Both the position numbers and the translations under genes were made by a program. Below are positions 1 to 64,000 of a stretch of DNA of 64,000 nucleotides, piece by piece; within the stretch, counting starts at the first letter, position 1; every line of letters starts with the position of its first letter. Source of the DNA: Paenibacillus dendritiformis (GTDB lineage Bacteria > Bacillota > Bacilli > Paenibacillales > Paenibacillaceae); contig NZ_OX216966.1 of the NCBI RefSeq assembly GCF_945605565.1, positions 3,154,001-3,218,000 on the forward strand. Direction: 5' to 3'. The notes beneath the pieces were generated by a model, which was given only the letters and a program-made list of their open reading frames with translations, made no database searches and was not told where the DNA came from.

Positions 1-1
1 A

Positions 2-1000
2 GCAACTCCGGCCGCCGGAGCCGAAGATCGGACGCGGCCGGCCAAGCGGGAGGAGACGGGAACGCAGGCCGCTGACCCGCTGGCGTTCGCTTCCGAACTT
101 GAGGCGGCCGTTGCGCAAGCGTCCCGGCGGCCGCTGCTGGACGCGGAATGGCAGATCGAGATGGCCGAGATGAAGCAGATGATGCACAAGGTGATGCAGC
201 GCGTCTACCAGGACAGCTGGCCGGAACCGTTCAAGGAGGTGGAACGGCATCTGCTTCGGCAGGGCGTTGGCAGCGAGCTGGTCTGCCGCTTCATCGAGGC
301 GGCCGCAGAGCAATGCCTGCACCCGCAGGACGCAGAGGCTGCGGAAGCGAAGCGGCTCGTAACCGAGCAGGTGAGCGAGCAGCTTCTGAATTGGCAGGGG
401 GACGGCATTACGAAGGCTACCCGCATCGTATACTTCGTCGGTCCGACGGGCGTCGGGAAGACGACCACGATTGCCAAGCTGGCCGCGGATCAGATTTTTC
501 ACCATGGCCGCAAAGTCGGGTTTATTACCGCAGATACATATCGGATTTCGGCCGTCGAGCAGCTGCGGACGTATGCTTCGATCTTGAACGTCCCGCTGGA
601 GGTTGTCACTTCGCCGGGGGATACGGAACGGGCGCTGAACGCGCTTGAAGCATGCGACCTCATCTTAATGGACACGGCCGGCCGCAATTTCCGCAATGAC
701 ATGTTCGTCAACGAACTGAACACGATGCTCAAGCCGCTTCCGTTCAGCATGACCTTCCTCGTGCTGAGTCTGACTTCGAAGACCGAAGACATGCTGGCCA
801 TCTGGGAACGGTTCGAAAATCAGCGGATCGACAGTCTGATTCTGACCAAAGCGGATGAGACCGCAACGTACGGCACGATAGTGAACTTGGCGTCCCGGGT
901 GAAGATTCCCTGCAGCTATTTGACGACAGGGCAGAACGTACCCGATGATATACAGCCTTTTCAAGTGAATGACGCGGTGCGATGGATAATGGGAGATTGA
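2..1000 (+). CDS. flhF: Flagellar SRP-family GTPase FlhF (5' end outside window)
   Basis: C-terminal part of the signal-recognition-type GTPase that helps place and assemble flagella at the cell membrane. The reading frame is open from the first bases of the window, so the true start lies upstream; about 332 codons are visible. The GTPase motifs are in order: the P-loop GPTGVGKTTTIAKLA near 440-485, DTYRISAVEQL near 530-565, DTAGRN near 670-690 and TKADE near 847-861. The first ~70 visible codons are Ala/Arg/Glu-rich and belong to the variable N-terminal region. It is followed 4 bp later by flhG, its usual partner that stimulates FlhF GTPase activity. Identity is very secure. Confidence 0.95.
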   Translation, partial: ATPAAGAEDRTRPAKREETGTQAADPLAFASELEAAVAQASRRPLLDAEWQIEMAEMKQMMHKVMQRVYQDSWPEPFKEVERHLLRQGVGSELVCRFIEAAAEQCLHPQDAEAAEAKRLVTEQVSEQLLNWQGDGITKATRIVYFVGPTGVGKTTTIAKLAADQIFHHGRKVGFITADTYRISAVEQLRTYASILNVPLEVVTSPGDTERALNALEACDLILMDTAGRNFRNDMFVNELNTMLKPLPFSMTFLVLSLTSKTEDMLAIWERFENQRIDSLILTKADETATYGTIVNLASRVKIPCSYLTTGQNVPDDIQPFQVNDAVRWIMGD

Positions 1001-1004
1001 CCTC

Positions 1005-1913
1005 ATGATGAATGACCAAGCTCAAGCGCTACGCCGACTTGTCAGCAAGAAGCTTCAGAGCGGGCCGCCTGCGCCGGCGGAGCCGGGCCAGCCGCGATCG
1101 GCCCGCATCATTACCGTCACGAGCGGCAAGGGAGGCGTCGGCAAATCGAATGTCACCTTGAACTTCGCCTTGTCGCTGCAGCAGCTTGGCTGCCGCACGC
1201 TCGTATTCGACGCCGATATCGGGATGGCGAATATCGATGTGCTCATCGGATCGTCTTCACCCTATAATCTGGCCCATGTGCTGCACGGGACGAAGACGCT
1301 GCGGGACATTATCCAGATTGGCCCTGGCGGCCTGCATTACGTCCCGGGAGGCTCCGGGCTGCAGGATCTGCTCGATATGCCCGTGGAACAGATCGACACC
1401 TTCCTGGCCGAGATGGATACGATGTCGGAGCAGTATGACGTCATTCTGTTCGATACGGGAGCCGGATTGAGCAAAGAGACGCTGCGCTTCATCATGGCGG
1501 CAGACGAGACATGGATTGTTACGACGCCGGAGCCGACGGCGATCGCGGATGCGTACGCCGTGCTGAAGCTGGTGTCGGGCTTAGGCCATAACGCCCCGCT
1601 CCGGCTTATCGTGAACCGCGCATCCGACTGGAAGGAAGGGACGCAGACGGCTGATCGGCTTACCTCGGTCAGCGAACGCTTCTTGAACCGGAGCTTGCCG
1701 GTTCTCGGATATATCTATGACGATCCGCATGTCATGCAGGCCGTGAAGAAGCAGGAGCCCTTCACAATCCTCTACCCGCAATGCAGGGCTTCGTCGCAGA
1801 TCAGGGAGCTGGCGCGGGTATATACCCAGGGCATCAAGCAGACGGAAGCCGGGGGAGCGTCAGGGGGAGTCAAGCAATTCGTACGGAAGTGGCTGCGCCG
1901 CTGGTCGATCTGA
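1005..1913 (+). CDS. flhG: MinD-like ATPase FlhG (YlxH), flagellar number regulator
   Basis: A 302-residue ParA/MinD-type ATPase that acts with FlhF on flagellar number and placement. It carries the deviant Walker A motif SGKGGVGKSNVTLNFAL near residues 40-56, a DADIGMAN switch region and DTGAG as Walker B. The N-terminal DQAQALRRLV segment fits the short conserved helix by which FlhG activates FlhF, which is known from the family. Two ATG codons are adjacent (1005 and 1008) and either may be used. The gene follows flhF by 4 bp and precedes cheB, as in Bacillus. Confidence 0.93.
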   Translation: MMNDQAQALRRLVSKKLQSGPPAPAEPGQPRSARIITVTSGKGGVGKSNVTLNFALSLQQLGCRTLVFDADIGMANIDVLIGSSSPYNLAHVLHGTKTLRDIIQIGPGGLHYVPGGSGLQDLLDMPVEQIDTFLAEMDTMSEQYDVILFDTGAGLSKETLRFIMAADETWIVTTPEPTAIADAYAVLKLVSGLGHNAPLRLIVNRASDWKEGTQTADRLTSVSERFLNRSLPVLGYIYDDPHVMQAVKKQEPFTILYPQCRASSQIRELARVYTQGIKQTEAGGASGGVKQFVRKWLRRWSI

Positions 1914-1940
1914 GCCGTGCCGAACCCGCATGACTGCAAT

Positions 1941-1972
1941 CCTCAAAAAGCACATTTTTTTGAACAACCTCG
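1941..1972 (-). repeat. Dispersed intergenic repeat, copy A (upstream of cheB)
   Basis: Read on the minus strand this is CGAGGTTGTTCAAAAAAATG followed by TGCTTTTTGAGG. It shares the AGGTTGTTCAAAA core with copies near 18.0, 21.07 and 58.46 kb. It lies in the 79-bp gap between flhG and cheB, just before the cheB ribosome binding site. Confidence 0.55.
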
Positions 1973-1992
1973 ATAAGGGAGCGTGATGGAAT

Positions 1993-3333
1993 GTGACAAC
2001 CAAGAAAATACTTGTCGTAGACGATTCGGCCTTCATGCGCGCCATTATATCGGATTTGATTTCACGCGAATCGACCTTTGAGGTGATAGGCACAGCCCGG
2101 GATGGAGAAGAAGCTGTGCGCAAGGTGAAAGAGCTCCTGCCGGACGCGGTTACGTTGGACGTCGAGATGCCCGTCCAGAATGGCTTGCAGGCCCTTCAGC
2201 AAATTATGGCTCAGTGCCCGACGCCGGTCATTATGCTCTCAAGCTCGACCGAAGACGGGCGTTCCGAGACGTTGACGGCATTGGAATTGGGTGCGATCGA
2301 CTTCGTATGCAAGCCGTCTCCCACGGGCGGAGCAGGCACGATCGAAGAAGTGGGACAGATGCTGGTAGACAAGCTTCATGCAGCTATCGCCTCTGCGGAA
2401 CGCAGACGGCAGATGGAACGGCTGAAGCTTCTAATCGGTTCTGGCGACGATAGCCCGGACACTCGCCGGACGGCAGAGCCGGCCGCGCCGCCGCCAGCCC
2501 AGGCTCACCTCACAGCGGAGCCGCTGCGGCGCGGGCGCACGAACGGTACGCCGCCTGCGGCGGACGGCAAGCAGACGCGGCGAAGAGGGGAATCGCCGCA
2601 GCCCCTGCCGTCCGTGGCGCCGTCCGCGGCGGCGAGAGGCAGCCGGCCGAAGCCGGCTCCTCCCGCAGAGCCGGGCAGAGCTGCCGGCGGCCCTTCCGTT
2701 CACGGCGCGGGCGGCGGTTCCGCCAAGGCGGCAGATCCGGAACGGGCTGTGCGGTTCCGGCATATTGTCGCCATCGGGACCTCCACAGGCGGTCCCCGGG
2801 CACTCAAGACGCTGCTGTCCGCGCTGCCGCATCATCTGCCGGCGCCTGTGCTCATCGTTCAGCATATGCCGCCGAACTTCACCCATTCGCTGGCGGAACG
2901 GCTGGATAGCTACAGCGAGCTGAAGGTGAAGGAAGCCGAGGATGGAGAGGTGCTCATGAGCGGAACGGCTTATATTGCGCCCGGCGGCCTTCACATGACG
3001 GCCGTGGCCCGTCCGGACGGCACGTATGCCATTGCCTTGAACCGGACGGACCCCGTATCCGGGCACCGGCCTTCCGTGGATCGGCTGTTCGAGTCACTGC
3101 TCCCTTTGCGGCAGCTCAAGCGCCATGCCGTGATCTTGACCGGAATGGGCAGCGACGGGGCCAAAATGATGCAGCGCCTGGCCGAGGACGGCGCCGCCTC
3201 GACCTTCGCGGAAAGTGAAGAGAGCTGTGTCGTATTCGGAATGCCGCGCGCAGCGATCGAACTCGGGTGTGTATCCCAGGTCATTCCATTGCAAGACATG
3301 GCTGGAGCTATCGTAACGGCTACGTCGGTGTAG
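1993..3333 (+). CDS. cheB: Chemotaxis response regulator / protein-glutamate methylesterase CheB
   Basis: Demethylates and deamidates chemoreceptors when phosphorylated by CheA. Residues 1-125 are a receiver domain with DD at 10-11 and the phosphoacceptor D56 (DAVTLDVEMP). Residues ~250-446 are the methylesterase domain with the catalytic Ser in GTSTGG, His in QHMPPNF and Asp in GMGSDGA. Between them is an unusually long (~110 residue) Pro/Ala/Arg/Gly-rich linker, making the protein 446 residues against roughly 350 in typical CheB. The start is GTG preceded by AAGGGAGCGTGATGGAAT. A dispersed repeat lies immediately upstream. Cytoplasmic, acting at receptor arrays. Confidence 0.95.
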   Translation: MTTKKILVVDDSAFMRAIISDLISRESTFEVIGTARDGEEAVRKVKELLPDAVTLDVEMPVQNGLQALQQIMAQCPTPVIMLSSSTEDGRSETLTALELGAIDFVCKPSPTGGAGTIEEVGQMLVDKLHAAIASAERRRQMERLKLLIGSGDDSPDTRRTAEPAAPPPAQAHLTAEPLRRGRTNGTPPAADGKQTRRRGESPQPLPSVAPSAAARGSRPKPAPPAEPGRAAGGPSVHGAGGGSAKAADPERAVRFRHIVAIGTSTGGPRALKTLLSALPHHLPAPVLIVQHMPPNFTHSLAERLDSYSELKVKEAEDGEVLMSGTAYIAPGGLHMTAVARPDGTYAIALNRTDPVSGHRPSVDRLFESLLPLRQLKRHAVILTGMGSDGAKMMQRLAEDGAASTFAESEESCVVFGMPRAAIELGCVSQVIPLQDMAGAIVTATSV

Positions 3334-3352
3334 CGTGAAGCTGTGCATGAGT

Positions 3353-3389
3353 GTATGTTCAAGAAGGCATAACTTCTTGAACTGCCTCT
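3353..3389 (-). repeat. Dispersed intergenic repeat, copy B (perfect hairpin upstream of cheA)
   Basis: GTTCAAGAAG (3357-3366) and CTTCTTGAAC (3373-3382) form a perfect 10-bp stem around a 6-nt loop. On the minus strand it begins AGAGGCAGTTCAAGAAG and ends TTGAACATAC, the same ends as copy C at 18.0 kb. No T-run follows, so it does not look like an intrinsic terminator. Confidence 0.65.
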
Positions 3390-3411
3390 ATATCGGAAAG
3401 GGGGGGCGAAC

Positions 3412-5508
3412 ATGGATCTGAATCAGTATTTATCCATGTTTATTGACGAAGCGAACGACCATTTGCAAGCATTGAACGAGCATATGCTGGAACTGGAGAA
3501 CAGTCCGGACGATGTCGGCATTGTCCAGATCATTTTCCGTTCGGCACACACCTTGAAAGGCATGTCGGCAACGATGGGGTTTGAAGATCTCGCATCGTTG
3601 ACCCACCAGATGGAAAATGTGCTGGATATGATTCGCAACCATCAACTGAAAATGGACGAATTCATATTCGATACGCTGTTCCGCAGTCTTGATTCGCTGG
3701 AAGCGATGGTGGCGGACATTACGCAAGGCGGCGAAGGAAAAGCAGATGTGACGCAAATACTGGCCGCCTTGAAGTCGATCGAGACGGGAGAATACCGCAC
3801 TGCCTCTTCGCAGGAGAAGGAGGAAGCGGGCGGTGGCGAGGAGGCGTCCGGCGAGACGCTGGATGAATTCCAGCGCAGCATCCTGGAGCAATCGCTGGAA
3901 GCCGGGATGAACGTCTATCATCTGCGCATCCGACTGCGGGACGATTGCGTATTGAAGGCGGTACGCGCCTATATGGTATTCCAGGTGCTCGGCCAGCATG
4001 GGGAAGTGGTCAAGTCTGCTCCGCCGGCACAGGATATCGAGCAGGACAAATTCGACTCCGAGTTCACCGTATTTTTCGTCAGCACGACCGAGCAAGGCGA
4101 ACTGGAACGCGAAATCAACCAAGTATCCGAGCTCGAATCCATCACACTTGTCTCGATGAGCGCCGACGATATTCGCGAGTGGAACCGCAATGTGGAAGGC
4201 GTCATGAAGGCGGCCCAGGAGACGGCAGCCGCGGCAGCGGCTCCGGAAGCGGCACAAGCGAGCTCAGCCCCGGCGCAGGCGGCGCCGAAGCCGGCCGCGG
4301 CCAAATCGCCGGAGGCGCCTCGCGCAGGCGCGGGGAATGGAGCCAAGCCCGTTCAGAGCCGGACGATTCGCGTAGATATCGAGCGTCTTGATGTATTGAT
4401 GAATCTATTGAGCGAGATGCTCATTGACCGGGTGCGGCTGGAACAAATCGCGGGCGAATTGAAGACAACGGAATTGACGGAGACGGTCGAGCATCTGGTC
4501 CGGGTCAGCTCCGACCTGCAGAACATTGTCCTGAAGATGCGCATGGTTCCGGTCGATACCGTGTTCAGCCGCTTCCCGCGCATGGTGCGCGACTTGGCCA
4601 AATCGCTGGATAAGAAGATCGATTTCATCATAACCGGTGCGGAAACCGAGCTGGATCGTACCGTCATTGATGAAATCGGAGACCCGCTCGTCCACCTGCT
4701 CCGGAACGCGGTCGACCATGGCGTCGAGCCGGTGGCGGAGCGCTTGGAGAAGGGCAAGCCGGAGACGGGAACGGTACATCTTCGCGCCTATCACAGCGGC
4801 AACCATGTCTTCATCGAGATTGAGGAGGACGGGCATGGCATTGACCGGGACAAGGTGTTGAACAAAGCGATCAAGAACGGGGTCGTCACCCAAGACAAGG
4901 CCGCTTCGATGAGCGACGAGCAAGTGTATCAGCTTCTGTTCTCCTCGGGCTTCAGCACGGCCGAGAAAATATCGGACGTGTCGGGACGCGGGGTCGGGCT
5001 CGATGTCGTCAAGTCCAAGATTACGGCGCTCGGCGGCCATGTCGTCGTCGAATCGCAGTTCGGGCAAGGGACGAAGTTCATCGTCCAGCTTCCGCTTACG
5101 CTGTCCATCATGTCAGCGATGCTGTTCCGGCTGGGCGAGGAGAAATACGCGATTCCGCTGACATCCATTGTCGAGACCGGTCTCGTTACGAAGGACAAAA
5201 TCCGGCGCGTCCATGGCGGCATCCGCATGGTCGATTACCGGGACAGCGTCATTCCGCTGCTCTCGCTCAGCGCCCTGTTCGATTGCGAAGGGTACTCTGA
5301 TTTCGACGAAGACGAAGTGGAGATTATCATCATCAGCAAGGGAGATCGGCTCGCCGCGCTCGCCGTCCAGGAATTCATCGGGCAGAGCGAGATTGTGCTC
5401 AAGCCGCTCGGCAACTATTTGAAGAACATCCCGGGCATCTCGGGCGCGACCATCCTCGGCGATGGCCAGGTGGCGCTCATTGTCGATACGAATGCGTTAT
5501 TGAAATAA
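3412..5508 (+). CDS. cheA: Chemotaxis histidine kinase CheA
   Basis: Central kinase of the chemotaxis array; it phosphorylates CheY and CheB. The 698 residues show P1 with the phospho-His H46 in SAHTLKGM, a P2 response-regulator-binding region (~155-265), an Ala/Pro linker (~275-315), the P3 dimerisation helices, the P4 ATPase with LLRNAVDHG (N box), EDGHGID (G1) and GRGVGLDVV (G2), and the C-terminal P5 CheW-like domain. ATG start after AAAGGGGGGGCGAAC. All catalytic motifs look intact. Confidence 0.97.
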   Translation: MDLNQYLSMFIDEANDHLQALNEHMLELENSPDDVGIVQIIFRSAHTLKGMSATMGFEDLASLTHQMENVLDMIRNHQLKMDEFIFDTLFRSLDSLEAMVADITQGGEGKADVTQILAALKSIETGEYRTASSQEKEEAGGGEEASGETLDEFQRSILEQSLEAGMNVYHLRIRLRDDCVLKAVRAYMVFQVLGQHGEVVKSAPPAQDIEQDKFDSEFTVFFVSTTEQGELEREINQVSELESITLVSMSADDIREWNRNVEGVMKAAQETAAAAAAPEAAQASSAPAQAAPKPAAAKSPEAPRAGAGNGAKPVQSRTIRVDIERLDVLMNLLSEMLIDRVRLEQIAGELKTTELTETVEHLVRVSSDLQNIVLKMRMVPVDTVFSRFPRMVRDLAKSLDKKIDFIITGAETELDRTVIDEIGDPLVHLLRNAVDHGVEPVAERLEKGKPETGTVHLRAYHSGNHVFIEIEEDGHGIDRDKVLNKAIKNGVVTQDKAASMSDEQVYQLLFSSGFSTAEKISDVSGRGVGLDVVKSKITALGGHVVVESQFGQGTKFIVQLPLTLSIMSAMLFRLGEEKYAIPLTSIVETGLVTKDKIRRVHGGIRMVDYRDSVIPLLSLSALFDCEGYSDFDEDEVEIIIISKGDRLAALAVQEFIGQSEIVLKPLGNYLKNIPGISGATILGDGQVALIVDTNALLK

Positions 5509-5541
5509 CCGCTACATATCAAGATATGAGGAGGAACGGTC

Positions 5542-6003
5542 ATGGCAGAGGATATGAAAGTCGTGGTCTTTATGTTGGGGACGGAAGAATATGGCGTCGA
5601 AGTGGAGAAAGTGAAGACGATTGAACGGATGATGCCGATTACGCGCGTGCCGAAAACCTATGATTTCATCAAAGGAGTCATCAATCTGCGCGGGGTCGTC
5701 ATTCCGGTCATCGATCTGCGCGGCCGCTTCGGCATGCCGGAGGCGGAAGCGACCGATCAGACACGGGTTATCATTGTGACGCACGGCGATCTGGAAGTCG
5801 GCTTCATCGTCGACAATGCGAGCGACGTCATGGACATCAATGAGGAGCACATCGAGCCGGCACCGGAAGTCGTGGGCGGCATTCAAGCGAAATATTTGCG
5901 CGGCGTAGCGAAAATCGGGGAAGACCGCCTTCTCATCATGCTGAATCTGGCGGAAGTGCTCAACAAAAGCGAAATTATTAAGCTTGAGCAGCTAGAGGCA
6001 TAG
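5542..6003 (+). CDS. cheW: Chemotaxis coupling protein CheW
   Basis: A 153-residue adaptor that links chemoreceptors to CheA. It consists of one CheW domain with the typical TRVPKTYDFIKGVINLRG and VIPVIDLRGRFG segments. ATG start with AGGAGGAACG upstream. It lies 33 bp after cheA and 4 bp before cheC, in the standard Gram-positive order cheA-cheW-cheC-cheD. Confidence 0.96.
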   Translation: MAEDMKVVVFMLGTEEYGVEVEKVKTIERMMPITRVPKTYDFIKGVINLRGVVIPVIDLRGRFGMPEAEATDQTRVIIVTHGDLEVGFIVDNASDVMDINEEHIEPAPEVVGGIQAKYLRGVAKIGEDRLLIMLNLAEVLNKSEIIKLEQLEA

Positions 6004-6007
6004 CCCA

Positions 6008-6631
6008 GTGCATCTGTATGAACGTCTGGGCGCCTTCAAGATGGATGTCCTGAAGGAAGTGGGGAACATCGGCGCCGGCAATGCCGCCACGGCGCTGTCC
6101 CGCTTGCTGAACCGCACCATCGATATGAAAGTGCCCCAAGTGCGCCTGATGCCGTTTGATTGTATCGCCGATGAGGTCGGCGGGCCGGAGCAGGTGGTTA
6201 TCGCGATTTATTTCCGGGTTGAGGGCGATGCGCCCGGTCATCTTTTCTTCATGTTCGATCCGGAGGCGGCCAAGATGCTGCTCTCCTATCTGGCAGCGGT
6301 GCCGTTGGAGGAAGGGGAATGGTTCTCGGAGATGGAGATGTCGGCCTTGGCGGAAATCGGCAATATTTTGGCCGGTTCGTACTTGTCCTCGCTGGCAGAC
6401 TTCACCCGCATGACGATGTCTCCGACGGTGCCGCAGCTGGCGATTGACATGGCGGGAGCGGTGTTGAATTACGGCATACTTCAATACGGGGAAATGGGAG
6501 ACAGCGCGCTGCTCATCGACACGAAGTTTTTGGAAGGCTGCGACGAAGTGCAGGGCACCTTTTTCCTGATTCCCGATCCGGACTCTTTTTCTAAAATTTT
6601 CGCTGCCTTGGGAGTGCCTTTACATGATTGA
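6008..6631 (+). CDS. cheC: CheY-P phosphatase CheC
   Basis: Removes phosphate from CheY-P in the Gram-positive adaptation system and interacts with CheD. The 207 residues contain both copies of the CheC active-site pattern: LKEVGNIGAGNAATAL near residue 16 and LAEIGNILAGSYLSSL near residue 115, each with the Glu and Asn used for catalysis. The GTG start at 6008 follows cheW by 4 bp, and the 3' end overlaps cheD by 8 bp, suggesting translational coupling. Confidence 0.94.
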   Translation: MHLYERLGAFKMDVLKEVGNIGAGNAATALSRLLNRTIDMKVPQVRLMPFDCIADEVGGPEQVVIAIYFRVEGDAPGHLFFMFDPEAAKMLLSYLAAVPLEEGEWFSEMEMSALAEIGNILAGSYLSSLADFTRMTMSPTVPQLAIDMAGAVLNYGILQYGEMGDSALLIDTKFLEGCDEVQGTFFLIPDPDSFSKIFAALGVPLHD

Positions 6632-7118
6632 AGAGTCCACGATTGTTAAAGTAGGTATGGCCGATTTGAATGTATGCCGATTCGGATCCATACGCACGAC
6701 CGGGCTAGGTTCCTGTGTCGGATTTACGTTGTACGACCCCGTCGCCAAGATTGCGGGCATGGCTCATATTATGCTGCCTTCCTCGTCCATCGCGCGGGAA
6801 GGTACGGTCAATATCGCCAAATATGCCGATACGGCCGTGCCCGAACTGCTGCGGCGCATGGAAGCCCAAGGGGCCAGGCAGGGGAGGCTGCAGGCCAAAA
6901 TGGCGGGCGGAGCCCAGATGTTCGCTTTTGCCTCCAACAATGAAATGATGCGAATTGGTCCGCGCAATGTGGAAATTTGCAAGCAGCTGCTGGATCAGCA
7001 TGGCATTCCGTTGTTGGCGGAGGATACGGGCGGATCATACGGGCGAACGATTGAATTGCGCTGTGATGACGGCGTGCTCCACATTCGAAGCGTACAACAG
7101 GGAGTAAAGGAAATATGA
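6624..7118 (+). CDS. cheD: Chemoreceptor glutamine deamidase CheD
   Basis: Deamidates receptor glutamines and stimulates CheC. The 164-residue protein has the catalytic Cys in GLGSCVGFTLYD and the His in GMAHIMLPSS. Its start lies inside the end of cheC, and its own stop overlaps the ATG of the next gene (ATGA at 7115-7118), so the three genes are tightly coupled. Confidence 0.95.
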   Translation: MIEESTIVKVGMADLNVCRFGSIRTTGLGSCVGFTLYDPVAKIAGMAHIMLPSSSIAREGTVNIAKYADTAVPELLRRMEAQGARQGRLQAKMAGGAQMFAFASNNEMMRIGPRNVEICKQLLDQHGIPLLAEDTGGSYGRTIELRCDDGVLHIRSVQQGVKEI

Positions 7119-7552
7119 CGATGAGAGGAACTATTCGTTGGAATTTCATAGTCGGAATCGTCGGATTTGTCATCACTTTATTACTTTCTTGGAGCAGCAA
7201 TTTGTGGACAACCAGTCTGATTCGCGCGGCGATCGCATTTGCCGCCTGGTTCGCGCTCGGCTTCGCGATCCGCTTCGCGGCGGGCATGCTGGGCGCGCCT
7301 GACGCCCAGGCGGCATCATCGGCCCCGAACGGAGAGGACAAAGGGAATCTGGTCGATATGACGACGCCGGATGAGAGCGATATGCTCCACGAGATGCTGC
7401 GCACGATGTCCAATGAGGAGAAGCCAACCGAGCGGGAAGACGATGACGGACAAGCATTTCAACCGTTAAACCCGCCCAAGCTCGTGACCAAAGAACCGCT
7501 GCCGGATGCGGGACAATTGGCACAAGCTGTTCGTCACCTGACACAAAAGTAA
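7115..7552 (+). CDS. Small membrane protein between cheD and sigD, unknown function
   Basis: A 145-residue protein I do not recognise as a named family. Two hydrophobic segments (about residues 10-24 and 30-56) suggest two membrane helices, followed by an acidic cytoplasm-like tail rich in Glu/Asp (MLHEMLRTMSNEEKPTERED). It overlaps cheD by 4 bp (ATGA) and is followed 15 bp later by sigD, so it is part of the fla/che operon and may matter for motility; that is inference from position only. In B. subtilis cheD is directly followed by sigD, so this gene is an addition. Confidence 0.8.
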   Translation: MTMRGTIRWNFIVGIVGFVITLLLSWSSNLWTTSLIRAAIAFAAWFALGFAIRFAAGMLGAPDAQAASSAPNGEDKGNLVDMTTPDESDMLHEMLRTMSNEEKPTEREDDDGQAFQPLNPPKLVTKEPLPDAGQLAQAVRHLTQK

Positions 7553-7567
7553 GGAGGCTGACTGTCG

Positions 7568-8353
7568 GTGAGCGTTCAGAAAATCAAACCGTGCTCTCAT
7601 TATGAGCTTTGGGAACAGTGGAAGGATAATGGGGATGTCGAGGCGAAGAAACAACTTATCGAAATTCACTTGCCCATCGTCGAATTCGTAGCGAACAAGC
7701 TCGCCGCCGGGCTGCCTCGCAACGTCAGCAAGGACGATCTATCCAGCCACGGCGTCATGGGCCTGATCGACGCGATCGAGAAGTTCGACTACCAGCGCGG
7801 CCTCCAGTTCGAGACATACGCCTCCTGGCGCGTACGGGGAGCTATTCTGGACGGACTGCGGCAGGGAGATTGGGTGCCGCGTTCGGTGCGGGAGAAGGCG
7901 AAGAAAATCGAAGAAGCCTACCAGCAGCTTGAACAGCGGTATTTGCGGTCCGTATCGGACAGTGAAATGAGCGAGTATTTGAATGTGAGCGAGCAAGAAT
8001 TCCAGGGGATGCTGCATGACGTGAACATTATGTCCGTCTGCTCATTGGAGGACCCGATCCGTGAGGACGAATCCGAGACGCGCCTGTCCTTATTGGTGGA
8101 TGAAAAGGCGAAAAACCCGGAAAGCAAAGTGAATGAGCACTACTTAAAGGAATCGCTTATCTATGGAATCGAGAAGCTGACCGAGAAAGAGCGGATGGTC
8201 ATCTCGCTCTTCTATTACGAGGATCTGTCCCTGAGCGAGATCGCCGAAGTGATGTCGCTGTCTCCTTCCCGTATCTCCCAACTTCATTCCAAAGCGATTT
8301 TGCGTCTCCGAACGGCATTGGAAAAACATAAGAGCATGCTGCTGGAAGCGTAA
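7568..8353 (+). CDS. sigD: RNA polymerase sigma factor SigD (FliA/WhiG family)
   Basis: The 261-residue alternative sigma factor for late flagellar, chemotaxis and autolysin genes. It shows region 2 (VEFVANKLAAGLPRNV, KFDYQRGLQFETYASWRVRG), a short region 3 and region 4 with the helix-turn-helix SLSEIAEVMSLSPSRISQLH near the C-terminus. GTG start with AAGGAGGCTGACTGTCG upstream. It sits at the end of the che cluster as in Bacillus. Confidence 0.96.
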   Translation: MSVQKIKPCSHYELWEQWKDNGDVEAKKQLIEIHLPIVEFVANKLAAGLPRNVSKDDLSSHGVMGLIDAIEKFDYQRGLQFETYASWRVRGAILDGLRQGDWVPRSVREKAKKIEEAYQQLEQRYLRSVSDSEMSEYLNVSEQEFQGMLHDVNIMSVCSLEDPIREDESETRLSLLVDEKAKNPESKVNEHYLKESLIYGIEKLTEKERMVISLFYYEDLSLSEIAEVMSLSPSRISQLHSKAILRLRTALEKHKSMLLEA

Positions 8354-8360
8354 ATGACAA

Positions 8361-8387
8361 CTAGAGGGGCACGAAGGCAAACCGATA
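8361..8387 (+). promoter_or_regulatory. Candidate sigma-D promoter for fapA
   Basis: TAGA (8361-8364), a 15-nt spacer and ACCGATAA (8380-8387) resemble the sigma-D pattern TAAA-N15-GCCGATAA with one mismatch in each element. It starts 8 bp after the sigD stop. Transcription would begin near 8394, leaving the AAGGGGG ribosome binding site of fapA intact. By-eye match only. Confidence 0.4.
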
Positions 8388-8408
8388 AAACCGAAAGGGG
8401 GATTTTTC

Positions 8409-9815
8409 GTGAGTACGGCAGTGGCTTTGGAAGATTATGTAGAAGTTACGATTTCTGAGGACAAGCTATACGGCTATATTCAATTTGCCAAATTCGAACC
8501 CACGTTTCAATGCACTGCGGAACAGCTGGAGACATTGCTGCATAGCAATAATGTACGCTTCGGCATTCAAACGCGGGTACTGCAGGAGATTGCTTCGAAT
8601 CCGCAAGCCTTTGCGCGCGGCGCAACGATGATTGCTCATGGGAAGGCACCCGTAGACGGTGAAGACGGCTCAGTTCGTCTCCTGGTACGCACGGGCAAGC
8701 AAGAACACAAGCCGGTTGAGCAGGAAGACGGAACGGTTGATCTGAAGGAAGTCAAGCAGCTGGATAATGTAAGAAAAGGGCAGATGATCGCCCAGCGCAT
8801 TCCTCCAACCGACGGCATCCCGGGCATCTCCGTAACGGGAGAGCCGATCAAGTCGAAGCGAGGGCGCGACGCGAGATTCAAAATTGGGAAGAACGTCGTC
8901 GTCGATCCGGAAGAAAAAGCGATGTATTCCGCGATTGACGGCCTCGTCTCGCTCACCGACCGGGACAAGCTGAACGTCTTTCCGGTCTATGAAGTGAACG
9001 GAGATGTCGACTACCGGACAGGGAACATCGACTTCATCGGAACGATCGTCATTCGGGGCAATGTCCTGACCGGCTTTCGCGTCAAAGCGTCGGGCGATGT
9101 CCGCGTATACGGCGGCGTAGAAGGGGCGCAGATCGAAGCCGACGGCTGCGTCGAGATCAGCGGAGGCATCATTGCGGGGAACAAAGGCTATGTCAAGGCG
9201 GGCACTCATGTAAAATGCACCTTCATCCAGGAAGCGAATGTGTATGCGGCGACTGACGTGATGGTAACGCAGAGCATTATGCATGCCACGATACGGGCAG
9301 GCAAGCAGGTCATTTGCCAAGGAACCAAAGGACTTATCGTCGGTGGTCTGATTCAAGCGGGAGAAAAGGTCATTGCCCGCACGATCGGCAACTCGATGTC
9401 CACTTCGACGACGATCGAGGTGGGCGTGCAGCCGGAGCTGCGGAACGAGCTGATGGAGCTCCGCCACACATTCAAAACAAGCCTGGAAAATTTAGAGAAA
9501 ACGGAGAAAGCGCTTCGCATTTTGGATCAGATGGCGTCTGCAGGCCAGCTCTCGGGCGACAAATTGGCGATGCGGATTAAGCTGACTTCCACCAAGAAGC
9601 AGGCCGTGGAGCAGCAATCAGACATGCGGGAGCGCATGTTCGAGATTGAGAAGATGTTGGAAGAAACCGCTTCGGCTTCGGTCGATGTGTTCAATGTGAT
9701 ATATGGCGGGGCCAAAATTGTAATCGGCCGCAATACGCGGTATGTGAAGGATGCGGCGAAGAGGGTCTCCTTCCGGATGCATGACGGTGACATTACGATG
9801 TCTTCTTATTTATAA
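8409..9815 (+). CDS. fapA: FapA family protein (DUF342)
   Basis: A 468-residue DUF342/FapA-type protein. The central part (about 90-320) has the DUF342 signature, including RIPPTDGIPGISVTGEPI and a run of beta-helix-like turns (VRVYGGVEGAQIEADGCV, KAGTHVKC) typical of this polymer-like fold. The C-terminal ~100 residues look coiled coil (RNELMELRHTFKTSLENLEK). Start is GTG after AAAGGGGG. Members are often annotated as flagellar assembly protein A, but the biochemical role is not well established. Position right after sigD, with a sigma-D-like promoter, is consistent with motility or envelope use (inference). Confidence 0.85.
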   Translation: MSTAVALEDYVEVTISEDKLYGYIQFAKFEPTFQCTAEQLETLLHSNNVRFGIQTRVLQEIASNPQAFARGATMIAHGKAPVDGEDGSVRLLVRTGKQEHKPVEQEDGTVDLKEVKQLDNVRKGQMIAQRIPPTDGIPGISVTGEPIKSKRGRDARFKIGKNVVVDPEEKAMYSAIDGLVSLTDRDKLNVFPVYEVNGDVDYRTGNIDFIGTIVIRGNVLTGFRVKASGDVRVYGGVEGAQIEADGCVEISGGIIAGNKGYVKAGTHVKCTFIQEANVYAATDVMVTQSIMHATIRAGKQVICQGTKGLIVGGLIQAGEKVIARTIGNSMSTSTTIEVGVQPELRNELMELRHTFKTSLENLEKTEKALRILDQMASAGQLSGDKLAMRIKLTSTKKQAVEQQSDMRERMFEIEKMLEETASASVDVFNVIYGGAKIVIGRNTRYVKDAAKRVSFRMHDGDITMSSYL

Positions 9816-9888
9816 GGGGGTAGCTTGGGAGCGTGTAACGCGGCCGCTTCGTCATGCGTTTCGTCTCGTCTTGCTCGTGGCCGCTCAT

Positions 9889-9969
9889 GGCTGGCGTGAT
9901 GGTTGGCGGAAGACTAGCGTGAAGACTAGCGTGATGACTGGCGTGGTGACTAATGTGGTGACTAGGGCC
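9889..9969. repeat. 12-bp degenerate tandem repeat
   Basis: Units in order are GGCTGGCGTGAT, GGTTGGCGGAA (11 bp), GACTAGCGTGAA, GACTAGCGTGAT, GACTGGCGTGGT, GACTAATGTGGT and a partial GACTAGGGCC. A 12-bp period means four codons in any frame, yet no convincing gene covers it. It lies in the 506-bp non-coding stretch 9816-10321 between fapA and the next gene. Confidence 0.85.
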
Positions 9970-9992
9970 AAAATCCTGTCGAGCGAGAAGCC

Positions 9993-10180
9993 AATCCTGC
10001 ATTTGTACAGCAATTTACGCCGATGAAACGGAGTTTCGAAGAAATTGCTGCTATTTTACATCTTTTTTACTCAAATTCTCTAGTTTATAAGCGATACGGT
10101 GAGAATTCCTGCATTTTTGCAGGAATCCCGGCGCACTGTCCGTGCGTTCCCCAATAAACTGCAGTTTTGCAGGATTTTTG
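9993..10180. repeat. Cluster of CCTGCA/TGCAGG hairpins in non-coding DNA
   Basis: Four related motifs occur in under 200 bp. CAGCAATTT (10008-10016) pairs with AAATTGCTG (10042-10050), with an inner GAAAC/GTTTC stem. ATTCCTGCA (10105-10113) and TGCAGGAAT (10118-10126) form a perfect 9-bp stem around TTTT. CTGCA/TGCAG forms a third hairpin near 10155-10170, followed by GATTTTTG, which could terminate transcription. The look is that of a repetitive extragenic palindrome rather than a gene. The remainder of 9816-10321 shows no coding sequence I can support. Confidence 0.6.
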
Positions 10181-10321
10181 AGCGGCCGAGAGCGGCGTAC
10201 GGCAACGTATAGCGGTGTAAACCAGAGGGCGCCCCAAGTCGGGGGCTTCGCAATCTCACTATAAGTGCTAGTTCGTGTTAAGTTGTGTTCCACGTCTATA
10301 GGAGAAGGCTGGGGTGATGAG

Positions 10322-10651
10322 ATGAATGTGAAGCCGGTAGAGTTGCAGATCGCACTAACCCGAACGCCAGAAGCATCGGCAATTCATCAACAGCAGCAGC
10401 AGCGGCCTGTTACCGAACAGCTGCTTTTGAACGAGCAAGCGGAGAAGATGACGAAAAAGCGGCGTGAGCGCAACGAGCAGGTAGATACTGCGCAGGAGGC
10501 CCGGATCCGGGATGAAGGAAAGCGCGACCAATCCCGCGCGGACGGCTCCGGCCCCGAGCCGGAGCCGGTAGAGGAGGAGACGGCAGCTCCTTCAGCGGCT
10601 GTTCCTGCAGAGCACCCTTACAAAGGAAAGCATATTGATTTCACGTGCTGA
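10322..10651 (+). CDS. Charged hypothetical protein, unknown function
   Basis: A 109-residue, very hydrophilic protein that I do not recognise. It has a Gln run (HQQQQQRP) near residue 22, a Lys/Arg/Glu-rich central helix (AEKMTKKRRERNEQ), a Pro/Glu stretch and a C-terminal HPYKGKHIDFTC ending. No signal peptide, membrane segment or enzyme motif is visible. The ATG at 10322 is preceded by GGGGTGATGAG; an upstream in-frame start lacks a good ribosome binding site. It lies between fapA and a SwrB-like gene, at the end of the motility region. Confidence 0.65.
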   Translation: MNVKPVELQIALTRTPEASAIHQQQQQRPVTEQLLLNEQAEKMTKKRRERNEQVDTAQEARIRDEGKRDQSRADGSGPEPEPVEEETAAPSAAVPAEHPYKGKHIDFTC

Positions 10652-10808
10652 ATCGGTAACGCTGACCGCCTTGTCGCACAAGGTGCCCGCGTTGCCTTTT
10701 TTGCCGTGTTGGCGGCCATGCCGGGTGCGGGCGAAGGAAGAGAAGGAAGGCCTGCATCCGCATTGGGCCGTGAAGAATCTGAACTCAGCCGAAAAGGAGG
10801 TGCCCGCG

Positions 10809-11423
10809 ATGGGGCCATGGATCTATGTAGCGCTGCTGGGGGCGGTCCTTGTCGTGCTTGGCCTGCTAAGGCCGAGAACAGGGAACGACAGCACCGAGCT
10901 CCGGCGCAATATGGAGGAGACGCTCGAGCATTATATGCGAGAGCTGGAAACGGATAATGAAAAAGTAATCAGCATGATCGAGCGGATGAAAAAAGAGGGG
11001 CAGATGACGGACGAGGCGCTGAGGAAGCGAATTGACCAGCTTGAGCAAAGATGGAGCCGAAGCGAGGAACGGCATGCGGCTCTGGAAGCGCGTGTGGCGG
11101 AGCAGCAGGCGGTCCGCTTGTGGAACGGACAGGCTCCCGCGCCGCAGATGGGGGAGGCTGCGCAGCCGGCCGCCCAGCGTTCCATGCCGGCGGAAGCATC
11201 TACCTTTCCTCCGGAGGCGGAGCCCGTCCCGGATGCGGAAGCCGAAGCACAAGCGGAATCCGAGGCGCCGGAGTCCCCTTCGATCCGCAGCCGGTACCCG
11301 GAGCTGTTCGCCCTGGCCGAAGAGCAGGTGCCAGCGGGCCAGATTGCCGAGCGGCTGTCCATGCCGATAGGCGAGGTTCAGCTTATTCTCCAGCTTGGGA
11401 TACAGGAGGGCGGCCGTGTTTAA
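10809..11423 (+). CDS. SwrB-like membrane-anchored coiled-coil protein
   Basis: A 204-residue protein with one N-terminal membrane helix (IYVALLGAVLVVLGLL), then a long charged coiled coil (residues ~25-95), a Pro/Ala/Glu-rich linker and a C-terminal helical module (RYPELFALAEEQVPAGQIAE) that resembles a small helix-turn-helix. This layout and the position downstream of sigD match B. subtilis SwrB, which promotes flagellar basal-body maturation; assignment is by architecture and synteny. The start is chosen at ATG 10809 because AAAGGAGGTG lies 6 nt upstream. The 3' end overlaps the next gene by 8 bp. Nothing supportable was seen in 10652-10808. Confidence 0.65.
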   Translation: MGPWIYVALLGAVLVVLGLLRPRTGNDSTELRRNMEETLEHYMRELETDNEKVISMIERMKKEGQMTDEALRKRIDQLEQRWSRSEERHAALEARVAEQQAVRLWNGQAPAPQMGEAAQPAAQRSMPAEASTFPPEAEPVPDAEAEAQAESEAPESPSIRSRYPELFALAEEQVPAGQIAERLSMPIGEVQLILQLGIQEGGRV

Positions 11424-11976
11424 AGATCGTCGGTTTCTTATCGGACTTGGCGCAGGGATGATTATTGGCAGCCTGCTGCTTCAGCTGACGCTTATCGGCG
11501 AGCGCGCAGCCGAGCCGCTGTCAGAGCCGGAACTGCGCAGAGAGGCGGAACGGGCCGGTTATGAGCTGATTCCGCGCGGCGCCATGGCGAACGGAACGGC
11601 TGAAGGCGGAGGCGTCGCACAGCCGCACACGCCGGCAAGCAGCGGAACGCCCCGTCAGGAGAAGGGCGGAGAGAAGGAGGCGGCCGGCGGCAGCGATTCG
11701 GCGGCGAACCCGGCTTCGTCCGCCGCGAAGAAGCAGGATTCTCCCCCTGCGGAGGTGAAGCAGGAGGCGAAGATTAAGGTAGCCTACGGCAGCGGTTCCC
11801 GGGATATCGCCAAGCAGCTGGCCGACGCGGGAATTGTCGAGAGCGCGGAGTCGTTCGAACGCTATATTGCCAAGCAGAAGAAGCAAGGGAAGCTGCGGAC
11901 GGGCACGTTCCTGTTCCCGGTTCCCTCCACGATGGAGGAAGCGCTGCGCATACTGACGAGCAAGCCGAACGGCTAG
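11416..11976 (+). CDS. Short MltG/YceG-like protein lacking the catalytic domain
   Basis: A 186-residue protein: N-terminal membrane helix (FLIGLGAGMIIGSLLLQLTL), a low-complexity Gly/Ala/Ser linker (residues ~55-115), then a C-terminal ~65 residues (GSGSRDIAKQLADAGIVES, KLRTGTFLFPVPSTMEEALR) that look like the LysM-like subdomain of endolytic transglycosylase MltG. The catalytic transglycosylase domain that normally follows is absent, so an enzyme is unlikely; peptidoglycan or glycan-strand binding is a guess. GTG start 11416 with AGGAGGG upstream, overlapping the SwrB-like gene by 8 bp. Confidence 0.6.
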   Translation: MFKDRRFLIGLGAGMIIGSLLLQLTLIGERAAEPLSEPELRREAERAGYELIPRGAMANGTAEGGGVAQPHTPASSGTPRQEKGGEKEAAGGSDSAANPASSAAKKQDSPPAEVKQEAKIKVAYGSGSRDIAKQLADAGIVESAESFERYIAKQKKQGKLRTGTFLFPVPSTMEEALRILTSKPNG

Positions 11977-11990
11977 CTTGCCAAAAGTGG

Positions 11991-12019
11991 TTGCAACTCA
12001 TGGGTCATTATGGTATATT
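11991..12019 (+). promoter_or_regulatory. Sigma-A promoter of rpsB
   Basis: TTGCAA (11991-11996), 17-nt spacer, TATATT (12014-12019). Transcription would start near 12026, giving a ~118-nt leader before rpsB that holds a small CTCTG/CAGAG hairpin near 12067-12087. Confidence 0.75.
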
Positions 12020-12144
12020 AGTTGACGGTGTTAAGAACACACGTCGATCAATTTCTGCAAGGGTGCTCTGTCTCATCGGGCAGAGTCTTGGAGGAAGATG
12101 ACATCGGCGGAGGACAAATAACCATATTGGGAGGTGCAGTGAAG

Positions 12145-12843
12145 ATGGCAGTTATCTCCATGAAGCAGCTGTTGGAAGCTGGGGTACACTTCGGTCACCA
12201 GACTCGTCGTTGGAACCCGAAAATGGACAAATATATCTTCACCGAACGTAACGGCATTTACATTATTGACTTGCAAAAGACAGTGAAAAAAGTCGAGGAA
12301 GCTTACAATTTCGTAAAATCCCTCGCGGCTGAGAACGGGACAATCCTGTTCGTCGGCACGAAGAAGCAAGCTCAAGATTCCGTCAAGGAAGAAGCAGAGC
12401 GCTGCGGAATGTACTATATCAACCAACGCTGGTTGGGCGGTACGCTCACGAACTTCCAGACGATTCAGAAGCGTATCGATCGCCTGAAGCAGCTGGAAGC
12501 GATGGAGCAAGACGGCACATTCGAAGTGCTGCCTAAGAAAGAAGTTATCTTGCTCCGCAAAGAGCAAGAGCGTCTGGAGAAATTCCTGGGCGGTATCAAA
12601 AACATGAAGGGCTTGCCAAGCGCATTGTTCGTCATCGATCCTCGCAAAGAGCGCATCGCGGTGGCGGAAGCTCGCAAATTGGGCATCCCAATCGTAGGTA
12701 TCGTTGACACGAACTGCGATCCGGATGAGATCGATTACGTTATCCCTGGTAACGACGATGCGATCCGCGCAGTCAAGCTGCTCACTTCGAAAATGGCCGA
12801 CGCTATTGTCGAAGCGCATCAAGGCGAAGAAACATCCGCGTAA
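12145..12843 (+). CDS. rpsB: 30S ribosomal protein S2
   Basis: The 232-residue S2 protein of the small ribosomal subunit, starting [20 protein letters not shown], with the family segments [13 protein letters not shown] and [14 protein letters not shown]. The ATG at 12145 has TTGGGAGGTG 9 nt upstream; upstream in-frame codons are leader. It has its own promoter and a strong terminator, and is followed by tsf in the universal rpsB-tsf order. Confidence 0.98.
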
Positions 12844-12872
12844 TACAGCGTCTTACATTTGGATGAACAAAT

Positions 12873-12916
12873 AAGGGTGGTTGGCAGGTGATTCACCTCT
12901 CACCGCCCTTTTTTTA
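12873..12916 (+). terminator. Intrinsic terminator/attenuator between rpsB and tsf
   Basis: AAGGGTGGT pairs with ACCGCCCTT and the inner AGGTGA with TCACCT, followed by TTTTTTT. Partial read-through probably feeds tsf, since no clear separate promoter was seen for it. Confidence 0.85.
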
Positions 12917-12984
12917 AGCTGTACGATAGCTTGAATCCGCCCGGCACCATGCTGGGGCAATCTCATTGATGGAGGGAATTAGAC

Positions 12985-13638
12985 ATGGCAGTTAGTGCAG
13001 GTGCAGTTAAAGAATTGCGTGAAAAAACAGGCGCAGGTATGCTTGATTGCAAAAAAGCGTTGGAGGAAGCAAACGGCGACCTGGAAAAAGCGGCTGAATT
13101 GCTTCGCGAGAAGGGCTTGGCGGCAGCAGCGAAAAAAGCGGGCCGCGTAGCTACGGAAGGCGTCGTTGAATCCTACATCCACGCTGGCGGACGCATCGGC
13201 GTCTTGGTAGAGATCAACTGTGAGACGGACTTCGTCGCGAAGACGGACCAATTCAAGGAATTCGCACGTGATATCGCGATGCAAATCGCGGCGGCTTCGC
13301 CGAAATTCGTGCGTCGCGAAGAAGTGCCTCAAGAAGAGATCGAGAAAGAAAAAGAAATTTTGAAGGCGCAAGCGCTGAACGAAGGCAAGCCTGAAAAAAT
13401 CATCGAAAAAATGGTCGAAGGCCGCATCAACAAATATTTCGAAGAGTTCTGCTTGCTCGAGCAATCCTTCATCAAGGACCCGGACAAGACAATCGAGACG
13501 CTGCTGAACGAAAAAATCGCAGCGATCGGCGAGAACATTTCGATCCGCCGCTTCGTTCGTTACGAGCTGGGCGAAGGCTTGGAGAAAAAAGAAGATAACT
13601 TTGTTGAAGAAGTAATGGCGCAAGCGAACTTGAAGTAA
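12985..13638 (+). CDS. tsf: Translation elongation factor Ts
   Basis: The 217-residue GDP/GTP exchange factor for EF-Tu. N-terminal UBA-like domain [20 protein letters not shown] and the core [13 protein letters not shown] that contacts EF-Tu are present. It is the short form typical of Firmicutes, with a single compact core. ATG start with ATGGAGGGAATT upstream. Confidence 0.98.
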
Positions 13639-13696
13639 TCCTGGGAACAGGACGCTTCCGTTCATAAGCTGCTAGCAATCAACAGACGCGCTGGAA

Positions 13697-13727
13697 AAGA
13701 TGGAACACATAGTGTTCCTTCTTTTTT
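13697..13727 (+). terminator. Intrinsic terminator after tsf
   Basis: GGAACAC (13702-13708), ATA loop and GTGTTCC (13712-13718), flanked by AAAAGA and TCTTTTTT, which extend the stem and provide the T-run. Confidence 0.8.
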
Positions 13728-13753
13728 AGCACGTTGTCAAAAGTGGAGGGTAA

Positions 13754-14484
<731 letters not shown>

Positions 14485-14485
<1 letters not shown>

Positions 14486-15039
14486 TGCCACAATCGGTAA
14501 AGAAACACGCAGAAGAACGTATGGAAAAGGCAATTGCAGCTTTGAAACGCGATTTGGCTACGTTGCGTGCCGGACGTGCATCCGCAGCGCTGCTTGACCG
14601 CATTCAAGTCGAATATTACGGGGCGATGACGCCGGTCAATCAATTGGCGAATATCAGTACGCCGGATCCGCGCACGCTGGTAATCCAGCCTTGGGACAAG
14701 AGCTCGCTCGGAGAGATCGAGCGCGCGATCATGAAGTCGGATCTCGGCTTGACGCCGGTCAATGACGGCTCCATCATCCGCCTTGCCATTCCGGCATTGA
14801 CTCAGGAGCGCCGTGCGGATCTTGTGAAGCAGACGAAGAAATTCGGCGAAGACGCGAAGGTCGCGATCCGCAACATCCGCCGCGACGCGAACGATGATAT
14901 CAAGAAGCTGGAAAAAACCGATATTTCGGAAGATGAATCCCGCCGTCATCAGGAAGATATTCAGAAGACGACGGACAAATATATCGCGGAAGTCGATAAA
15001 GTATTGGCAGCAAAAGAAAAAGACATTATGGAAGTCTAA
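14485..15039 (+). CDS. frr: Ribosome recycling factor
   Basis: The 184-residue factor that splits post-termination ribosomes together with EF-G. Segments [15 protein letters not shown] and [20 protein letters not shown] are typical. The GTG start at 14485 shares its first base with the pyrH stop codon, so translation of the two is probably coupled. Confidence 0.98.
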
Positions 15040-15072
15040 TGAAGGCGCACCGCAATGTGCGACATCTTTATG

Positions 15073-15104
15073 CCCCTCCGCACGGTGGGGTTTATTGTCT
15101 TTTT
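15073..15104 (+). terminator. Possible terminator between frr and uppS
   Basis: CCCC-T-CC pairs with GG-T-GGGG around GCAC (one T-T mismatch), followed by TTTATTGTCTTTTT. Imperfect, so read-through is likely. Confidence 0.5.
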
Positions 15105-15142
15105 CCGGTGCCGGTTCTTATCAACAGGTTGGAGGAGACCGA

Positions 15143-15910
15143 ATGATTAAGCGATTCCAAGCGTGGATGCAGCGCAGGAAGGATAGACTGGGGCCTGAGC
15201 TGCTGCCGGACAATATCCCACAGCATGTGGCGATCATTATGGACGGCAACGGACGTTGGGCGAAGAACCGCGGATTGCCGCGTGTCGCAGGGCACCATAC
15301 GGGGATGAAAGCGGTGAAGCGCGCCACCATCGCTGCCAATGACATCGGAATCAAAATACTGACCCTGTACGCTTTTTCCACAGAGAACTGGGTGCGCCCG
15401 AAAGATGAAGTGGACTTTCTGATGAAGCTTCCCCAAGAGTTTCTCGCCATTGAGCTCGATGAATTGGTGGAGAAGAACGTGCAAGTGCGCATGATGGGCT
15501 ATCGGGACCGCCTTCCCAATCATACGCTTGCGGCGATGGAAGAAGCCGTGGAGAGAACGAAAAACAATACGGGACTCATACTCAATTTTGCGTTGAACTA
15601 CGGCGGAAAGCGGGAATTGATCGAAGGCTTCCGCGAGATTGCCCGGGACGTCGCTGCGGGCTCAGTACGGCCGGATGATATTGACGAGGAGTTGATTCAT
15701 CGTCATCTATTGTCCGGCAGCTTGCCGGATCCGGATCTGCTGATTCGCACCAGCGGGGAACTGCGGCTCAGTAATTTCATGCTGTGGCAGCTGGCTTACA
15801 GCGAGCTGTGGTTTACCGATTTGTACTGGCCCGAGTTCACGGAACGGGATTTGAAGGAAGCCGTGCTGGAGTATCAGCGCCGAACCCGGAGATATGGCGG
15901 ATTACAATAA
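15143..15910 (+). CDS. uppS: Undecaprenyl diphosphate synthase (cis-prenyltransferase)
   Basis: Makes the C55 lipid carrier for peptidoglycan and other wall polymers. The 255-residue protein has the catalytic Asp at about residue 34 in IIMDGNGRWAKNRG, followed by HHTGMKAVK, FSTENW and the C-terminal RTSGELRLSNFMLWQ motif. The ATG at 15143 has GGAGGAGACCG just upstream; the in-frame sequence before it overlaps frr and is not used. Confidence 0.97.
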   Translation: MIKRFQAWMQRRKDRLGPELLPDNIPQHVAIIMDGNGRWAKNRGLPRVAGHHTGMKAVKRATIAANDIGIKILTLYAFSTENWVRPKDEVDFLMKLPQEFLAIELDELVEKNVQVRMMGYRDRLPNHTLAAMEEAVERTKNNTGLILNFALNYGGKRELIEGFREIARDVAAGSVRPDDIDEELIHRHLLSGSLPDPDLLIRTSGELRLSNFMLWQLAYSELWFTDLYWPEFTERDLKEAVLEYQRRTRRYGGLQ

Positions 15911-15928
15911 GTTGGAGGAACAGTCGTT

Positions 15929-16726
15929 ATGAAACAGCGTATCGTTACGGGGCTTGCAGCCGGTATCGTATTCGGCGGACTGTGCGTCATGGGCGGCATG
16001 CCGTATGAGATGCTTCTTCTCGCATTGGCCCTGATTGGCTACTACGAGTTTGCCCGCATGCATCATTCCCGGCCCTTCGATCTCACATCCATCATCGGCT
16101 ATGCTACGCTGCTTGCTGTGGCTGTGCCTTGGCAGCGCTGGTCCATCTCATGGCCGGTCTCGTTCGAGACGCTTCTATGGTTCAGCATGTTCATCCTGCT
16201 GTGCATGACCGTATTGACCAAAAACCGGGTGCCGATCGAGAACGCCGCCCAAATGTGGCTTGGGGCTTTCTATATCGGCATCGGATTCAAATATATGATG
16301 CTGACCCGCACTTCGATGGAGGAGGGCCTGTTCTGGACGCTGCTGCTCTTCGCGGCCATCTGGTCCTCCGATATCGGGGCTTATTTTACGGGACGAGCCC
16401 TAGGGAAGCATAAGCTGTGGCCCGCCATCAGTCCGAACAAGACAGTGGAAGGGGCTCTCGGCGGGATCGCGGCATCGATTATCGTATCGTTCTTGTTCAT
16501 ACTCGCCCGGCCGGATATTCTCGATTGGCGCACGGCGCTTGCGATCGGGGCTTCCGCCGCCGTCATCGGGCAGCTTGGCGATCTCATCCAGTCCGCCTAC
16601 AAGCGGGTCCGCGGGGTGAAGGATTCCGGCACGATTCTGCCCGGACACGGCGGCATTCTGGATCGCTGCGACAGCTGGATCGTCGTATTCCCGTTCGTTC
16701 ATCTGATCGGCTTGTTGACGTTATAG
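15929..16726 (+). CDS. cdsA: Phosphatidate cytidylyltransferase
   Basis: Makes CDP-diacylglycerol, the precursor of phosphatidylglycerol (see pgsA at 60.6 kb). The 265 residues are mostly membrane helices, ending in the family signature around YKRVRGVKDSGTILPGHGG followed by LDRCDS. ATG start with TTGGAGGAACAG, 18 bp after uppS; the genes are likely cotranscribed. Confidence 0.96.
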   Translation: MKQRIVTGLAAGIVFGGLCVMGGMPYEMLLLALALIGYYEFARMHHSRPFDLTSIIGYATLLAVAVPWQRWSISWPVSFETLLWFSMFILLCMTVLTKNRVPIENAAQMWLGAFYIGIGFKYMMLTRTSMEEGLFWTLLLFAAIWSSDIGAYFTGRALGKHKLWPAISPNKTVEGALGGIAASIIVSFLFILARPDILDWRTALAIGASAAVIGQLGDLIQSAYKRVRGVKDSGTILPGHGGILDRCDSWIVVFPFVHLIGLLTL

Positions 16727-16792
16727 CAGGTGGACGGGAGTCCGGGCAACGAACGGGCGCTCACAAAATTTGATTGTAGATGAGGTGCAGGA

Positions 16793-17941
16793 ATGAAACG
16801 GATTGCAGTGCTTGGATCGACGGGATCCATCGGTACACAGACGCTGGATGTTGTCCGCCATCATGCGGATGAGTTCACGGTTGAAGCCTTGGCGGCGGGG
16901 CGGAATGCGGATGCCATCGTTCAGCAGGCGAAGGAATTCCGGCCTCGTAAGGTATCCGTGCAAGACCGGGAGACGGCCGAGCGAATCCGCCATGATCTTC
17001 CCGCCGGAACGGAGCTCTATTACGGAGACCAGGGCCTGATTGAAGTGGCGGCTGCCTCTGAAGCCGATACCGTCATTACGGCGGTTGTCGGCAGCGTCGG
17101 GCTGGAGTCCACCTTGGCCGCGATCGCCGAAGGCAAGAACATCGGCTTGGCCAACAAGGAAACGCTGGTGTCCGCCGGACACCTGGTGACCGAGCTGGCT
17201 GCGGACAAGGGCGTGAGCATCCTGCCTGTGGACAGCGAGCATTCTGCCATCTTCCAATGCTTGAACGGAGAAGCGGCCGCGGATGTCCATTCGATTACGG
17301 TCACGGCCTCCGGAGGAAGCTTCCGCGATTATTCGCGGGATGAGCTGGAGAACGTGACGCTGGAGCAGGCGCTTAATCATCCGAACTGGTCGATGGGCGC
17401 GAAGCTGACCGTCGACTCGGCGACGATGGCCAACAAGGGCCTGGAGGTGATCGAGGCGCACTGGCTGTTCGGGATGCCGTATGACCGCATTCATGTCCTG
17501 ATTCATCCGGAGAGCATCATCCATTCCTTCGTGGAATATGTGGACGGCAGCATCATCGCCCAGTTGGGCGTGCCCGACATGCGGGTTCCGATACAATACG
17601 CGCTGACGTATCCGAAGCGTCTGGACAGCCCTGCGGCCCGCCTTAATTTGGCGGAGATCGGCAAGCTTCATTTCCGGGAGATGGATTTCGAACGCTTTCC
17701 GATGATGCGTTGGGCCTATGATTGCGGACGAGCCGGCGGAACGGCGACAACCGTGTTCAACGCGGCGAACGAAGTGGCCGTGGCGCGCTTCCGGGTGGGC
17801 GAGATCAAGTTCCTCGACATTGAGCGCATCGTATACAAGATCATTTCCGGACATGAGCGCGTCCCGCATCCTTCGCTTGAGGAGATTAAGGAAGCGGATC
17901 GGCGGGCACGCGCGGAAGCACGGCAAATTTTACGGCCTTGA
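16793..17941 (+). CDS. dxr: 1-deoxy-D-xylulose 5-phosphate reductoisomerase
   Basis: Second enzyme of the MEP isoprenoid pathway, supplying the substrate chain for uppS. The 382-residue protein begins MKRIAVLGSTGSIGTQTLDV with the NADPH-binding motif and contains LANKETLVSAG, PVDSEHSAIFQ and the substrate-binding ASGGSFRD. ATG start with GATGAGGTGCAGG upstream. Confidence 0.97.
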   Translation: MKRIAVLGSTGSIGTQTLDVVRHHADEFTVEALAAGRNADAIVQQAKEFRPRKVSVQDRETAERIRHDLPAGTELYYGDQGLIEVAAASEADTVITAVVGSVGLESTLAAIAEGKNIGLANKETLVSAGHLVTELAADKGVSILPVDSEHSAIFQCLNGEAAADVHSITVTASGGSFRDYSRDELENVTLEQALNHPNWSMGAKLTVDSATMANKGLEVIEAHWLFGMPYDRIHVLIHPESIIHSFVEYVDGSIIAQLGVPDMRVPIQYALTYPKRLDSPAARLNLAEIGKLHFREMDFERFPMMRWAYDCGRAGGTATTVFNAANEVAVARFRVGEIKFLDIERIVYKIISGHERVPHPSLEEIKEADRRARAEARQILRP

Positions 17942-17993
17942 CGGCATCCGGTGGATTCTCTTGTGCGGGATCGGAGAATAATGATAATCTATA

Positions 17994-18060
17994 AGAGGTT
18001 GTTCAAAACGTCCGTTCTTCGAGTTCGGTGCTGAAAACTGGTCTTTTTGAACATACGTAA
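17994..18060 (+). repeat. Dispersed intergenic repeat, copy C (upstream of rasP)
   Basis: Begins AGAGGTTGTTCAAAACGTCC and ends TTTTTGAACATACGTAATAG. TGTTCAAAA (18000-18008) and TTTTGAACA (18045-18053) are inverted ends. The internal CGGTGCTGAAAACTGG (18026-18041) is almost the exact reverse complement of the middle of copy E near 26.16 kb. Confidence 0.7.
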
Positions 18061-18103
18061 TAGGACAAGACCGCGACCCGAAACGTAAAGGAGGATGCAT
18101 CGC

Positions 18104-19378
18104 GTGCAGATGGTACAGATTGTAATATTGACGATACTTGTCTTCTTCATCATCGTGACGATTCACGAGTGGGGACATTTTATCTTTGCAAAACGTGCGG
18201 GCATTCTCGTCAGAGAGTTCGCCATCGGGTTTGGTCCGAAAGTGTTCTCCCATACGCGCGGAGAGACCCGTTATACGCTCCGGCTGCTGCCGGTCGGCGG
18301 CTTCGTCCGGATGGCGGGGGAGGATCCGGATCTGGTGCAGATACAGCCCGGGCAGACGATTGCCGTCCGGCTGAAGGACAATCAAGTCACGAAGCTGTAC
18401 TTGGATCAGCTGGATATGCGCAAGCAAGTCGTGCGCGGTGAAGTGAAGGAGATCGATCTGGAGCATGCGCTGAAGCTTACGATGGACGTGGAAGGGGAAG
18501 AAGTGACCTATCACGTTCATCCGCAAGCGAAAATGATCGTCAAAGGCGAGGATACGCAAATTGCGCCTTATAACCGCCAGTTCGGCAGCAAGACGGTCGG
18601 ACAGCGCGCGCTCGCGATTTTCGCCGGGCCTTTCATGAACTTCGTGCTGGCGTTTATTCTGTTCGGAGCCTACATACAGATGGTCGGCATGCCGGTCGAG
18701 AACCCGTCTCATGTCAAGATTGGCGACGTGACTCCGAATATGCCTGCGGCGGAAGCGAATTTGCAGAAGGGCGACATTATTGAAAAGGTGAACGATTTCG
18801 CCGTCGGCGGCAACCGGAACAAGATGATCGAGATCATCGAGAAATCGGAAGGCAAGCCGGTGGACATGACGATTATCCGGGGAGATGAACGGTTCACCAT
18901 CCAGCTGACGCCGGTGAAGGTGGAAGGCCAGGAAGGCGGCAAGGTCGGAATCGTGCCGGTATTCCCTACCCGCAGCGCTACGATCGGGGAGACGTTCAAA
19001 TATGCGGGCATATCCATGGTCGATACGACAGAGCGTATCTTTGAAGGCTTCCGCATGCTTATTTTTGGCCAGTTCAGTCTGGATGATCTGGGCGGACCGG
19101 TGCGTACGTTCGAAGTGACGGGACAGTTCGCGAAGCAGGGGATTGGCCAGCTCACCTTATGGACCGCCATTCTTAGCCTGTATCTGGGCATATTCAACCT
19201 GCTGCCCATTCCGGCATTGGACGGAAGCCGTCTTGTCTTTCTCGGCATTGAAGGACTTCGCGGCAAGCCCGTCGATCCGAACCGGGAGAGCATGGTGCAC
19301 TTCGTCGGCTTCGCTATGCTGATGCTGCTGATGCTGGCAGTGACCTACAACGATATATTGCGATTAGTAAAAGGTTGA
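18104..19378 (+). CDS. rasP: Site-2 intramembrane zinc metalloprotease RasP/RseP
   Basis: Cleaves membrane segments of anti-sigma factors and signal-peptide remnants. The 424 residues contain HEWGH at 21-25 inside the first membrane helix (zinc ligands and catalytic Glu), a PDZ domain (about 200-280, with AAEANLQKGDIIEKVN) and NLLPIPALDGSRL near the C-terminus with the third zinc ligand. GTG 18104 is preferred over ATG 18095 because AAAGGAGG ends directly at 18094, leaving no spacing for the ATG. It lies between dxr and proS, as in Bacillus. Confidence 0.95.
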   Translation: MQMVQIVILTILVFFIIVTIHEWGHFIFAKRAGILVREFAIGFGPKVFSHTRGETRYTLRLLPVGGFVRMAGEDPDLVQIQPGQTIAVRLKDNQVTKLYLDQLDMRKQVVRGEVKEIDLEHALKLTMDVEGEEVTYHVHPQAKMIVKGEDTQIAPYNRQFGSKTVGQRALAIFAGPFMNFVLAFILFGAYIQMVGMPVENPSHVKIGDVTPNMPAAEANLQKGDIIEKVNDFAVGGNRNKMIEIIEKSEGKPVDMTIIRGDERFTIQLTPVKVEGQEGGKVGIVPVFPTRSATIGETFKYAGISMVDTTERIFEGFRMLIFGQFSLDDLGGPVRTFEVTGQFAKQGIGQLTLWTAILSLYLGIFNLLPIPALDGSRLVFLGIEGLRGKPVDPNRESMVHFVGFAMLMLLMLAVTYNDILRLVKG

Positions 19379-19448
19379 TTATCGGCACGATCATTGTTCG
19401 CAACATCATGGGCGATGGGGTTGTGTCTTCGGGAGGATTTTAACGGTT

Positions 19449-20897
19449 ATGTCGAAACAGAAACAGTTCGTTACGGAAATTACGCCCCAGCAGGAGGATT
19501 TTTCCCGTTGGTATATTGACGTTATCAAAAAAGCGGAGCTGATGGACTACTCGCCGGTGCGCGGCTGCATCGTCTTCCGTCCGGACGGCTATGAAATATG
19601 GGAGCATATCAAGGACGAGCTGGATCGCCGTTTCAAGGAGACGGGGCACCGCAACGCCTACTTCCCGCTTTTCATTCCCGAGAGCTTTTTCCAGAAGGAA
19701 AAAGAGCATGTCGAAGGGTTCAACCCGGAGCTTCCGTGGGTAACGGAAGCAGGCGGCGAGCAGCTGGAAGAGAAGCTCGCGATCCGTCCGACATCCGAGA
19801 CGATGATTGGGCATATGTATGCGAAATGGATCCAATCCTATCGGGATCTGCCGGTGCTCATTAACCAATGGGCGAACGTCGTCCGCTGGGAGAAAAGAAC
19901 ACTCCCGTTTTTGCGTACGAGCGAATTTCTGTGGCAGGAGGGCCATACTGCGCATGAGACCGAGGCGGAAGCACGGGAAGAGACGATGCGGATGCTTACG
20001 ATCTACCGTGAATTCGTCGAGGATTACTTGGCGATCCCGGTAATCGAAGGCCAGAAGACGCCATCCGAGAAATTCGCCGGTGCGGTAGACACCTTCTCCA
20101 TCGAAGCGATGATGAAGGACGGCCGCGCCGTTCAGGCCGGAACATCCCACTATTTGGGCACGAACTTCTCCGTCGCGTTCGATATTCAATTCCTGGGGCG
20201 GGAGAACGAGCTTGAATATGCGCATACGACATCGTGGGGCGTAAGCACCCGGCTTATCGGGTCACTCATTATGGTGCATGGGGACGATCGGGGACTTGTC
20301 CTGCCGCCGAAGGTCGCCCCGACCCAAGTTATTATGATCCCAATCGGTCCGGCGAAGCTGCGCGATCAAGTGGTCGGCCGCGCCGACGAGCTGTTCGCGG
20401 AATTGAAGCAGGCCGGGATCCGCGTCCGGATGGACGATCGCAGCGACATCAGCCCGGGCTGGAAGTTCAACGAGTATGAGATGCGCGGCGTTCCGGTCCG
20501 ACTCGAGATCGGACCGCGGGATATGGAGAACGGCGTGTGTGTGCTCGTGTCGCGCGTATCCGGCGAGAAGCGGATCGTGGAGCAGAGCAAGCTGGCCGAA
20601 GAAGTGAAGCGAATGCTGGACGACGTCCATCAGGAGATGTATGAGCGTGCGCGCGAGTTCCGCGATGACCACTTCTATTCGGTCGACACGATCGACGAGA
20701 TGAAGGGGCTGATGGAAGAGAAGCGCGGCTTCACGCTCGCCGGCTGGTGCGGGTCGGATGCATGCGAGAAGCATGTCAAGGACGAGACGGGCGCCACAAG
20801 CCGCAACATCCCGTTCGCGGCGCAGGAGAGCAAGAAGACCTGTCTCGTATGCGGAGAAGAGGCGAAGCATACCGTCGTCTTCGCCCGCGCGTATTAA
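19449..20897 (+). CDS. proS: Prolyl-tRNA synthetase, short archaeal/eukaryal-type form
   Basis: Charges tRNA-Pro. At 482 residues it is shorter than the ~565-residue bacterial form and lacks the editing insertion between motifs 2 and 3. Class II features include TSETMIGHMYAKW, RWEKRTLPFLRTSEFLWQEG and GVPVRLEIGPRD. The C-terminus has the extra domain of archaeal/eukaryal-type enzymes, with Cys pairs (GWCGSDAC, KTCLVCGEE) and a terminal Tyr (VVFARAY). It occupies the exact rasP-proS-polC position that holds the bacterial-type enzyme in B. subtilis. ATG start after GGGAGGATTTTAACGGTT. Confidence 0.93.
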   Translation: MSKQKQFVTEITPQQEDFSRWYIDVIKKAELMDYSPVRGCIVFRPDGYEIWEHIKDELDRRFKETGHRNAYFPLFIPESFFQKEKEHVEGFNPELPWVTEAGGEQLEEKLAIRPTSETMIGHMYAKWIQSYRDLPVLINQWANVVRWEKRTLPFLRTSEFLWQEGHTAHETEAEAREETMRMLTIYREFVEDYLAIPVIEGQKTPSEKFAGAVDTFSIEAMMKDGRAVQAGTSHYLGTNFSVAFDIQFLGRENELEYAHTTSWGVSTRLIGSLIMVHGDDRGLVLPPKVAPTQVIMIPIGPAKLRDQVVGRADELFAELKQAGIRVRMDDRSDISPGWKFNEYEMRGVPVRLEIGPRDMENGVCVLVSRVSGEKRIVEQSKLAEEVKRMLDDVHQEMYERAREFRDDHFYSVDTIDEMKGLMEEKRGFTLAGWCGSDACEKHVKDETGATSRNIPFAAQESKKTCLVCGEEAKHTVVFARAY

Positions 20898-20993
20898 GCA
20901 GCGATAGACCCGTTCGCCGCAACCCTCGTCATCCGATGGGGGCCTGGCGGACGGCCGTGCCCGGCCGAGCGGGCTGCGGGACGAATGACAAGG

Positions 20994-21062
20994 AAGCTTC
21001 CTCCGCGGGAACATCCAACGGAACACCGGACGATGGCTCGAGTGCAGGAAGCTTTTCTTTTT
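20994..21062 (+). terminator. Probable terminator after proS
   Basis: AAGCTTCCT (20994-21002) pairs with AGGAAGCTT (21046-21054), followed by TTCTTTTT. The 43-nt loop is long, so this is less certain than the other terminators. Confidence 0.5.
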
Positions 21063-21100
21063 CAAGAGGTAGTTCAAAAAGTCCGCTTTTGATCACGATG
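21063..21100 (+). repeat. Dispersed intergenic repeat, copy D (upstream of polC)
   Basis: Contains AGAGGTAGTTCAAAAAGTCC then GCTTTTGATCACGATG. It shares the left end of copies A, C and F; a clear right end with TTGAACATAC is missing, so it may be truncated. Confidence 0.6.
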
Positions 21101-21154
21101 TAATACAGATTACGAACCGATACAACCGGTTGTCATGGGGGTGGAATAATCGGC

Positions 21155-24100
21155 ATGTCGGATAACAGAATGCGATTCGAGTTGTTAATGAAGCAGGCCG
21201 GCGTTCCTGCGGAGCTGGCGGAAGGAAGTTATCATGATGCCAGGATCGAGCGGGTCGAGTGCAGCCGTTCCAATCGGGAGTGGACGATCCATATCGGCAA
21301 GGCGTCGGTAGCGCCGGCGGAGGCCTATCGTTCCTTTTGTCTCCGCGTGCAGGAGAAGCTGTCCCATATCGCCAAGATTCGAATTATTTTTCATTATGAT
21401 GAAAATGTGAGCAATGCGGAGATCGTTGAAGCCTATTGGGGGCTGTTCGTCGAATGGGTCAAGCGGGAAGTCGCGTCGGTCAACGGCTGGCTGCATCGCG
21501 CCAAGGTCGATGTGGAAGGGGATCTGGTCAAGCTGACGCTGGCCGAAGCGACGACATTGGAGCTCGCCAAGAAGAAGCAGATTGACAGCTATGCCGCTCA
21601 ATTTTTCCAGACGTATTTCACCCGTTCCCTGCGCTTCACGATGCAGAGAGGCAGCTTCGATGCGGATGCTTATGAGGCCTTCCAGGCCAAGCTCATTGAG
21701 GAAGAGCGGCAAGTCGTCCAGCAGATGATGGTGGAAGCCGAGCGCGAGGCGGCTGAAGCGGCCGGTTCCGGGGAAGCGCCGGAACGTCTCCATGTCGGCT
21801 ACGATATCAAGGACGATGCGACGCCGATTAAGGATATTCAGGATGAGGAGAAGCGGATCACGGTCCAGGGAGCCGTCTTCGGACTCGAAATGAAAGAGCT
21901 GCGGAACGGCAGTACGCTGTTCACCTTCAATGTGACGGACTTCACCGATTCGCTCATGATGAAGATGTTCGCGAAGACCAAAGACGATCTCGCCATGCTT
22001 AGCCTGATCGCCAACGGCAAATGGGTGAAGGCGCGCGGACGCGTGGAGTACGATCGCTTCATGACCGTGCCGGAGCTTGTCATGATTCCTTCGGACTTGA
22101 ACGAAGTAACGCCGCCTGCGGAGCGGCAGGATACGGCAGAGGAGAAGCGGGTCGAATTCCATCTCCATTCCACGATGAGCACGATGGATGCGGTCGCGCC
22201 GATTGACGCTTATATTAAGCAGGCGGCCAAATGGGGTCACAAAGCGATTGCCGTCACAGATCACGCCAACGTGCAATGCTATCCGGAAGCGGCCAAGGCG
22301 GCCAAGAAGCATGGCTTGAAAATGATCTACGGGCTGGAAGCGAACGTCATCAATGACGATCTGGAAGTGGTCATGAACGCCGAGCCCCGCAACTTGAAGG
22401 AAGCGGTCTATGTCGTGTTCGATATCGAGACGACGGGTCTGTCGGTCACGAATACGAAGATGACGGAGATCGCCGGGGTCAAAATGCAGGACGGCAAGGA
22501 GATCGATCGATACGCCAGCTTCGTCAATCCGCATGAGCCGATTCCTTACCATATTCAGCAGCTGACGAATATTACGGATGAGATGGTGAAGGATGCTCCG
22601 GATATCGATCAGGTGCTGCGCGAGTTCACGGAATTCGTCGGCGATGCGATCTTGGTCGCGCATAACGCGAGGTTCGACGTCGGGTATGTGCAGTACAATC
22701 TGAAGAAGCTGGGCATGCCGGAGTTGAACAACCCGGTCATCGATACACTGGAGCTGGCCCGGCTGATCCATCCGACGCTGAAAAACCACCGCCTGAATAC
22801 GCTGGCGGATAAATATAAGGTGTCGCTGGAAAACCATCACCGCGCCATTGACGATACGATTGCGCTCTTCGGCATTTTGAACGGGTTGCTGAAGGACGCG
22901 CAGGCGATCTACGGCATAGAGATGCTCGACCGTTTGAATGATTATGTCGGCCAGAATCTGAAGAACGCGCGGCCGTTCCACTGCAATATTTACGCGTTGA
23001 ACGGCGTCGGCAAGAAAAATTTATATAAGCTCGTATCGCTGTCGCATACCGAATACTTCAATCGGGTCGCCTGCATTCCGAAGAGCAAGCTTGTGGAGAT
23101 GCGGGAAGGGCTGCTGCTGATGTCGGGCTGCGAAAAGGGCGAGTTCTTCGAGACCGTGCTCAACAAATCGATCGAAGAGGCGGAGCAGGTGGCAGAGTTC
23201 TATGACGTGCTGGAGATTCAACCGCTGACGATGTATATGCACCTGGTCGATAAAGGACTTGTCGCCTCCAAGCAGCACGTCGAGGAGGCGCTCCGCAAAA
23301 TTGTCCAGATTGGGGAAAAGCTGAACAAGCCGGTGGTGGCTACGGGCAACGCGCACTATCTCAACCCAAGGGACAAGCTGTTCCGCGATATTACGATTCA
23401 CGGCATCACGGGCTTCAGCCCGCTTAAAGATATGCGCAAGCCGGATGCCCATTTCCGCACGACCACGGAAATGCTGCAGGAATTCGAGTTCCTCGGCAAA
23501 GAGACGGCCTACGATGTCGTCGTGCGCAATACGAATCAGCTCGCGGATCGGTTCGAGGATCTGGTCCTGTTCCCGGACAAGCTGTTCACCCCGATTCTCG
23601 AAGGGGCAGACGATGAAATTCGGACGACATGCTACCGGACGGCGGAGGAAATCTATGGCACGCCGCTGCCGGATATCGTCGTCAAGCGGCTTGAAAAAGA
23701 GTTGGAGCCGATTATCAAGTACGGCTTCTCCGCCAACTATCTGATCTCTGAGCGGCTCGTCAAAAAATCAAATGAAGACGGCTATCTCGTCGGTTCGCGG
23801 GGCTCCGTCGGCTCTTCCGTCGTCGCGACCTTCCTCGGCATCTCCGAGGTTAACCCGCTGCCGCCGCATTATATATGCAAGAATCCGGAATGCAAGCACA
23901 GCGAGTGGATTACGGACGGAAGCGTGCCGAGCGGCTTCGACCTTCCGGACAAGCAGTGCCCGCAATGCGGACAGATGCTGAAGGGCGAGGGCCAGGACAT
24001 CCCGTTCGAGACGTTCCTCGGCTTCAAGGGCGACAAAGTTCCCGATATCGACTTGAACTTCTCGGGGGAGTACCAGCCGCATGCCCATAACTTCACGAAG

Positions 24101-25465
24101 ATTATGTTCGGCGAGAAGAGCGTATTCCGCGCGGGGACGATCGGAACGGTGGCGGAGAAGACGGCGTTCGGCTTCGCCAAAAAATATGAGGAATCGCACG
24201 GGAAATCATGGCGGGGCGCCGAGCTGAACCGGCTGGCGGCCGGCTGCACCGGGGTGAAGCGGAGCACCGGACAGCATCCGGGCGGGATCGTCGTCGTCCC
24301 GGATTACATGGAAGTGGAGGATATTACTCCGGTCCAATATCCGGCGGACGATACGTCGGCAGAATGGAAGACGACCCATTTCGACTATCACGCCTTCGAC
24401 GCGAATCTGCTCAAGCTCGATATTCTCGGACACGATGATCCGACGATGATGCGGATGCTGCAGGACCTGACCGGCGTCGATCCGACGACGATTCCGATGA
24501 ACGACCCGAAGGTGATGAGCTTGTTCAATTCGACGGACGCCCTGGGCGTCTCGCCGGACAAGATACGCACGCCAGTCGCTACCTACGGGATCCCGGAGAT
24601 GGGAACGCGATTCGTCCGGCAGATGCTCGTAGAAGCGCAGCCTTCCTCGTTCGCGGATTTGCTGCAAATCTCGGGCTTGTCCCACGGGACAGGCGTATGG
24701 CTCGGCAATGCGCAGGAGCTGATCAAGAACGGGGTCTGCACGATCAAGACGGTCATCGGCTGCCGGGACGAGATTATGCTGTACTTAATCTACAAGGCGG
24801 GAATGGATGCCGGCCTCGCCTTCAAAATCACCGAGAGCGTGCGGAAGGGGAAAGGGCTGACTCCGGAATGGATCGAAGAGATGAAGCGGTGCAACGTGCC
24901 GCAATGGTATATTGATTCCTGTCTCAAGATCCAGTACATGTTCCCGAAAGCGCACGCCGCGGCGTATGTTATCTCGGCGGTGCGGACCGCGTACTTCAAG
25001 CTCTATCATCCGATTGAATTCTATGCGACGTACTTCACGGTGCGCGCGGAAGATTTCGATATCGAGCTGTGCTGCCAGGGCTATGATGCGATCAACCGCA
25101 AGATCAGCGAGATCGAAGCGAAGGGATTCCAGGCGACGACGAAGGAGAAGAGCATGGTATCGATTCTGGAGATGGCGCTCGAAATGACCGCCCGCGGGTT
25201 CACATTCAAGCCGATCGATCTGTACCGGTCCGATGCGACCCGCTTCCAGGTGGACGAAGGCGCGCTCATCCCGCCGTTCTCGGCCGTGCAGGGCATCGGG
25301 GAGAATGCGGCGCGCAATATCGCGGCTTCCCGCGAGGCGGGAGAATTCCTGTCCGTGGAGGACTTCCAGAACCGCTCCAAGGCGACGAAAACGATCGTGG
25401 AGCTGCTGAGCCAGATGGGCTGCTTCCGCGGTCTGCCGGAGAGCAATCAGCTATCGCTGTTCTGA
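21155..25465 (+). CDS. polC: DNA polymerase III alpha subunit, PolC type
   Basis: The 1436-residue Gram-positive replicative polymerase. Order of domains: N-terminal region and OB fold (to ~residue 325), start of the PHP domain with FHLHSTMST (~332), the inserted 3'-5' exonuclease with VVFDIETTGLS (~420) and HRAIDDT, the rest of PHP, the polymerase with a Cys cluster (CKNPECKHSEW, CPQCGQ at ~908-940) and the catalytic PDIDLNFSGEYQ (~962), and a C-terminal helix-hairpin-helix region. ATG start with ATGGGGGTGGAATAATCGGC upstream. It follows proS with a terminator and a dispersed repeat between. Confidence 0.98.
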   Translation: MSDNRMRFELLMKQAGVPAELAEGSYHDARIERVECSRSNREWTIHIGKASVAPAEAYRSFCLRVQEKLSHIAKIRIIFHYDENVSNAEIVEAYWGLFVEWVKREVASVNGWLHRAKVDVEGDLVKLTLAEATTLELAKKKQIDSYAAQFFQTYFTRSLRFTMQRGSFDADAYEAFQAKLIEEERQVVQQMMVEAEREAAEAAGSGEAPERLHVGYDIKDDATPIKDIQDEEKRITVQGAVFGLEMKELRNGSTLFTFNVTDFTDSLMMKMFAKTKDDLAMLSLIANGKWVKARGRVEYDRFMTVPELVMIPSDLNEVTPPAERQDTAEEKRVEFHLHSTMSTMDAVAPIDAYIKQAAKWGHKAIAVTDHANVQCYPEAAKAAKKHGLKMIYGLEANVINDDLEVVMNAEPRNLKEAVYVVFDIETTGLSVTNTKMTEIAGVKMQDGKEIDRYASFVNPHEPIPYHIQQLTNITDEMVKDAPDIDQVLREFTEFVGDAILVAHNARFDVGYVQYNLKKLGMPELNNPVIDTLELARLIHPTLKNHRLNTLADKYKVSLENHHRAIDDTIALFGILNGLLKDAQAIYGIEMLDRLNDYVGQNLKNARPFHCNIYALNGVGKKNLYKLVSLSHTEYFNRVACIPKSKLVEMREGLLLMSGCEKGEFFETVLNKSIEEAEQVAEFYDVLEIQPLTMYMHLVDKGLVASKQHVEEALRKIVQIGEKLNKPVVATGNAHYLNPRDKLFRDITIHGITGFSPLKDMRKPDAHFRTTTEMLQEFEFLGKETAYDVVVRNTNQLADRFEDLVLFPDKLFTPILEGADDEIRTTCYRTAEEIYGTPLPDIVVKRLEKELEPIIKYGFSANYLISERLVKKSNEDGYLVGSRGSVGSSVVATFLGISEVNPLPPHYICKNPECKHSEWITDGSVPSGFDLPDKQCPQCGQMLKGEGQDIPFETFLGFKGDKVPDIDLNFSGEYQPHAHNFTKIMFGEKSVFRAGTIGTVAEKTAFGFAKKYEESHGKSWRGAELNRLAAGCTGVKRSTGQHPGGIVVVPDYMEVEDITPVQYPADDTSAEWKTTHFDYHAFDANLLKLDILGHDDPTMMRMLQDLTGVDPTTIPMNDPKVMSLFNSTDALGVSPDKIRTPVATYGIPEMGTRFVRQMLVEAQPSSFADLLQISGLSHGTGVWLGNAQELIKNGVCTIKTVIGCRDEIMLYLIYKAGMDAGLAFKITESVRKGKGLTPEWIEEMKRCNVPQWYIDSCLKIQYMFPKAHAAAYVISAVRTAYFKLYHPIEFYATYFTVRAEDFDIELCCQGYDAINRKISEIEAKGFQATTKEKSMVSILEMALEMTARGFTFKPIDLYRSDATRFQVDEGALIPPFSAVQGIGENAARNIAASREAGEFLSVEDFQNRSKATKTIVELLSQMGCFRGLPESNQLSLF

Positions 25466-25522
25466 CCAGGAGCTTCAAGCGGCGGCGGGCTCATTCCCGG
25501 AAGGCAGAGGATGGGATTGCCC

Positions 25523-25552
25523 TTGCCATTCCGTATAGGGCTATGATATAAT
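25523..25552 (+). promoter_or_regulatory. Promoter of the rimP-nusA-infB operon
   Basis: TTGCCA (25523-25528), 18-nt spacer and TATAAT (25547-25552) with an extended -10 (TGATATAAT). Transcription would start near 25559, giving a leader of ~117 nt before rimP. Confidence 0.8.
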
Positions 25553-25586
25553 TTTTTTGGTAATCATGTGGATAAATCCGTTGCGC

Positions 25587-25610
25587 AAAGAGTGGGGAAA
25601 CCCACTCTTT
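25587..25610 (+). promoter_or_regulatory. Perfect GAAA-capped hairpin in the rimP leader RNA
   Basis: AAAGAGTGGG (25587-25596), GAAA (25597-25600) and CCCACTCTTT (25601-25610) form a perfect 10-bp stem with a GNRA tetraloop, about 28 nt after the expected transcription start. No T-run follows, so it is not a simple terminator. It could stabilise the RNA or be a protein-binding site. Confidence 0.7.
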
Positions 25611-25675
25611 CATATTTGCGTGCGGATTCTGAAATATACAGCAACTATTTCCAACTATGCAGGAGGTCCTTGAAT

Positions 25676-26137
25676 TTGAGTTCACCGAACATTAAATCGG
25701 TAGTCGAAAGCATGATCACGCCGTATTTGGAGGAGAACGGTTTTGAACTGGTCGACATTGAGTATGTCAAAGAAGGCAGCAGCTGGTTTTTGCGCATCTT
25801 TGTCGATAAAGAGGGCGGCATCGATATCGAGGACTGCGGGCGCATCAGCGAGTACGCAAGCCAGAAGCTGGATGAGACCGATCCGATCGAGGATGCTTAT
25901 TTCTTGGAGGTATCGTCTCCGGGAGCGGAACGCCCGTTGAAAAAGCCGCAGGATGTGGCCAAGTCGGTTGGCAAGCATGTATTTGTCACTACATACGAGC
26001 CGATTGGCGGATTGAAGGAGTTCGAGGGAGAACTGGTGTCGTTCGACGGCGAGACGATGGTTGTTCAGGTTGGCGGCAAAGACCGCGCCATCCCGTATAA
26101 CAAAGTAGCCAGCGCGCGACTTGCGATTGTCTTTTAA
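25676..26137 (+). CDS. rimP: Ribosome maturation factor RimP
   Basis: The 153-residue 30S assembly factor (YlxS). Typical segments are [34 protein letters not shown] and [13 protein letters not shown]. The start is taken as TTG 25676 with AGGAGGT 8 nt upstream; reading further upstream would run into the leader hairpin. It opens the rimP-nusA-rnpM-ylxQ-infB cluster found throughout Firmicutes. Confidence 0.94.
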
Positions 26138-26149
26138 CAGGAAGTACCC

Positions 26150-26209
26150 GTTCAAAGAGGCCGGTTTTCAGCACCGGCAAGACTGCTTGAACTTGCATCC
26201 TTTTTGAAC
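26150..26209 (-). repeat. Dispersed intergenic repeat, copy E (upstream of nusA)
   Basis: GTTCAAAGAGGCC then GGTTTTCAGCACCGG (26150-26177) matches the reverse complement of copy C at most positions, and CTTTTTGAACTG (26200-26210) marks the other end. CCGGT/ACCGG forms an inner stem. It sits inside the rimP-nusA gap, so it would be transcribed in the operon mRNA. Confidence 0.65.
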
Positions 26210-26257
26210 TGAACAGGAATCAGGCCGTGACCGGTCGAAAGGGGGAGCTAACCAATC

Positions 26258-27358
26258 ATGAGTATGGATTTTATTGAAGCGTTGACCGAAATTGAACGAG
26301 AAAAAGGAATTAGCAAGGATGTATTGATTGAGGCGATTGAAGCGGCTCTTATTTCGAGCTACAAGCGGAACTTCAACACCGCGCAAAATGTACGTGTCGA
26401 CGTGAACCGCGCGACGGGCGTCATCAAAGTCTTCGCCCGCAAGACGGTCGTGGACGAGGTTCTCGACCCTCGTCTCGAGATCTCGCTTCACGCCGCCCGC
26501 GAGATGAACCCGAATTACCAGCTGGATGACATATGCGAGATCGAAGTGACGCCGCGCGATTTCGGCCGCATTGCGGCCCAGACGGCGAAGCAGGTCGTCA
26601 CCCAGCGCATCCGCGAGGCGGAGCGCGGCCTTATCTATAACGCATTCATCGACAAGGCGGAAGATATCGTGACCGGTATCGTGCAGCGTCAAGATATGCG
26701 CAACGTCTTCGTCGACCTGGGCAAGGTGGAAGCCGTTCTGCCGCTGAATGAATTGATGCCGAACGAGAAGTTCAAGCACGGGGATCGGGTCAAGGCATAT
26801 ATTACGAAGGTGGAAAATACGACAAAAGGACCGCAAATCGTCTTGTCCCGGACGCATCCGGGTCTGTTGAAGCGCCTGTTCGAGCTGGAAGTGCCTGAAA
26901 TCTTCGACGGGGTCGTCGAAATCAAGTCGGTCGCGCGCGAAGCGGGGCAGCGCTCCAAAATCGCTGTCCATTCCCGCAACGAAGAGGTAGATCCGGTAGG
27001 GTCCTGCGTCGGACCGAAAGGAATGCGGGTGCAGACGATTGTGAATGAGCTGCGCGGCGAGAAGATCGATATCGTCCGCTGGTCGGATGATGTGAAGGAG
27101 TATGTCGCCAATGCGCTCAGCCCTTCCAAAGTCGTCGATGTCACTGTGTACGAAGCCGAGAAGATGGCACGGGTTATCGTGCCGGATTATCAATTGTCGC
27201 TCGCTATCGGCATCAAAGGCCAGAATGCGCGCCTCGCCGCCAAGCTGACCGGATGGAAGATTGATATCAAGAGCGAGTCTCAGGCAGAGCAGGAGCCTGT
27301 CCAGGACGAGAGCGGCATAGCGGAAGACACAGACAGCTTCGATAGCTTCGAAGAATAA
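26258..27358 (+). CDS. nusA: Transcription termination/antitermination factor NusA
   Basis: Binds RNA polymerase and modulates pausing and termination. The 366 residues comprise the N-terminal polymerase-binding domain, an S1 domain (~135-200), and two KH domains with VDPVGSCVGPKGMRVQTIV and LSLAIGIKGQNARLAAKL, ending in an acidic tail. There are no C-terminal acidic repeats, as usual in Firmicutes. ATG start with AAAGGGGGAGCTAACCAATC upstream. Confidence 0.97.
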   Translation: MSMDFIEALTEIEREKGISKDVLIEAIEAALISSYKRNFNTAQNVRVDVNRATGVIKVFARKTVVDEVLDPRLEISLHAAREMNPNYQLDDICEIEVTPRDFGRIAAQTAKQVVTQRIREAERGLIYNAFIDKAEDIVTGIVQRQDMRNVFVDLGKVEAVLPLNELMPNEKFKHGDRVKAYITKVENTTKGPQIVLSRTHPGLLKRLFELEVPEIFDGVVEIKSVAREAGQRSKIAVHSRNEEVDPVGSCVGPKGMRVQTIVNELRGEKIDIVRWSDDVKEYVANALSPSKVVDVTVYEAEKMARVIVPDYQLSLAIGIKGQNARLAAKLTGWKIDIKSESQAEQEPVQDESGIAEDTDSFDSFEE

Positions 27359-27438
27359 CACCGAAGGCGCGACCATCGCCATATGTTCGGTCGCAGCCTC
27401 CGCCGGAAGCTCGATCGGATCGTAAGGGGGAATGAGTC

Positions 27439-27750
27439 ATGAGAACAAGGAAGGTTCCGCTGCGCAAATGCGTCGCCTGTCAAGAAATGATGCCGAAAAA
27501 AGAACTGATCCGCGTCGTCCGGACGCCGGAAGACGAAGTCCTCATTGATTTGACCGGCAAGAAATCGGGCCGCGGCGCTTACTTGTGCGGGAAGCTGTCC
27601 TGCTTCAAGCTGGCGCATAAATCGCGGGCTTTGGACAGAGCGTTGAAGCATCAGGTGCAGCCTGAAATCTATGATCAGCTTGCGCAAGATTTCATCAAGG
27701 TGGAAGATGAATTCAATGCGTTGAAGGAACAGGTGGACGATGATGAGTAA
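27439..27750 (+). CDS. rnpM: RNase P modulator RnpM (YlxR, DUF448)
   Basis: A 103-residue YlxR-family RNA-binding protein. The hallmark RKVPLRKCVACQEMMPKKEL and GRGAYLCGKLSCFKLAHKS are present. YlxR of B. subtilis has been reported to bind and modulate RNase P RNA, which is family knowledge. ATG start with AAGGGGGAATGAGTC. It overlaps ylxQ by 11 bp. Confidence 0.92.
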   Translation: MRTRKVPLRKCVACQEMMPKKELIRVVRTPEDEVLIDLTGKKSGRGAYLCGKLSCFKLAHKSRALDRALKHQVQPEIYDQLAQDFIKVEDEFNALKEQVDDDE

Positions 27751-28066
27751 GCTGATGTCCCAGCTCGGCCTTGCTCAACGGGCGGGCAAGCTGGTGACGG
27801 GCGACGAGATTGTCCTCAAGGCGATTCGCGGCAGCCAGGCTCAGCTCGTCATCGTAGCGGGGGATGCATCCGAGAACACGAAGAAGAAGTTTCGGGATAA
27901 GTGCAAATCGTACGGTATTCCGTTGGCCATCGGATTTGACAGAGACAGGCTGGGAGGCAGCATCGGCAAGCCGGAGCGGGTCGTGCTGGCTGTATTGGAC
28001 GGCGGATTTGCGACCATGATGCGGAACGGACTGAAAACTATGTCGGAGGTGGAGTATATTGAGTAA
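27740..28066 (+). CDS. ylxQ: L7Ae-family RNA-binding protein YlxQ
   Basis: A 108-residue L7Ae/L30e-like protein that in related species binds K-turn RNA. Segments [20 protein letters not shown] and [19 protein letters not shown] are typical. Two adjacent ATG codons (27740, 27743) are possible starts. It overlaps rnpM upstream and infB downstream by 8 bp, so all three are probably translationally coupled. Confidence 0.92.
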
Positions 28067-30683
28067 ACAAGAGAAGGACAATAAAGATAAATTGAGAGTT
28101 TACGAATATGCCAAATCGCTCAATATGAGCAGCAAGGAAATTATTACGATACTAAAGCGTTTGAACATTCCAGTCAACAACCATATGAGCGTAATGGAGA
28201 ATGATGCCGTGAAGAAGGTCGAACAGTTTTTCCGTGATGTAAAAGCAAATGCGCAAGCCAAGCGAGAAGGAGGGCAACCTTCGAAGCCGCAAGCGCAGAC
28301 GAGCCAAGCGGGAACGAAGCAGACCGAAGCGGCGAAAAAGCCGGAACAGCACAAAGAATCGAACGACAGACCGCAAGGCCAGCGCGGCTCGCGCGACGGG
28401 CAGCGCCAACCGCAGCGCGGCGAGCAGCAGCGCGAAGGCAATCGCGGGCAAGCGGGACGCAATTCAGATCGCAATGCGCAGCGTGGCGGAGGCGGTCAAC
28501 GAGATCAACAGAGACAGGGCGAGAAGCAAACGACAATGAATACGAGACCGAACCAAACCAACAACAGACCGGGCGGGCAGGATTCAACACAACGCAAGCC
28601 TCAGGGCGGAACGAACAATACGAACCGTGGCGGCGGACAGGGCGGATCAGCGAACAATCAGAACCGCGGCGGCGGCCAAGGCGGCCAAGGACAAGGCGGC
28701 CAAGGACAACGGCAAGGAAAGCCCGGCAATGCGGCAGCTTCGAACCGTTCCAACCCGCCGCGCCGCTTCGAGGATTCCAACGCGAAGGACGGCAAGCGGA
28801 ACAATAAGCCAGGCAACCGCCGCTTCGACGACAACAACAAGTTCGGCGGTTCCCGGGGCGGACAAGGCCGCGGCCGCAACAAAGGCCGGAACAACCATCA
28901 GCAGCAGGATCGCCGCGAGAAAATCGACAACACACCGAAGAAAATTATTGTTCGCGGTGCGATGACGGTTGGAGAACTGGCGAAGCTGCTTCATAAGGAC
29001 GCTTCCGAGGTCATCAAGAAGCTGTTGTTCCTCGGTGTTATGGCGACGATCAACCAGGAAGTCGATCTGGACACGATCCAGCTGATTGCCGATGAGTTCA
29101 AGGTCGAAGTCGATCTGAAGCTTCCGGCTATCGAGGATCCGTTCGAAGCAGAGGAAGAAATGGACGACGAGGCCGATCTGATGGAGCGTCCGCCGGTCGT
29201 TACGATTATGGGCCACGTCGACCACGGGAAGACGACGCTGCTCGATGCTATCCGCAAGACGAACGTTACTAGCGGCGAAGCGGGCGGCATTACCCAGCAT
29301 ATCGGTGCATATCAAGTTGAATTCAATCAGAAAAAGATCACGTTCCTGGATACCCCGGGCCACGAAGCGTTCACGCTGATGCGGGCGCGCGGCGCGCAGG
29401 TAACGGATATTACGATTATCGTCGTCGCTGCAGATGACGGCGTCATGCCGCAGACGGTAGAGGCGATCAGCCACGCGAAGGCGGCCAACGTTCCGATCAT
29501 CGTCGCTGTCAACAAAATTGACAAGCCCGAGGCGAATCCGGATCGCGTGAAGCAGGAATTGACAGAGTATGAGCTCGTTCCGGAGGAGTGGGGCGGAGAT
29601 ACGATCTTCGTCAACGTATCCGCGAAGCAGCGCATGGGTCTGGAAGAACTGCTTGAAATGATTCTGCTCGTCGCCGAGGTCAATGAATTCAAGGCGAACC
29701 CGGACAAACTGGCCCGCGGGACCGTCATTGAAGCCGAGCTCGACAAGGGACGCGGCCCGGTTGCCCGCATTCTCGTGCAGCATGGCACCTTGCGCGTCGG
29801 TGACGCGTTCGTCGCAGGCACCTGCTTCGGGCGGGTTCGCGCGATGGTCAATGACAAGGGACGCCGGCTCAAGGAGGCAGGCCCGTCGACGCCGGTCGAG
29901 ATTACCGGTCTGACGGACGTTCCGCAAGCGGGTGATCCGTTCATGGCGTTCGAGGAAGAGCGCAAAGCCCGCTCCATCGCCGAGAAGCGCGCGACGACGC
30001 TTCGGGAAAGCCAGTGGGGTGCGAACTCCCGCGTCACCTTGGACGATCTGTTCAAGCATATTAAGGAAGGCGAGATGAAGGAACTAAACGTCATCATCAA
30101 GGCGGACGTTCAAGGATCGGTAGAAGCGCTGCGCGGATCGCTCGAGAAGATCGATGTCGAGGGCGTGCGTGTCAAGATCATTCATTCCGGCGCCGGGGCG
30201 ATTACCGAATCGGATATTATTCTCGCAACGGCATCCAACGCGATTGTTGTCGGCTTCAACGTGCGTCCGGACGCGCAAGCGAAAGCGACGGCCGATCAAG
30301 AGAAGGTGGACATCCGTCTGCACCGCGTAATCTATTCCATCGTGGAAGAGATTGAACAAGCGATGAAGGGGATGCTCGATCCGGAGTACAAGGAAGTCGT
30401 CATCGGACACGCGGAAGTGCGCAATACGTTCAAGGTCGGCAAGGTCGGAACGATCGCCGGCTGTATGGTCACGCAGGGCAAGATTTCGCGTTCTGCCGAT
30501 GCTCGCCTGATTCGCGACGGCATCGTCGTGTTCGACGGCAAGATCGACTCCTTGAAGCGCTTCAAGGATGATGCCAAGGAAGTGGCGCAAGGCTACGAGT
30601 GCGGAATTATGCTGGAGAAGTTCAATGACATCAAGGAAGGCGACATTATCGAGGCGTTCGTCATGGAAGCCGTTGAGCGATAA
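28059..30683 (+). CDS. infB: Translation initiation factor IF-2
   Basis: GTPase that brings initiator tRNA to the 30S subunit. At 874 residues it is longer than the ~716-residue B. subtilis protein because of a low-complexity Gly/Gln/Arg/Asn-rich segment (about residues 65-290). A small N-terminal IF2_N module ([20 protein letters not shown]) precedes it; a second IF2_N ([20 protein letters not shown]), G1 [11 protein letters not shown] (~384), DTPGHEAF and [11 protein letters not shown] follow, then domains 2-4. TTG start at 28059 with TCGGAGGTGG upstream. Confidence 0.97.
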
Positions 30684-30744
30684 TCGTGCGGCCTGACCTT
30701 TGGCAGCATATTGATGAACCAACTAACGAAATGAGGTGTATCCC

Positions 30745-31101
30745 ATGGCAAACTTCCGATCCGGACGGGTTGGCGAACAGATGAAGAAGGAGCTGAGCCA
30801 GCTTATCCAATTGGAATTAAAAGATCCTCGAATCGGGTTTGTCACGGTGACAGGCGTCGAAGTGACGAATGACCTGTCGCTGGCCAGAGTCTATCTCAGT
30901 GTGATGGGGACGGAAGAAGAAAAGGAAGATACGATCAAAGCACTGGAAAAGGCCAGCGGTTTTCTCCGATCCGAGATCGGCAAGCGAATCCGTCTGCGCC
31001 ATACGCCGGAGCTATCGTTCAAGATTGATGCTTCCATTGAATACGGCAGCCGGATAGAAAAGCTGCTTGGCGATATTCGCGACGATCATGAGACGACATA
31101 A
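30745..31101 (+). CDS. rbfA: Ribosome-binding factor A
   Basis: A 118-residue KH-fold 30S maturation factor. [20 protein letters not shown] and the final [20 protein letters not shown] are typical. ATG 30745 is preferred because ATGAGGTG lies 6 nt before it; an upstream GTG overlaps that site. In B. subtilis ylxP lies between infB and rbfA, but here the gap is only 61 bp and empty. Confidence 0.95.
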
Positions 31102-31119
31102 ATGCAAATGAAGGACTGA

Positions 31120-31154
31120 ACAGGCAAATCGAGCTTCCGGCTCGATTTGCCTGT
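31120..31154 (+). promoter_or_regulatory. Perfect 15-bp hairpin directly upstream of nrnA
   Basis: ACAGGCAAATCGAGC (31120-31134), loop TTCCG and GCTCGATTTGCCTGT (31140-31154). It ends 6 nt before the GGAGGTG ribosome binding site of nrnA. Only CTTC follows, so it lacks a proper T-run; it may be a weak terminator, an mRNA-stabilising or a processing element. Confidence 0.7.
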
Positions 31155-31170
31155 CTTCACGGAGGTGCCT

Positions 31171-32169
31171 ATGGCAGAAATGTTATCCGACCGTTACGCA
31201 GAAGATATCGAGCGGGCATGCGAGTTCCTGCGATCATGTGACGATGTGCTCGTCGTATCGCATGTGCAGCCGGACGGGGATGCGATCAGCTCTACACTCG
31301 TCATCGGCTGGCTGTTGGACAAATGGAACAAAACATATCGGCTTGTCAACGAGAACGGTGTGCCGGGCCGCCTGGCGGACTTGCCGATGGCCGAGCAGAT
31401 TGGCAGTTACGCGGATGCAGAAGAAGATCCGGAGAACAAATATTCGACGGTCATATGCGTGGATTGCGCCGACTATGCCCGGATCGGGAAGATAGCGAAC
31501 TGGGTCGCCCCGGATGCCCGCATCTTGAATATTGATCATCATCCGACCAATGATCGCTATGGCGAGGCGGCGCTTATCCGCCATGATGCCGCAGCGACGG
31601 CGGAGATTCTGTACGATCTTCTGCTGGCAGCGGGCGTCGAGCTGGACGAGCAGGTCGGGACGATGCTCTATACCGGGCTGCTGACCGATACGGGCGGCTT
31701 CCGCTACAGCAATACGACTCCGCATGTGATGAGCGTGGCTTCCGAGCTGCTGAAGCTGGGGGTGCAAGGGAACGCGATCGCGGAACGGCTGCTGGAGACG
31801 ATGTCCATGGCGCAGCTGAAGCTGATACAATGCGGATTGTCCCGGCTAACCTTTACCCCGGATCAGCGAATCGGCTGGCTCTTCATCACGCCGGATGATA
31901 TGCGGGAGACGGGAGCGGTCAATGAAGACCTGGAAGGTCTCGTTAATTATGCCCGCAATGTCGAAGGCGTCGACGTCGGGCTGCTGTTCAAGCAAATTGA
32001 TGATCGGAGCGTCAAGGTGAGCATGCGTTCTTCGGAGCGCGTCGATGTCTCCGCGATTGCGCAATCGTTCGGTGGCGGGGGGCATGTCCGGGCTGCCGGC
32101 TGCAAAGTATCCGGCACGCTGGATGATATCATTATTCAAGTAGTGGAACGGGTGAAACAAGAATTATGA
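31171..32169 (+). CDS. nrnA: DHH-family oligoribonuclease / pAp phosphatase (NrnA)
   Basis: Degrades 2-5-nt RNA fragments and 3'-phosphoadenosine 5'-phosphate. The 332 residues have the DHH phosphoesterase motifs SHVQPDGDAISS, CVDCAD and NIDHHPTNDRY, followed by the DHHA1 domain ending FGGGGHVRAAGCKV. The ATG at 31171 with GGAGGTGCCT upstream is chosen over an upstream TTG inside the hairpin. It overlaps truB by 4 bp (ATGA). It sits between rbfA and truB rather than elsewhere as in B. subtilis. Confidence 0.92.
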   Translation: MAEMLSDRYAEDIERACEFLRSCDDVLVVSHVQPDGDAISSTLVIGWLLDKWNKTYRLVNENGVPGRLADLPMAEQIGSYADAEEDPENKYSTVICVDCADYARIGKIANWVAPDARILNIDHHPTNDRYGEAALIRHDAAATAEILYDLLLAAGVELDEQVGTMLYTGLLTDTGGFRYSNTTPHVMSVASELLKLGVQGNAIAERLLETMSMAQLKLIQCGLSRLTFTPDQRIGWLFITPDDMRETGAVNEDLEGLVNYARNVEGVDVGLLFKQIDDRSVKVSMRSSERVDVSAIAQSFGGGGHVRAAGCKVSGTLDDIIIQVVERVKQEL

Positions 32170-33080
32170 CAGAGCTTCATGGTGTTCTTCCGGTATGGAA
32201 GCCGGCAGGCTGGACGTCGCACGATGTCGTGGCCAAAGTCCGCCGGCTCATTCGGGAAAAGCGGATCGGGCATACGGGCACGCTCGACCCTCAAGTCGTG
32301 GGGGTCCTGCCGTTATGCGTCGGCAGAGCGACCCGACTGGTTGAATATTTGCAGGAAATGCCGAAGGAGTATGAAGCGACGCTGCGGCTTGGCGTGTCGA
32401 CCGATACGGAGGATATGTCAGGCGAAGTGGTGGAACGCGCCGATGCATCCCATGTGACCGAAGCGATGGTCAAGGAAGCGCTGCTGTCGTTCATCGGGCC
32501 CATCGAACAGGTTCCTCCCATGTACTCCGCCGTCAAGGTGAACGGCAAGCGGCTGTACGAGCTGGCGCGCGAAGGCAAGACCGTGGAGCGCAAGCCACGT
32601 CAAGTGACGATCCATCATATCGAGCTGATCGGAATGACGCTTGGCGGCGCGGAACCGGAGGTGCGGTTCCGTGTTCAATGCTCCAAGGGAACGTACATAC
32701 GCACCCTGTGCGTCGACGTCGGACGGAAGCTGGGGGTGCCGGCGACAATGGCGGAATTGATCCGGACCCGCTCCGCCAACTTCGGGGAAGAGGACAGCTT
32801 CACCTTCGCCCAGATTGAAGAAGCGATGGCGGCCGGAACGCTGGGACAGCTGCTGATTCCGATGGATCGCGCCGTCTCGCATTTTCCCGAGCTGCGGGTC
32901 GCTCCCGCCTTCGCGCCGCATGCGGTTCAGGGCAAGGGCATACCGGAACGAGGGCTGAACGTTCCGCCTTTGACGAATTGCATCTATCGGTTGTATGATG
33001 AAGAAGGAACTTTTTTCGGCTTGTATCATAAGCCGGACACGGAGCAGGTGCTGCGTCCGATCAAGGTCTTCGTGCCTTAA
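32166..33080 (+). CDS. truB: tRNA pseudouridine-55 synthase
   Basis: Makes pseudouridine 55 in the T-loop of tRNAs. The 304-residue protein has the catalytic Asp in [16 protein letters not shown], and [20 protein letters not shown] and [12 protein letters not shown] further on. Its start overlaps the nrnA stop, so coupled translation is likely. Confidence 0.96.
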
Positions 33081-33250
33081 TCGTTCCGCGCAAGGAGGGG
33101 ATACCCTTTTTGCGCTGTCCTTTGCCCTGTTTTGTGAAACAGATAACATACCGAAATGTATGCTAGAACCGGTTTTGTGGGAACAACTACCAAGATGGGA
33201 ACGGCGGTTGTGTGCAACCGGAAATACGAATGCAGGGGCTCTGATTACAA

Positions 33251-34228
33251 ATGGAAAAGATAGTGATACATGCAACAGACGGACATGCGGAATGGATGGC
33301 GTGGCAGCAGCCGCAAGTGGTGATCCTGGGTCATTTCGACGGCATACACGCCGGCCATGTGAAGGTGATTGAGCGGGGGCTGAAGTATGGGCGGGAGCAT
33401 GGTCTGCCTGTCGCCCTGATGACCTTCCACCCTCATCCGAAGGCGGTATTCGGCGATGAACGGTATGCAAGATGCTTGACTCCGCCGAAGGAGAAGGAAC
33501 GGATTCTGGCCCAGCTCGGAATCGATCGCTTGTACATCATAGACTTCAATCTGAGCTTCGCCCAGCTGCAGGCCCGCAAGTTCGCGGACTGCCTGTGCAA
33601 TCTCGGCGTGAAGCATGCCGTGGTCGGCTTCGATAACCGGTTCGGCCATCGCGGAGAAGGCTCGGCCGAGCTGCTGGCCGAATGGGGAGAGGGCTGCTTC
33701 TCCGTCGATATCGTGCCGGCCCACAACGATAACGATGCGAAGGTAAGCAGCACCCGTATCCGCCAATGCCTTGCCGAAGGCCAGATCACGAAGGCCAATC
33801 AATTGCTGGCCCGTCCTTATCTGCTCCGCGGGACGGTCATCCATGGCGATGCCCGCGGCCGCACGATCGGCTTCCCGACCGCGAATGTGGACCTGGATGA
33901 ACCCTATGTCATTCCAAAAAACGGCGTCTATGCCGTCAAAGTGAAGGTTGGCGGAAAGTGGCATGACGGCGTGATGAACATCGGCTTGAAGCCGACCTTC
34001 AAGAGCGGGGAGACGAGACCTTCGATCGAGGCGCATCTGTTCGACTTCGATGCGGACATTTACGGGGAAGAAGTGACCGTTGCCGTCATGGATTTCCTGC
34101 GAGCCGAGCAGAAGTTCGACGGCATCGCGGCGCTCGTCGCCCAGATCACGGCGGATGCCGAGGAAGCCCGTCGACGGCTGGCTTCGATTGAGGGTGCGCC
34201 AGCATTGGAGAGCGTATTTCAGGGGTAG
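33251..34228 (+). CDS. ribF: Bifunctional riboflavin kinase / FAD synthetase
   Basis: Converts riboflavin to FMN and FAD. The 325-residue protein has the N-terminal nucleotidyltransferase domain with LGHFDGIHAGH and SSTRIRQCLAEG, then the C-terminal flavokinase domain with GRTIGFPTANVDL and KNGVYAVKV. The ATG at 33251 is preceded by AGGGG at a slightly long distance. The 170-bp gap after truB contains no FMN-riboswitch sequence I can identify. Confidence 0.95.
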   Translation: MEKIVIHATDGHAEWMAWQQPQVVILGHFDGIHAGHVKVIERGLKYGREHGLPVALMTFHPHPKAVFGDERYARCLTPPKEKERILAQLGIDRLYIIDFNLSFAQLQARKFADCLCNLGVKHAVVGFDNRFGHRGEGSAELLAEWGEGCFSVDIVPAHNDNDAKVSSTRIRQCLAEGQITKANQLLARPYLLRGTVIHGDARGRTIGFPTANVDLDEPYVIPKNGVYAVKVKVGGKWHDGVMNIGLKPTFKSGETRPSIEAHLFDFDADIYGEEVTVAVMDFLRAEQKFDGIAALVAQITADAEEARRRLASIEGAPALESVFQG

Positions 34229-34263
34229 TATCGGCTGCTGCCGAAATACATCGAGAATCTGCG

Positions 34264-34292
34264 TTTACTTTTAAATCTGATAGTGATATACT
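34264..34292 (+). promoter_or_regulatory. Promoter of rpsO (extended -10)
   Basis: TTTACT (34264-34269), 17-nt spacer, TATACT (34287-34292) with TGA directly before it (extended -10). Start of transcription near 34299. Confidence 0.65.
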
Positions 34293-34298
34293 AGTAAC

Positions 34299-34400
34299 GT
34301 TGTCGTGAATACGCGGCAATAGCCTTAGCTTGGTTGCTCGATCTCACCGACGGTAACGAGGCTATCGGCTGAATTGATAACATATTGGGAGGTGAATAGG
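34299..34400 (+). promoter_or_regulatory. Structured rpsO leader, possible S15 autoregulatory element
   Basis: ATAGCCTT (34319-34326) pairs with GAGGCTAT (34358-34365), enclosing smaller GGTTGC and GGTAAC segments that could form a junction. The length (~100 nt) and position match the known S15-binding leaders of other bacteria. Fold judged by eye only. Confidence 0.45.
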
Positions 34401-34670
34401 ATGGCATTGACTCAAGAGCGCAAGCAACAGCTCATTGACACGCATAAGACGCACGAATCGGATACTGGATCTCCGGAAGTGCAGATCGCTATCCTTACTG
34501 AGAACATCGTTAATTTGACGGATCACTTGCGGACACATAAGAAAGACCATCATTCCCGCCGCGGATTGTTGAAAATGGTCGGTCAACGCCGTAAGCTTCT
34601 TGCTTACTTGAAGAAGAAGGATGTTAAACGTTACAGCGCATTGATCGAGAAGCTCGGACTGCGCCGTTAA
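34401..34670 (+). CDS. rpsO: 30S ribosomal protein S15
   Basis: The 89-residue S15, primary binder of the 16S rRNA central domain. It begins [20 protein letters not shown] and contains [23 protein letters not shown] 34401 with TTGGGAGGTGAATAGG upstream. It has its own promoter, leader and terminator, and precedes pnp as in most bacteria. Confidence 0.98.
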
Positions 34671-34684
34671 TAGCAAGAACCTCT

Positions 34685-34742
34685 AAGCAGCCTGGTTGTT
34701 CATCCCGCCTGACAGTGCGGCATGCAGCCGGGTTGCTTTTTA
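34685..34742 (+). terminator. Terminator after rpsO; rest of the rpsO-pnp gap
   Basis: AAGCAGCCTGG pairs with CCGGGTTGCTT (two G-T pairs) around a loop with a CCGC/GCGG stem, followed by TTTTT. The remaining gap up to 34982 holds an eight-C run at 34896-34903 and a weak promoter-like TTGTTT/GATAAT pair (34904-34934, 19-nt spacer), but no gene. Confidence 0.75.
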
Positions 34743-34982
34743 ACGATGGGGCGGAAATTTTGCCCGCTTGCATCGATGCGATGGAGATGATATCAGGCGC
34801 GAGGCTGGACGAGCCCCGGCCCGACTGCCTGTTGATACATAATCCTAAATGAACCACATCTCACTGATCTGCCGATTGTTTCCGGGCTCACATATCCCCC
34901 CCCTTGTTTTTTCAGACGGGATGCAGGAGATAATGGTAGGTGTAACGAAGATAACTATGCGTAGAACTTAAGGAGGGATCCG

Positions 34983-37184
34983 ATGAACCGCATCGAGATG
35001 GAACTTGGCGGAAGACCGCTTGTACTCGAGACGGGACGATTGGCGAAGCAGGCCAACGGCGCCGTCAAGGTTCAATACGGTGACACGGTCGTCCTATGTA
35101 CCGTGACCGCTTCGAAGGAACCAAAAGATTTAGACTTTTTTCCGCTAACCGTGAATTATGAAGAGCGTCTGTATTCCGTGGGCAAGATTCCCGGGGGATT
35201 CATCAAGCGGGAAGGACGTCCGAGCGAGAAGGCGATTCTGGCCAGCCGTCTTATTGACCGCCCGATTCGCCCGTTGTTCCCGGACGGCTTCCGCAATGAC
35301 GTTCAGATTGTCGATCTCGTCATGAGCGTCGATCAGGATTGCCCGCCAGAGATGGCGGCCATGATTGGAACGTCCGCTGCGCTGTCGATCTCCGATGTGC
35401 CGTTCAACGGCCCGATCGGAGGGGTTATCGTCGGCCGGATTGACGGTCAATTCATCATTAACCCTACCGTGGAGCAAGAAGAGAAGACCGACATTCACGT
35501 CACGGTCGCAGGCACGAAGGATGCGATCATGATGGTCGAAGCGGAAGCGAACGAAGTGCCGGAAGAAGTGATGCTGGAAGCAATCATGTTCGGCCACGAT
35601 GAGATTCGCAAGATTGTCGACGTGATCGAGCGCTTCACCGAGATGGCCGGAACAGCGAAGATGGAGGTCAAGCTCCATGCCGTTGACACCGACGTCAATG
35701 CGGCGGTGCGCGCATTTGCGCAGGAGCGCCTGGTGGAAGCGATCCGCATTCCGGAGAAGCATGCGCGCCAGGATGCGATCGATGCCATCAACCAGGAAGC
35801 GGTTGAGCATTTTGAAGCCCAGTATATCGAGTCCCCTGAGCTTATGGATGATGTGAAGGAGACCCTGTACGACATTGTCAAGGAAGAAGTGCGCCGCTTG
35901 ATTACGCATGAGAAATTGCGCCCGGACGGCCGCAAGCTGGATGAGATCCGCCCGATCGAGTGCGATACGAGCTTGCTACCGCGCACGCACGGATCAGGTC
36001 TGTTCACGCGGGGCCAGACTCAGGCACTGAGCATCTGTACGCTGGGTGCGCTGGGCGATGTGCAGATTCTGGATGGCATCTCGCTGGAAGAATCGAAGCG
36101 CTTCATGCATCATTATAACTTCCCGCCGTTCTCCGTAGGGGAAGCTCGTCCATTGCGTGCGCCAGGCCGCCGTGAGATTGGACATGGCGCTCTCGGTGAA
36201 CGCGCGCTGTCCAAGGTCATTCCGCCGGAGTCGGATTTCCCGTACACGATCCGTCTCGTCTCTGAGGTGCTGGAATCGAACGGGTCCACTTCCCAGGCCA
36301 GCATCTGCGCGAGCACGCTGGCGATGATGGATGCAGGGGTTCCGATCAAAGCGCCGGTAGCCGGCATCGCGATGGGGCTTATCAAGGACGGCGAGCATTT
36401 CTCGATTCTGTCCGATATTCAAGGGATGGAAGATCATCTTGGAGATATGGACTTCAAAGTGGCAGGGACCGCCGAAGGGGTTACCGCCATCCAGATGGAC
36501 ATCAAAATCGACGGCATTGACCGCAGTATATTAACGCAAGCTTTGGCGCAAGCGCGTGAAGGGCGCATGTTCATCCTGGACAAGATGCTTCAGGTCATCG
36601 ACAAGCCGCGCGAGACGCTGTCTCCGTATGCGCCTAAGATTTTGATCATGCAGATCAATCCGGACAAAATCCGCGACGTCATCGGCGCAGGCGGCAAGGT
36701 GGTTAACAAAATCATCGATGAGACCGGCGTCAAAATCGATATCGAGCAGGATGGCCGCATCTTCATTGCATCGCCGAATGAAGAGTCCAATATTCGCGCC
36801 CGCGATATGATCGAAGCGATCGTCAAGGAAGTCGTCGTCGGCGAAGTATATACCGGAACGGTGAAGCGGATTGAGAAGTTCGGCGCGTTCGTGGAGATTC
36901 TTCCTGGCAAGGAAGGGCTCGTTCATATTTCGCAAATGGCGGCTGAGCGCATCGCGAAGGTGGAGGATGTCGCTTCCATCGGCGATAAGATCGAAGTCAA
37001 GGTTGTCGAGATTGATCAACAAGGCCGCATCAATCTGTCGCGCCGCGTATTGCTTGAACCGGCACAGCCGGAAGGGGCAGCGCCTGCAGACGGAAGCGCA
37101 TCGGATCGTCCGCGCAGCGGAGGGCGTCCGCCGCATGGAGGATCGCGTCCAAGAGGACCGCGCCCGCCACGGCCGCAATCGTAA
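34983..37184 (+). CDS. pnp: Polynucleotide phosphorylase
   Basis: 3'-5' phosphorolytic exoribonuclease of RNA decay. The 733 residues hold two RNase PH domains (the first with [20 protein letters not shown], the second with [14 protein letters not shown]), a KH domain ([18 protein letters not shown]) and an S1 domain ([20 protein letters not shown]). The C-terminal ~35 residues are a Pro/Gly/Arg-rich tail. ATG start with TTAAGGAGGGATCCG upstream. Confidence 0.98.
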
Positions 37185-37211
37185 GAAGGCAAGAACAGCA
37201 TAGATACAAGG

Positions 37212-37243
37212 AAAGAGGCAGACTGGTTTCTGGCTCTTTTTTT
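37212..37243 (+). terminator. Terminator after pnp
   Basis: AAAGAG-G-CAGA pairs with TCTG-G-CTCTTT (one mismatch), followed by TTTTTTT. Confidence 0.75.
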
Positions 37244-37349
37244 GCGTTCATGTTTTTTATTGGTTCGAGCGAGTCCCGTCTTCCGCCGCATAACTAAGCC
37301 CGATTTGGCATAGAATCAGAAGGACAAACTGTGGAAAGGAATGGACTCA

Positions 37350-38354
37350 ATGCGGCCAGTCACACGAAAATGGATCTTCATCATCGTTGCCTTTATAGGG
37401 GTGCTATATATCGGAACGGGAACAGAAGCCGGATCTTTCATTAAAGAGCGCAAAGCGGTGCTCGCTATCAGCGAGGCATATCAGCCGAAAGAGGCGGAAG
37501 CTCTGGAGCAGCTCCCGTTGAAGGAACGGATTGCGGAGGAGGCCAAAAGCAAATATATCGCACCGATCGACGCGCGAATCGACCGGGTCTGGAAAGCGAT
37601 ACCGGGGTACAACGGGCTGGAGGTTGATCTCGAGCGAACATACGAAGCCAATAAAGCGAAGCGGGCAGGCACCGATATCACATGGGTCATGCGAGAGCTT
37701 CCGCCGCGGGTGAAGCTTGATCAATTGGAGCCGCAGCCGATCTATCGCGGCAATCCGAATAAGAAGATGGCCGGGCTGATGATTAATGTCGCTTGGGGGA
37801 ACGAGCATATCGAACCGATGCTGGCTACCCTCAAGGAAGAAAAAGTGAAGGCGACGTTCTTCCTTGATGGCAGCTGGCTGAAAAAAAATCCGGAGATGGC
37901 GAAGCGGATTCAGGAGGAAGGGCATGAGCTTGAGAATCATGCCTATTCCCATCCGAACATGAGCGAGCTGAGCGCGGGCTTGCAGGCCCAGCAAATCGAG
38001 AAAACGAAGCGCTTGCTGGAGACGACCCTCCAAGTGAAGAACAAATGGTTCGCGCCTCCATCCGGCGACTTCAACGCGCTGACGGTTCAAACCGCGCATG
38101 CGCACGGATTGAAGACCGTTCTCTGGACGGTGGACACCGTCGATTGGAAACATCCGAATCCTTCCGACGTCATTCGCAAAATCGACGCGAAGGTAGAGCC
38201 CGGCTCCCTCATTCTGATGCATCCCACGCCTTCCTCCAAGGCCGCGCTGCAAGGCATCATCCGCACGATTCGCAGCAAAGGCATATTGCCCGGAACGGTC
38301 AGCGAGACGCTGTCCGAGAAGCGGCTCGACTTGGAGTTGGTTGAGCCGCGTTAA
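37350..38354 (+). CDS. ylxY: YlxY-type polysaccharide deacetylase-like protein, probably inactive
   Basis: A 334-residue exported or membrane-anchored protein: N-terminal hydrophobic segment (WIFIIVAFIGVLYIGTGT), a ~110-residue unknown region, then a NodB-type deacetylase fold. The normal first motif TFDDGP is replaced by INVAWGNEH (about residue 142), removing the catalytic and metal-binding Asp residues. The second motif HAYSHPNMS keeps both His. B. subtilis YlxY sits at the same place after pnp. ATG 37350 is preferred by spacing from GGAAAGGA; ATG 37341 is possible. Function is unknown; enzymatic activity is doubtful. Confidence 0.8.
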   Translation: MRPVTRKWIFIIVAFIGVLYIGTGTEAGSFIKERKAVLAISEAYQPKEAEALEQLPLKERIAEEAKSKYIAPIDARIDRVWKAIPGYNGLEVDLERTYEANKAKRAGTDITWVMRELPPRVKLDQLEPQPIYRGNPNKKMAGLMINVAWGNEHIEPMLATLKEEKVKATFFLDGSWLKKNPEMAKRIQEEGHELENHAYSHPNMSELSAGLQAQQIEKTKRLLETTLQVKNKWFAPPSGDFNALTVQTAHAHGLKTVLWTVDTVDWKHPNPSDVIRKIDAKVEPGSLILMHPTPSSKAALQGIIRTIRSKGILPGTVSETLSEKRLDLELVEPR

Positions 38355-38413
38355 GTTTTTTGGTAGGATTAGAGAGGCAACAAGGATTGAACTTCGGATG
38401 AGGAGGATTGCCG

Positions 38414-39688
38414 GTGGAGAAAGTGCAGTTAAGCAATGGCCTGCGGGTCGTTATGGAAAAAATACCAACCTGCCGTTCCGTGTCATTCGGCATTTGGGTG
38501 AAGACCGGTTCACGCAATGAGAATGAGACGACCAACGGTATTTCTCATTTTATTGAGCACATGATGTTCAAAGGTACGGAGCGGTTCGATGCCAAGGCGA
38601 TCGCGGATTCATTCGACGCAATCGGAGGGAATGTGAATGCATTTACTTCGAAGGAATATACGTGCTACTATGCGAAAGTGCTGGATGAGCATCTCCCGAT
38701 AGCCGTCGATGTGCTGTCGGACATGTTTTTCCGTTCCGCCCTGCAGGCAGAAGAGCTGAGCAAGGAAAAGAACGTCATACTCGAGGAAATCGCGATGTAT
38801 GAAGACACGCCCGATGATACGGTGCACGATCTCGTCACACGTGCCGCCTATGGCAGCCATCCGCTCGCGTATCCGATTCTCGGGACGAAGGAACGTCTCG
38901 AGCCGATGGGGTCTGCCGACTTGCGCCAATACATGCAGGAGCACTATACGATTGAAAATACGGTGATCGCCGTGGCGGGCAATTTCGATGCCTCCCTTTT
39001 GGAGCTGCTGGAGAAGCATTTCGGACATTTCCACAATTCCCGCCCGTCTCACGAGGTGTCTGCGCCAATATTCGGCGGGAGCTCGATCTTCCATCAGAAG
39101 AAGACCGAGCAGAATCATATTTGCTTGAGCTTGCCAGGCTGCTCCATGACCGATCCGCGGCTCTATGCCATGATCTTATTGAATAACGTTATCGGAGGCG
39201 GCATGAGCTCGCGCCTGTTCCAGGAGATCCGCGAGAAGCGTGGCTTGGCCTACGCGGTCTATTCCTATCATTCCTCTCATGCGGATTGCGGACTGTTCAC
39301 CATCTATGCGGGCACGGCGCCGAAGCAGACGCAAGACGTGCTGGGCATTACGATCGACGTGCTCGGCAATCTCGCTGCCCACGGTCTGACGCAGGATGAA
39401 TTGAAGAAGGGCAAGGAGCAGTTGAAAGGAAGCTTGATACTGGGGCTGGAGAGCACCGGCGCCCGGATGAACCGGTTGGGCAAGAACGAGTTGATGCTCG
39501 GCCGTCACTATACATTAGATGAAATTATTGCGCGGATCGATTCGATTACGATGGATGACATTACATATGTCTTATCCCGCATGCTGTCCGAGCCGTTTGC
39601 CGCGGCCATGGTTGGAGCGAACGATCGCGCAATTTCGGCTTTCAGGAGGGATACCTTTGTTACAGCAAGTCCATCAAGTTCAAATTAA
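38414..39688 (+). CDS. mlpA: M16-family zinc peptidase MlpA (YmxG)
   Basis: A 424-residue processing-peptidase-like protein. The inverted zinc motif HFIEH is at residues 45-49, with the further Glu ligand in the downstream LEEIAMYEDTPDD segment. The second M16 half (residues ~170-424) is present, with GGGMSSRLFQEIREKRGLAY. GTG 38414 has AGGAGG 7 nt upstream; a TTG at 38408 is too close. The 3' end contains the start of dut. Confidence 0.9.
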   Translation: MEKVQLSNGLRVVMEKIPTCRSVSFGIWVKTGSRNENETTNGISHFIEHMMFKGTERFDAKAIADSFDAIGGNVNAFTSKEYTCYYAKVLDEHLPIAVDVLSDMFFRSALQAEELSKEKNVILEEIAMYEDTPDDTVHDLVTRAAYGSHPLAYPILGTKERLEPMGSADLRQYMQEHYTIENTVIAVAGNFDASLLELLEKHFGHFHNSRPSHEVSAPIFGGSSIFHQKKTEQNHICLSLPGCSMTDPRLYAMILLNNVIGGGMSSRLFQEIREKRGLAYAVYSYHSSHADCGLFTIYAGTAPKQTQDVLGITIDVLGNLAAHGLTQDELKKGKEQLKGSLILGLESTGARMNRLGKNELMLGRHYTLDEIIARIDSITMDDITYVLSRMLSEPFAAAMVGANDRAISAFRRDTFVTASPSSSN

Positions 39689-40115
39689 AAAATTGCCCGG
39701 CAATGAAGACATTCCGTTGCCGCAGAAGATGTCCGATCTGGCGGCAGGCTTCGATCTGTATGCGGCGGTAAAAGAGCCGCTGACGCTGGCCCCCGGCCAC
39801 CGGGCCCTGGTTCCGGCCGGGTTCGCGATGGCGATGCCGCCCTATTTAGAAGCGCAGATTCGCCCCCGCAGCGGACTGGCCTTCAAGCATGGCATCACTT
39901 GCCTCAATTCGCCGGGAACGATTGACGCGGATTACCGTGGCGAGGTGAAGGTGCTGCTTGTCAATCTCGGACAGCAGCATTTCACGATTGAGCGCAAGGA
40001 GCGGATTGCGCAGATGGTGCTCCAGTTCGTGCCGCAGATCGAACTGGCCGAAGTGGATGAGCTGTCCGACACCGCTCGCGGCGAAGGCGGCTTCGGCCAC
40101 ACCGGAACGAAATAG
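39657..40115 (+). CDS. dut: dUTP diphosphatase (trimeric Dut)
   Basis: Hydrolyses dUTP to dUMP, keeping uracil out of DNA. The 152-residue protein carries the trimeric dUTPase motifs: SDLAAGFDLYA, IRPRSGLAFKHG, SPGTIDADYRGEVKVLL and the C-terminal RGEGGFGHTG that closes over the site. TTG 39657 has TCAGGAGGG 6 nt upstream; the gene starts 32 bp inside the end of mlpA. It takes the place of ymxH of the B. subtilis order. Confidence 0.93.
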   Translation: MLQQVHQVQIKKLPGNEDIPLPQKMSDLAAGFDLYAAVKEPLTLAPGHRALVPAGFAMAMPPYLEAQIRPRSGLAFKHGITCLNSPGTIDADYRGEVKVLLVNLGQQHFTIERKERIAQMVLQFVPQIELAEVDELSDTARGEGGFGHTGTK

Positions 40116-40124
40116 GTTGCCAAT

Positions 40125-40154
40125 GCAGTCACTCTTACGGGTGGCTGCTTTTTT
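40125..40154 (+). terminator. Terminator after dut
   Basis: GCAGTCAC (40125-40132) pairs with GTGGCTGC (40141-40148), followed by TTTTTT. The remaining ~160 bp before spoVFA show no gene and no clear promoter. Confidence 0.8.
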
Positions 40155-40314
40155 GATCTCACAGTCAGGGACGGACGGCCGCTTGAAGCCGGCCCGTCGC
40201 ACGTTTCAGAAGAAAGGCCAAGCATCTCCCTCCTTCCAGCCGTTCGTTGCACCTTTTGTGGGCTCCCGAATAAGATGTTCTATACACTGCGGGGATAAGG
40301 AGTGAACGGCAAGC

Positions 40315-41217
40315 ATGTTAACCGGAGTTCAAGTGGTGTTCATCGGCGGCGACGCCCGGCAGCTTGAAATCATTCAGAAGTTATCCGAGCTGGACGCCAC
40401 CGTTATTCTAGTGGGCTATGAACAGCTGCAAAATCCGTTCCACGGCGTTCAGCGCCAACCGTTGACGCCGGAGCTGCTGAGAAAGGCCGATGCGGTCGTC
40501 CTGCCGGCGGTAGGGACGGATGACAAAGGGAAGGTTCATGCCATATTCACGTCGGAAGAGCTGATGCTGGCGGAAGAGCATGTGGCAGCCTTGCCGGAGC
40601 ATGCCGTACTGTTTACCGGAATGGCGAAGCCGTACTTAAGCAAGCTGTGCACGAAATACCGGCTGAAGCTGTTCGAGCTGTTCGACAGGGATGACGTGGC
40701 GATATATAACTCGATCCCGACGGCCGAGGGCGCCCTGATGATGGCGATTCAGCATACGGATATTACGCTTCACGGCTCCGAGTCGGTCGTGCTCGGCATG
40801 GGACGAACCGGATTTACGATGGCGCGGACGCTGCTCGGCGTCGGGGCGCGGGTGCGGATTGGGGTAAGGCGGAACGAGCACTTCGCCAGGGCGACGGAGA
40901 TGGGCTTCAACCCTTTCTATATAAGCGATTTGGCGCGGGAAGTGTCGAACATCGACTTGCTTTTTAATACGATACCGACTATGATAGTCACAGCGCAGGT
41001 CATTGCCCAAATACCCCATCGCGCGGTCATTATCGACCTGGCTTCGATGCCTGGAGGCGTCGACTTCCGGTTCGCCGAGAAGCGCGGAATCAAGGCGATG
41101 CTGGCCCCGGGATTGCCGGGGATCGTCGCGCCGAAGACGGCGGGACGCATCTTGGCTCAGAGCATCTCACAGCTGCTGCAGGAGTCCATGGTGGAACGGG
41201 GGGTAATAGGGCAATGA
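40315..41217 (+). CDS. spoVFA: Dipicolinate synthase subunit A
   Basis: With SpoVFB it makes dipicolinic acid for the spore core from dihydrodipicolinate, in the mother cell. The 300-residue protein has a nucleotide-binding LGMGRTGFTMARTLLGVGA and LNRTP-like substitutes seen in the family. ATG start with ATAAGGAGTG upstream. It overlaps spoVFB by 4 bp. It sits before asd, dapG and dapA, whose product feeds it. Confidence 0.95.
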   Translation: MLTGVQVVFIGGDARQLEIIQKLSELDATVILVGYEQLQNPFHGVQRQPLTPELLRKADAVVLPAVGTDDKGKVHAIFTSEELMLAEEHVAALPEHAVLFTGMAKPYLSKLCTKYRLKLFELFDRDDVAIYNSIPTAEGALMMAIQHTDITLHGSESVVLGMGRTGFTMARTLLGVGARVRIGVRRNEHFARATEMGFNPFYISDLAREVSNIDLLFNTIPTMIVTAQVIAQIPHRAVIIDLASMPGGVDFRFAEKRGIKAMLAPGLPGIVAPKTAGRILAQSISQLLQESMVERGVIGQ

Positions 41218-41804
41218 ATTACAAGGGAATCACGGTAGGTTATGCGCTGACGGGATCTCACTGTACGTTCGAGGAAGTGATGCCCCAGATTCAGCGGTTC
41301 GTCGATGCGGGAGCGCAGGTCATTCCTATCGCTTCGAATACGGTGATGACGACGGACACACGGTTCGGAACATCGCAAGGTTGGCAAAAGCAGTTGAAAG
41401 AAATAACGGGGAATGATATTATTTCTACAATTGTGGAGGCGGAGCCGCTTGGCCCATCCAAGCTGCTGGACGTCATGGTTATCGCTCCTTGCACGGGCAA
41501 TACGACGAGCAAGCTGGCGAACGCGATGACAGACAGCCCGGTCCTGATGGCCGCCAAGGCGCAGATGCGCAATCAGCGTCCGCTCGTGCTGGCCATCTCC
41601 ACGAATGACGGCCTTGGCTTGAATGCGGCCAATATCGCCAAGCTGTTAGTGGCGAAGAACATATACTTCGTTCCATTCGGGCAGGACAATCCGGTTCAGA
41701 AGCCGAATTCGCTGGTCGCCCGCATGGATCTCGTGCCCGAGACCTGTCTTGCGGCGCTGGAGGGGAGACAGCTTCAGCCGCTGCTGGTGGAACGTTACCA
41801 ATGA
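41214..41804 (+). CDS. spoVFB: Dipicolinate synthase subunit B (flavoprotein)
   Basis: A 196-residue member of the flavoprotein (HFCD-like) family forming the second subunit of dipicolinate synthase. GYALTGSHCTFEEVMPQI, APCTGNTTSKLANAMTDSPV and FVPFGQDNPVQKPNS are typical. The start overlaps the spoVFA stop (ATGA), so the two are coupled. Confidence 0.95.
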   Translation: MNYKGITVGYALTGSHCTFEEVMPQIQRFVDAGAQVIPIASNTVMTTDTRFGTSQGWQKQLKEITGNDIISTIVEAEPLGPSKLLDVMVIAPCTGNTTSKLANAMTDSPVLMAAKAQMRNQRPLVLAISTNDGLGLNAANIAKLLVAKNIYFVPFGQDNPVQKPNSLVARMDLVPETCLAALEGRQLQPLLVERYQ

Positions 41805-41827
41805 ACATAACGTAGTGGATCATCTGC

Positions 41828-41853
41828 CGAGGGACGCTATCACGCATCCCTCG
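41828..41853 (+). other. Inverted repeat between spoVFB and asd
   Basis: CGAGGGA-C-GC pairs with GC-A-TCCCTCG around a short loop. No T-run follows, so a protein site or weak structure is as likely as a terminator. Confidence 0.45.
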
Positions 41854-41893
41854 ACAGTTGATATAGACGATGGCAAGAGGGGAGAAACGACAT

Positions 41894-42934
41894 ATGACGA
41901 ATCAGAAGCGGTACAATGTTGCAGTAGTCGGCGCAACTGGCGCCGTAGGGGAACAGATTATCAAATTGCTGGAACAACGTCAATTTCCCATTGAGACGCT
42001 GACATTGCTGTCATCCGCTCGTTCCGCCGGAACGAAGATTGTATTTAACGGTCAGGAGATTACGGTGCAGGAAGCGAAGCCGGAGAGCTTCGAGGGAATC
42101 GATATTGCCTTGTTCAGCGCAGGCGGCGACGTGTCGAAGGCGCTTGCTCCGGAAGCGATTAAGCGGGGAGCGGTATGTATTGACAATACGAACGCCTTCC
42201 GCATGGATCCGAATACGCCGCTCGTCGTTCCTGAAGTGAATATAGACAAAGTGGCAGAGAATCAGGGCCTCATTGCCAATCCGAATTGCTCCACGATCCA
42301 GATGGTTGTCGCGTTGAAGCCGCTCTATGACCGGTACGGCATCTCCAAAGTAATCGTCTCGACTTATCAGGCGGTATCCGGAGCGGGAAGCCGCGCGATT
42401 GACGAGCTGGAGCGCCAGACGAAGGAAGCGCTGGAGGGCCGGGACGTGAATCCGGATATTCTTCCGGTGGGCTCCTTGCCGGTTAAGCACCAGATTGCCT
42501 TTAATGCGATCCCGCAAATCGATAAATTCCAAGACAACGGCTTTACGCTCGAAGAAATGAAAATGATTCGGGAAACGAAGAAAATTATGGGGGATGAAGA
42601 TATACAGGTTACGACAACATGCGTGCGCATCCCTGTCGTATACGGCCATTCCGAGTCCGTATATGTCGAATTGAAGGAAGACTTCCAGCTTGATGAAGTC
42701 AAAGAGCTGTTGGCGAACGCACCGGGCATCACTTTGGTGGACGATCCGGAAGCACAACAGTACCCGCTGGCGACCGAATGCGCCGGGAAGCCGGACGTAT
42801 TTGTCGGGCGGCTGCGCAGGGACTTGAACGAACCGCGCGCTCTTAACATGTGGATTGTATCCGATAACTTAATGAAAGGCGCTGCATGGAACGCGGTTCA
42901 AATTGCTGAACATATTGCGTCGGAGCGGCCATAA
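41894..42934 (+). CDS. asd: Aspartate-semialdehyde dehydrogenase
   Basis: Reduces aspartyl phosphate to the semialdehyde, the branch point for lysine/diaminopimelate and threonine/methionine. The 346 residues have VVGATGAVGEQIIKLLEQR, the catalytic Cys in ANPNCSTIQMV and QAVSGAGSRAIDEL. ATG 41894 is chosen because GAGGGGAGAAACG precedes it; the in-frame ATG 41870 lacks a ribosome binding site. Confidence 0.96.
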   Translation: MTNQKRYNVAVVGATGAVGEQIIKLLEQRQFPIETLTLLSSARSAGTKIVFNGQEITVQEAKPESFEGIDIALFSAGGDVSKALAPEAIKRGAVCIDNTNAFRMDPNTPLVVPEVNIDKVAENQGLIANPNCSTIQMVVALKPLYDRYGISKVIVSTYQAVSGAGSRAIDELERQTKEALEGRDVNPDILPVGSLPVKHQIAFNAIPQIDKFQDNGFTLEEMKMIRETKKIMGDEDIQVTTTCVRIPVVYGHSESVYVELKEDFQLDEVKELLANAPGITLVDDPEAQQYPLATECAGKPDVFVGRLRRDLNEPRALNMWIVSDNLMKGAAWNAVQIAEHIASERP

Positions 42935-42935
42935 C

Positions 42936-42959
42936 GGCAGGCTGCTCCTGCCCTTTTTT
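42936..42959 (+). terminator. Terminator between asd and dapG
   Basis: GGCAGG (42936-42941), CTGCT, CCTGCC (42947-42952), then CTTTTTT. It lies only ~50 bp before dapG within an expected operon, so it may act as a partial stop or attenuator. Confidence 0.7.
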
Positions 42960-43010
42960 GTCTATCGGCACGTTATCTGGCAGTTAGTCTTCATGGTTGG
43001 AGGAAACGCT

Positions 43011-44228
43011 ATGCGTATATTAGTACAGAAATTCGGCGGCACTTCTTTGTCTACCGCTGAAGCAAGAGAAAAAGTAGTTCAACATATACGGCGGGAGCTG
43101 GATCAAGGCTACCGCCTTGCCGTCGTCGTCTCCGCGATGGGCAGACGGGGAGAACCCTATGCAACCGATACCCTGCTTGATTGGATTCAAGAGAACGGAA
43201 GCGATCTTCCTGCGCGAGAGAAGGATTTATTGCTGTGTTGCGGTGAAATCATATCGGCAACGACCTTATGCGGCCTGCTCCGCCGCCACGACATCTCGGC
43301 GACCGTGCTGACGGGAGCTCAGGCCGGATTCCGGACGGATCACCAGTTCGGCAATGCCCGCATACTGGACGTATGTCCCGAGCGGGTCGTCGAAGGCTGG
43401 AACCATGCGGATGTCGTTATCGTCACCGGCTTCCAGGGACAGACCGATGAGGGCGATATGACGACCCTCGGCCGGGGAGGAAGCGACACATCCGCCACGG
43501 CGCTGGGTGCGGCGCTGCATGCGGAAATTGTCGATATTTATACCGATGTGAACGGCATATTGACCGCCGATCCGCGCTTGGTGGAAGATGCGAAGCCGTT
43601 ATCGGTCGTAAGCTATACAGAGATGTGCAATCTGGCCCATCACGGGGCGAAAGTCATCCATCCGCGCGCGGTCGAGATTGCGATGCAGGCTCAGGTGCCT
43701 GTCCGCGTCCGCTCCACCTTCAGCGAAGACGAGGGGACGCTTGTCACTCATCCGGAAGGCTTCCAAGCGATGGAGACGGGCTTCGTCGATCGCTACGTGA
43801 CAGGGATTGCTTACGTGAGCAATGTGACGCAAATCTCGGTGGAAGCCGAGGCGGGCGTCTATGATTTGCAGCTCAAAGTCTTCAAGGCGATGGCGCAAAA
43901 TCATATTAGCGTAGACTTTATTAATGTTACCCCGTCTGGCGCCGTTTATACGGTGTTCGATACCGATGCCCCTAGAGCGCGCGAGGTGCTGGAGGAGATG
44001 GGCTTCGCCCCCCAATTCCTGTCCGGCTGCGCCAAAGTGTCGGTTATCGGCGGCGGCATCAACGGTGTGCCGGGAATTATGGCCACGATAGTAGAAGCAT
44101 TGACGGAGCAGGAGATACAGATCCTGCAATCCGCCGATTCGAATACGACGATATGGGTTCTGGTACGGAAGGAAGATATGGTCCGGGCGCTGCGGGCGCT
44201 TCATTCGAAGTTCCATTTGGAGCGGTAA
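43011..44228 (+). CDS. dapG: Aspartate kinase (DapG type)
   Basis: Phosphorylates aspartate at the start of diaminopimelate and lysine synthesis. The 405-residue protein has the kinase motif LVQKFGGTSLSTAEAR, GRGGSDTSATALGAALHAE and two C-terminal ACT domains, the sites of feedback control. Synteny with spoVFAB-asd-dapA supports the diaminopimelate-regulated DapG isoform. ATG 43011 with GGTTGGAGGAAACGCT upstream. Confidence 0.94.
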   Translation: MRILVQKFGGTSLSTAEAREKVVQHIRRELDQGYRLAVVVSAMGRRGEPYATDTLLDWIQENGSDLPAREKDLLLCCGEIISATTLCGLLRRHDISATVLTGAQAGFRTDHQFGNARILDVCPERVVEGWNHADVVIVTGFQGQTDEGDMTTLGRGGSDTSATALGAALHAEIVDIYTDVNGILTADPRLVEDAKPLSVVSYTEMCNLAHHGAKVIHPRAVEIAMQAQVPVRVRSTFSEDEGTLVTHPEGFQAMETGFVDRYVTGIAYVSNVTQISVEAEAGVYDLQLKVFKAMAQNHISVDFINVTPSGAVYTVFDTDAPRAREVLEEMGFAPQFLSGCAKVSVIGGGINGVPGIMATIVEALTEQEIQILQSADSNTTIWVLVRKEDMVRALRALHSKFHLER

Positions 44229-44281
44229 TAGAAGATGCCGTCCAGGCATTGATCTGAAGTTGCAAGAGGAGGAGTCTAACA

Positions 44282-45154
44282 GTGGAGTTCGGAAGATTGA
44301 TGACCGCCATGGTGACCCCGTTCGACGCCAACGAACGGATTCATTGGCCTGAAGTGGAACGTCTGATTCATGATTTGATCGAGGTGCAGCGGAACGATAG
44401 TCTGGTCATATGCGGAACGTCGGGCGAATCCCCGACCTTGACCGATGATGAGAAGGTGGAGCTGTTCAAGTTCGCTGTGGAAAAGGCTGCCGGACGCGCT
44501 CGGATCATTGCCGGAACAGGCAGCAACAACACGGCCCACTCGATTCATCTGACGAAGCTGGCCGAGGAAGCCGGCGTCGACGGCGTTCTATTGGTCGCTC
44601 CTTACTATAACAGACCGAATCAGGAAGGGCTGTACCGTCATTTCAAAGCGATTGCCGAATCGACGAAGCTGCCGGTCATCCTGTATAACGTTCCGGGACG
44701 GACCGCCGTAAGCCTGTCGGTCGAGACAACGCTTCGGCTGGCGGAGATACCGAATATCGTCGCGACGAAGGAATGCGCTTCGCTTGAGCAGATGACACTG
44801 ATCGTCGATGGCGCGCCGGAAGGATTCTACGTCTACAGCGGCGACGACCCTCTGACGCTGCCGCTCCTGGCCGTGGGCGGCCACGGCATCATTAGCGTAG
44901 CGAGCCATCTTGTCGGCGCGGAGATGAAGACGATGATCGAAGCGTATCTGAACGGGGATAATGCGGAAGCGGCCCGGCTGCATCGCCGCCTGTATCCGGT
45001 CTTCAAGGGCCTGTTCCATTGTCCGAACCCGGTTCCCGTGAAGTACGCGCTTCAGCTCCGGGGCTATCATGTCGGCGGTGTCCGTCTGCCGCTGGTAGAG
45101 CCGTCCGAGAGCGAGGCCGCATTTATTCGCGAGCTGGTTGAATCGCTCAATTGA
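44282..45154 (+). CDS. dapA: 4-hydroxy-tetrahydrodipicolinate synthase
   Basis: Condenses pyruvate with aspartate semialdehyde; its product goes to diaminopimelate for the wall and cortex and to dipicolinate. The 290 residues contain CGTSGESPTLTDDEK, the catalytic Tyr in LYNVPGRT and the Schiff-base Lys in VATKECAS. GTG start with AGAGGAGGAGTCTAACA upstream. Confidence 0.96.
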   Translation: MEFGRLMTAMVTPFDANERIHWPEVERLIHDLIEVQRNDSLVICGTSGESPTLTDDEKVELFKFAVEKAAGRARIIAGTGSNNTAHSIHLTKLAEEAGVDGVLLVAPYYNRPNQEGLYRHFKAIAESTKLPVILYNVPGRTAVSLSVETTLRLAEIPNIVATKECASLEQMTLIVDGAPEGFYVYSGDDPLTLPLLAVGGHGIISVASHLVGAEMKTMIEAYLNGDNAEAARLHRRLYPVFKGLFHCPNPVPVKYALQLRGYHVGGVRLPLVEPSESEAAFIRELVESLN

Positions 45155-45190
45155 CGTCTTATTTTAACGAAATAAATGAACGGTTTCAGG

Positions 45191-45225
45191 AGCCGATGCC
45201 TTGCGGGGCATCGGTTTTTGTTTTT
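45191..45225 (+). terminator. Terminator after dapA
   Basis: CCGATGCC (45193-45200), TTGCGG, GGCATCGG (45207-45214), then TTTTTGTTTTT. Confidence 0.88.
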
Positions 45226-45255
45226 CGGAGACAATAGGGCTGGGTAATCGCTGAC

Positions 45256-45285
45256 TTGTGTTTTTCACTTTTGTTCATGTATAAT
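45256..45285 (+). promoter_or_regulatory. Candidate promoter of the RNase J gene
   Basis: TTGTGT (45256-45261), 18-nt spacer, perfect TATAAT (45280-45285). It lies between the dapA terminator and the gene at 45378. Confidence 0.6.
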
Positions 45286-45377
45286 GAGAATCAAGTGACT
45301 GGGTGCGGTATAATTTTGAAATGAAAGATGTTCATTGGTTGACGGCCAACTGAATATAGTAGGAGGTTAAGATCCAC

Positions 45378-47054
45378 TTGTCGAAGAAAAACACCGCTGA
45401 TAAATTATCTATCTTCGCATTGGGCGGCGTGGGCGAAATCGGGAAAAATATGTACGTCGTCCAATACGGAAACGATATCGTCGTCATCGATGCAGGGTTG
45501 AAGTTCCCGGAAGAAGATATGCTCGGAATTGATATTGTCATTCCGGATATTTCATATTTGACCGATAATCGTGACAAAGTAAGAGGAATCCTCATTACGC
45601 ACGGACATGAAGATCACATCGGTGGTCTTCCCTATGTACTGAAGCATTTGAATGTGCCAGTGTACGGCACACGCTTGACGTTGGGCTTGATTGAGAGCAA
45701 GCTGCGTGAAGCCAATCTGCTGGGCGAGACGAAGCGCGTCCTGATTACGGCAGATTCCGAAGTGCAGCTCGGGTCGATCCGGGCGACATTCTTCAAGACG
45801 AACCACTCGATACCGGATTCGGTGGGGGTATGTCTGGAGACACCGGAAGGCAATGTCGTCCATACGGGCGATTTCAAGTTCGATCATACGCCGGTTAACG
45901 GGCAATATGCCGATCTGCAGCGTATGGCTGAAATCGGCAGCAAGGGCGTTCTTGCCCTGTTGTCTGACAGCACGAATGCAGAGCGTCCAGGCTATACGCC
46001 TTCCGAGAGCAGCGTCGGCATTGTGCTGGAGGAAATTTTCCGCAGTGCACAACAGCGCGTCGTGGTTGCGACGTTCGCTTCCAACATTCACCGGATACAG
46101 CAGGTGATTGAGGCAGCCCATGCGACGAACCGGAAGCTAACGGTGGTAGGGCGCAGCATGGTCAATGTCGTTACGATCGCTTCAGAACTCGGATATTTAT
46201 ATATTCCGGACGGCATGCTGATTGAACCGGATGAAGTGAACAAGATGGCTGCTGACCGGGTAGTCATTCTGTCCACCGGCTCCCAGGGCGAGCCGATGTC
46301 AGCTCTGACGCGGATGGCGCGTTCGACGCACCGCAAGGTTGATATTTTGCCTGGAGACACGGTCGTTATCGCCGCTACTCCGATTCCGGGGAATGAGAAG
46401 TATGTCGGACGAACTATCGATGAGTTATCCCGCTTGGGTGCGCATGTCATCTATAGCGGCATGAGAGCCGGCGTGCACGTATCCGGACACGGCAGCCAGG
46501 AAGAGCTCAAGCTGATGCTCAACCTGATGCGGCCTAAATATTTCATTCCGATTCACGGCGAGTACCGGATGCTGAGACACCACGCTCACCTCGCGGAGTC
46601 GGTCGGAATTGAGAAGGAAAACATTTTCATTACGGACATCGGAGATACCGTCGAGATTCAGAATGGCGCTGCCCGGCGCGGATCGAAGGTACAATCGGGC
46701 TACGTGCTCATTGACGGACTCGGCGTCGGCGATGTCGGCAATATCGTATTGCGCGATCGCAAATTGTTGTCTCAAGACGGCATTCTGGTCGTCGTTGTCA
46801 CTTTGAGCAAGCAGGATGGAACGATTCTGTCTGGTCCAGATATCATTTCGCGCGGATTCGTCTATGTCCGTGAATCGGAAGGTCTTCTGGATGAAGCCAA
46901 TCGCATCGTCACTTCGACGCTTCATAAGCTGATGAACGAGAATGTGAATGAGTGGGCTTCGCTCAAGACGAATGTGAAGGATGCGCTGGGCCGGTTCCTG
47001 TATGAGCAGACCCGCCGCCGTCCGATGATTCTGCCTATTATTATGGAAGTCTAA
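45378..47054 (+). CDS. rnjB: Ribonuclease J (RnjB position)
   Basis: Metallo-beta-lactamase-fold ribonuclease with 5' exo- and endonuclease activity. The 558 residues include the zinc motif THGHEDHIGGLPYVL, HTGDFKFDHTP, SDSTNAERPGYT, and the beta-CASP region with ATFASNIHRIQQV and HVSGHGSQEEL. TTG start with GTAGGAGGTTAAG upstream. Position after dapA corresponds to rnjB in B. subtilis; the sequence alone does not separate J1 from J2. Confidence 0.93.
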   Translation: MSKKNTADKLSIFALGGVGEIGKNMYVVQYGNDIVVIDAGLKFPEEDMLGIDIVIPDISYLTDNRDKVRGILITHGHEDHIGGLPYVLKHLNVPVYGTRLTLGLIESKLREANLLGETKRVLITADSEVQLGSIRATFFKTNHSIPDSVGVCLETPEGNVVHTGDFKFDHTPVNGQYADLQRMAEIGSKGVLALLSDSTNAERPGYTPSESSVGIVLEEIFRSAQQRVVVATFASNIHRIQQVIEAAHATNRKLTVVGRSMVNVVTIASELGYLYIPDGMLIEPDEVNKMAADRVVILSTGSQGEPMSALTRMARSTHRKVDILPGDTVVIAATPIPGNEKYVGRTIDELSRLGAHVIYSGMRAGVHVSGHGSQEELKLMLNLMRPKYFIPIHGEYRMLRHHAHLAESVGIEKENIFITDIGDTVEIQNGAARRGSKVQSGYVLIDGLGVGDVGNIVLRDRKLLSQDGILVVVVTLSKQDGTILSGPDIISRGFVYVRESEGLLDEANRIVTSTLHKLMNENVNEWASLKTNVKDALGRFLYEQTRRRPMILPIIMEV

Positions 47055-47114
47055 TAAGTATGGGACGGGAATCCCAGTCACCAGTTATTCTCGTCCCGGC
47101 TTATTTTGAAGGAA

Positions 47115-47156
47115 AGCTGACACCCCTGTTTTCGGCGGGGGCTGTCGGCTTTTTTG
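47115..47156 (+). terminator. Terminator after RNase J gene
   Basis: AGCTGACA pairs with TGTCGGCT (one G-T pair) and inner CCCC with GGGG, followed by TTTTTTG. Confidence 0.88.
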
Positions 47157-47241
47157 CATGCCGGAGAGAGGATAGGCATAACGCCGGAATGAGTTGCGCA
47201 ACCTATGACGGCACCCACTAGACATAATGGAGGGAATACAG

Positions 47242-48066
47242 ATGCCTGATCCGAACATAGATCCTTATCAGCCGGCCTTTCATCAGAACGAGACGCCGCC
47301 CGACGGAACCAACCCGTCCGGGGCGAACACCCCGCCCCCTGTCGAGAACATCCAGCAGTTGGGAACGGCTTCCACTCCGTCGCCGGGAGAATCCAATATT
47401 TATTGCCTGAATATTATCGGGCAGATTGAAGGCCATATCGTGCTGCCGCCTCAAAATAAAACGACGAAATATGAGCATGTCATTCCACAGTTGGTCGCCG
47501 CGGAGCAGAATGCCAAAATCGAAGGCGTCCTGATTATATTGAATACGGTGGGCGGAGACGTGGAAGCGGGCTTGGCGATCGCGGAAATGATCGCATCGAT
47601 GTCGAAGCCGACTGTCACGCTCGTCTTGGGCGGCGGACACAGCATCGGCGTGCCGATAGCCGTCGCCTCGCAGATGAGCCTGATCGCAGAGACGGCCACG
47701 ATGACGATTCATCCCATCCGGTTGACCGGGCTAGTCATCGGCGTGCCGCAAACGTTTGAATATTTGGATAAAATGCAGGAGCGAGTCGTAAGGTTCGTAA
47801 CCTCTCATTCCCGCGTATCCGAGCATAAATTCAAGGAATTGATGTTCACGACGGGAGAGCTGACCCGGGATATCGGAACGACGGTGATCGGGCACGATGC
47901 GGTGCGTTACGGCCTTATCGATGAAGTGGGCGGAGTCGGAGCGGCTCTGCGTCATCTCAATCGTTTGATTGATGAGTGGAAATTCAACAAAAAAGCGCAG
48001 CCAGGCAACGGAGCAACGATGCCGCCTCCTGTCCAGCAGCCGCCATTCGAGGGGGGCCAAGTCTGA
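47242..48066 (+). CDS. tepA: ClpP-class serine protease TepA
   Basis: A 274-residue translocation-enhancing protein of the ClpP/crotonase superfamily. After a Pro-rich N-terminus come [20 protein letters not shown] and [19 protein letters not shown]; the latter carries the likely nucleophile Ser. ATG 47242 has GGAGGG 7 nt upstream, better than ATG 47227, which overlaps it. Cytoplasmic or membrane-associated. One base overlaps the next gene (TGATG). Confidence 0.88.
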
Positions 48067-48275
48067 TGCTCCATTCGATCATTCCAATGGAAGAAATATG
48101 GAGAGGCTATGACAAGGAGCCCCGCTTCTTCGAGATGAAGCGGAACGGGCGGACCCTGCTCGTCGAAGCGGTCGATGGCAGAACGGTCCGGATCGAACGG
48201 CTGCTGCAGGAGCAGGATATTCAAGATTTCCTTCAACCCGAATATATGCCGGGCACGATGATTTCTCTCGGATGA
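48066..48275 (+). CDS. ylzJ: YlzJ-like small protein
   Basis: A 69-residue protein starting [14 protein letters not shown], matching the small YlzJ family that lies between tepA and spoIIIE in Bacilli. Function unknown. Its ATG shares a base with the tepA stop, and GAGGGGGGCC inside the end of tepA serves as ribosome binding site, so it is probably translated with tepA. Confidence 0.85.
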   Translation: MLHSIIPMEEIWRGYDKEPRFFEMKRNGRTLLVEAVDGRTVRIERLLQEQDIQDFLQPEYMPGTMISLG

Positions 48276-48301
48276 GACGGAATCGGGGATACGGATGATG
48301 A

Positions 48302-48331
48302 CAAGCACGCTTCATGATTGGAGCGTGCTTG
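48302..48331 (+). other. Hairpin between ylzJ and spoIIIE
   Basis: CAAGCACGCT (48302-48311) and AGCGTGCTTG (48322-48331) form a perfect 10-bp stem with a 10-nt loop, but only CGCCTGTTCTG follows. It may be a weak terminator for tepA-ylzJ. Confidence 0.55.
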
Positions 48332-48425
48332 CGCCTGTTCTGAGGACATACTCACTGAACCAATGAAAGAAGATTTTCCCCGCCGCGGCCCCTCTTTAAT
48401 CCCGATAGGAAGAACGGTTGTTCTG

Positions 48426-48434
48426 TGATATAAT
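48426..48434 (+). promoter_or_regulatory. Extended -10 promoter of spoIIIE
   Basis: TGATATAAT is a perfect extended -10 element, 23 bp before the spoIIIE start codon. No good -35 lies at 16-18 nt. Confidence 0.55.
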
Positions 48435-48456
48435 GGATCGATGGAGGTGAGCGCAT

Positions 48457-51051
48457 TTGCCACGGAGGAAGAAAAAAAAGGCGTCCTTCAGCAAGAGTCT
48501 GAAATATGAAATCTACGGTATTTTGCTGATAACATGTTCGGTCATTGCCCTTGCAGGCGGCGCGGCATTCGGCCGCTCCTTATCCAAGATCGCGGGCATG
48601 CTGCTGGGGAAATGGTACTTTATTATACCGCTTGTGTTCATATATCTCGGACTTGCCGTCATGATCAAGCGCCAGTGGCCTTCCGGCTGGAATCCGCGGA
48701 AGACGGGGCTGCTCTGCATCATACTGGCTCTGACGATGATAAGCACGGTCAACACGGTGGAGCAGCGGATACTTCCCGGCGCGGAGGAGGTTCGCGCGGG
48801 CATTATTTTTCAAGACATACATAACGCATTGAAAGTGGAATTGCTGCAGTCTCCGGACACAGGCTCAGCCGGTACGATGCTGCAGAAGGATATAAGCGGC
48901 GGATATATCGGGGCGGCGCTGTATTGCGTCCTGTTCGTGCTGTTCGGGAGTCTGGGCACGAAGCTGTTGACGATCGTGCTGCTGTTCATCGGCTTCATGC
49001 TGGCGACTCAGCTGTCCTATGTCGAGCTGGTGCGCTTGATACGAACCCAGATTAAGAAATGGGCCGCCATTATGAACAAGAAACGCAAAGCGCGGCTTAA
49101 TGAACGCAAGGTGGCGGAGAGCAAAAGCCGGACTGCCGCCAAGGCTAAGCGTTCGCGCGATCGAATTCCCGATCCGGTGGAAGAAGAGGATGAGGATGAG
49201 GACGGTCCTCCGCGCCGGAAAAAGGTTCCCATCTTCGTACAATTGTTCGGCGGCAAGCGCCAGACGGATATGGAGGACGAAGAATATGCCGAGGATCCGG
49301 CCGTATTCACGGCAGGCGCCCCGAGCGCGATTCCGGTGCATCAGGAGACGGAAGAGCCGTCACCTGCCGCTGACGGAGGGGAGGAAGCAGCGCCGCTGTT
49401 CCGCGACTTCACCGCTCAGCAGGCATCCGATGCGGCCGGGTGGCAGGAGGCCGATGAAGATGGCATCCACGAGATCGAACCTGTCACTCCGCAGGTCGGC
49501 GATCCTTCGGGCGGGAAGGAAGAGACTGGCTCTGATTCCGCGCCGGCGAATGCCGGACACGAATCATCGGACGGGGATGAGCCGGATGCGGCCGGAGCTC
49601 CGCCTGCGCCGGTCAAGAAGCCGCCGAAGCCGTACCGGCTTCCTTCCTTCTCGCTGCTTGCGAAGCAGCAGGGCGCAGGCAAGGGCGGCGAGCATTCCGA
49701 CTTCATGCAGACGGCACGCAAGCTGGAAGCGACGCTGGAGAGCTTCGGGGTCCGCGCCAAAGTATTGGAAGTGGTGCGGGGACCTGCCGTTACACGCTAC
49801 GAGATTCAGCCGGATATCGGCGTCAAGGTAAGCCGCATCGTCAGCCTGTCTGACGATATCGCCCTTGCCTTGGCGGCGAAGGACATCCGTATGGAGGCGC
49901 CGATTCCGGGGAAATCGGCCATCGGCATCGAAGTGCCGAATAATGAAGTGTCGGTCGTAACGATGCGGGAAGTGATGGAGACGCCAACCTTTACCGAGGC
50001 GCCCTCCAGGTTATCCATCGCCCTCGGCCGCGATATTTCCGGGATGCCGATCGTCGGCAATCTGGCGCGGATGCCCCATCTGCTCGTCGCGGGCGCGACC
50101 GGCTCAGGGAAGTCGGTCTGCATTAACGGCATTATTACGAGCATTCTGTACAAGGCGAAGCCGGATGAGGTCAAGTTCCTCATGGTCGACCCGAAGATGG
50201 TCGAGCTGAATGTGTATAACGGCATTCCGCACTTGCTCGCTCCGGTCGTCACCGATCCGAAGCGGGCGTCGCTTGCCCTCAAAAAAATCGTTGTCGAGAT
50301 GGAGAAGCGCTATGAGCTGTTCTCCAAATCCGGAACGCGGAATATCGAAGGCTATAATAAGCTGATGGCGGAGCAGCCGGAAATGCTGCTGCCGTACATC
50401 GTCGTCATCGTGGACGAGCTGGCCGATCTGATGATGGTCGCCGCGAACGATGTTGAGGACGCGATCTGCCGTCTCGCCCAGATGGCGCGGGCCGCGGGGA
50501 TCCATCTCATTATCGCGACCCAGCGGCCATCGGTCGATGTCATCACCGGGCTTATCAAGGCGAACATTCCTTCCCGGATTGCCTTCGGCGTGTCGTCGCA
50601 GGTCGATTCGCGAACGATTCTCGATTCGGCCGGAGCGGAGAAGCTGCTCGGACGGGGAGATATGCTCTTCCTGCCGGTAGGCGCTTCGAAGCCGGTTCGG
50701 GTCCAGGGCGCCTTCCTGTCCGATCAGGAGGTAGAGGCGGTTGTCACGTATGTGAGCAGCCAGGGAGAAGCGGAGTACAACGAAGAGCTTGTTCCCGAAC
50801 TGGATGAGAACGGGATGGCTTCGGATGAGCCGGTCGATGAATTGTATGACCAGGCACTGCAGATTGTGCTGGAGGCTCAACAAGCATCGGCCTCGCTGCT
50901 GCAGCGGCGGATGCGCATTGGCTATAATCGCGCGAGCCGGCTGATCGATTATATGCATATGCAGGGAATTATCGGGCCGCATGAAGGAAGCCGCCCGCGG
51001 GAAGTGCTCATGACGCTGGAGCAATTTGAACAGAGCAAGTTATCCTCTTAG
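48457..51051 (+). CDS. spoIIIE: DNA translocase SpoIIIE/FtsK
   Basis: Pumps the chromosome into the forespore through the septum. The 864-residue protein has an N-terminal membrane domain with about four helices (residues ~20-185), a long acidic/charged linker (~190-400), the motor domain with Walker [13 protein letters not shown] (~545) and [11 protein letters not shown], and the C-terminal gamma DNA-reading domain ([20 protein letters not shown]). TTG start with ATGGAGGTG 8 nt upstream. Location after tepA-ylzJ identifies SpoIIIE rather than SftA. Confidence 0.95.
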
Positions 51052-51081
51052 GGCGGATGACAAACCATATAAGCATTAATG

Positions 51082-51107
51082 AAAAGACGCTGCGGCGTCT
51101 TTTTTTT
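51082..51107 (+). terminator. Terminator after spoIIIE
   Basis: GACGC (51086-51090), TGCG, GCGTC (51095-51099), flanked by AAAA and eight T residues. Confidence 0.88.
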
Positions 51108-51213
51108 GCAGCCAACGGAGAAATCCAATGAAATTTCTTGCCTGAACGGATGGGATACTGGGCAAAGATTGCTCTTATGTAGAGTCACCCGCAGCAACGC
51201 CGAAGTGGCAAGG

Positions 51214-51244
51214 TGAATAGAAAATGCTTGGTTTTCTCATAATA
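51214..51244 (+). promoter_or_regulatory. Candidate forespore sigma-G promoter of sleB
   Basis: TGAATA (51214-51219), 18-nt spacer, CATAATA (51238-51244). This matches the sigma-G/sigma-F pattern TGAATA-N17/18-CATACTA at all but one position and sits ~50 bp before a spore-cortex hydrolase gene. Confidence 0.65.
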
Positions 51245-51292
51245 AAGTTGCCAATCCTGTCAAATTCACAAGAGAGAGGTAGACGTTAGGCC

Positions 51293-52057
51293 ATGAGAAA
51301 ACACATGATTTGGATTACGATGTGTATGGTATTCGTTCTGTTCGGCGCTTACCAATACAAGCATATGACGGAAAACGCGGCCACCTTCAGCGGCGCGACG
51401 CTAACGTACGGTTCCCAGGGGCAAGACGTAAGGGAGCTTCAGGGCCGCCTGAAATTTCTCGGCTTCTATTACGGCAAGGTTGATGGCGTATTCGGCAGCA
51501 AGACTCAGGGCTCCGTCGAATGGTTCCAATCGGAATTCGGCATGCCGGTGGACGGCGTTGTCGGATCAAAAACAAGAAACATGCTGGTCAAGGCGACGAA
51601 GGACTGGAAGCCGGAGGCGCCGGCGCCGAGCGGCACAGCAGGCGGAGGCAAGCCCACTGGCGGCAAGCCAAGCAATATTAGCGGCTCCAATGCGATGGGA
51701 TTGTCAGAGAATGATTTGAAGCTGATGGCCAATGCGGTGTACGGTGAAGCCCGGGGGGAGCCGTATGAAGGCCAGGTGGCGGTTGCTGCGGTTATTTTGA
51801 ATCGGGTGAAATCCCCTAGCTTCCCGAATACCGCATCCGGCGTCATCTTCCAACCGGGAGCCTTCACCGCCGTAGCTGACGGTCAGATCTGGCTTGAGCC
51901 GAATGAGCGGGCGCGTCAGGCGGTCCAAGATGCTCTGAACGGCTGGGACCCGTCGGGAGGTTGCTTGTACTACTTCAATCCGGAGACCGCGACGTCCAAA
52001 TGGATCTGGACACGGCCGCAGGTGAAGACGATTGGAAAACATATCTTCTGTATGTAA
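51293..52057 (+). CDS. sleB: Spore cortex-lytic enzyme SleB-type hydrolase
   Basis: Made in the forespore and used to degrade cortex peptidoglycan at germination. The 254 residues show an N-terminal signal/anchor (MIWITMCMVFVLFGAYQY), a peptidoglycan-binding domain (DVRELQGRLKFLGFYYGKVD to ~100), a Gly/Pro/Ala linker (~105-135) and the hydrolase_2 catalytic domain with the Glu in NAVYGEARGEPYEGQVAVAA and CLYYFNP. Length matches SleB. Not at this place in B. subtilis. Sigma-G-like promoter upstream. Confidence 0.88.
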   Translation: MRKHMIWITMCMVFVLFGAYQYKHMTENAATFSGATLTYGSQGQDVRELQGRLKFLGFYYGKVDGVFGSKTQGSVEWFQSEFGMPVDGVVGSKTRNMLVKATKDWKPEAPAPSGTAGGGKPTGGKPSNISGSNAMGLSENDLKLMANAVYGEARGEPYEGQVAVAAVILNRVKSPSFPNTASGVIFQPGAFTAVADGQIWLEPNERARQAVQDALNGWDPSGGCLYYFNPETATSKWIWTRPQVKTIGKHIFCM

Positions 52058-52066
52058 TCCATGACG

Positions 52067-52103
52067 AAGAAGCAATGGTCTGACTGGCCGATTGCTTCTT
52101 TTG
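52067..52103 (+). terminator. Terminator after sleB
   Basis: AAGAAGCAAT (52067-52076) pairs with ATTGCTTCTT (52091-52100), then TTG; inner bases also pair partly. Confidence 0.75.
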
Positions 52104-52154
52104 TTCAAATATAAGCAAGTACGGGATCCCGTCTATACTTGACTTATTTTCACC

Positions 52155-52196
52155 CAGAAACGCTTTCCGTCCTTGGAGGGGATGAAGGCGTTTCTG
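52155..52196 (+). other. Second hairpin in the sleB-ymfF gap
   Basis: CAGAAACGC (52155-52163) pairs with GCGTTTCTG (52188-52196), enclosing further partial pairing. The following CTTGTCTCG is T-poor. Its role is unknown; it could be a terminator or leader structure for ymfF. Confidence 0.5.
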
Positions 52197-52326
52197 CTTG
52201 TCTCGCCGCTGCCCACCATTTATTTTAGGACATGCTCATGTAAAACAGGTATACATCGGGTACGTATCGAATATAACATGCATGACATCAGCCGTGCATC
52301 GTACACGGAAGAAAAGGGGTAAGTAC

Positions 52327-53610
52327 ATGGAGAAGCAACCGACGTTCGAACGAGGAACGGTCAATGGGATTCGCATTCACGTCATGCCGACGAAGCGGTT
52401 CAAGACCTATGCGATCGCCGTCTACATGGGCGCGCCGCTGCAGGAAGACACCGTGACTCCGCTGGCGCTGACGCCATTCGTGCTGCGGCGGGGGACGGAA
52501 GCGTACCCGGAGACGATCCGGTTCCGCGAGAGACTGGATGAACTGTATGGAGCCGGGTTCGGCTTCGATATTTATAAGCGGGGCGATTATCAAATTGTGC
52601 AGTTCCGCATGGATGTCATCAACGACGCTTTTGTGCAATCGGCCGATTCCTTGCTGGAGAAGGCATTTGAATTTCTGGGAGGATGCATCACAGCGCCGGT
52701 GACCCCGGACGGCGTCTTTCGCTCTAAATATGTAAAGGAAGAAAAAGAAACGCTGACGCAGCGGATTGAAGCGATCGTGAATGACAAAATCCGTTATGCC
52801 GCCGAGCGCTGCATCGAAGAGATGTGCAAGGAGGAGCCGTACCGTCTCCATGCGCTTGGCAACCGCCGCGAGTTGGAGGGCATCGATGCCAGTTCGCTGT
52901 ACCGCCATTACCAGGAATGGCTGGAGCACTCGGCCATCGATGTCTATGTCATCGGCGATACGAGTCTGGAGGAGGTCGAACGGCTCGTGAAGGATTCATT
53001 CCGTATCAACCGCGCAGGCGAGACACCTTATGCCCGTTCGATTCCGGTGCCGCGCACGGGAGAGCCGAATACGGTCATCGAGAGGCTGGAAGTGACCCAG
53101 GGCAAGCTGAATCTCGGTCTCCGCACCACGATAACCTACGCCGACGACGCGTATCCGGCCGCCCTCCTGTTCAACGGAGTGCTTGGCGGATACCCGCATT
53201 CGAAGCTGTTTATTCATGTCAGGGAAAAGAACAGTCTCGCTTACTACGCATCGTCGCGGTTGGATGGCCATAAAGGGATTTGCGCCATTCAATCGGGAAT
53301 TGAATTCCAGAACTACGAAAAAGCGAAGCAGATTATTTTGGAGCAGATCGAAGCGATGAAAGCAGGACGCATCGATGCGAAGGAGCTGCAGCAGACGAAG
53401 GCGATGATCGCCAATCAGCTGCGGGAGATCGGGGATTCGGCCTTCGAAATGATCGGGTTCGATTTCAACCGCGTGCTGTCCGGCAAGGAGCGGACGACAT
53501 CGCAATTGATCGCCGCCACGGAGGAGATGGAGGCGTCAGCCATCCAAGCCGCCGCCGAGACGTTTCATGTCGACACGATTTATTTCTTGCGCAACCGGGA
53601 GGAGGTATAA
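52327..53610 (+). CDS. ymfF: M16-family peptidase-like protein YmfF, zinc motif missing
   Basis: A 427-residue M16 (insulinase-like) protein. The fold is recognisable (SLAYYASSRLDGHKGICAI in the second half), but the HxxEH zinc motif is absent: the corresponding place reads TPFVLRRGTEAYPE. It is thus likely the non-catalytic partner of the next gene, as in paired M16 proteases. ATG 52327 with AAAAGGGGTAAGTAC upstream. It is followed 3 bp later by ymfH. Confidence 0.85.
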   Translation: MEKQPTFERGTVNGIRIHVMPTKRFKTYAIAVYMGAPLQEDTVTPLALTPFVLRRGTEAYPETIRFRERLDELYGAGFGFDIYKRGDYQIVQFRMDVINDAFVQSADSLLEKAFEFLGGCITAPVTPDGVFRSKYVKEEKETLTQRIEAIVNDKIRYAAERCIEEMCKEEPYRLHALGNRRELEGIDASSLYRHYQEWLEHSAIDVYVIGDTSLEEVERLVKDSFRINRAGETPYARSIPVPRTGEPNTVIERLEVTQGKLNLGLRTTITYADDAYPAALLFNGVLGGYPHSKLFIHVREKNSLAYYASSRLDGHKGICAIQSGIEFQNYEKAKQIILEQIEAMKAGRIDAKELQQTKAMIANQLREIGDSAFEMIGFDFNRVLSGKERTTSQLIAATEEMEASAIQAAAETFHVDTIYFLRNREEV

Positions 53611-53613
53611 GGC

Positions 53614-54897
53614 ATGGAACAACGCCGCTATTCCCAACTACAGGAGACGCTCTATTACGAGCGGATGGACAATGGGCTGGACGTCTATGTGCTGCCGAAG
53701 CCCGGCTTCCAGAAGACATACGCGTCCTTTTCCACCAAGTATGGGTCGATTGACAATCACTTTCGGGTAGAAGGGCAGGATGCCGTTAAGGTTCCTGACG
53801 GGATTGCCCATTTCCTCGAGCATAAAATGTTCGAGGAGCCGGAAGGCGACATCTTCGCCACCTTCGCGGAGCAGGGAGCTTCGGCCAATGCGTTCACGAC
53901 ATTCGATCGGACCGTCTACTTATTCTCTTCCACCAGCAATATCGAGAAAAATGTGGAAACGCTTGTCGATTTTGTGCAGCGTCCTTATTTTACGGATGAA
54001 AATGTGGAGAAGGAAAAGGGCATTATCGCGCAGGAAATCAATATGTACCGCGATAATCCAACCTGGCGCGTCTACTTCGGACTCATCGAAGCGATGTATC
54101 AGGTCCATCCCGTCCATATCGATATCGCCGGCACGGTAGAATCGATCGGCACGATAACGAAGGATACGCTGTATACATGCTACCATACGTTCTACCACCC
54201 GACCAATATGCTGCTCTTTATCGTCGGGGGCGTTGATCCGGAGCGGATGATGGCCTTAATCCGCGAGAACCAGGCCCGCAAATCATTCGAGCCGCAGGGC
54301 AAGATCGAACGTATTTTTGACAGCGAGCCGGAGACGGTGCGCGAAGCCCGCAAAGTAGCGAAGCTGCCGGTCTCGTTGCCGCGCTGCTACTTCGGATGCA
54401 AGGAACCGAAGCCAGGTCTGAACGGTCGTGCCTTGCTGGAATATGAAATCGCGACGCGCATCATGATGGATCTGCTGCTCGGCTCTAGCTCGGCCTTGAA
54501 CCAGATATTATACGAGGAAGGGCTGACGACAGATTCGTTCGGGAGCGAGTTCAACTGCAGCCCGGATTACGCTTTCTCGATTATGGGAGGAGAGACGAAG
54601 GATCCGGACCGTCTGGTGGAGCGGGTGCAGGAGCTGGTGGATGATGCGAAGAAGACGGGATTTGAGCCGGCTTCCTTCGAGCGCATCCGCAGCAAAGCGA
54701 TCGGCGCCTACTTGCGTATGCTGAATTCGCCAGAGACCATTGCGAATGAATTCACGAAGTTTAAGTTCCGGGAGGCGGATTTATTTGATATACTTTCCGT
54801 ATACGAATCGCTGACACTGGAACAGATTCACCAACGGCTGCAGGATCATTTCGATTGGAACCGTCTGGCGGTATCGATTGTCGAGAAGCCGGATTGA
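53614..54897 (+). CDS. ymfH: M16-family zinc peptidase YmfH
   Basis: A 427-residue protease with the inverted zinc motif HFLEH at residues 66-70 and a later Glu in IIAQEINMYRDNPTW. It is almost the same length as YmfF and only 3 bp downstream, consistent with an active/inactive M16 pair. Its biological substrate is not established. ATG start with GGAGGTATAAGGC upstream. Confidence 0.88.
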   Translation: MEQRRYSQLQETLYYERMDNGLDVYVLPKPGFQKTYASFSTKYGSIDNHFRVEGQDAVKVPDGIAHFLEHKMFEEPEGDIFATFAEQGASANAFTTFDRTVYLFSSTSNIEKNVETLVDFVQRPYFTDENVEKEKGIIAQEINMYRDNPTWRVYFGLIEAMYQVHPVHIDIAGTVESIGTITKDTLYTCYHTFYHPTNMLLFIVGGVDPERMMALIRENQARKSFEPQGKIERIFDSEPETVREARKVAKLPVSLPRCYFGCKEPKPGLNGRALLEYEIATRIMMDLLLGSSSALNQILYEEGLTTDSFGSEFNCSPDYAFSIMGGETKDPDRLVERVQELVDDAKKTGFEPASFERIRSKAIGAYLRMLNSPETIANEFTKFKFREADLFDILSVYESLTLEQIHQRLQDHFDWNRLAVSIVEKPD

Positions 54898-54942
54898 AGC
54901 TTGAATACACTTCGAAAGGCATTGCTCTTCGAAGGTGAGGAG

Positions 54943-54976
54943 GAAGGCGTGCCTGGCAGGCGCGCCTTCTGTTCTG
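54943..54976 (+). terminator. Hairpin after ymfH
   Basis: GAAGGCGTGCC pairs with GGCGCGCCTTC (one G-T pair) around TGGCA, followed by TGTTCTG, a weak T-run. Confidence 0.5.
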
Positions 54977-55012
54977 ATTGCCGGTCGGCGGGAACAAAGG
55001 AGTGCATGACAG

Positions 55013-55759
55013 ATGAAAGCATTGGCAGACACCTCGGTGCTCATTACCGGAGCAAGCCGCGGCATAGGCGCCGCGATTGCGCACAGGTTCGCCTCCGTCG
55101 GAATGAAGGTTATCATCCATTACTTGAATTCGCATGAAGCCGCCAACGAAGTCGCGAGAGCCTGTCTTGCATACGGTGGCGAGGCCATTACGATTCGCGC
55201 CGATCTTCGTTCGGCCGAACAGATCGACCGCATGAAATCCAAGCTGGACGAGTTGGGCTTTACGCCCGACATTTTGGTGAACAATGCGGGAACCGCCTAT
55301 TACGGCCTGTTCACCGATGTGACGGAGGAAGAATGGGACGATTGCATGAACATCAATCTGAAGGGAATGTTCCTCTGCACCCAGCGGTTCGCCCCGCATA
55401 TGATCTCGCAAAAGTACGGCCGCATTATTAACGTCTCCTCGGTATGGGGAATAACGGGCGCCTCGTGCGAAGTGATGTATTCAACCGCCAAAGGAGGCGT
55501 CAATGCCTTCACGAAATCATTGGCCAAGGAGTTGGCTCCGTCCGGCGTGACCGTGAACGCCGTCGCACCCGGGGCCGTGGATACCGATATGATGAAGCAT
55601 TTGGATACGTCGGAACGAAGCGCTTTGGAGGAAGATATTCCTGCAGGCCGGTTAGGCACGCCGGACGAAATTGCCTCGCTGGTTTATTTTCTGGCTTTGC
55701 CGGAATCCGGCTACATTACGGGACAAGTCATCAGCCCAAACGGGGGCTGGCAGACGTAA
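55013..55759 (+). CDS. ymfI: SDR-family reductase YmfI (EF-P modification reductase)
   Basis: A 248-residue short-chain dehydrogenase: LITGASRGIGAAIAHRFAS (NADPH binding), VNNAGTAYYG, Ser in INVSSVWG and the catalytic Tyr/Lys in YSTAKGG. By position after ymfF/ymfH it matches B. subtilis YmfI, reported to reduce the 5-aminopentanone group on elongation factor P. A FabG-type ketoacyl reductase role cannot be excluded by sequence alone. ATG 55013 with AAAGGAGTG 8 nt upstream. Confidence 0.82.
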   Translation: MKALADTSVLITGASRGIGAAIAHRFASVGMKVIIHYLNSHEAANEVARACLAYGGEAITIRADLRSAEQIDRMKSKLDELGFTPDILVNNAGTAYYGLFTDVTEEEWDDCMNINLKGMFLCTQRFAPHMISQKYGRIINVSSVWGITGASCEVMYSTAKGGVNAFTKSLAKELAPSGVTVNAVAPGAVDTDMMKHLDTSERSALEEDIPAGRLGTPDEIASLVYFLALPESGYITGQVISPNGGWQT

Positions 55760-55860
55760 CCCGCCCTGCAGCCAGCTTGCTCCATGCATAATTCATGCCC
55801 CGGAGGACCATATTACGACTGTTGACGCATTATTTTAATTAGCCACAAGGAGGCGTTCTC

Positions 55861-56115
55861 ATGTCATCTGTACTGAAAAATTTCGACACGTGGAAAAAGT
55901 TTCTCGGCGAGCGCGTCAAGCAGGCGAAAGGACTGGGCATGACCGAAGACACCATCTCTAACCTGGCCTACGAGATCGGTTCGTTTCTGGAGGAGAAGGT
56001 CGACCCGCAAAGTCAGGAAAACCGGGCGCTGAAGGAATTGTGGGAAGTCGGCACCGAGCAGGAGCGGAAGGTGCTGGCAAGCTTGATGGTCAAATTGGCA
56101 GAACGCCATAGTTAA
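55861..56115 (+). CDS. ymfJ: YmfJ family protein (DUF3243)
   Basis: An 84-residue soluble helical protein, starting MSSVLKNFDTWKKFLGERVK, which matches the small DUF3243 family found after ymfI. Function unknown. ATG start with ACAAGGAGGCGTTCTC. Followed by a terminator. Confidence 0.85.
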   Translation: MSSVLKNFDTWKKFLGERVKQAKGLGMTEDTISNLAYEIGSFLEEKVDPQSQENRALKELWEVGTEQERKVLASLMVKLAERHS

Positions 56116-56133
56116 AAAGGACTTTTGAATAAA

Positions 56134-56167
56134 GGAAGGAAGTTCTGCAAAGAGCTTTCTTTCTTTT
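56134..56167 (+). terminator. Terminator after ymfJ
   Basis: GGAAGGAAGTTCT (56134-56146), GCAA, AGAGCTTTCTTTC (56151-56163) pair over 13 positions including three G-T pairs, followed by TTTT. Confidence 0.75.
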
Positions 56168-56220
56168 CCATCTCAAAAAAATATGATCGGGAATACATGT
56201 CATATAAGCTGACAATCTGC

Positions 56221-56264
56221 TATAATGGATATGTCCGCCAAGCGGTAATTTGTGACCGCTTTTT
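56221..56264 (+). promoter_or_regulatory. Promoter -10 followed by a short terminator-like hairpin upstream of ymfK
   Basis: TATAAT (56221-56226) has no clear -35. Just after the expected start, AAGCGGT (56240-56246) pairs with ACCGCTT (56255-56261), followed by TTTC. This could be a leader attenuator or a second terminator for ymfJ. Confidence 0.4.
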
Positions 56265-56353
56265 CTTATTTGTTCCGTGAAGCCAGGTGGAATTTGCGGG
56301 CCGAGTATTGTAGAATGAAAACGGCGGAACTGTAACTGCGGACGAGGTGCGTC

Positions 56354-57118
56354 ATGGAGTACAAACAGTGGTATATGGAATATAAAATACATAAAAACCG
56401 CCCGGGATTGCTGGGAGACATCGCGTCGCTGCTCGGCATGCTGGAGGTCAACATTTTGACGATTAACGGGGTCGAAGATAAGACCAGAGGCATGCTCCTT
56501 CAGACCGATGACGACGAGAAAATCGAAGTCATGGGCAAGATGTTGCAAAAAGTAGACAACATTACGGTGTCCGCGCTGCGGCAGCCCCGGCTGGTAGATA
56601 TTTTGGCCGTGCGCCATGGCCGCTATATCGAGCGCGATTCGGACGATCGGAAGACGTTCCGTTTTACCCGGGACGAACTTGGCTTGCTCGTTGATTTCCT
56701 TGGCGAAATATTCAAGCGCGAAGGCCATCAGGTGATCGGCGTGCGCGGCATGCCGCGGGTCGGCAAGACGGAGTCCATCATTGCGGGAAGCGTCTGCTCC
56801 ATGAAGCGCTGGTCCTTCGTCTCCTCGACGCTTCTGCGCCAGACGGTGCGGAGCCAGATGTCCGAGGACGAGATGAATGTCAACAATATTTTCATTATAG
56901 ACGGCATCGTGAGCACCATTCGGTCCAATGAACGCCACGCGGCCTTGCTGCAGGAAATACTCGGGATGCCGTCGACGAAGGTCATTGAGCACCCGGATAT
57001 ATTCGTGAAGGAAACCCGCTACGATTATGATTTCTTTGATTATATCATTGAACTGCGGAATAGCCCCGACGAAGAGATTACATATGAATCTTTTACGGCG
57101 AATTATTATGATTTTTAA
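56354..57118 (+). CDS. ymfK: YmfK family protein (DUF3388), ACT domain plus P-loop-like motif
   Basis: A 254-residue protein with an N-terminal ACT-like domain (residues ~5-75, NRPGLLGDIASLLGMLEVNI) and a C-terminal region containing GMPRVGKTES (~residue 137), a match to the Walker A pattern GxxxxGKT, and a later hydrophobic-acidic stretch (NNIFIIDGIVST) that could serve as Walker B. ACT domains commonly sense amino acids. The family has no established function that I know. ATG start with GACGAGGTGCGTC. It precedes the RodZ-like gene by 50 bp. Confidence 0.85.
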   Translation: MEYKQWYMEYKIHKNRPGLLGDIASLLGMLEVNILTINGVEDKTRGMLLQTDDDEKIEVMGKMLQKVDNITVSALRQPRLVDILAVRHGRYIERDSDDRKTFRFTRDELGLLVDFLGEIFKREGHQVIGVRGMPRVGKTESIIAGSVCSMKRWSFVSSTLLRQTVRSQMSEDEMNVNNIFIIDGIVSTIRSNERHAALLQEILGMPSTKVIEHPDIFVKETRYDYDFFDYIIELRNSPDEEITYESFTANYYDF

Positions 57119-57168
57119 ATAGGATGAAAGCACCAACCGGAGAGAGATTTTGTGCAGGAGGTGAAAAT

Positions 57169-58080
57169 GTGTCGGAATTGGGGCAGTTGTTGAAAAAGGC
57201 CAGGCTTGAGAAGGGCCTCACGCTGGATGACGTTCAAGAAGCGACCAAAATCCGCAAACGTTATCTGGAAGCGATAGAAGAAGGGGATTACAAAGTGCTG
57301 CCGGGCTCGTTCTACGTGCGCGCCTTCATTAAGACGTACGCAGAGACGGTGGGCTTGAATCCGGATGAGCTCCTGCAATTTTATCGCAATGATATTCCCG
57401 CTCCGGAAGTGGAGACGACGGTAGAGCCAATGATTCGGAAGAAGCGCCGTGCGGTCCATTCGGACAAGTTCGGGCGTTGGGCGACGACGATACTGATGTG
57501 GTCGTTTTTGGCCCTGATCATTGTGATTGTTTATTTTTATGTGGTGAACAATAAGACACCGGATAATCAGACATCTGACAATTCGGGAATTATAAGCGGC
57601 ACGACAGGGGAGAAAACACCGGACACCGGCGCCCAGACTCCGTCCCCGGGCAGCGGCAATGGAACCAAGGAGCCGGACACGACGGTGCCGCCGGTTGAAC
57701 CGGAGAAGGAGCCTATCGTCGCGCGCACGTCTCCGAACGGATACGAATATGCCGTCGCTTCGCCGGAAGGTGGCAAGGCGGAAGCCGAGATTGCCGCTAC
57801 AGGCAGAAGCTGGATCTCGGTGCGGGAAGGCAGCGGCCAAGGCAAGATGTTGTTCGAGGGCACCGTTGATGCGGATTTCAAGCAGACCTTCGAAATCCCG
57901 GAAGCGGGATTGTATTTCCGATCCGGGAGAACGGACAATACGTCCATTACCGTGTTTGGCCAATCGCTGGATGACGGTAATTCCGCCAATAACCCAACCA
58001 ATGTCATCGTCAAGGTCGTCTCCTATGAAGAAGCGGAGAAGCTTGCGGCAGAGGGCGGAGGCGCTTCCGGAGGCCAATAA
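57169..58080 (+). CDS. ymfM: RodZ/YmfM-like membrane protein with helix-turn-helix
   Basis: A 303-residue protein with a cytoplasmic Xre-like helix-turn-helix (residues ~1-70, LGQLLKKARLEKGLTLDDVQ), one membrane helix (~107-128, MWSFLALIIVIVYFYVV), a Thr/Pro/Gly-rich linker and an extracytoplasmic DUF4115-like domain (~200-290). This is the RodZ layout; RodZ links the MreB cytoskeleton to wall synthesis. GTG 57169 with AGGAGGTG 5 nt upstream is preferred. Position matches B. subtilis ymfM. Confidence 0.87.
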   Translation: MSELGQLLKKARLEKGLTLDDVQEATKIRKRYLEAIEEGDYKVLPGSFYVRAFIKTYAETVGLNPDELLQFYRNDIPAPEVETTVEPMIRKKRRAVHSDKFGRWATTILMWSFLALIIVIVYFYVVNNKTPDNQTSDNSGIISGTTGEKTPDTGAQTPSPGSGNGTKEPDTTVPPVEPEKEPIVARTSPNGYEYAVASPEGGKAEAEIAATGRSWISVREGSGQGKMLFEGTVDADFKQTFEIPEAGLYFRSGRTDNTSITVFGQSLDDGNSANNPTNVIVKVVSYEEAEKLAAEGGGASGGQ

Positions 58081-58219
58081 ATAGCGTAACCGGCTTGAAT
58101 AGAAGCCCATTCGAAGAGAGGGACGATCCGGCTGCATGCTCTATCGCATAATCGCACCTGAACGGGAGAGAATAATGTTACGGCGTACGTTTAATCTCTC
58201 CGGAAGTGAGGTGTCGAAC

Positions 58220-58384
58220 ATGGCAGTAAGTTGGATCGTCACAGGCTTGGGCGTCATCGTCAGCTTGTTGGGCTATTACTTGACTCCGAGCGCATGGGGC
58301 TACGGAATTTTGGGATTCGGGCTGGCACATATTGTGCTTGGCGTGCTGGATATGTTCCGGGCGCCTTCACGCAGCCGTTACTGA
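58220..58384 (+). CDS. 54-residue membrane protein, unknown function
   Basis: A small protein with two predicted membrane helices (VSWIVTGLGVIVSLLGYYL and GILGFGLAHIVLGVLDMF) joined by a short SerAlaTrp turn and ending in a basic tail (RAPSRSRY). The ATG at 58220 has AAGTGAGGTG 6 nt upstream, which supports real translation; longer in-frame starts lack a ribosome binding site. I do not recognise a family. It lies between the RodZ-like gene and yajQ. Confidence 0.7.
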   Translation: MAVSWIVTGLGVIVSLLGYYLTPSAWGYGILGFGLAHIVLGVLDMFRAPSRSRY

Positions 58385-58457
58385 ATGCCGTTAACGGCAC
58401 AGGCATTCCTTTATGCTGACCAGCGAAGGAGTGCCTTTGTGCTGTACATATGGAAGC

Positions 58458-58469
58458 AGAGGTTGTTCA
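58458..58469 (+). repeat. Possible fragment of the dispersed repeat, copy F (upstream of yajQ)
   Basis: AGAGGTTGTTCA is identical to the left end of copy C, but the sequence then diverges. Twelve bases alone could be chance. Confidence 0.35.
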
Positions 58470-58495
58470 TACTTTAAGGAAAGGGAGAGATGAAC

Positions 58496-58984
58496 ATGGC
58501 CGAGTACTCATTTGATATCGTATCGAAGATGGATATGCAGGAACTGAATAACGCCGTCCAGCAAGCGATGAAGGAGATCGGGGGGCGGTATGATTTCAAA
58601 GGGAGCAAAAGCGACATCTCGCTGGATAAAAATGAGATGGTCGTCTTGTCCGATGATGAATACAAACTGAAGAGCGTGCTCGATATTTTGCAATCGAAAA
58701 TGATCAAACGGGGCTTGTCTCCCAAAAACATGCAGTATGGGAAAATTGAGCCCGCTTCGGGCGGGACGGTTCGTCAACGCATCCAGCTGAAGCAAGGCAT
58801 CGAGCAGGATATTTCCAAAAAAATCAACATCTTGATTCGGGACTCCAAGCTAAAGGTAAAAAGTCAAATTCAAGGCGATCAGCTTCGGGTAACCGGAAAA
58901 AACAAAGATGATTTGCAGGCCGTTATGCATCTGCTGAAAGAGGCCGATATTCCATTGGATTTGCAATTTACGAATTACCGTTAG
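58496..58984 (+). CDS. yajQ: YajQ-family nucleotide-binding protein
   Basis: A 162-residue YajQ/DUF520 protein with the typical start [20 protein letters not shown] and the duplicated ferredoxin-like fold ([34 protein letters not shown]). Some members bind cyclic di-GMP or nucleic acid; which applies here is unknown. ATG 58496 is preferred over 58490 by spacing from AAAGGGAGAG. Not present at this place in B. subtilis. Confidence 0.92.
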
Positions 58985-59028
58985 TCCAAAAAAGGCCGGC
59001 TTTAGCTTCGTGATCAATATCGGACCTT

Positions 59029-59085
59029 GGAGAGCCCATCATCCCTGTCTATAGGAGAGAGATGCTGGGCTTCTCCTGTTTTTTT
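59029..59085 (+). terminator. Terminator after yajQ
   Basis: GGAGA-GCCCA-CATC pairs with GATG-TGGGC-TCTCC with small bulges, followed by TGTTTTTTT. The gap 58985-59294 holds this, the overlapping rimO promoter and an untranslated leader, and no other gene. Confidence 0.75.
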
Positions 59086-59112
59086 GACGAGGAATGAACC
59101 GTGTATTATACT
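59084..59112 (+). promoter_or_regulatory. Sigma-A promoter of rimO, overlapping the yajQ terminator
   Basis: TTGACG (59084-59089), 17-nt spacer, TATACT (59107-59112). The first two bases of the -35 are the last two T residues of the terminator T-run. Confidence 0.75.
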
Positions 59113-59294
59113 GATGAGATAGAAAAGGCGTTTAAATATTGCTTCTTATTGCTAGAATAAATATAGATGGATTGGTTATGAGGTACGTAACATCTATAAT
59201 CGTTCTTGAACCGTTATACGAATTCATTGCTTATTCGAAGAGCCTTTATACGGCCTTTATTATTGCTGCTGCAGATGGGTTGGGGGATGTATAC

Positions 59295-60623
59295 ATGACA
59301 GAACAAATCAAAATCGTAACGCTGGGCTGCGACAAAAACTTGGTGGATTCGGAGATTATGTCCGGAATAATGGATCAGTACGGGCATGAACTGGTAGAAA
59401 ACGCGGAGGATGCAACCGTCATTATTGTCAATACGTGCGGGTTCATCGATGCAGCGAAGGAAGAATCGGTCAATACGATTTTGGAATTGGCAGACTTGAA
59501 GGAGACCGCCCGCTTGAAGGCGCTCATCGTTTCCGGATGTCTGACGCAGCGATACAAGGAGCAATTGTTGGAGGAAATGCCGGAGATCGACGGCATCGTC
59601 GGCACGGGGGACTTCCACAAGATCAACGATATCGTCGCCGAAGCGCTCCAAGGCAAGAAGCCGGTCCGCGTCGGCAATCCGGTCTTCAACTATGAACAGA
59701 TCTTGCCGCGCAAGGTCGCGACGCCGCGCTACACCGCTTATGTCAAAATCGCGGAGGGTTGCGATAACAATTGCACCTTCTGCAGCATTCCGATTATGCG
59801 GGGCAAATTCCGCAGCCGCTCGATGAAATCGATTCTGGCCGAGGTGAAGCAGCTAGCGGATCAAGGCGTCAAGGAGATCAGCCTGATCGCCCAGGACTCC
59901 ACCAACTACGGCGTCGATCTGTATGACGGCTTCAAGCTGCCGGAATTAATGAACAAAGTAAGTGAAGTACCTGGCGTCGAATGGGTTCGCCTTCATTATG
60001 CGTATCCGGGATTTTTCACGGAAGAATTGATCGATACGATCGCTTCGAATCCGAAGGTCTGCAAATATGTCGATATGCCGCTGCAGCATAGCGAAGACAC
60101 GATTCTCAAGCGGATGCGCCGGCCGGGCCGCCAGCGCGATTCCCGCGAACTGGTTCGCAAAATCCGGGCTCGGATTCCGGAAGTCGCGCTCCGCACCTCG
60201 ATTATCGTTGGTTTTCCGGGCGAGACGGACGAAGATTTCGAAAATTTGGCTTCCTTCGTGCGTGAAATGAAGTTCGATCGTCTCGGCGTCTTCACTTATT
60301 CGCCGGAGGAAGATACGGCGGCGACGCGGCTTCCGGATCACGTGCCGGATGAAGTGAAGGAATGGCGCGCGAATACGCTGATGGAGATTCAGCGCGAAGT
60401 GTCGAAAAACGTGAACGAGCGCCATATCGGCCGCATGCTGGACGTGCTGGTTGAACGCTATGATGGACGCAACGACGTATATATCGGACGTTCGCAGTAC
60501 GATGCGCCGGAGATTGACGGTGAAGTGTTCATCTCGAACTGCAAATTAAGCATCGGGGAGATCGCCAAGGTCAAAATTACGCACGCACTCGAATTTGATT
60601 TGGCCGGGGAGGGTGTCTTGTGA
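59295..60623 (+). CDS. rimO: Ribosomal protein S12 methylthiotransferase RimO
   Basis: Radical-SAM enzyme adding a methylthio group to an Asp of S12. The 442 residues have the N-terminal UPF0004 domain with its three Cys (TLGCDKNLVDSE, VNTCGFIDAAKEES, SGCL), the radical-SAM cluster CDNNCTFCSIP and a C-terminal TRAM domain. ATG 59295 gives the conserved MTEQIKIVTLGC start. An in-frame ATG at 59178 would add 39 unlike residues and lacks a good ribosome binding site. It overlaps pgsA by 4 bp. Confidence 0.94.
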   Translation: MTEQIKIVTLGCDKNLVDSEIMSGIMDQYGHELVENAEDATVIIVNTCGFIDAAKEESVNTILELADLKETARLKALIVSGCLTQRYKEQLLEEMPEIDGIVGTGDFHKINDIVAEALQGKKPVRVGNPVFNYEQILPRKVATPRYTAYVKIAEGCDNNCTFCSIPIMRGKFRSRSMKSILAEVKQLADQGVKEISLIAQDSTNYGVDLYDGFKLPELMNKVSEVPGVEWVRLHYAYPGFFTEELIDTIASNPKVCKYVDMPLQHSEDTILKRMRRPGRQRDSRELVRKIRARIPEVALRTSIIVGFPGETDEDFENLASFVREMKFDRLGVFTYSPEEDTAATRLPDHVPDEVKEWRANTLMEIQREVSKNVNERHIGRMLDVLVERYDGRNDVYIGRSQYDAPEIDGEVFISNCKLSIGEIAKVKITHALEFDLAGEGVL

Positions 60624-61198
60624 ATCTGGCGAACAAGATCACGTTAACTCGCATATTTCTTGTGCCGATCATGATGTTCTTCTTGCTGGTAAATTTTGAT
60701 TATTTGCCGCCGATTCAGATAGAAGACTTCTATATTACGTACAACCAGATTATCGCGGCCCTTATCTTCATTATCGCGGCCAGCACCGATGGCGTGGACG
60801 GGTATATCGCCCGCAAGCGCAAAATGGTGACGAACCTGGGCAAGCTGCTTGATCCGTTAGCAGACAAGCTGCTGGTGGCCGCCGTGCTCATCTCGTTGGT
60901 CGAGATGGGCAAATGCGACGCTTTGATCGCGATCGTTATCATTAGCCGCGAATTCGCCGTCACGGGGCTTCGCCAGGTAGCTCTGCTGGAAGGAACGGTA
61001 ATGGCCGCGAGCAAGTGGGGGAAATGGAAGACAGCCACCCAAATTACCGCCATCGTCGCGATGCTGCTGAACAATTTTCCGTTTGTTCTGGTGGGCATTC
61101 CGTTCGACGTGATCTCTACCTGGCTCGCAGCGATCATTACGATCTATTCAGGTATTGATTATTTTGTCAAAAATAAAAGTGTGCTTCATTTCTCGTAG
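60620..61198 (+). CDS. pgsA: CDP-diacylglycerol-glycerol-3-phosphate 3-phosphatidyltransferase
   Basis: Makes phosphatidylglycerol phosphate from CDP-diacylglycerol, the cdsA product. The 192-residue membrane protein has the exact CDP-alcohol transferase pattern, D-x2-DG-x2-AR-x8-G-x3-D-x3-D, in DGVDGYIARKRKMVTNL and the following GKLLDPLADK. GTG start overlaps the rimO stop (GTGA). Confidence 0.95.
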   Translation: MNLANKITLTRIFLVPIMMFFLLVNFDYLPPIQIEDFYITYNQIIAALIFIIAASTDGVDGYIARKRKMVTNLGKLLDPLADKLLVAAVLISLVEMGKCDALIAIVIISREFAVTGLRQVALLEGTVMAASKWGKWKTATQITAIVAMLLNNFPFVLVGIPFDVISTWLAAIITIYSGIDYFVKNKSVLHFS

Positions 61199-61212
61199 CC
61201 TGTCTGCAGGAC

Positions 61213-61264
61213 AATAGGCGCTTTTTCCCGTCTGGACCAGTGTGGAAAAAGGCCTATTTTTTCT
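61213..61264 (+). terminator. Strong terminator after pgsA
   Basis: AATAGGC-G-CTTTTTCC pairs with GGAAAAAGGCCTATT (one bulged G, 15 pairs), followed by TTTTTTCTT. Confidence 0.88.
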
Positions 61265-61327
61265 TGGATGGAGTACGGTATCATTCGAAATGTGCACTTA
61301 TGCTGAACAGAAAAGAGATGATGTGGG

Positions 61328-62584
61328 ATGAACGCGGAAATCATTGCCGTAGGCACCGAGCTGCTGCTCGGCGAAATCGTAAACACGAATGCGCAGTTTA
61401 TTTCGCAGCAATTGGCGCTGCTTGGCATCGATGTTTATTTTCAGACGGTTGTCGGAGATAATCCGCATCGGCTTCGCCATGTGCTGGAGACAGCGAGAAC
61501 CCGCTCGCGGCTCATTATTTTGACAGGCGGCCTCGGGCCGACGATGGATGATATTACGAAGGATATCGTGGCCGAGCTGCTGGGACGCCGGACCTTCCTG
61601 GATGAAGCGGCGGTGGCCAAGATGGAGCAAATGTTCTCCCGCCGGGGAACGCCGATGGTGGAGAGCAACAAGCGCCAGGCGATGGTTATCGAGGGAGCGG
61701 CGATTTTGCCGAATGAGACGGGACTTGCCCTCGGCAACGCGCTGCTGGCGGACGGCACGGCCTTCATCCTGCTGCCGGGACCGCCGCGCGAGATGAAGCC
61801 GATGTTCGAGCAGGAAGTCATTCCATGGCTGCACGGCAGCGGACTGCTGGATGAGTCGGTGCTGCATACGCGGAAGCTCAAGTTCGCGGGAATCGGCGAG
61901 TCGAAGCTGGAGGATATGCTTCGCGACCTGATTGAGGCGCAGGAGCATACGACGATCGCCACCTACGCGAAGGAAGGCGAAGTGCTGGTCCGTCTCGCGA
62001 CGAAGACGGCGGATGAACAGCAAGCTGTGCAGCGCCTCGCTGAGACGGAGTCGGCCATTATGAGCCGCATCGGAGAGCATCTGTTCGCAGCGGAGGATAT
62101 CTCTTTGCCGGAGGCGCTGCTTGAGCTGATGAGCGAGCGGAAGCTTACGCTGTCGGCGGCCGAGAGCTGCACCGGCGGATTGTTCGCCGAGATGATTACG
62201 TCCGTGCCGGGAAGCTCGGATGTCTTCCAGGGAGGCGCCGTCACGTACTCGAACGAGATGAAGGAGCGAATCCTCGGCGTCCCGCACGAGCTGCTTGAAG
62301 GAGAGCAGGCGCCTGGAGCCGTCAGCGCCGAGACGGCGAAGGCGATGGCCGAAGGAATGCAGGACATCGCGGATACCGACTTCTCGATCGCGATAACGGG
62401 CGTCGCGGGACCGGGACATTCCGAACGGAAGCCGGTCGGCCTCGTCTATATCGCCATCGCCGAGAAGGGGAGAGATACGCAGGTCGAGGAGCTTCGCTTG
62501 GCAGGAGACCGTTCGACGATTCGTCTGCGAACCGTGAATGCGGTCATGTACCGGCTGTGGACCCGTGCGCGGCAGTATGGATAA
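61328..62584 (+). CDS. cinA: CinA family protein (competence/damage-inducible)
   Basis: A 418-residue protein with an N-terminal molybdopterin-binding-like domain (AEIIAVGTELLLGEIVNTNA, TGGLGPTMDDITKD) and a C-terminal CinA domain (SAAESCTGGLFAEMITSVPG, ITGVAGPGH). The family includes enzymes acting on damaged pyridine nucleotides (nicotinamide mononucleotide deamidase, ADP-ribose pyrophosphatase). ATG start with AGAGATGATGTGGG upstream. It precedes recA as in many Gram-positives. Confidence 0.94.
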   Translation: MNAEIIAVGTELLLGEIVNTNAQFISQQLALLGIDVYFQTVVGDNPHRLRHVLETARTRSRLIILTGGLGPTMDDITKDIVAELLGRRTFLDEAAVAKMEQMFSRRGTPMVESNKRQAMVIEGAAILPNETGLALGNALLADGTAFILLPGPPREMKPMFEQEVIPWLHGSGLLDESVLHTRKLKFAGIGESKLEDMLRDLIEAQEHTTIATYAKEGEVLVRLATKTADEQQAVQRLAETESAIMSRIGEHLFAAEDISLPEALLELMSERKLTLSAAESCTGGLFAEMITSVPGSSDVFQGGAVTYSNEMKERILGVPHELLEGEQAPGAVSAETAKAMAEGMQDIADTDFSIAITGVAGPGHSERKPVGLVYIAIAEKGRDTQVEELRLAGDRSTIRLRTVNAVMYRLWTRARQYG

Positions 62585-62629
62585 GCTTGACTGCTTTGGC
62601 GGAAGCCGCTACAATTGAATTAACGGAAG

Positions 62630-62671
62630 AACCGTAGCAAGGCGCCAGTCGCTTTTGCTGCGGTTTTTTTG
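62630..62671 (+). terminator. Terminator after cinA
   Basis: AACCGTAGCAA (62630-62640) pairs with TTGCTGCGGTT (62655-62665), with a GGCGCC in the loop, followed by TTTTT. It separates cinA from the recA promoter. Confidence 0.85.
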
Positions 62672-62745
62672 CGTATAGAGGGGAGGAGGATGCTTAATAT
62701 AGTTCCTTTTATGGAATTTTAAGATAAATGGCCCTGCGAAAAAAA

Positions 62746-62759
62746 CGAATGTATGTTCG
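62746..62759 (+). promoter_or_regulatory. LexA (SOS) box of recA
   Basis: CGAATGTATGTTCG matches the Gram-positive LexA/DinR site CGAACRNRYGTTYG at 13 of 14 positions and ends 10 bp before the -35 of recA. Confidence 0.85.
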
Positions 62760-62768
62760 AAAAAAAGC

Positions 62769-62797
62769 TTGGCAAACGGATCGAAAGACGGTATGAT
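62769..62797 (+). promoter_or_regulatory. Sigma-A promoter of recA
   Basis: TTGGCA (62769-62774), 17-nt spacer, TATGAT (62792-62797). LexA bound at 62746-62759 would lie at the upstream edge of the polymerase site. Confidence 0.8.
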
Positions 62798-62830
62798 AGA
62801 GGTATCAAATGGAACAAAGGAAGTGAGTAT

Positions 62831-63889
62831 GTGTCAGATCGCCGCGCTGCATTAGAAATGGCATTGCGCCAAATCGAGAAACAATTCGGTAAAGGTTCGA
62901 TCATGAAACTTGGCGAGTCCAACCATATGCAGGTTGAGATTGTGCCGAGCGGATCGTTGGCACTTGATATAGCTCTTGGAATCGGCGGATTGCCAAGAGG
63001 ACGGATTATTGAAGTATATGGACCGGAATCTTCCGGTAAGACGACGGTTGCGCTTCACGCGATTGCTGAAGCGCAGAAGGTTGGCGGACAAGCTGCGTTC
63101 ATCGATGCGGAGCACGCTCTCGATCCTACATACGCGAGCAAGCTTGGCGTCAACATCGACGAACTGCTTCTGTCCCAGCCGGATACAGGGGAGCAGGCGC
63201 TCGAGATTGCCGAAGCACTCGTGCGCAGCGGCGCGGTGGACATTATCGTCATCGACTCCGTCGCGGCTCTCGTGCCGAAGGCGGAGATTGAAGGCGAGAT
63301 GGGAGATTCCCACGTTGGTCTTCAGGCCCGCCTCATGTCCCAGGCGCTTCGCAAATTGTCCGGGGCGATCAGCAAGTCCAAGACGATCGCGATCTTCATT
63401 AACCAGCTGCGCGAGAAGGTCGGCGTCATGTTCGGCAACCCGGAGACGACGCCAGGCGGCCGCGCATTGAAGTTCTACTCGACGATTCGGCTGGATGTCC
63501 GGCGGGTCGAGACGATCAAGCAGGGCAACGACATGATCGGGAACCGGACACGCATCAAGGTCGTGAAGAACAAGGTCGCGCCTCCATTTAAGCAGGCAGA
63601 CATCGATATTATGTATGGCGAAGGGATTTCCCGCGAAGGAAGCATCGTAGATATCGGCACGGAGATGGACATTATCCAGAAGAGCGGGGCCTGGTATTCG
63701 TACGAGGGCGAGCGTTTGGGCCAAGGCCGTGAGAATGCGAAGCAGTTCCTGAAGGAAAATGGGGAGCTCGCTCTGACGATCGAGAACAAGGTTCGTGAAG
63801 CAAGCAATTTGTCGACGGTGGTCCGGAACCATTCCGAGCATGATGCTGAAGAGGCTGAGGACGCTCTTGAGCTGGAGCTGGAATCGTAA
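62831..63889 (+). CDS. recA: Recombinase RecA
   Basis: DNA strand-exchange protein and LexA coprotease. The 352 residues contain [16 protein letters not shown] (Walker A), [37 protein letters not shown] and [18 protein letters not shown]; the C-terminus is acidic. GTG 62831 with AAAGGAAGTGAG 4-5 nt upstream gives the normal [20 protein letters not shown] start; an upstream ATG at 62753 lies inside the LexA box and promoter. Confidence 0.98.
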
Positions 63890-63901
63890 GTCTGTTTCTG
63901 G

Positions 63902-63934
63902 AACAAGCGCCTTCCTGTGAGGGCGCTTGTTTTG
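63902..63934 (+). terminator. Terminator after recA
   Basis: AACAAGCGCC (63902-63911) pairs with GGCGCTTGTT (63922-63931), followed by TTG; a short T-run. Confidence 0.75.
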
Positions 63935-63971
63935 TCATGTCTACGATAGGGATGCGGGGGAACGCGAAATC

Positions 63972-64000
63972 ATGCGCGGGGATGCGGTGAAGCCAAAGGA
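63972..64000 (+). CDS. Possible start of the next gene (recX?), cut by window end
   Basis: ATG at 63972 with GGGGGAACG about 9 nt upstream opens a frame that reads MRGDAVKPK to the window end. In related genomes recX often follows recA, but nine codons cannot identify it. Confidence 0.3.

Follow-up and report, generated by a model that had tools for sequence, protein, structure and literature searches.

The repeats scattered between genes in a 64,000-nt stretch of the Paenibacillus dendritiformis genome (the window, positions 3154001-3218000 of 6.72 Mb) are fossil fragments of a non-coding element, about 180 bp long, that occurs dispersed through the genome. Very probably, this element represents a MITE-like, non-autonomous mobile family of Paenibacillus and its relatives, of which the window copies are eroded insertions. 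The element is short, multi-copy and gene-less, bears terminal inverted repeats, is accompanied by a target site duplication and has empty sites. A sequence-only reading of the window had inferred a MITE-like or structured RNA element that had invaded 5' leaders and might influence expression. The MITE-like part of this inference was supported by inverted ends, duplications, empty sites, many copies and a coding capacity at chance level, but neither spread into leaders nor an effect on expression was.

The six stretches singled out by that reading, A to F, were confirmed at their positions, and the repeat family is real: AGAGGYNGTTCAA, with at most one mismatch, occurs five times in the window (1960 and 3377 on the minus strand; 17994, 21065 and 58458 on the plus strand), compared with a mean of 0.33 in 100 dinucleotide shuffles of the window, none of which reached five. 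Copy A (1941..1972, minus strand) is a relic hairpin of the element 5' of cheB. Copy B (3353..3389, minus) consists of the two terminal inverted repeats only, which form a 10-bp perfect hairpin 5' of cheA. Copy C (17994..18060, plus), 5' of rasP, has both ends, with the middle mostly deleted, and copy E (26150..26209, minus), 5' of nusA, has the right-end region and terminal repeats. Copy F (58458..58475, plus) lies 5' of yajQ; by our reading of the alignment, two tips of the element have joined there, over about 58458-58475. It is mainly the sequences of relatives that identify copies A and F as belonging to the family. All of the proposed five related elements and one fragment are thus present, but copy D (21063..21100, plus), which lies 5' of polC right behind a conserved terminator-like hairpin, is a left-end fragment that has no right arm and folds no better than shuffles (z = 0.45). 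The near-identical middle of C and E was borne out as a 27-nt inverted pair (18026-18052 and 26150-26176, 89% complementary), and both orientations do occur in the window. The names given to the downstream genes also held, since NCBIfam models for CheB, CheA, RIP metalloprotease RseP (RasP), PolC, NusA and YajQ were matched, although both CheA models scored under their curated cut-offs.

Genome-wide, AGAGGYNGTTCAAAA occurs 17 times and the reversed pattern not at all. The genomic AGAGGYNGTTCAAAA sites exposed a longer unit, AGAGGTTGTTCAAAAAGTCCGCTTTTGATCACGAAG ... CTTCTCGGTGCTGAAAACCGRCCTTTTTGAACACGYAC. A full copy measures about 180 bp, made up of 174 bp as far as the right GAAC and a tip of 6 nt, and has the inverted ends GAGGTTGTTCAAAAAG and GTGCGTGTTCAAAAAG, which begin GAGG and GTGC. 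The 10-bp GTTCAAAAAG stands at both ends, inside imperfect repeats of about 38 nt, and is retained even in very small copies. A BLAST search with one copy placed the element at 40 places in this genome (61 pieces, 54 of them merged; the other seven, opposite-arm matches within places already counted, were dropped). A pattern scan of other public genomes gave at least 118 further stretches, and the 80 titles among the matches listed are those of Paenibacillus and Cohnella. In a class-wide sample searched with up to three mismatches, 25 of 299 genomes matched, 19 in the window's family and six in one other, whereas the reversed control pattern matched none of the 299. Fully open frames were found in 15 of 57 copies, against 15.7 in shuffles, a chance level on which we rejected an element-encoded peptide.

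From the scan with at least 118 stretches listed, 105 copies were sampled by their exact left end, a choice owing to which the left half appears over-conserved and eroded copies are absent. Copies with no recognised right end were excluded, and one mis-joined case of 395 nt was dropped from the flank and duplication analyses. Searches of plasmids and phages returned copies from Paenibacillus, a partial match in a single Paenibacillus phage and one weak 24-nt match in a microvirus. The central hairpin had matches of 33-45 nt in 11 alphaproteobacterial plasmids, possibly through convergence.

A chance resemblance among terminators and A/T-rich leaders would fit the T-rich flanks in which the copies lie. 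It has, however, a negligible probability given the excess over shuffles in the window, the 17 to 0 ratio against the reversed pattern, the 40 genomic places, the copies elsewhere and the states found in relatives; the genome-wide copies and the empty sites refute it.

The flanks of the sampled copies show that insertion targets A/T-rich intergenic DNA and makes a 4-5 bp direct duplication. Of the 105 copies for which both ends could be placed, 55 had the same four bases ahead of AGAGG as beyond the right tip (1000 shuffles gave a mean of 8.7 and at most 18); with the first A counted as target, a 5-bp duplication was exact in 52 of 105 (shuffle mean 7.9, largest 17). The duplication is therefore inexact in about half of the copies, and its core varies (TTAT, TTTA, TTTT, TATT, TTAA and others). 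Among the 55 copies with an exact 4-bp duplication, an A follows in 52, a C precedes in 35 and a G comes after in 36, giving the target palindrome C-TWWWA-G (CTWWWAG), which favours a 5-bp duplication. The duplicated pentamer is TWWWA-like and variable, and is TTTAT at one empty site, that of locus L022, which reads CACTTTATGG; both flanks and the empty site differ there by a base or two, leaving 4 versus 5 bp undecided at this locus.

Tandem copies were found in L025, L056, L092, L107, L108 and L112 with a spacer made of the tip plus 5 bp (for example ACGCAC-TTTAA-GAGG), and 10-nt spacers also separate tandem copies in L057, L208 and L214, in a table of 21 junctions some of which look spurious. 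The first base of the element is G and the last mostly C. We propose that these G/C borders would rebuild the preferred target at both ends on each insertion, and that the tandem arrays would arise because of this.

These features bear on how the element moves. Because it has no gene of its own, an enzyme supplied from elsewhere in the cell would have to move it. Site-specific recombination at a short A/T core, rather than a DDE transposase acting on the inverted ends, is a possible though unlikely way within the mobile-element explanation. Published work has suggested such recombination for bcr1 and its TTTAT motif. The tandem arrays with one shared core, the completion of the target by the element's own ends and the sequence of the L022 empty site would all agree with it, as would the failure of partial searches to find a transposase with these ends. 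However, the 10-bp repeat is kept at both ends, in very small copies too, as a transposase binding site would be, and the duplicated core varies, which would be unusual for a recombination core.

The partial searches followed three routes, and none gave an autonomous element with the same ends. An exclusion pattern, which by our estimate passes only about a third of unrelated ends, matched in 51 of 197 family genomes; in the 30 loci read, which extend 1.5 kb either side, no inverted partner end stood at IS distance. Thirty of 199 DDE_Tnp_1 matches (six genomes) showed scattered single end matches and no consistent pair. One element-rich genome, G056, had 64 left ends but gave no DDE_Tnp_1 match. 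Five Tn3 transposase matches, in four of 24 genomes, all lacked the element's ends.

The length of the element varies in steps. Measured to the right GAAC, 51 of 103 copies are 174-175 bp long; longer classes are 209-217 (13 copies), 243-254 (10), 280-287 (10) and 323 (one), and a short class of 88 has five copies. The remaining 13 lengths are 77-84 (three), 170-173 (four), 195, 226 (two), 318, 358 (a tandem pair) and 395 (the mis-join). The steps of about 37 nt arise because a two-hairpin module, AAGCNNATGCTTNCGAAG-TNNGTTTYCTNCGGAAAC, is carried at up to three positions. Each module replaces a few bases, and the third position holds an inverted module. Among the copies read, the 323-nt copy (L110) seems to carry two modules at one position. 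Tallies of modules are approximate, as the matcher scores some of them on both strands.

The insertion at L022 has modules at two positions in genomes G014 and G001 and at neither in this genome, and the bases between the two positions differ little between this genome and G014. Either gene conversion or precise excision could have produced this history, and the sequences do not distinguish them. A free-living existence of the module was rejected, since 36 of 36 module matches in 197 records, mostly chosen because they hold elements, were in element context. In the whole genome, five of seven matches lie inside elements, and two precede genes that we take, from their sequence, to be microcompartment-like. 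It is a doubtful idea that the module is an independent unit able to move in and out of fixed positions exactly, a parasite nested in a parasite, with the larger element itself rebuilding its own target. If true, this would offer a natural system in which hairpin modules could be observed as they are precisely gained and lost.

The full element folds strongly (z = -3.8). Together with the intergenic location, this single-strand folding is what would be expected of REP-like hairpins spread by a Y1 (RAYT) transposase on single strands. We regard that explanation as extremely improbable, however, because the element is a 180-bp unit with long inverted ends and makes clear direct duplications; to our knowledge, REP-like or RAYT elements are not expected to make such duplications.

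Folding surpasses that of shuffles clearly in window copies A, B and E (B with z of -4.3 and -5.9 on its two strands) and weakly in copy C (z = -2.0; five of 200 shuffles equally good). In the inner stems of full-length copies, seven of 37 pairs, with 33 cells, changed in a paired manner, compared with 1-5 pairs and 1-9 cells when partners were slid, in an alignment whose left half is fixed by how the copies were sampled. These paired changes bear on the stem covariation that the sequence-only reading had named as a check. The clear folding of A, B and E, the paired changes and the placement of all six window copies before core genes would also be expected of a cis-acting structured RNA retained in the 5' leaders of core genes for a regulatory role. 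Structure appears to be important for the element itself, whether in RNA or in DNA form.

Orthologous sites in related genomes showed what has become of the insertions. Copy A is present in six of eight aligned genomes and absent in G013, and its site holds a different mini copy in G018. Site B ranges from about 230 nt in G010 to a 37-nt hairpin in G000 and G006; it is partly deleted in G008, G014 and G001 and absent in G013 and G018. Such variation in length at a single site, between 37 nt and about 230 nt, argues against a regulatory RNA. Six genomes carry copy C, which is truncated in G010 and absent in G018 (G013 was outside this comparison). Copy D is present in five genomes and absent in G010 (where a larger deletion is seen), G013 and G018. 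Copy E is carried by six genomes and absent in G013, and G018 has a full-length copy of its own there in the opposite orientation. Copy F is present in all four aligned genomes, decayed in G001. The different insertions of G018 at A and E indicate that the same gaps were hit independently.

At another locus (L198), the element is full length in G000 and G008, partly deleted in G006, reduced to its ends in G014 and G001, present as scraps in G010 and absent from G018. These data show that, once inserted, a copy can be stripped of its middle until hardly more than the two ends remain, as a hairpin. At L022, the element is present in G000, G014 and G001, G008 has a continuous empty site, and the element is also missing in G006, G010 and G018. 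This distribution is out of step with the order of genome similarity, so that excision or loss, or recombination between species, must be assumed. Taken together, the empty, full-length and eroded states at orthologous sites indicate that the insertions in the window are old and have eroded where they stand.

None of 106 copies from other genomes lies in coding DNA. Gene context, which rests on a crude gene caller in all these counts, was tandem for 66, divergent for 19 and convergent for 20 of the 105 classified copies elsewhere, while the intergenic bases in the same loci divide as 0.56, 0.26 and 0.18; relative to the downstream gene, 37 copies were in the opposite and 29 in the same orientation. 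In this genome, one of 22 copies is in coding DNA and nine, five and seven are in tandem, divergent and convergent gaps. The idea of spread into 5' leaders was therefore not upheld: the context of the copies resembles that of the intergenic DNA in the same loci. The identified genes beside the window copies all run rightwards, and by our reading 11 of 12 long minus-strand ORFs kept by a greedy caller overlie a plus-strand ORF. With window genes nearly all rightward, almost every gap is upstream of a gene, and we rejected an upstream bias as a by-product of gene orientation in the window. The position of the copies ahead of genes reflects their survival in intergenic DNA and not any visible regulation. 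Selection would remove insertions inside genes and leave the copies between them.

The suggestion that the copies may affect expression fared no better. Pooled identity to four relatives was 0.83-0.90 for the element, 0.90-0.95 for the rest of the same gaps and 0.94-0.96 for nine other gaps, the comparison gaps being no neutral yardstick since they include ribosome binding sites and a conserved proS-polC motif. In all four relatives, then, the pooled window copies were less conserved than the remainder of their gaps, and we saw no sign of extra constraint on them. Copy C is fairly conserved (0.93-0.94), each time lower than its flanks, and copy D is identical in G014 (1.00 against 0.96), a single case against the pooled trend. 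These two copies would favour a regulatory RNA, but the pooled divergence, the 20 of 105 copies elsewhere between convergent genes with mixed orientation and the lack of an Rfam match speak against it. No gathering-level match was found in the window, and in six loci with copies the three matches at E<=1, a T-box and two weak BSnc120, were all outside the copies. The divergence comparison and the placement control led us to reject regulatory RNA as the main explanation, and its probability appears very small.

A passive RNA effect of the remaining hairpins is possible, for example through putative RNase III cutting by analogy with Correia elements. Any host function of the element would be putative. 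Annotating the family keeps its remains from being taken for leader regulators of core genes, and the gradation at a single site from an almost complete element to a hairpin of its ends illustrates how dead mobile DNA can give rise to palindromic hairpins in leaders. Copies of the element occur in numerous Paenibacillus genomes and also in another family of the same class. It is nonetheless unmatched in Rfam, and the literature searched, which mostly did not extend to subscription papers, held no published description.

Among known systems, Tn3-derived miniature elements (TIMEs) have imperfect ends of about 38 nt and a 5-bp A/T-rich duplication, and the present element resembles them in both respects. 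Tn3 ends start GGGG, as seen in L313, in contrast to GAGG and GTGC here; with these different ends and no Tn3 transposase in 20 of 24 genomes, the element does not group with Tn3-derived miniature elements. The group A repeats of the B. cereus group (bcr1-bcr3) are likewise short intergenic elements of Bacilli and, in the portions of the accounts available, are likened to MITEs, have copies in UTRs and operon gaps and show a mobility linked to a T/A motif (TTTAT for bcr1). The length of bcr1 is about 155 bp. Compared by description only, bcr1 differs in its reported confinement to the B. cereus group, and the available portions make no mention of modules at three positions, which this family has.

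The literature drawn on was available in part (PMC3446304, PMC10969869, PMC3049150, PMC6542083). From it, BOX of Streptococcus pneumoniae is MITE-like, has terminal repeats and duplications, is a predicted structured RNA and has a modular body that grows by whole modules, whose number varies between strains (PMC3049150). By these descriptions, the present element shares these features with BOX. BOX, however, has boxB in tandem between boxA and boxC, whereas here as many as three separate positions hold modules of about 37 nt, one of them inverted so that both orientations occur, and not as a tandem central module between fixed end modules. Correia, ERIC and RUP, also compared by description only, are likewise small intergenic repeats or MITEs, in other hosts. 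As far as the available text goes, RNase III cuts the ends of those Correia copies that are transcribed (PMC10969869), and RUP has ends that resemble those of an IS in its host (PMC3049150), whereas the partial searches found no such IS for this element. Set beside these systems, the family would appear to combine a BOX-like modular body with bcr1-like borders.

We examined the gap between proS and polC, where a strongly conserved motif, AACATCCAACGGAACACCGGANGATGRCTCG, is flanked by inverted arms that end in a T-run (window 20970-21062). The arrangement resembles a terminator whose loop is conserved. The motif was found once per genome in 11 of the 197 family genomes searched, all of them from the window's genus (19 genomes searched), and by coordinates it lay at the polC locus in every one of the 11. 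A comparison with Rfam gave no credible match (best E 0.37). The motif may be a polC leader RNA or a proS terminator RNA.

The MITE-like element itself was found in multiple copies on other records. In one stretch, L208:787-2230, five element-end matches and four junctions followed one another at an exact spacing of 182 bp, and by sequence this stretch is a tandem array of element copies. The element also occurs at at least 34 places in NZ_CP054613.1, a 2.7-Mb record of Paenibacillus cellulosilyticus labelled as a plasmid.

Two solitary hairpin motifs similar to the 37-nt module lie in the window's own genome (G000:C1:4088203 and 4081275, at the centres of stretches L200 and L202), each immediately upstream of putative microcompartment genes, so labelled by reading the sequence. 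Hairpins similar to the element's central hairpin were present on Rhizobiales plasmids (L310:401-436 and L311:401-437), where they are embedded in longer palindromes. These share about 90% identity over about 37 nt with the central hairpin (GGTGCTCACGTAC...GTACGCT-CGCTCC), a likeness that could reflect either convergence or relatedness.
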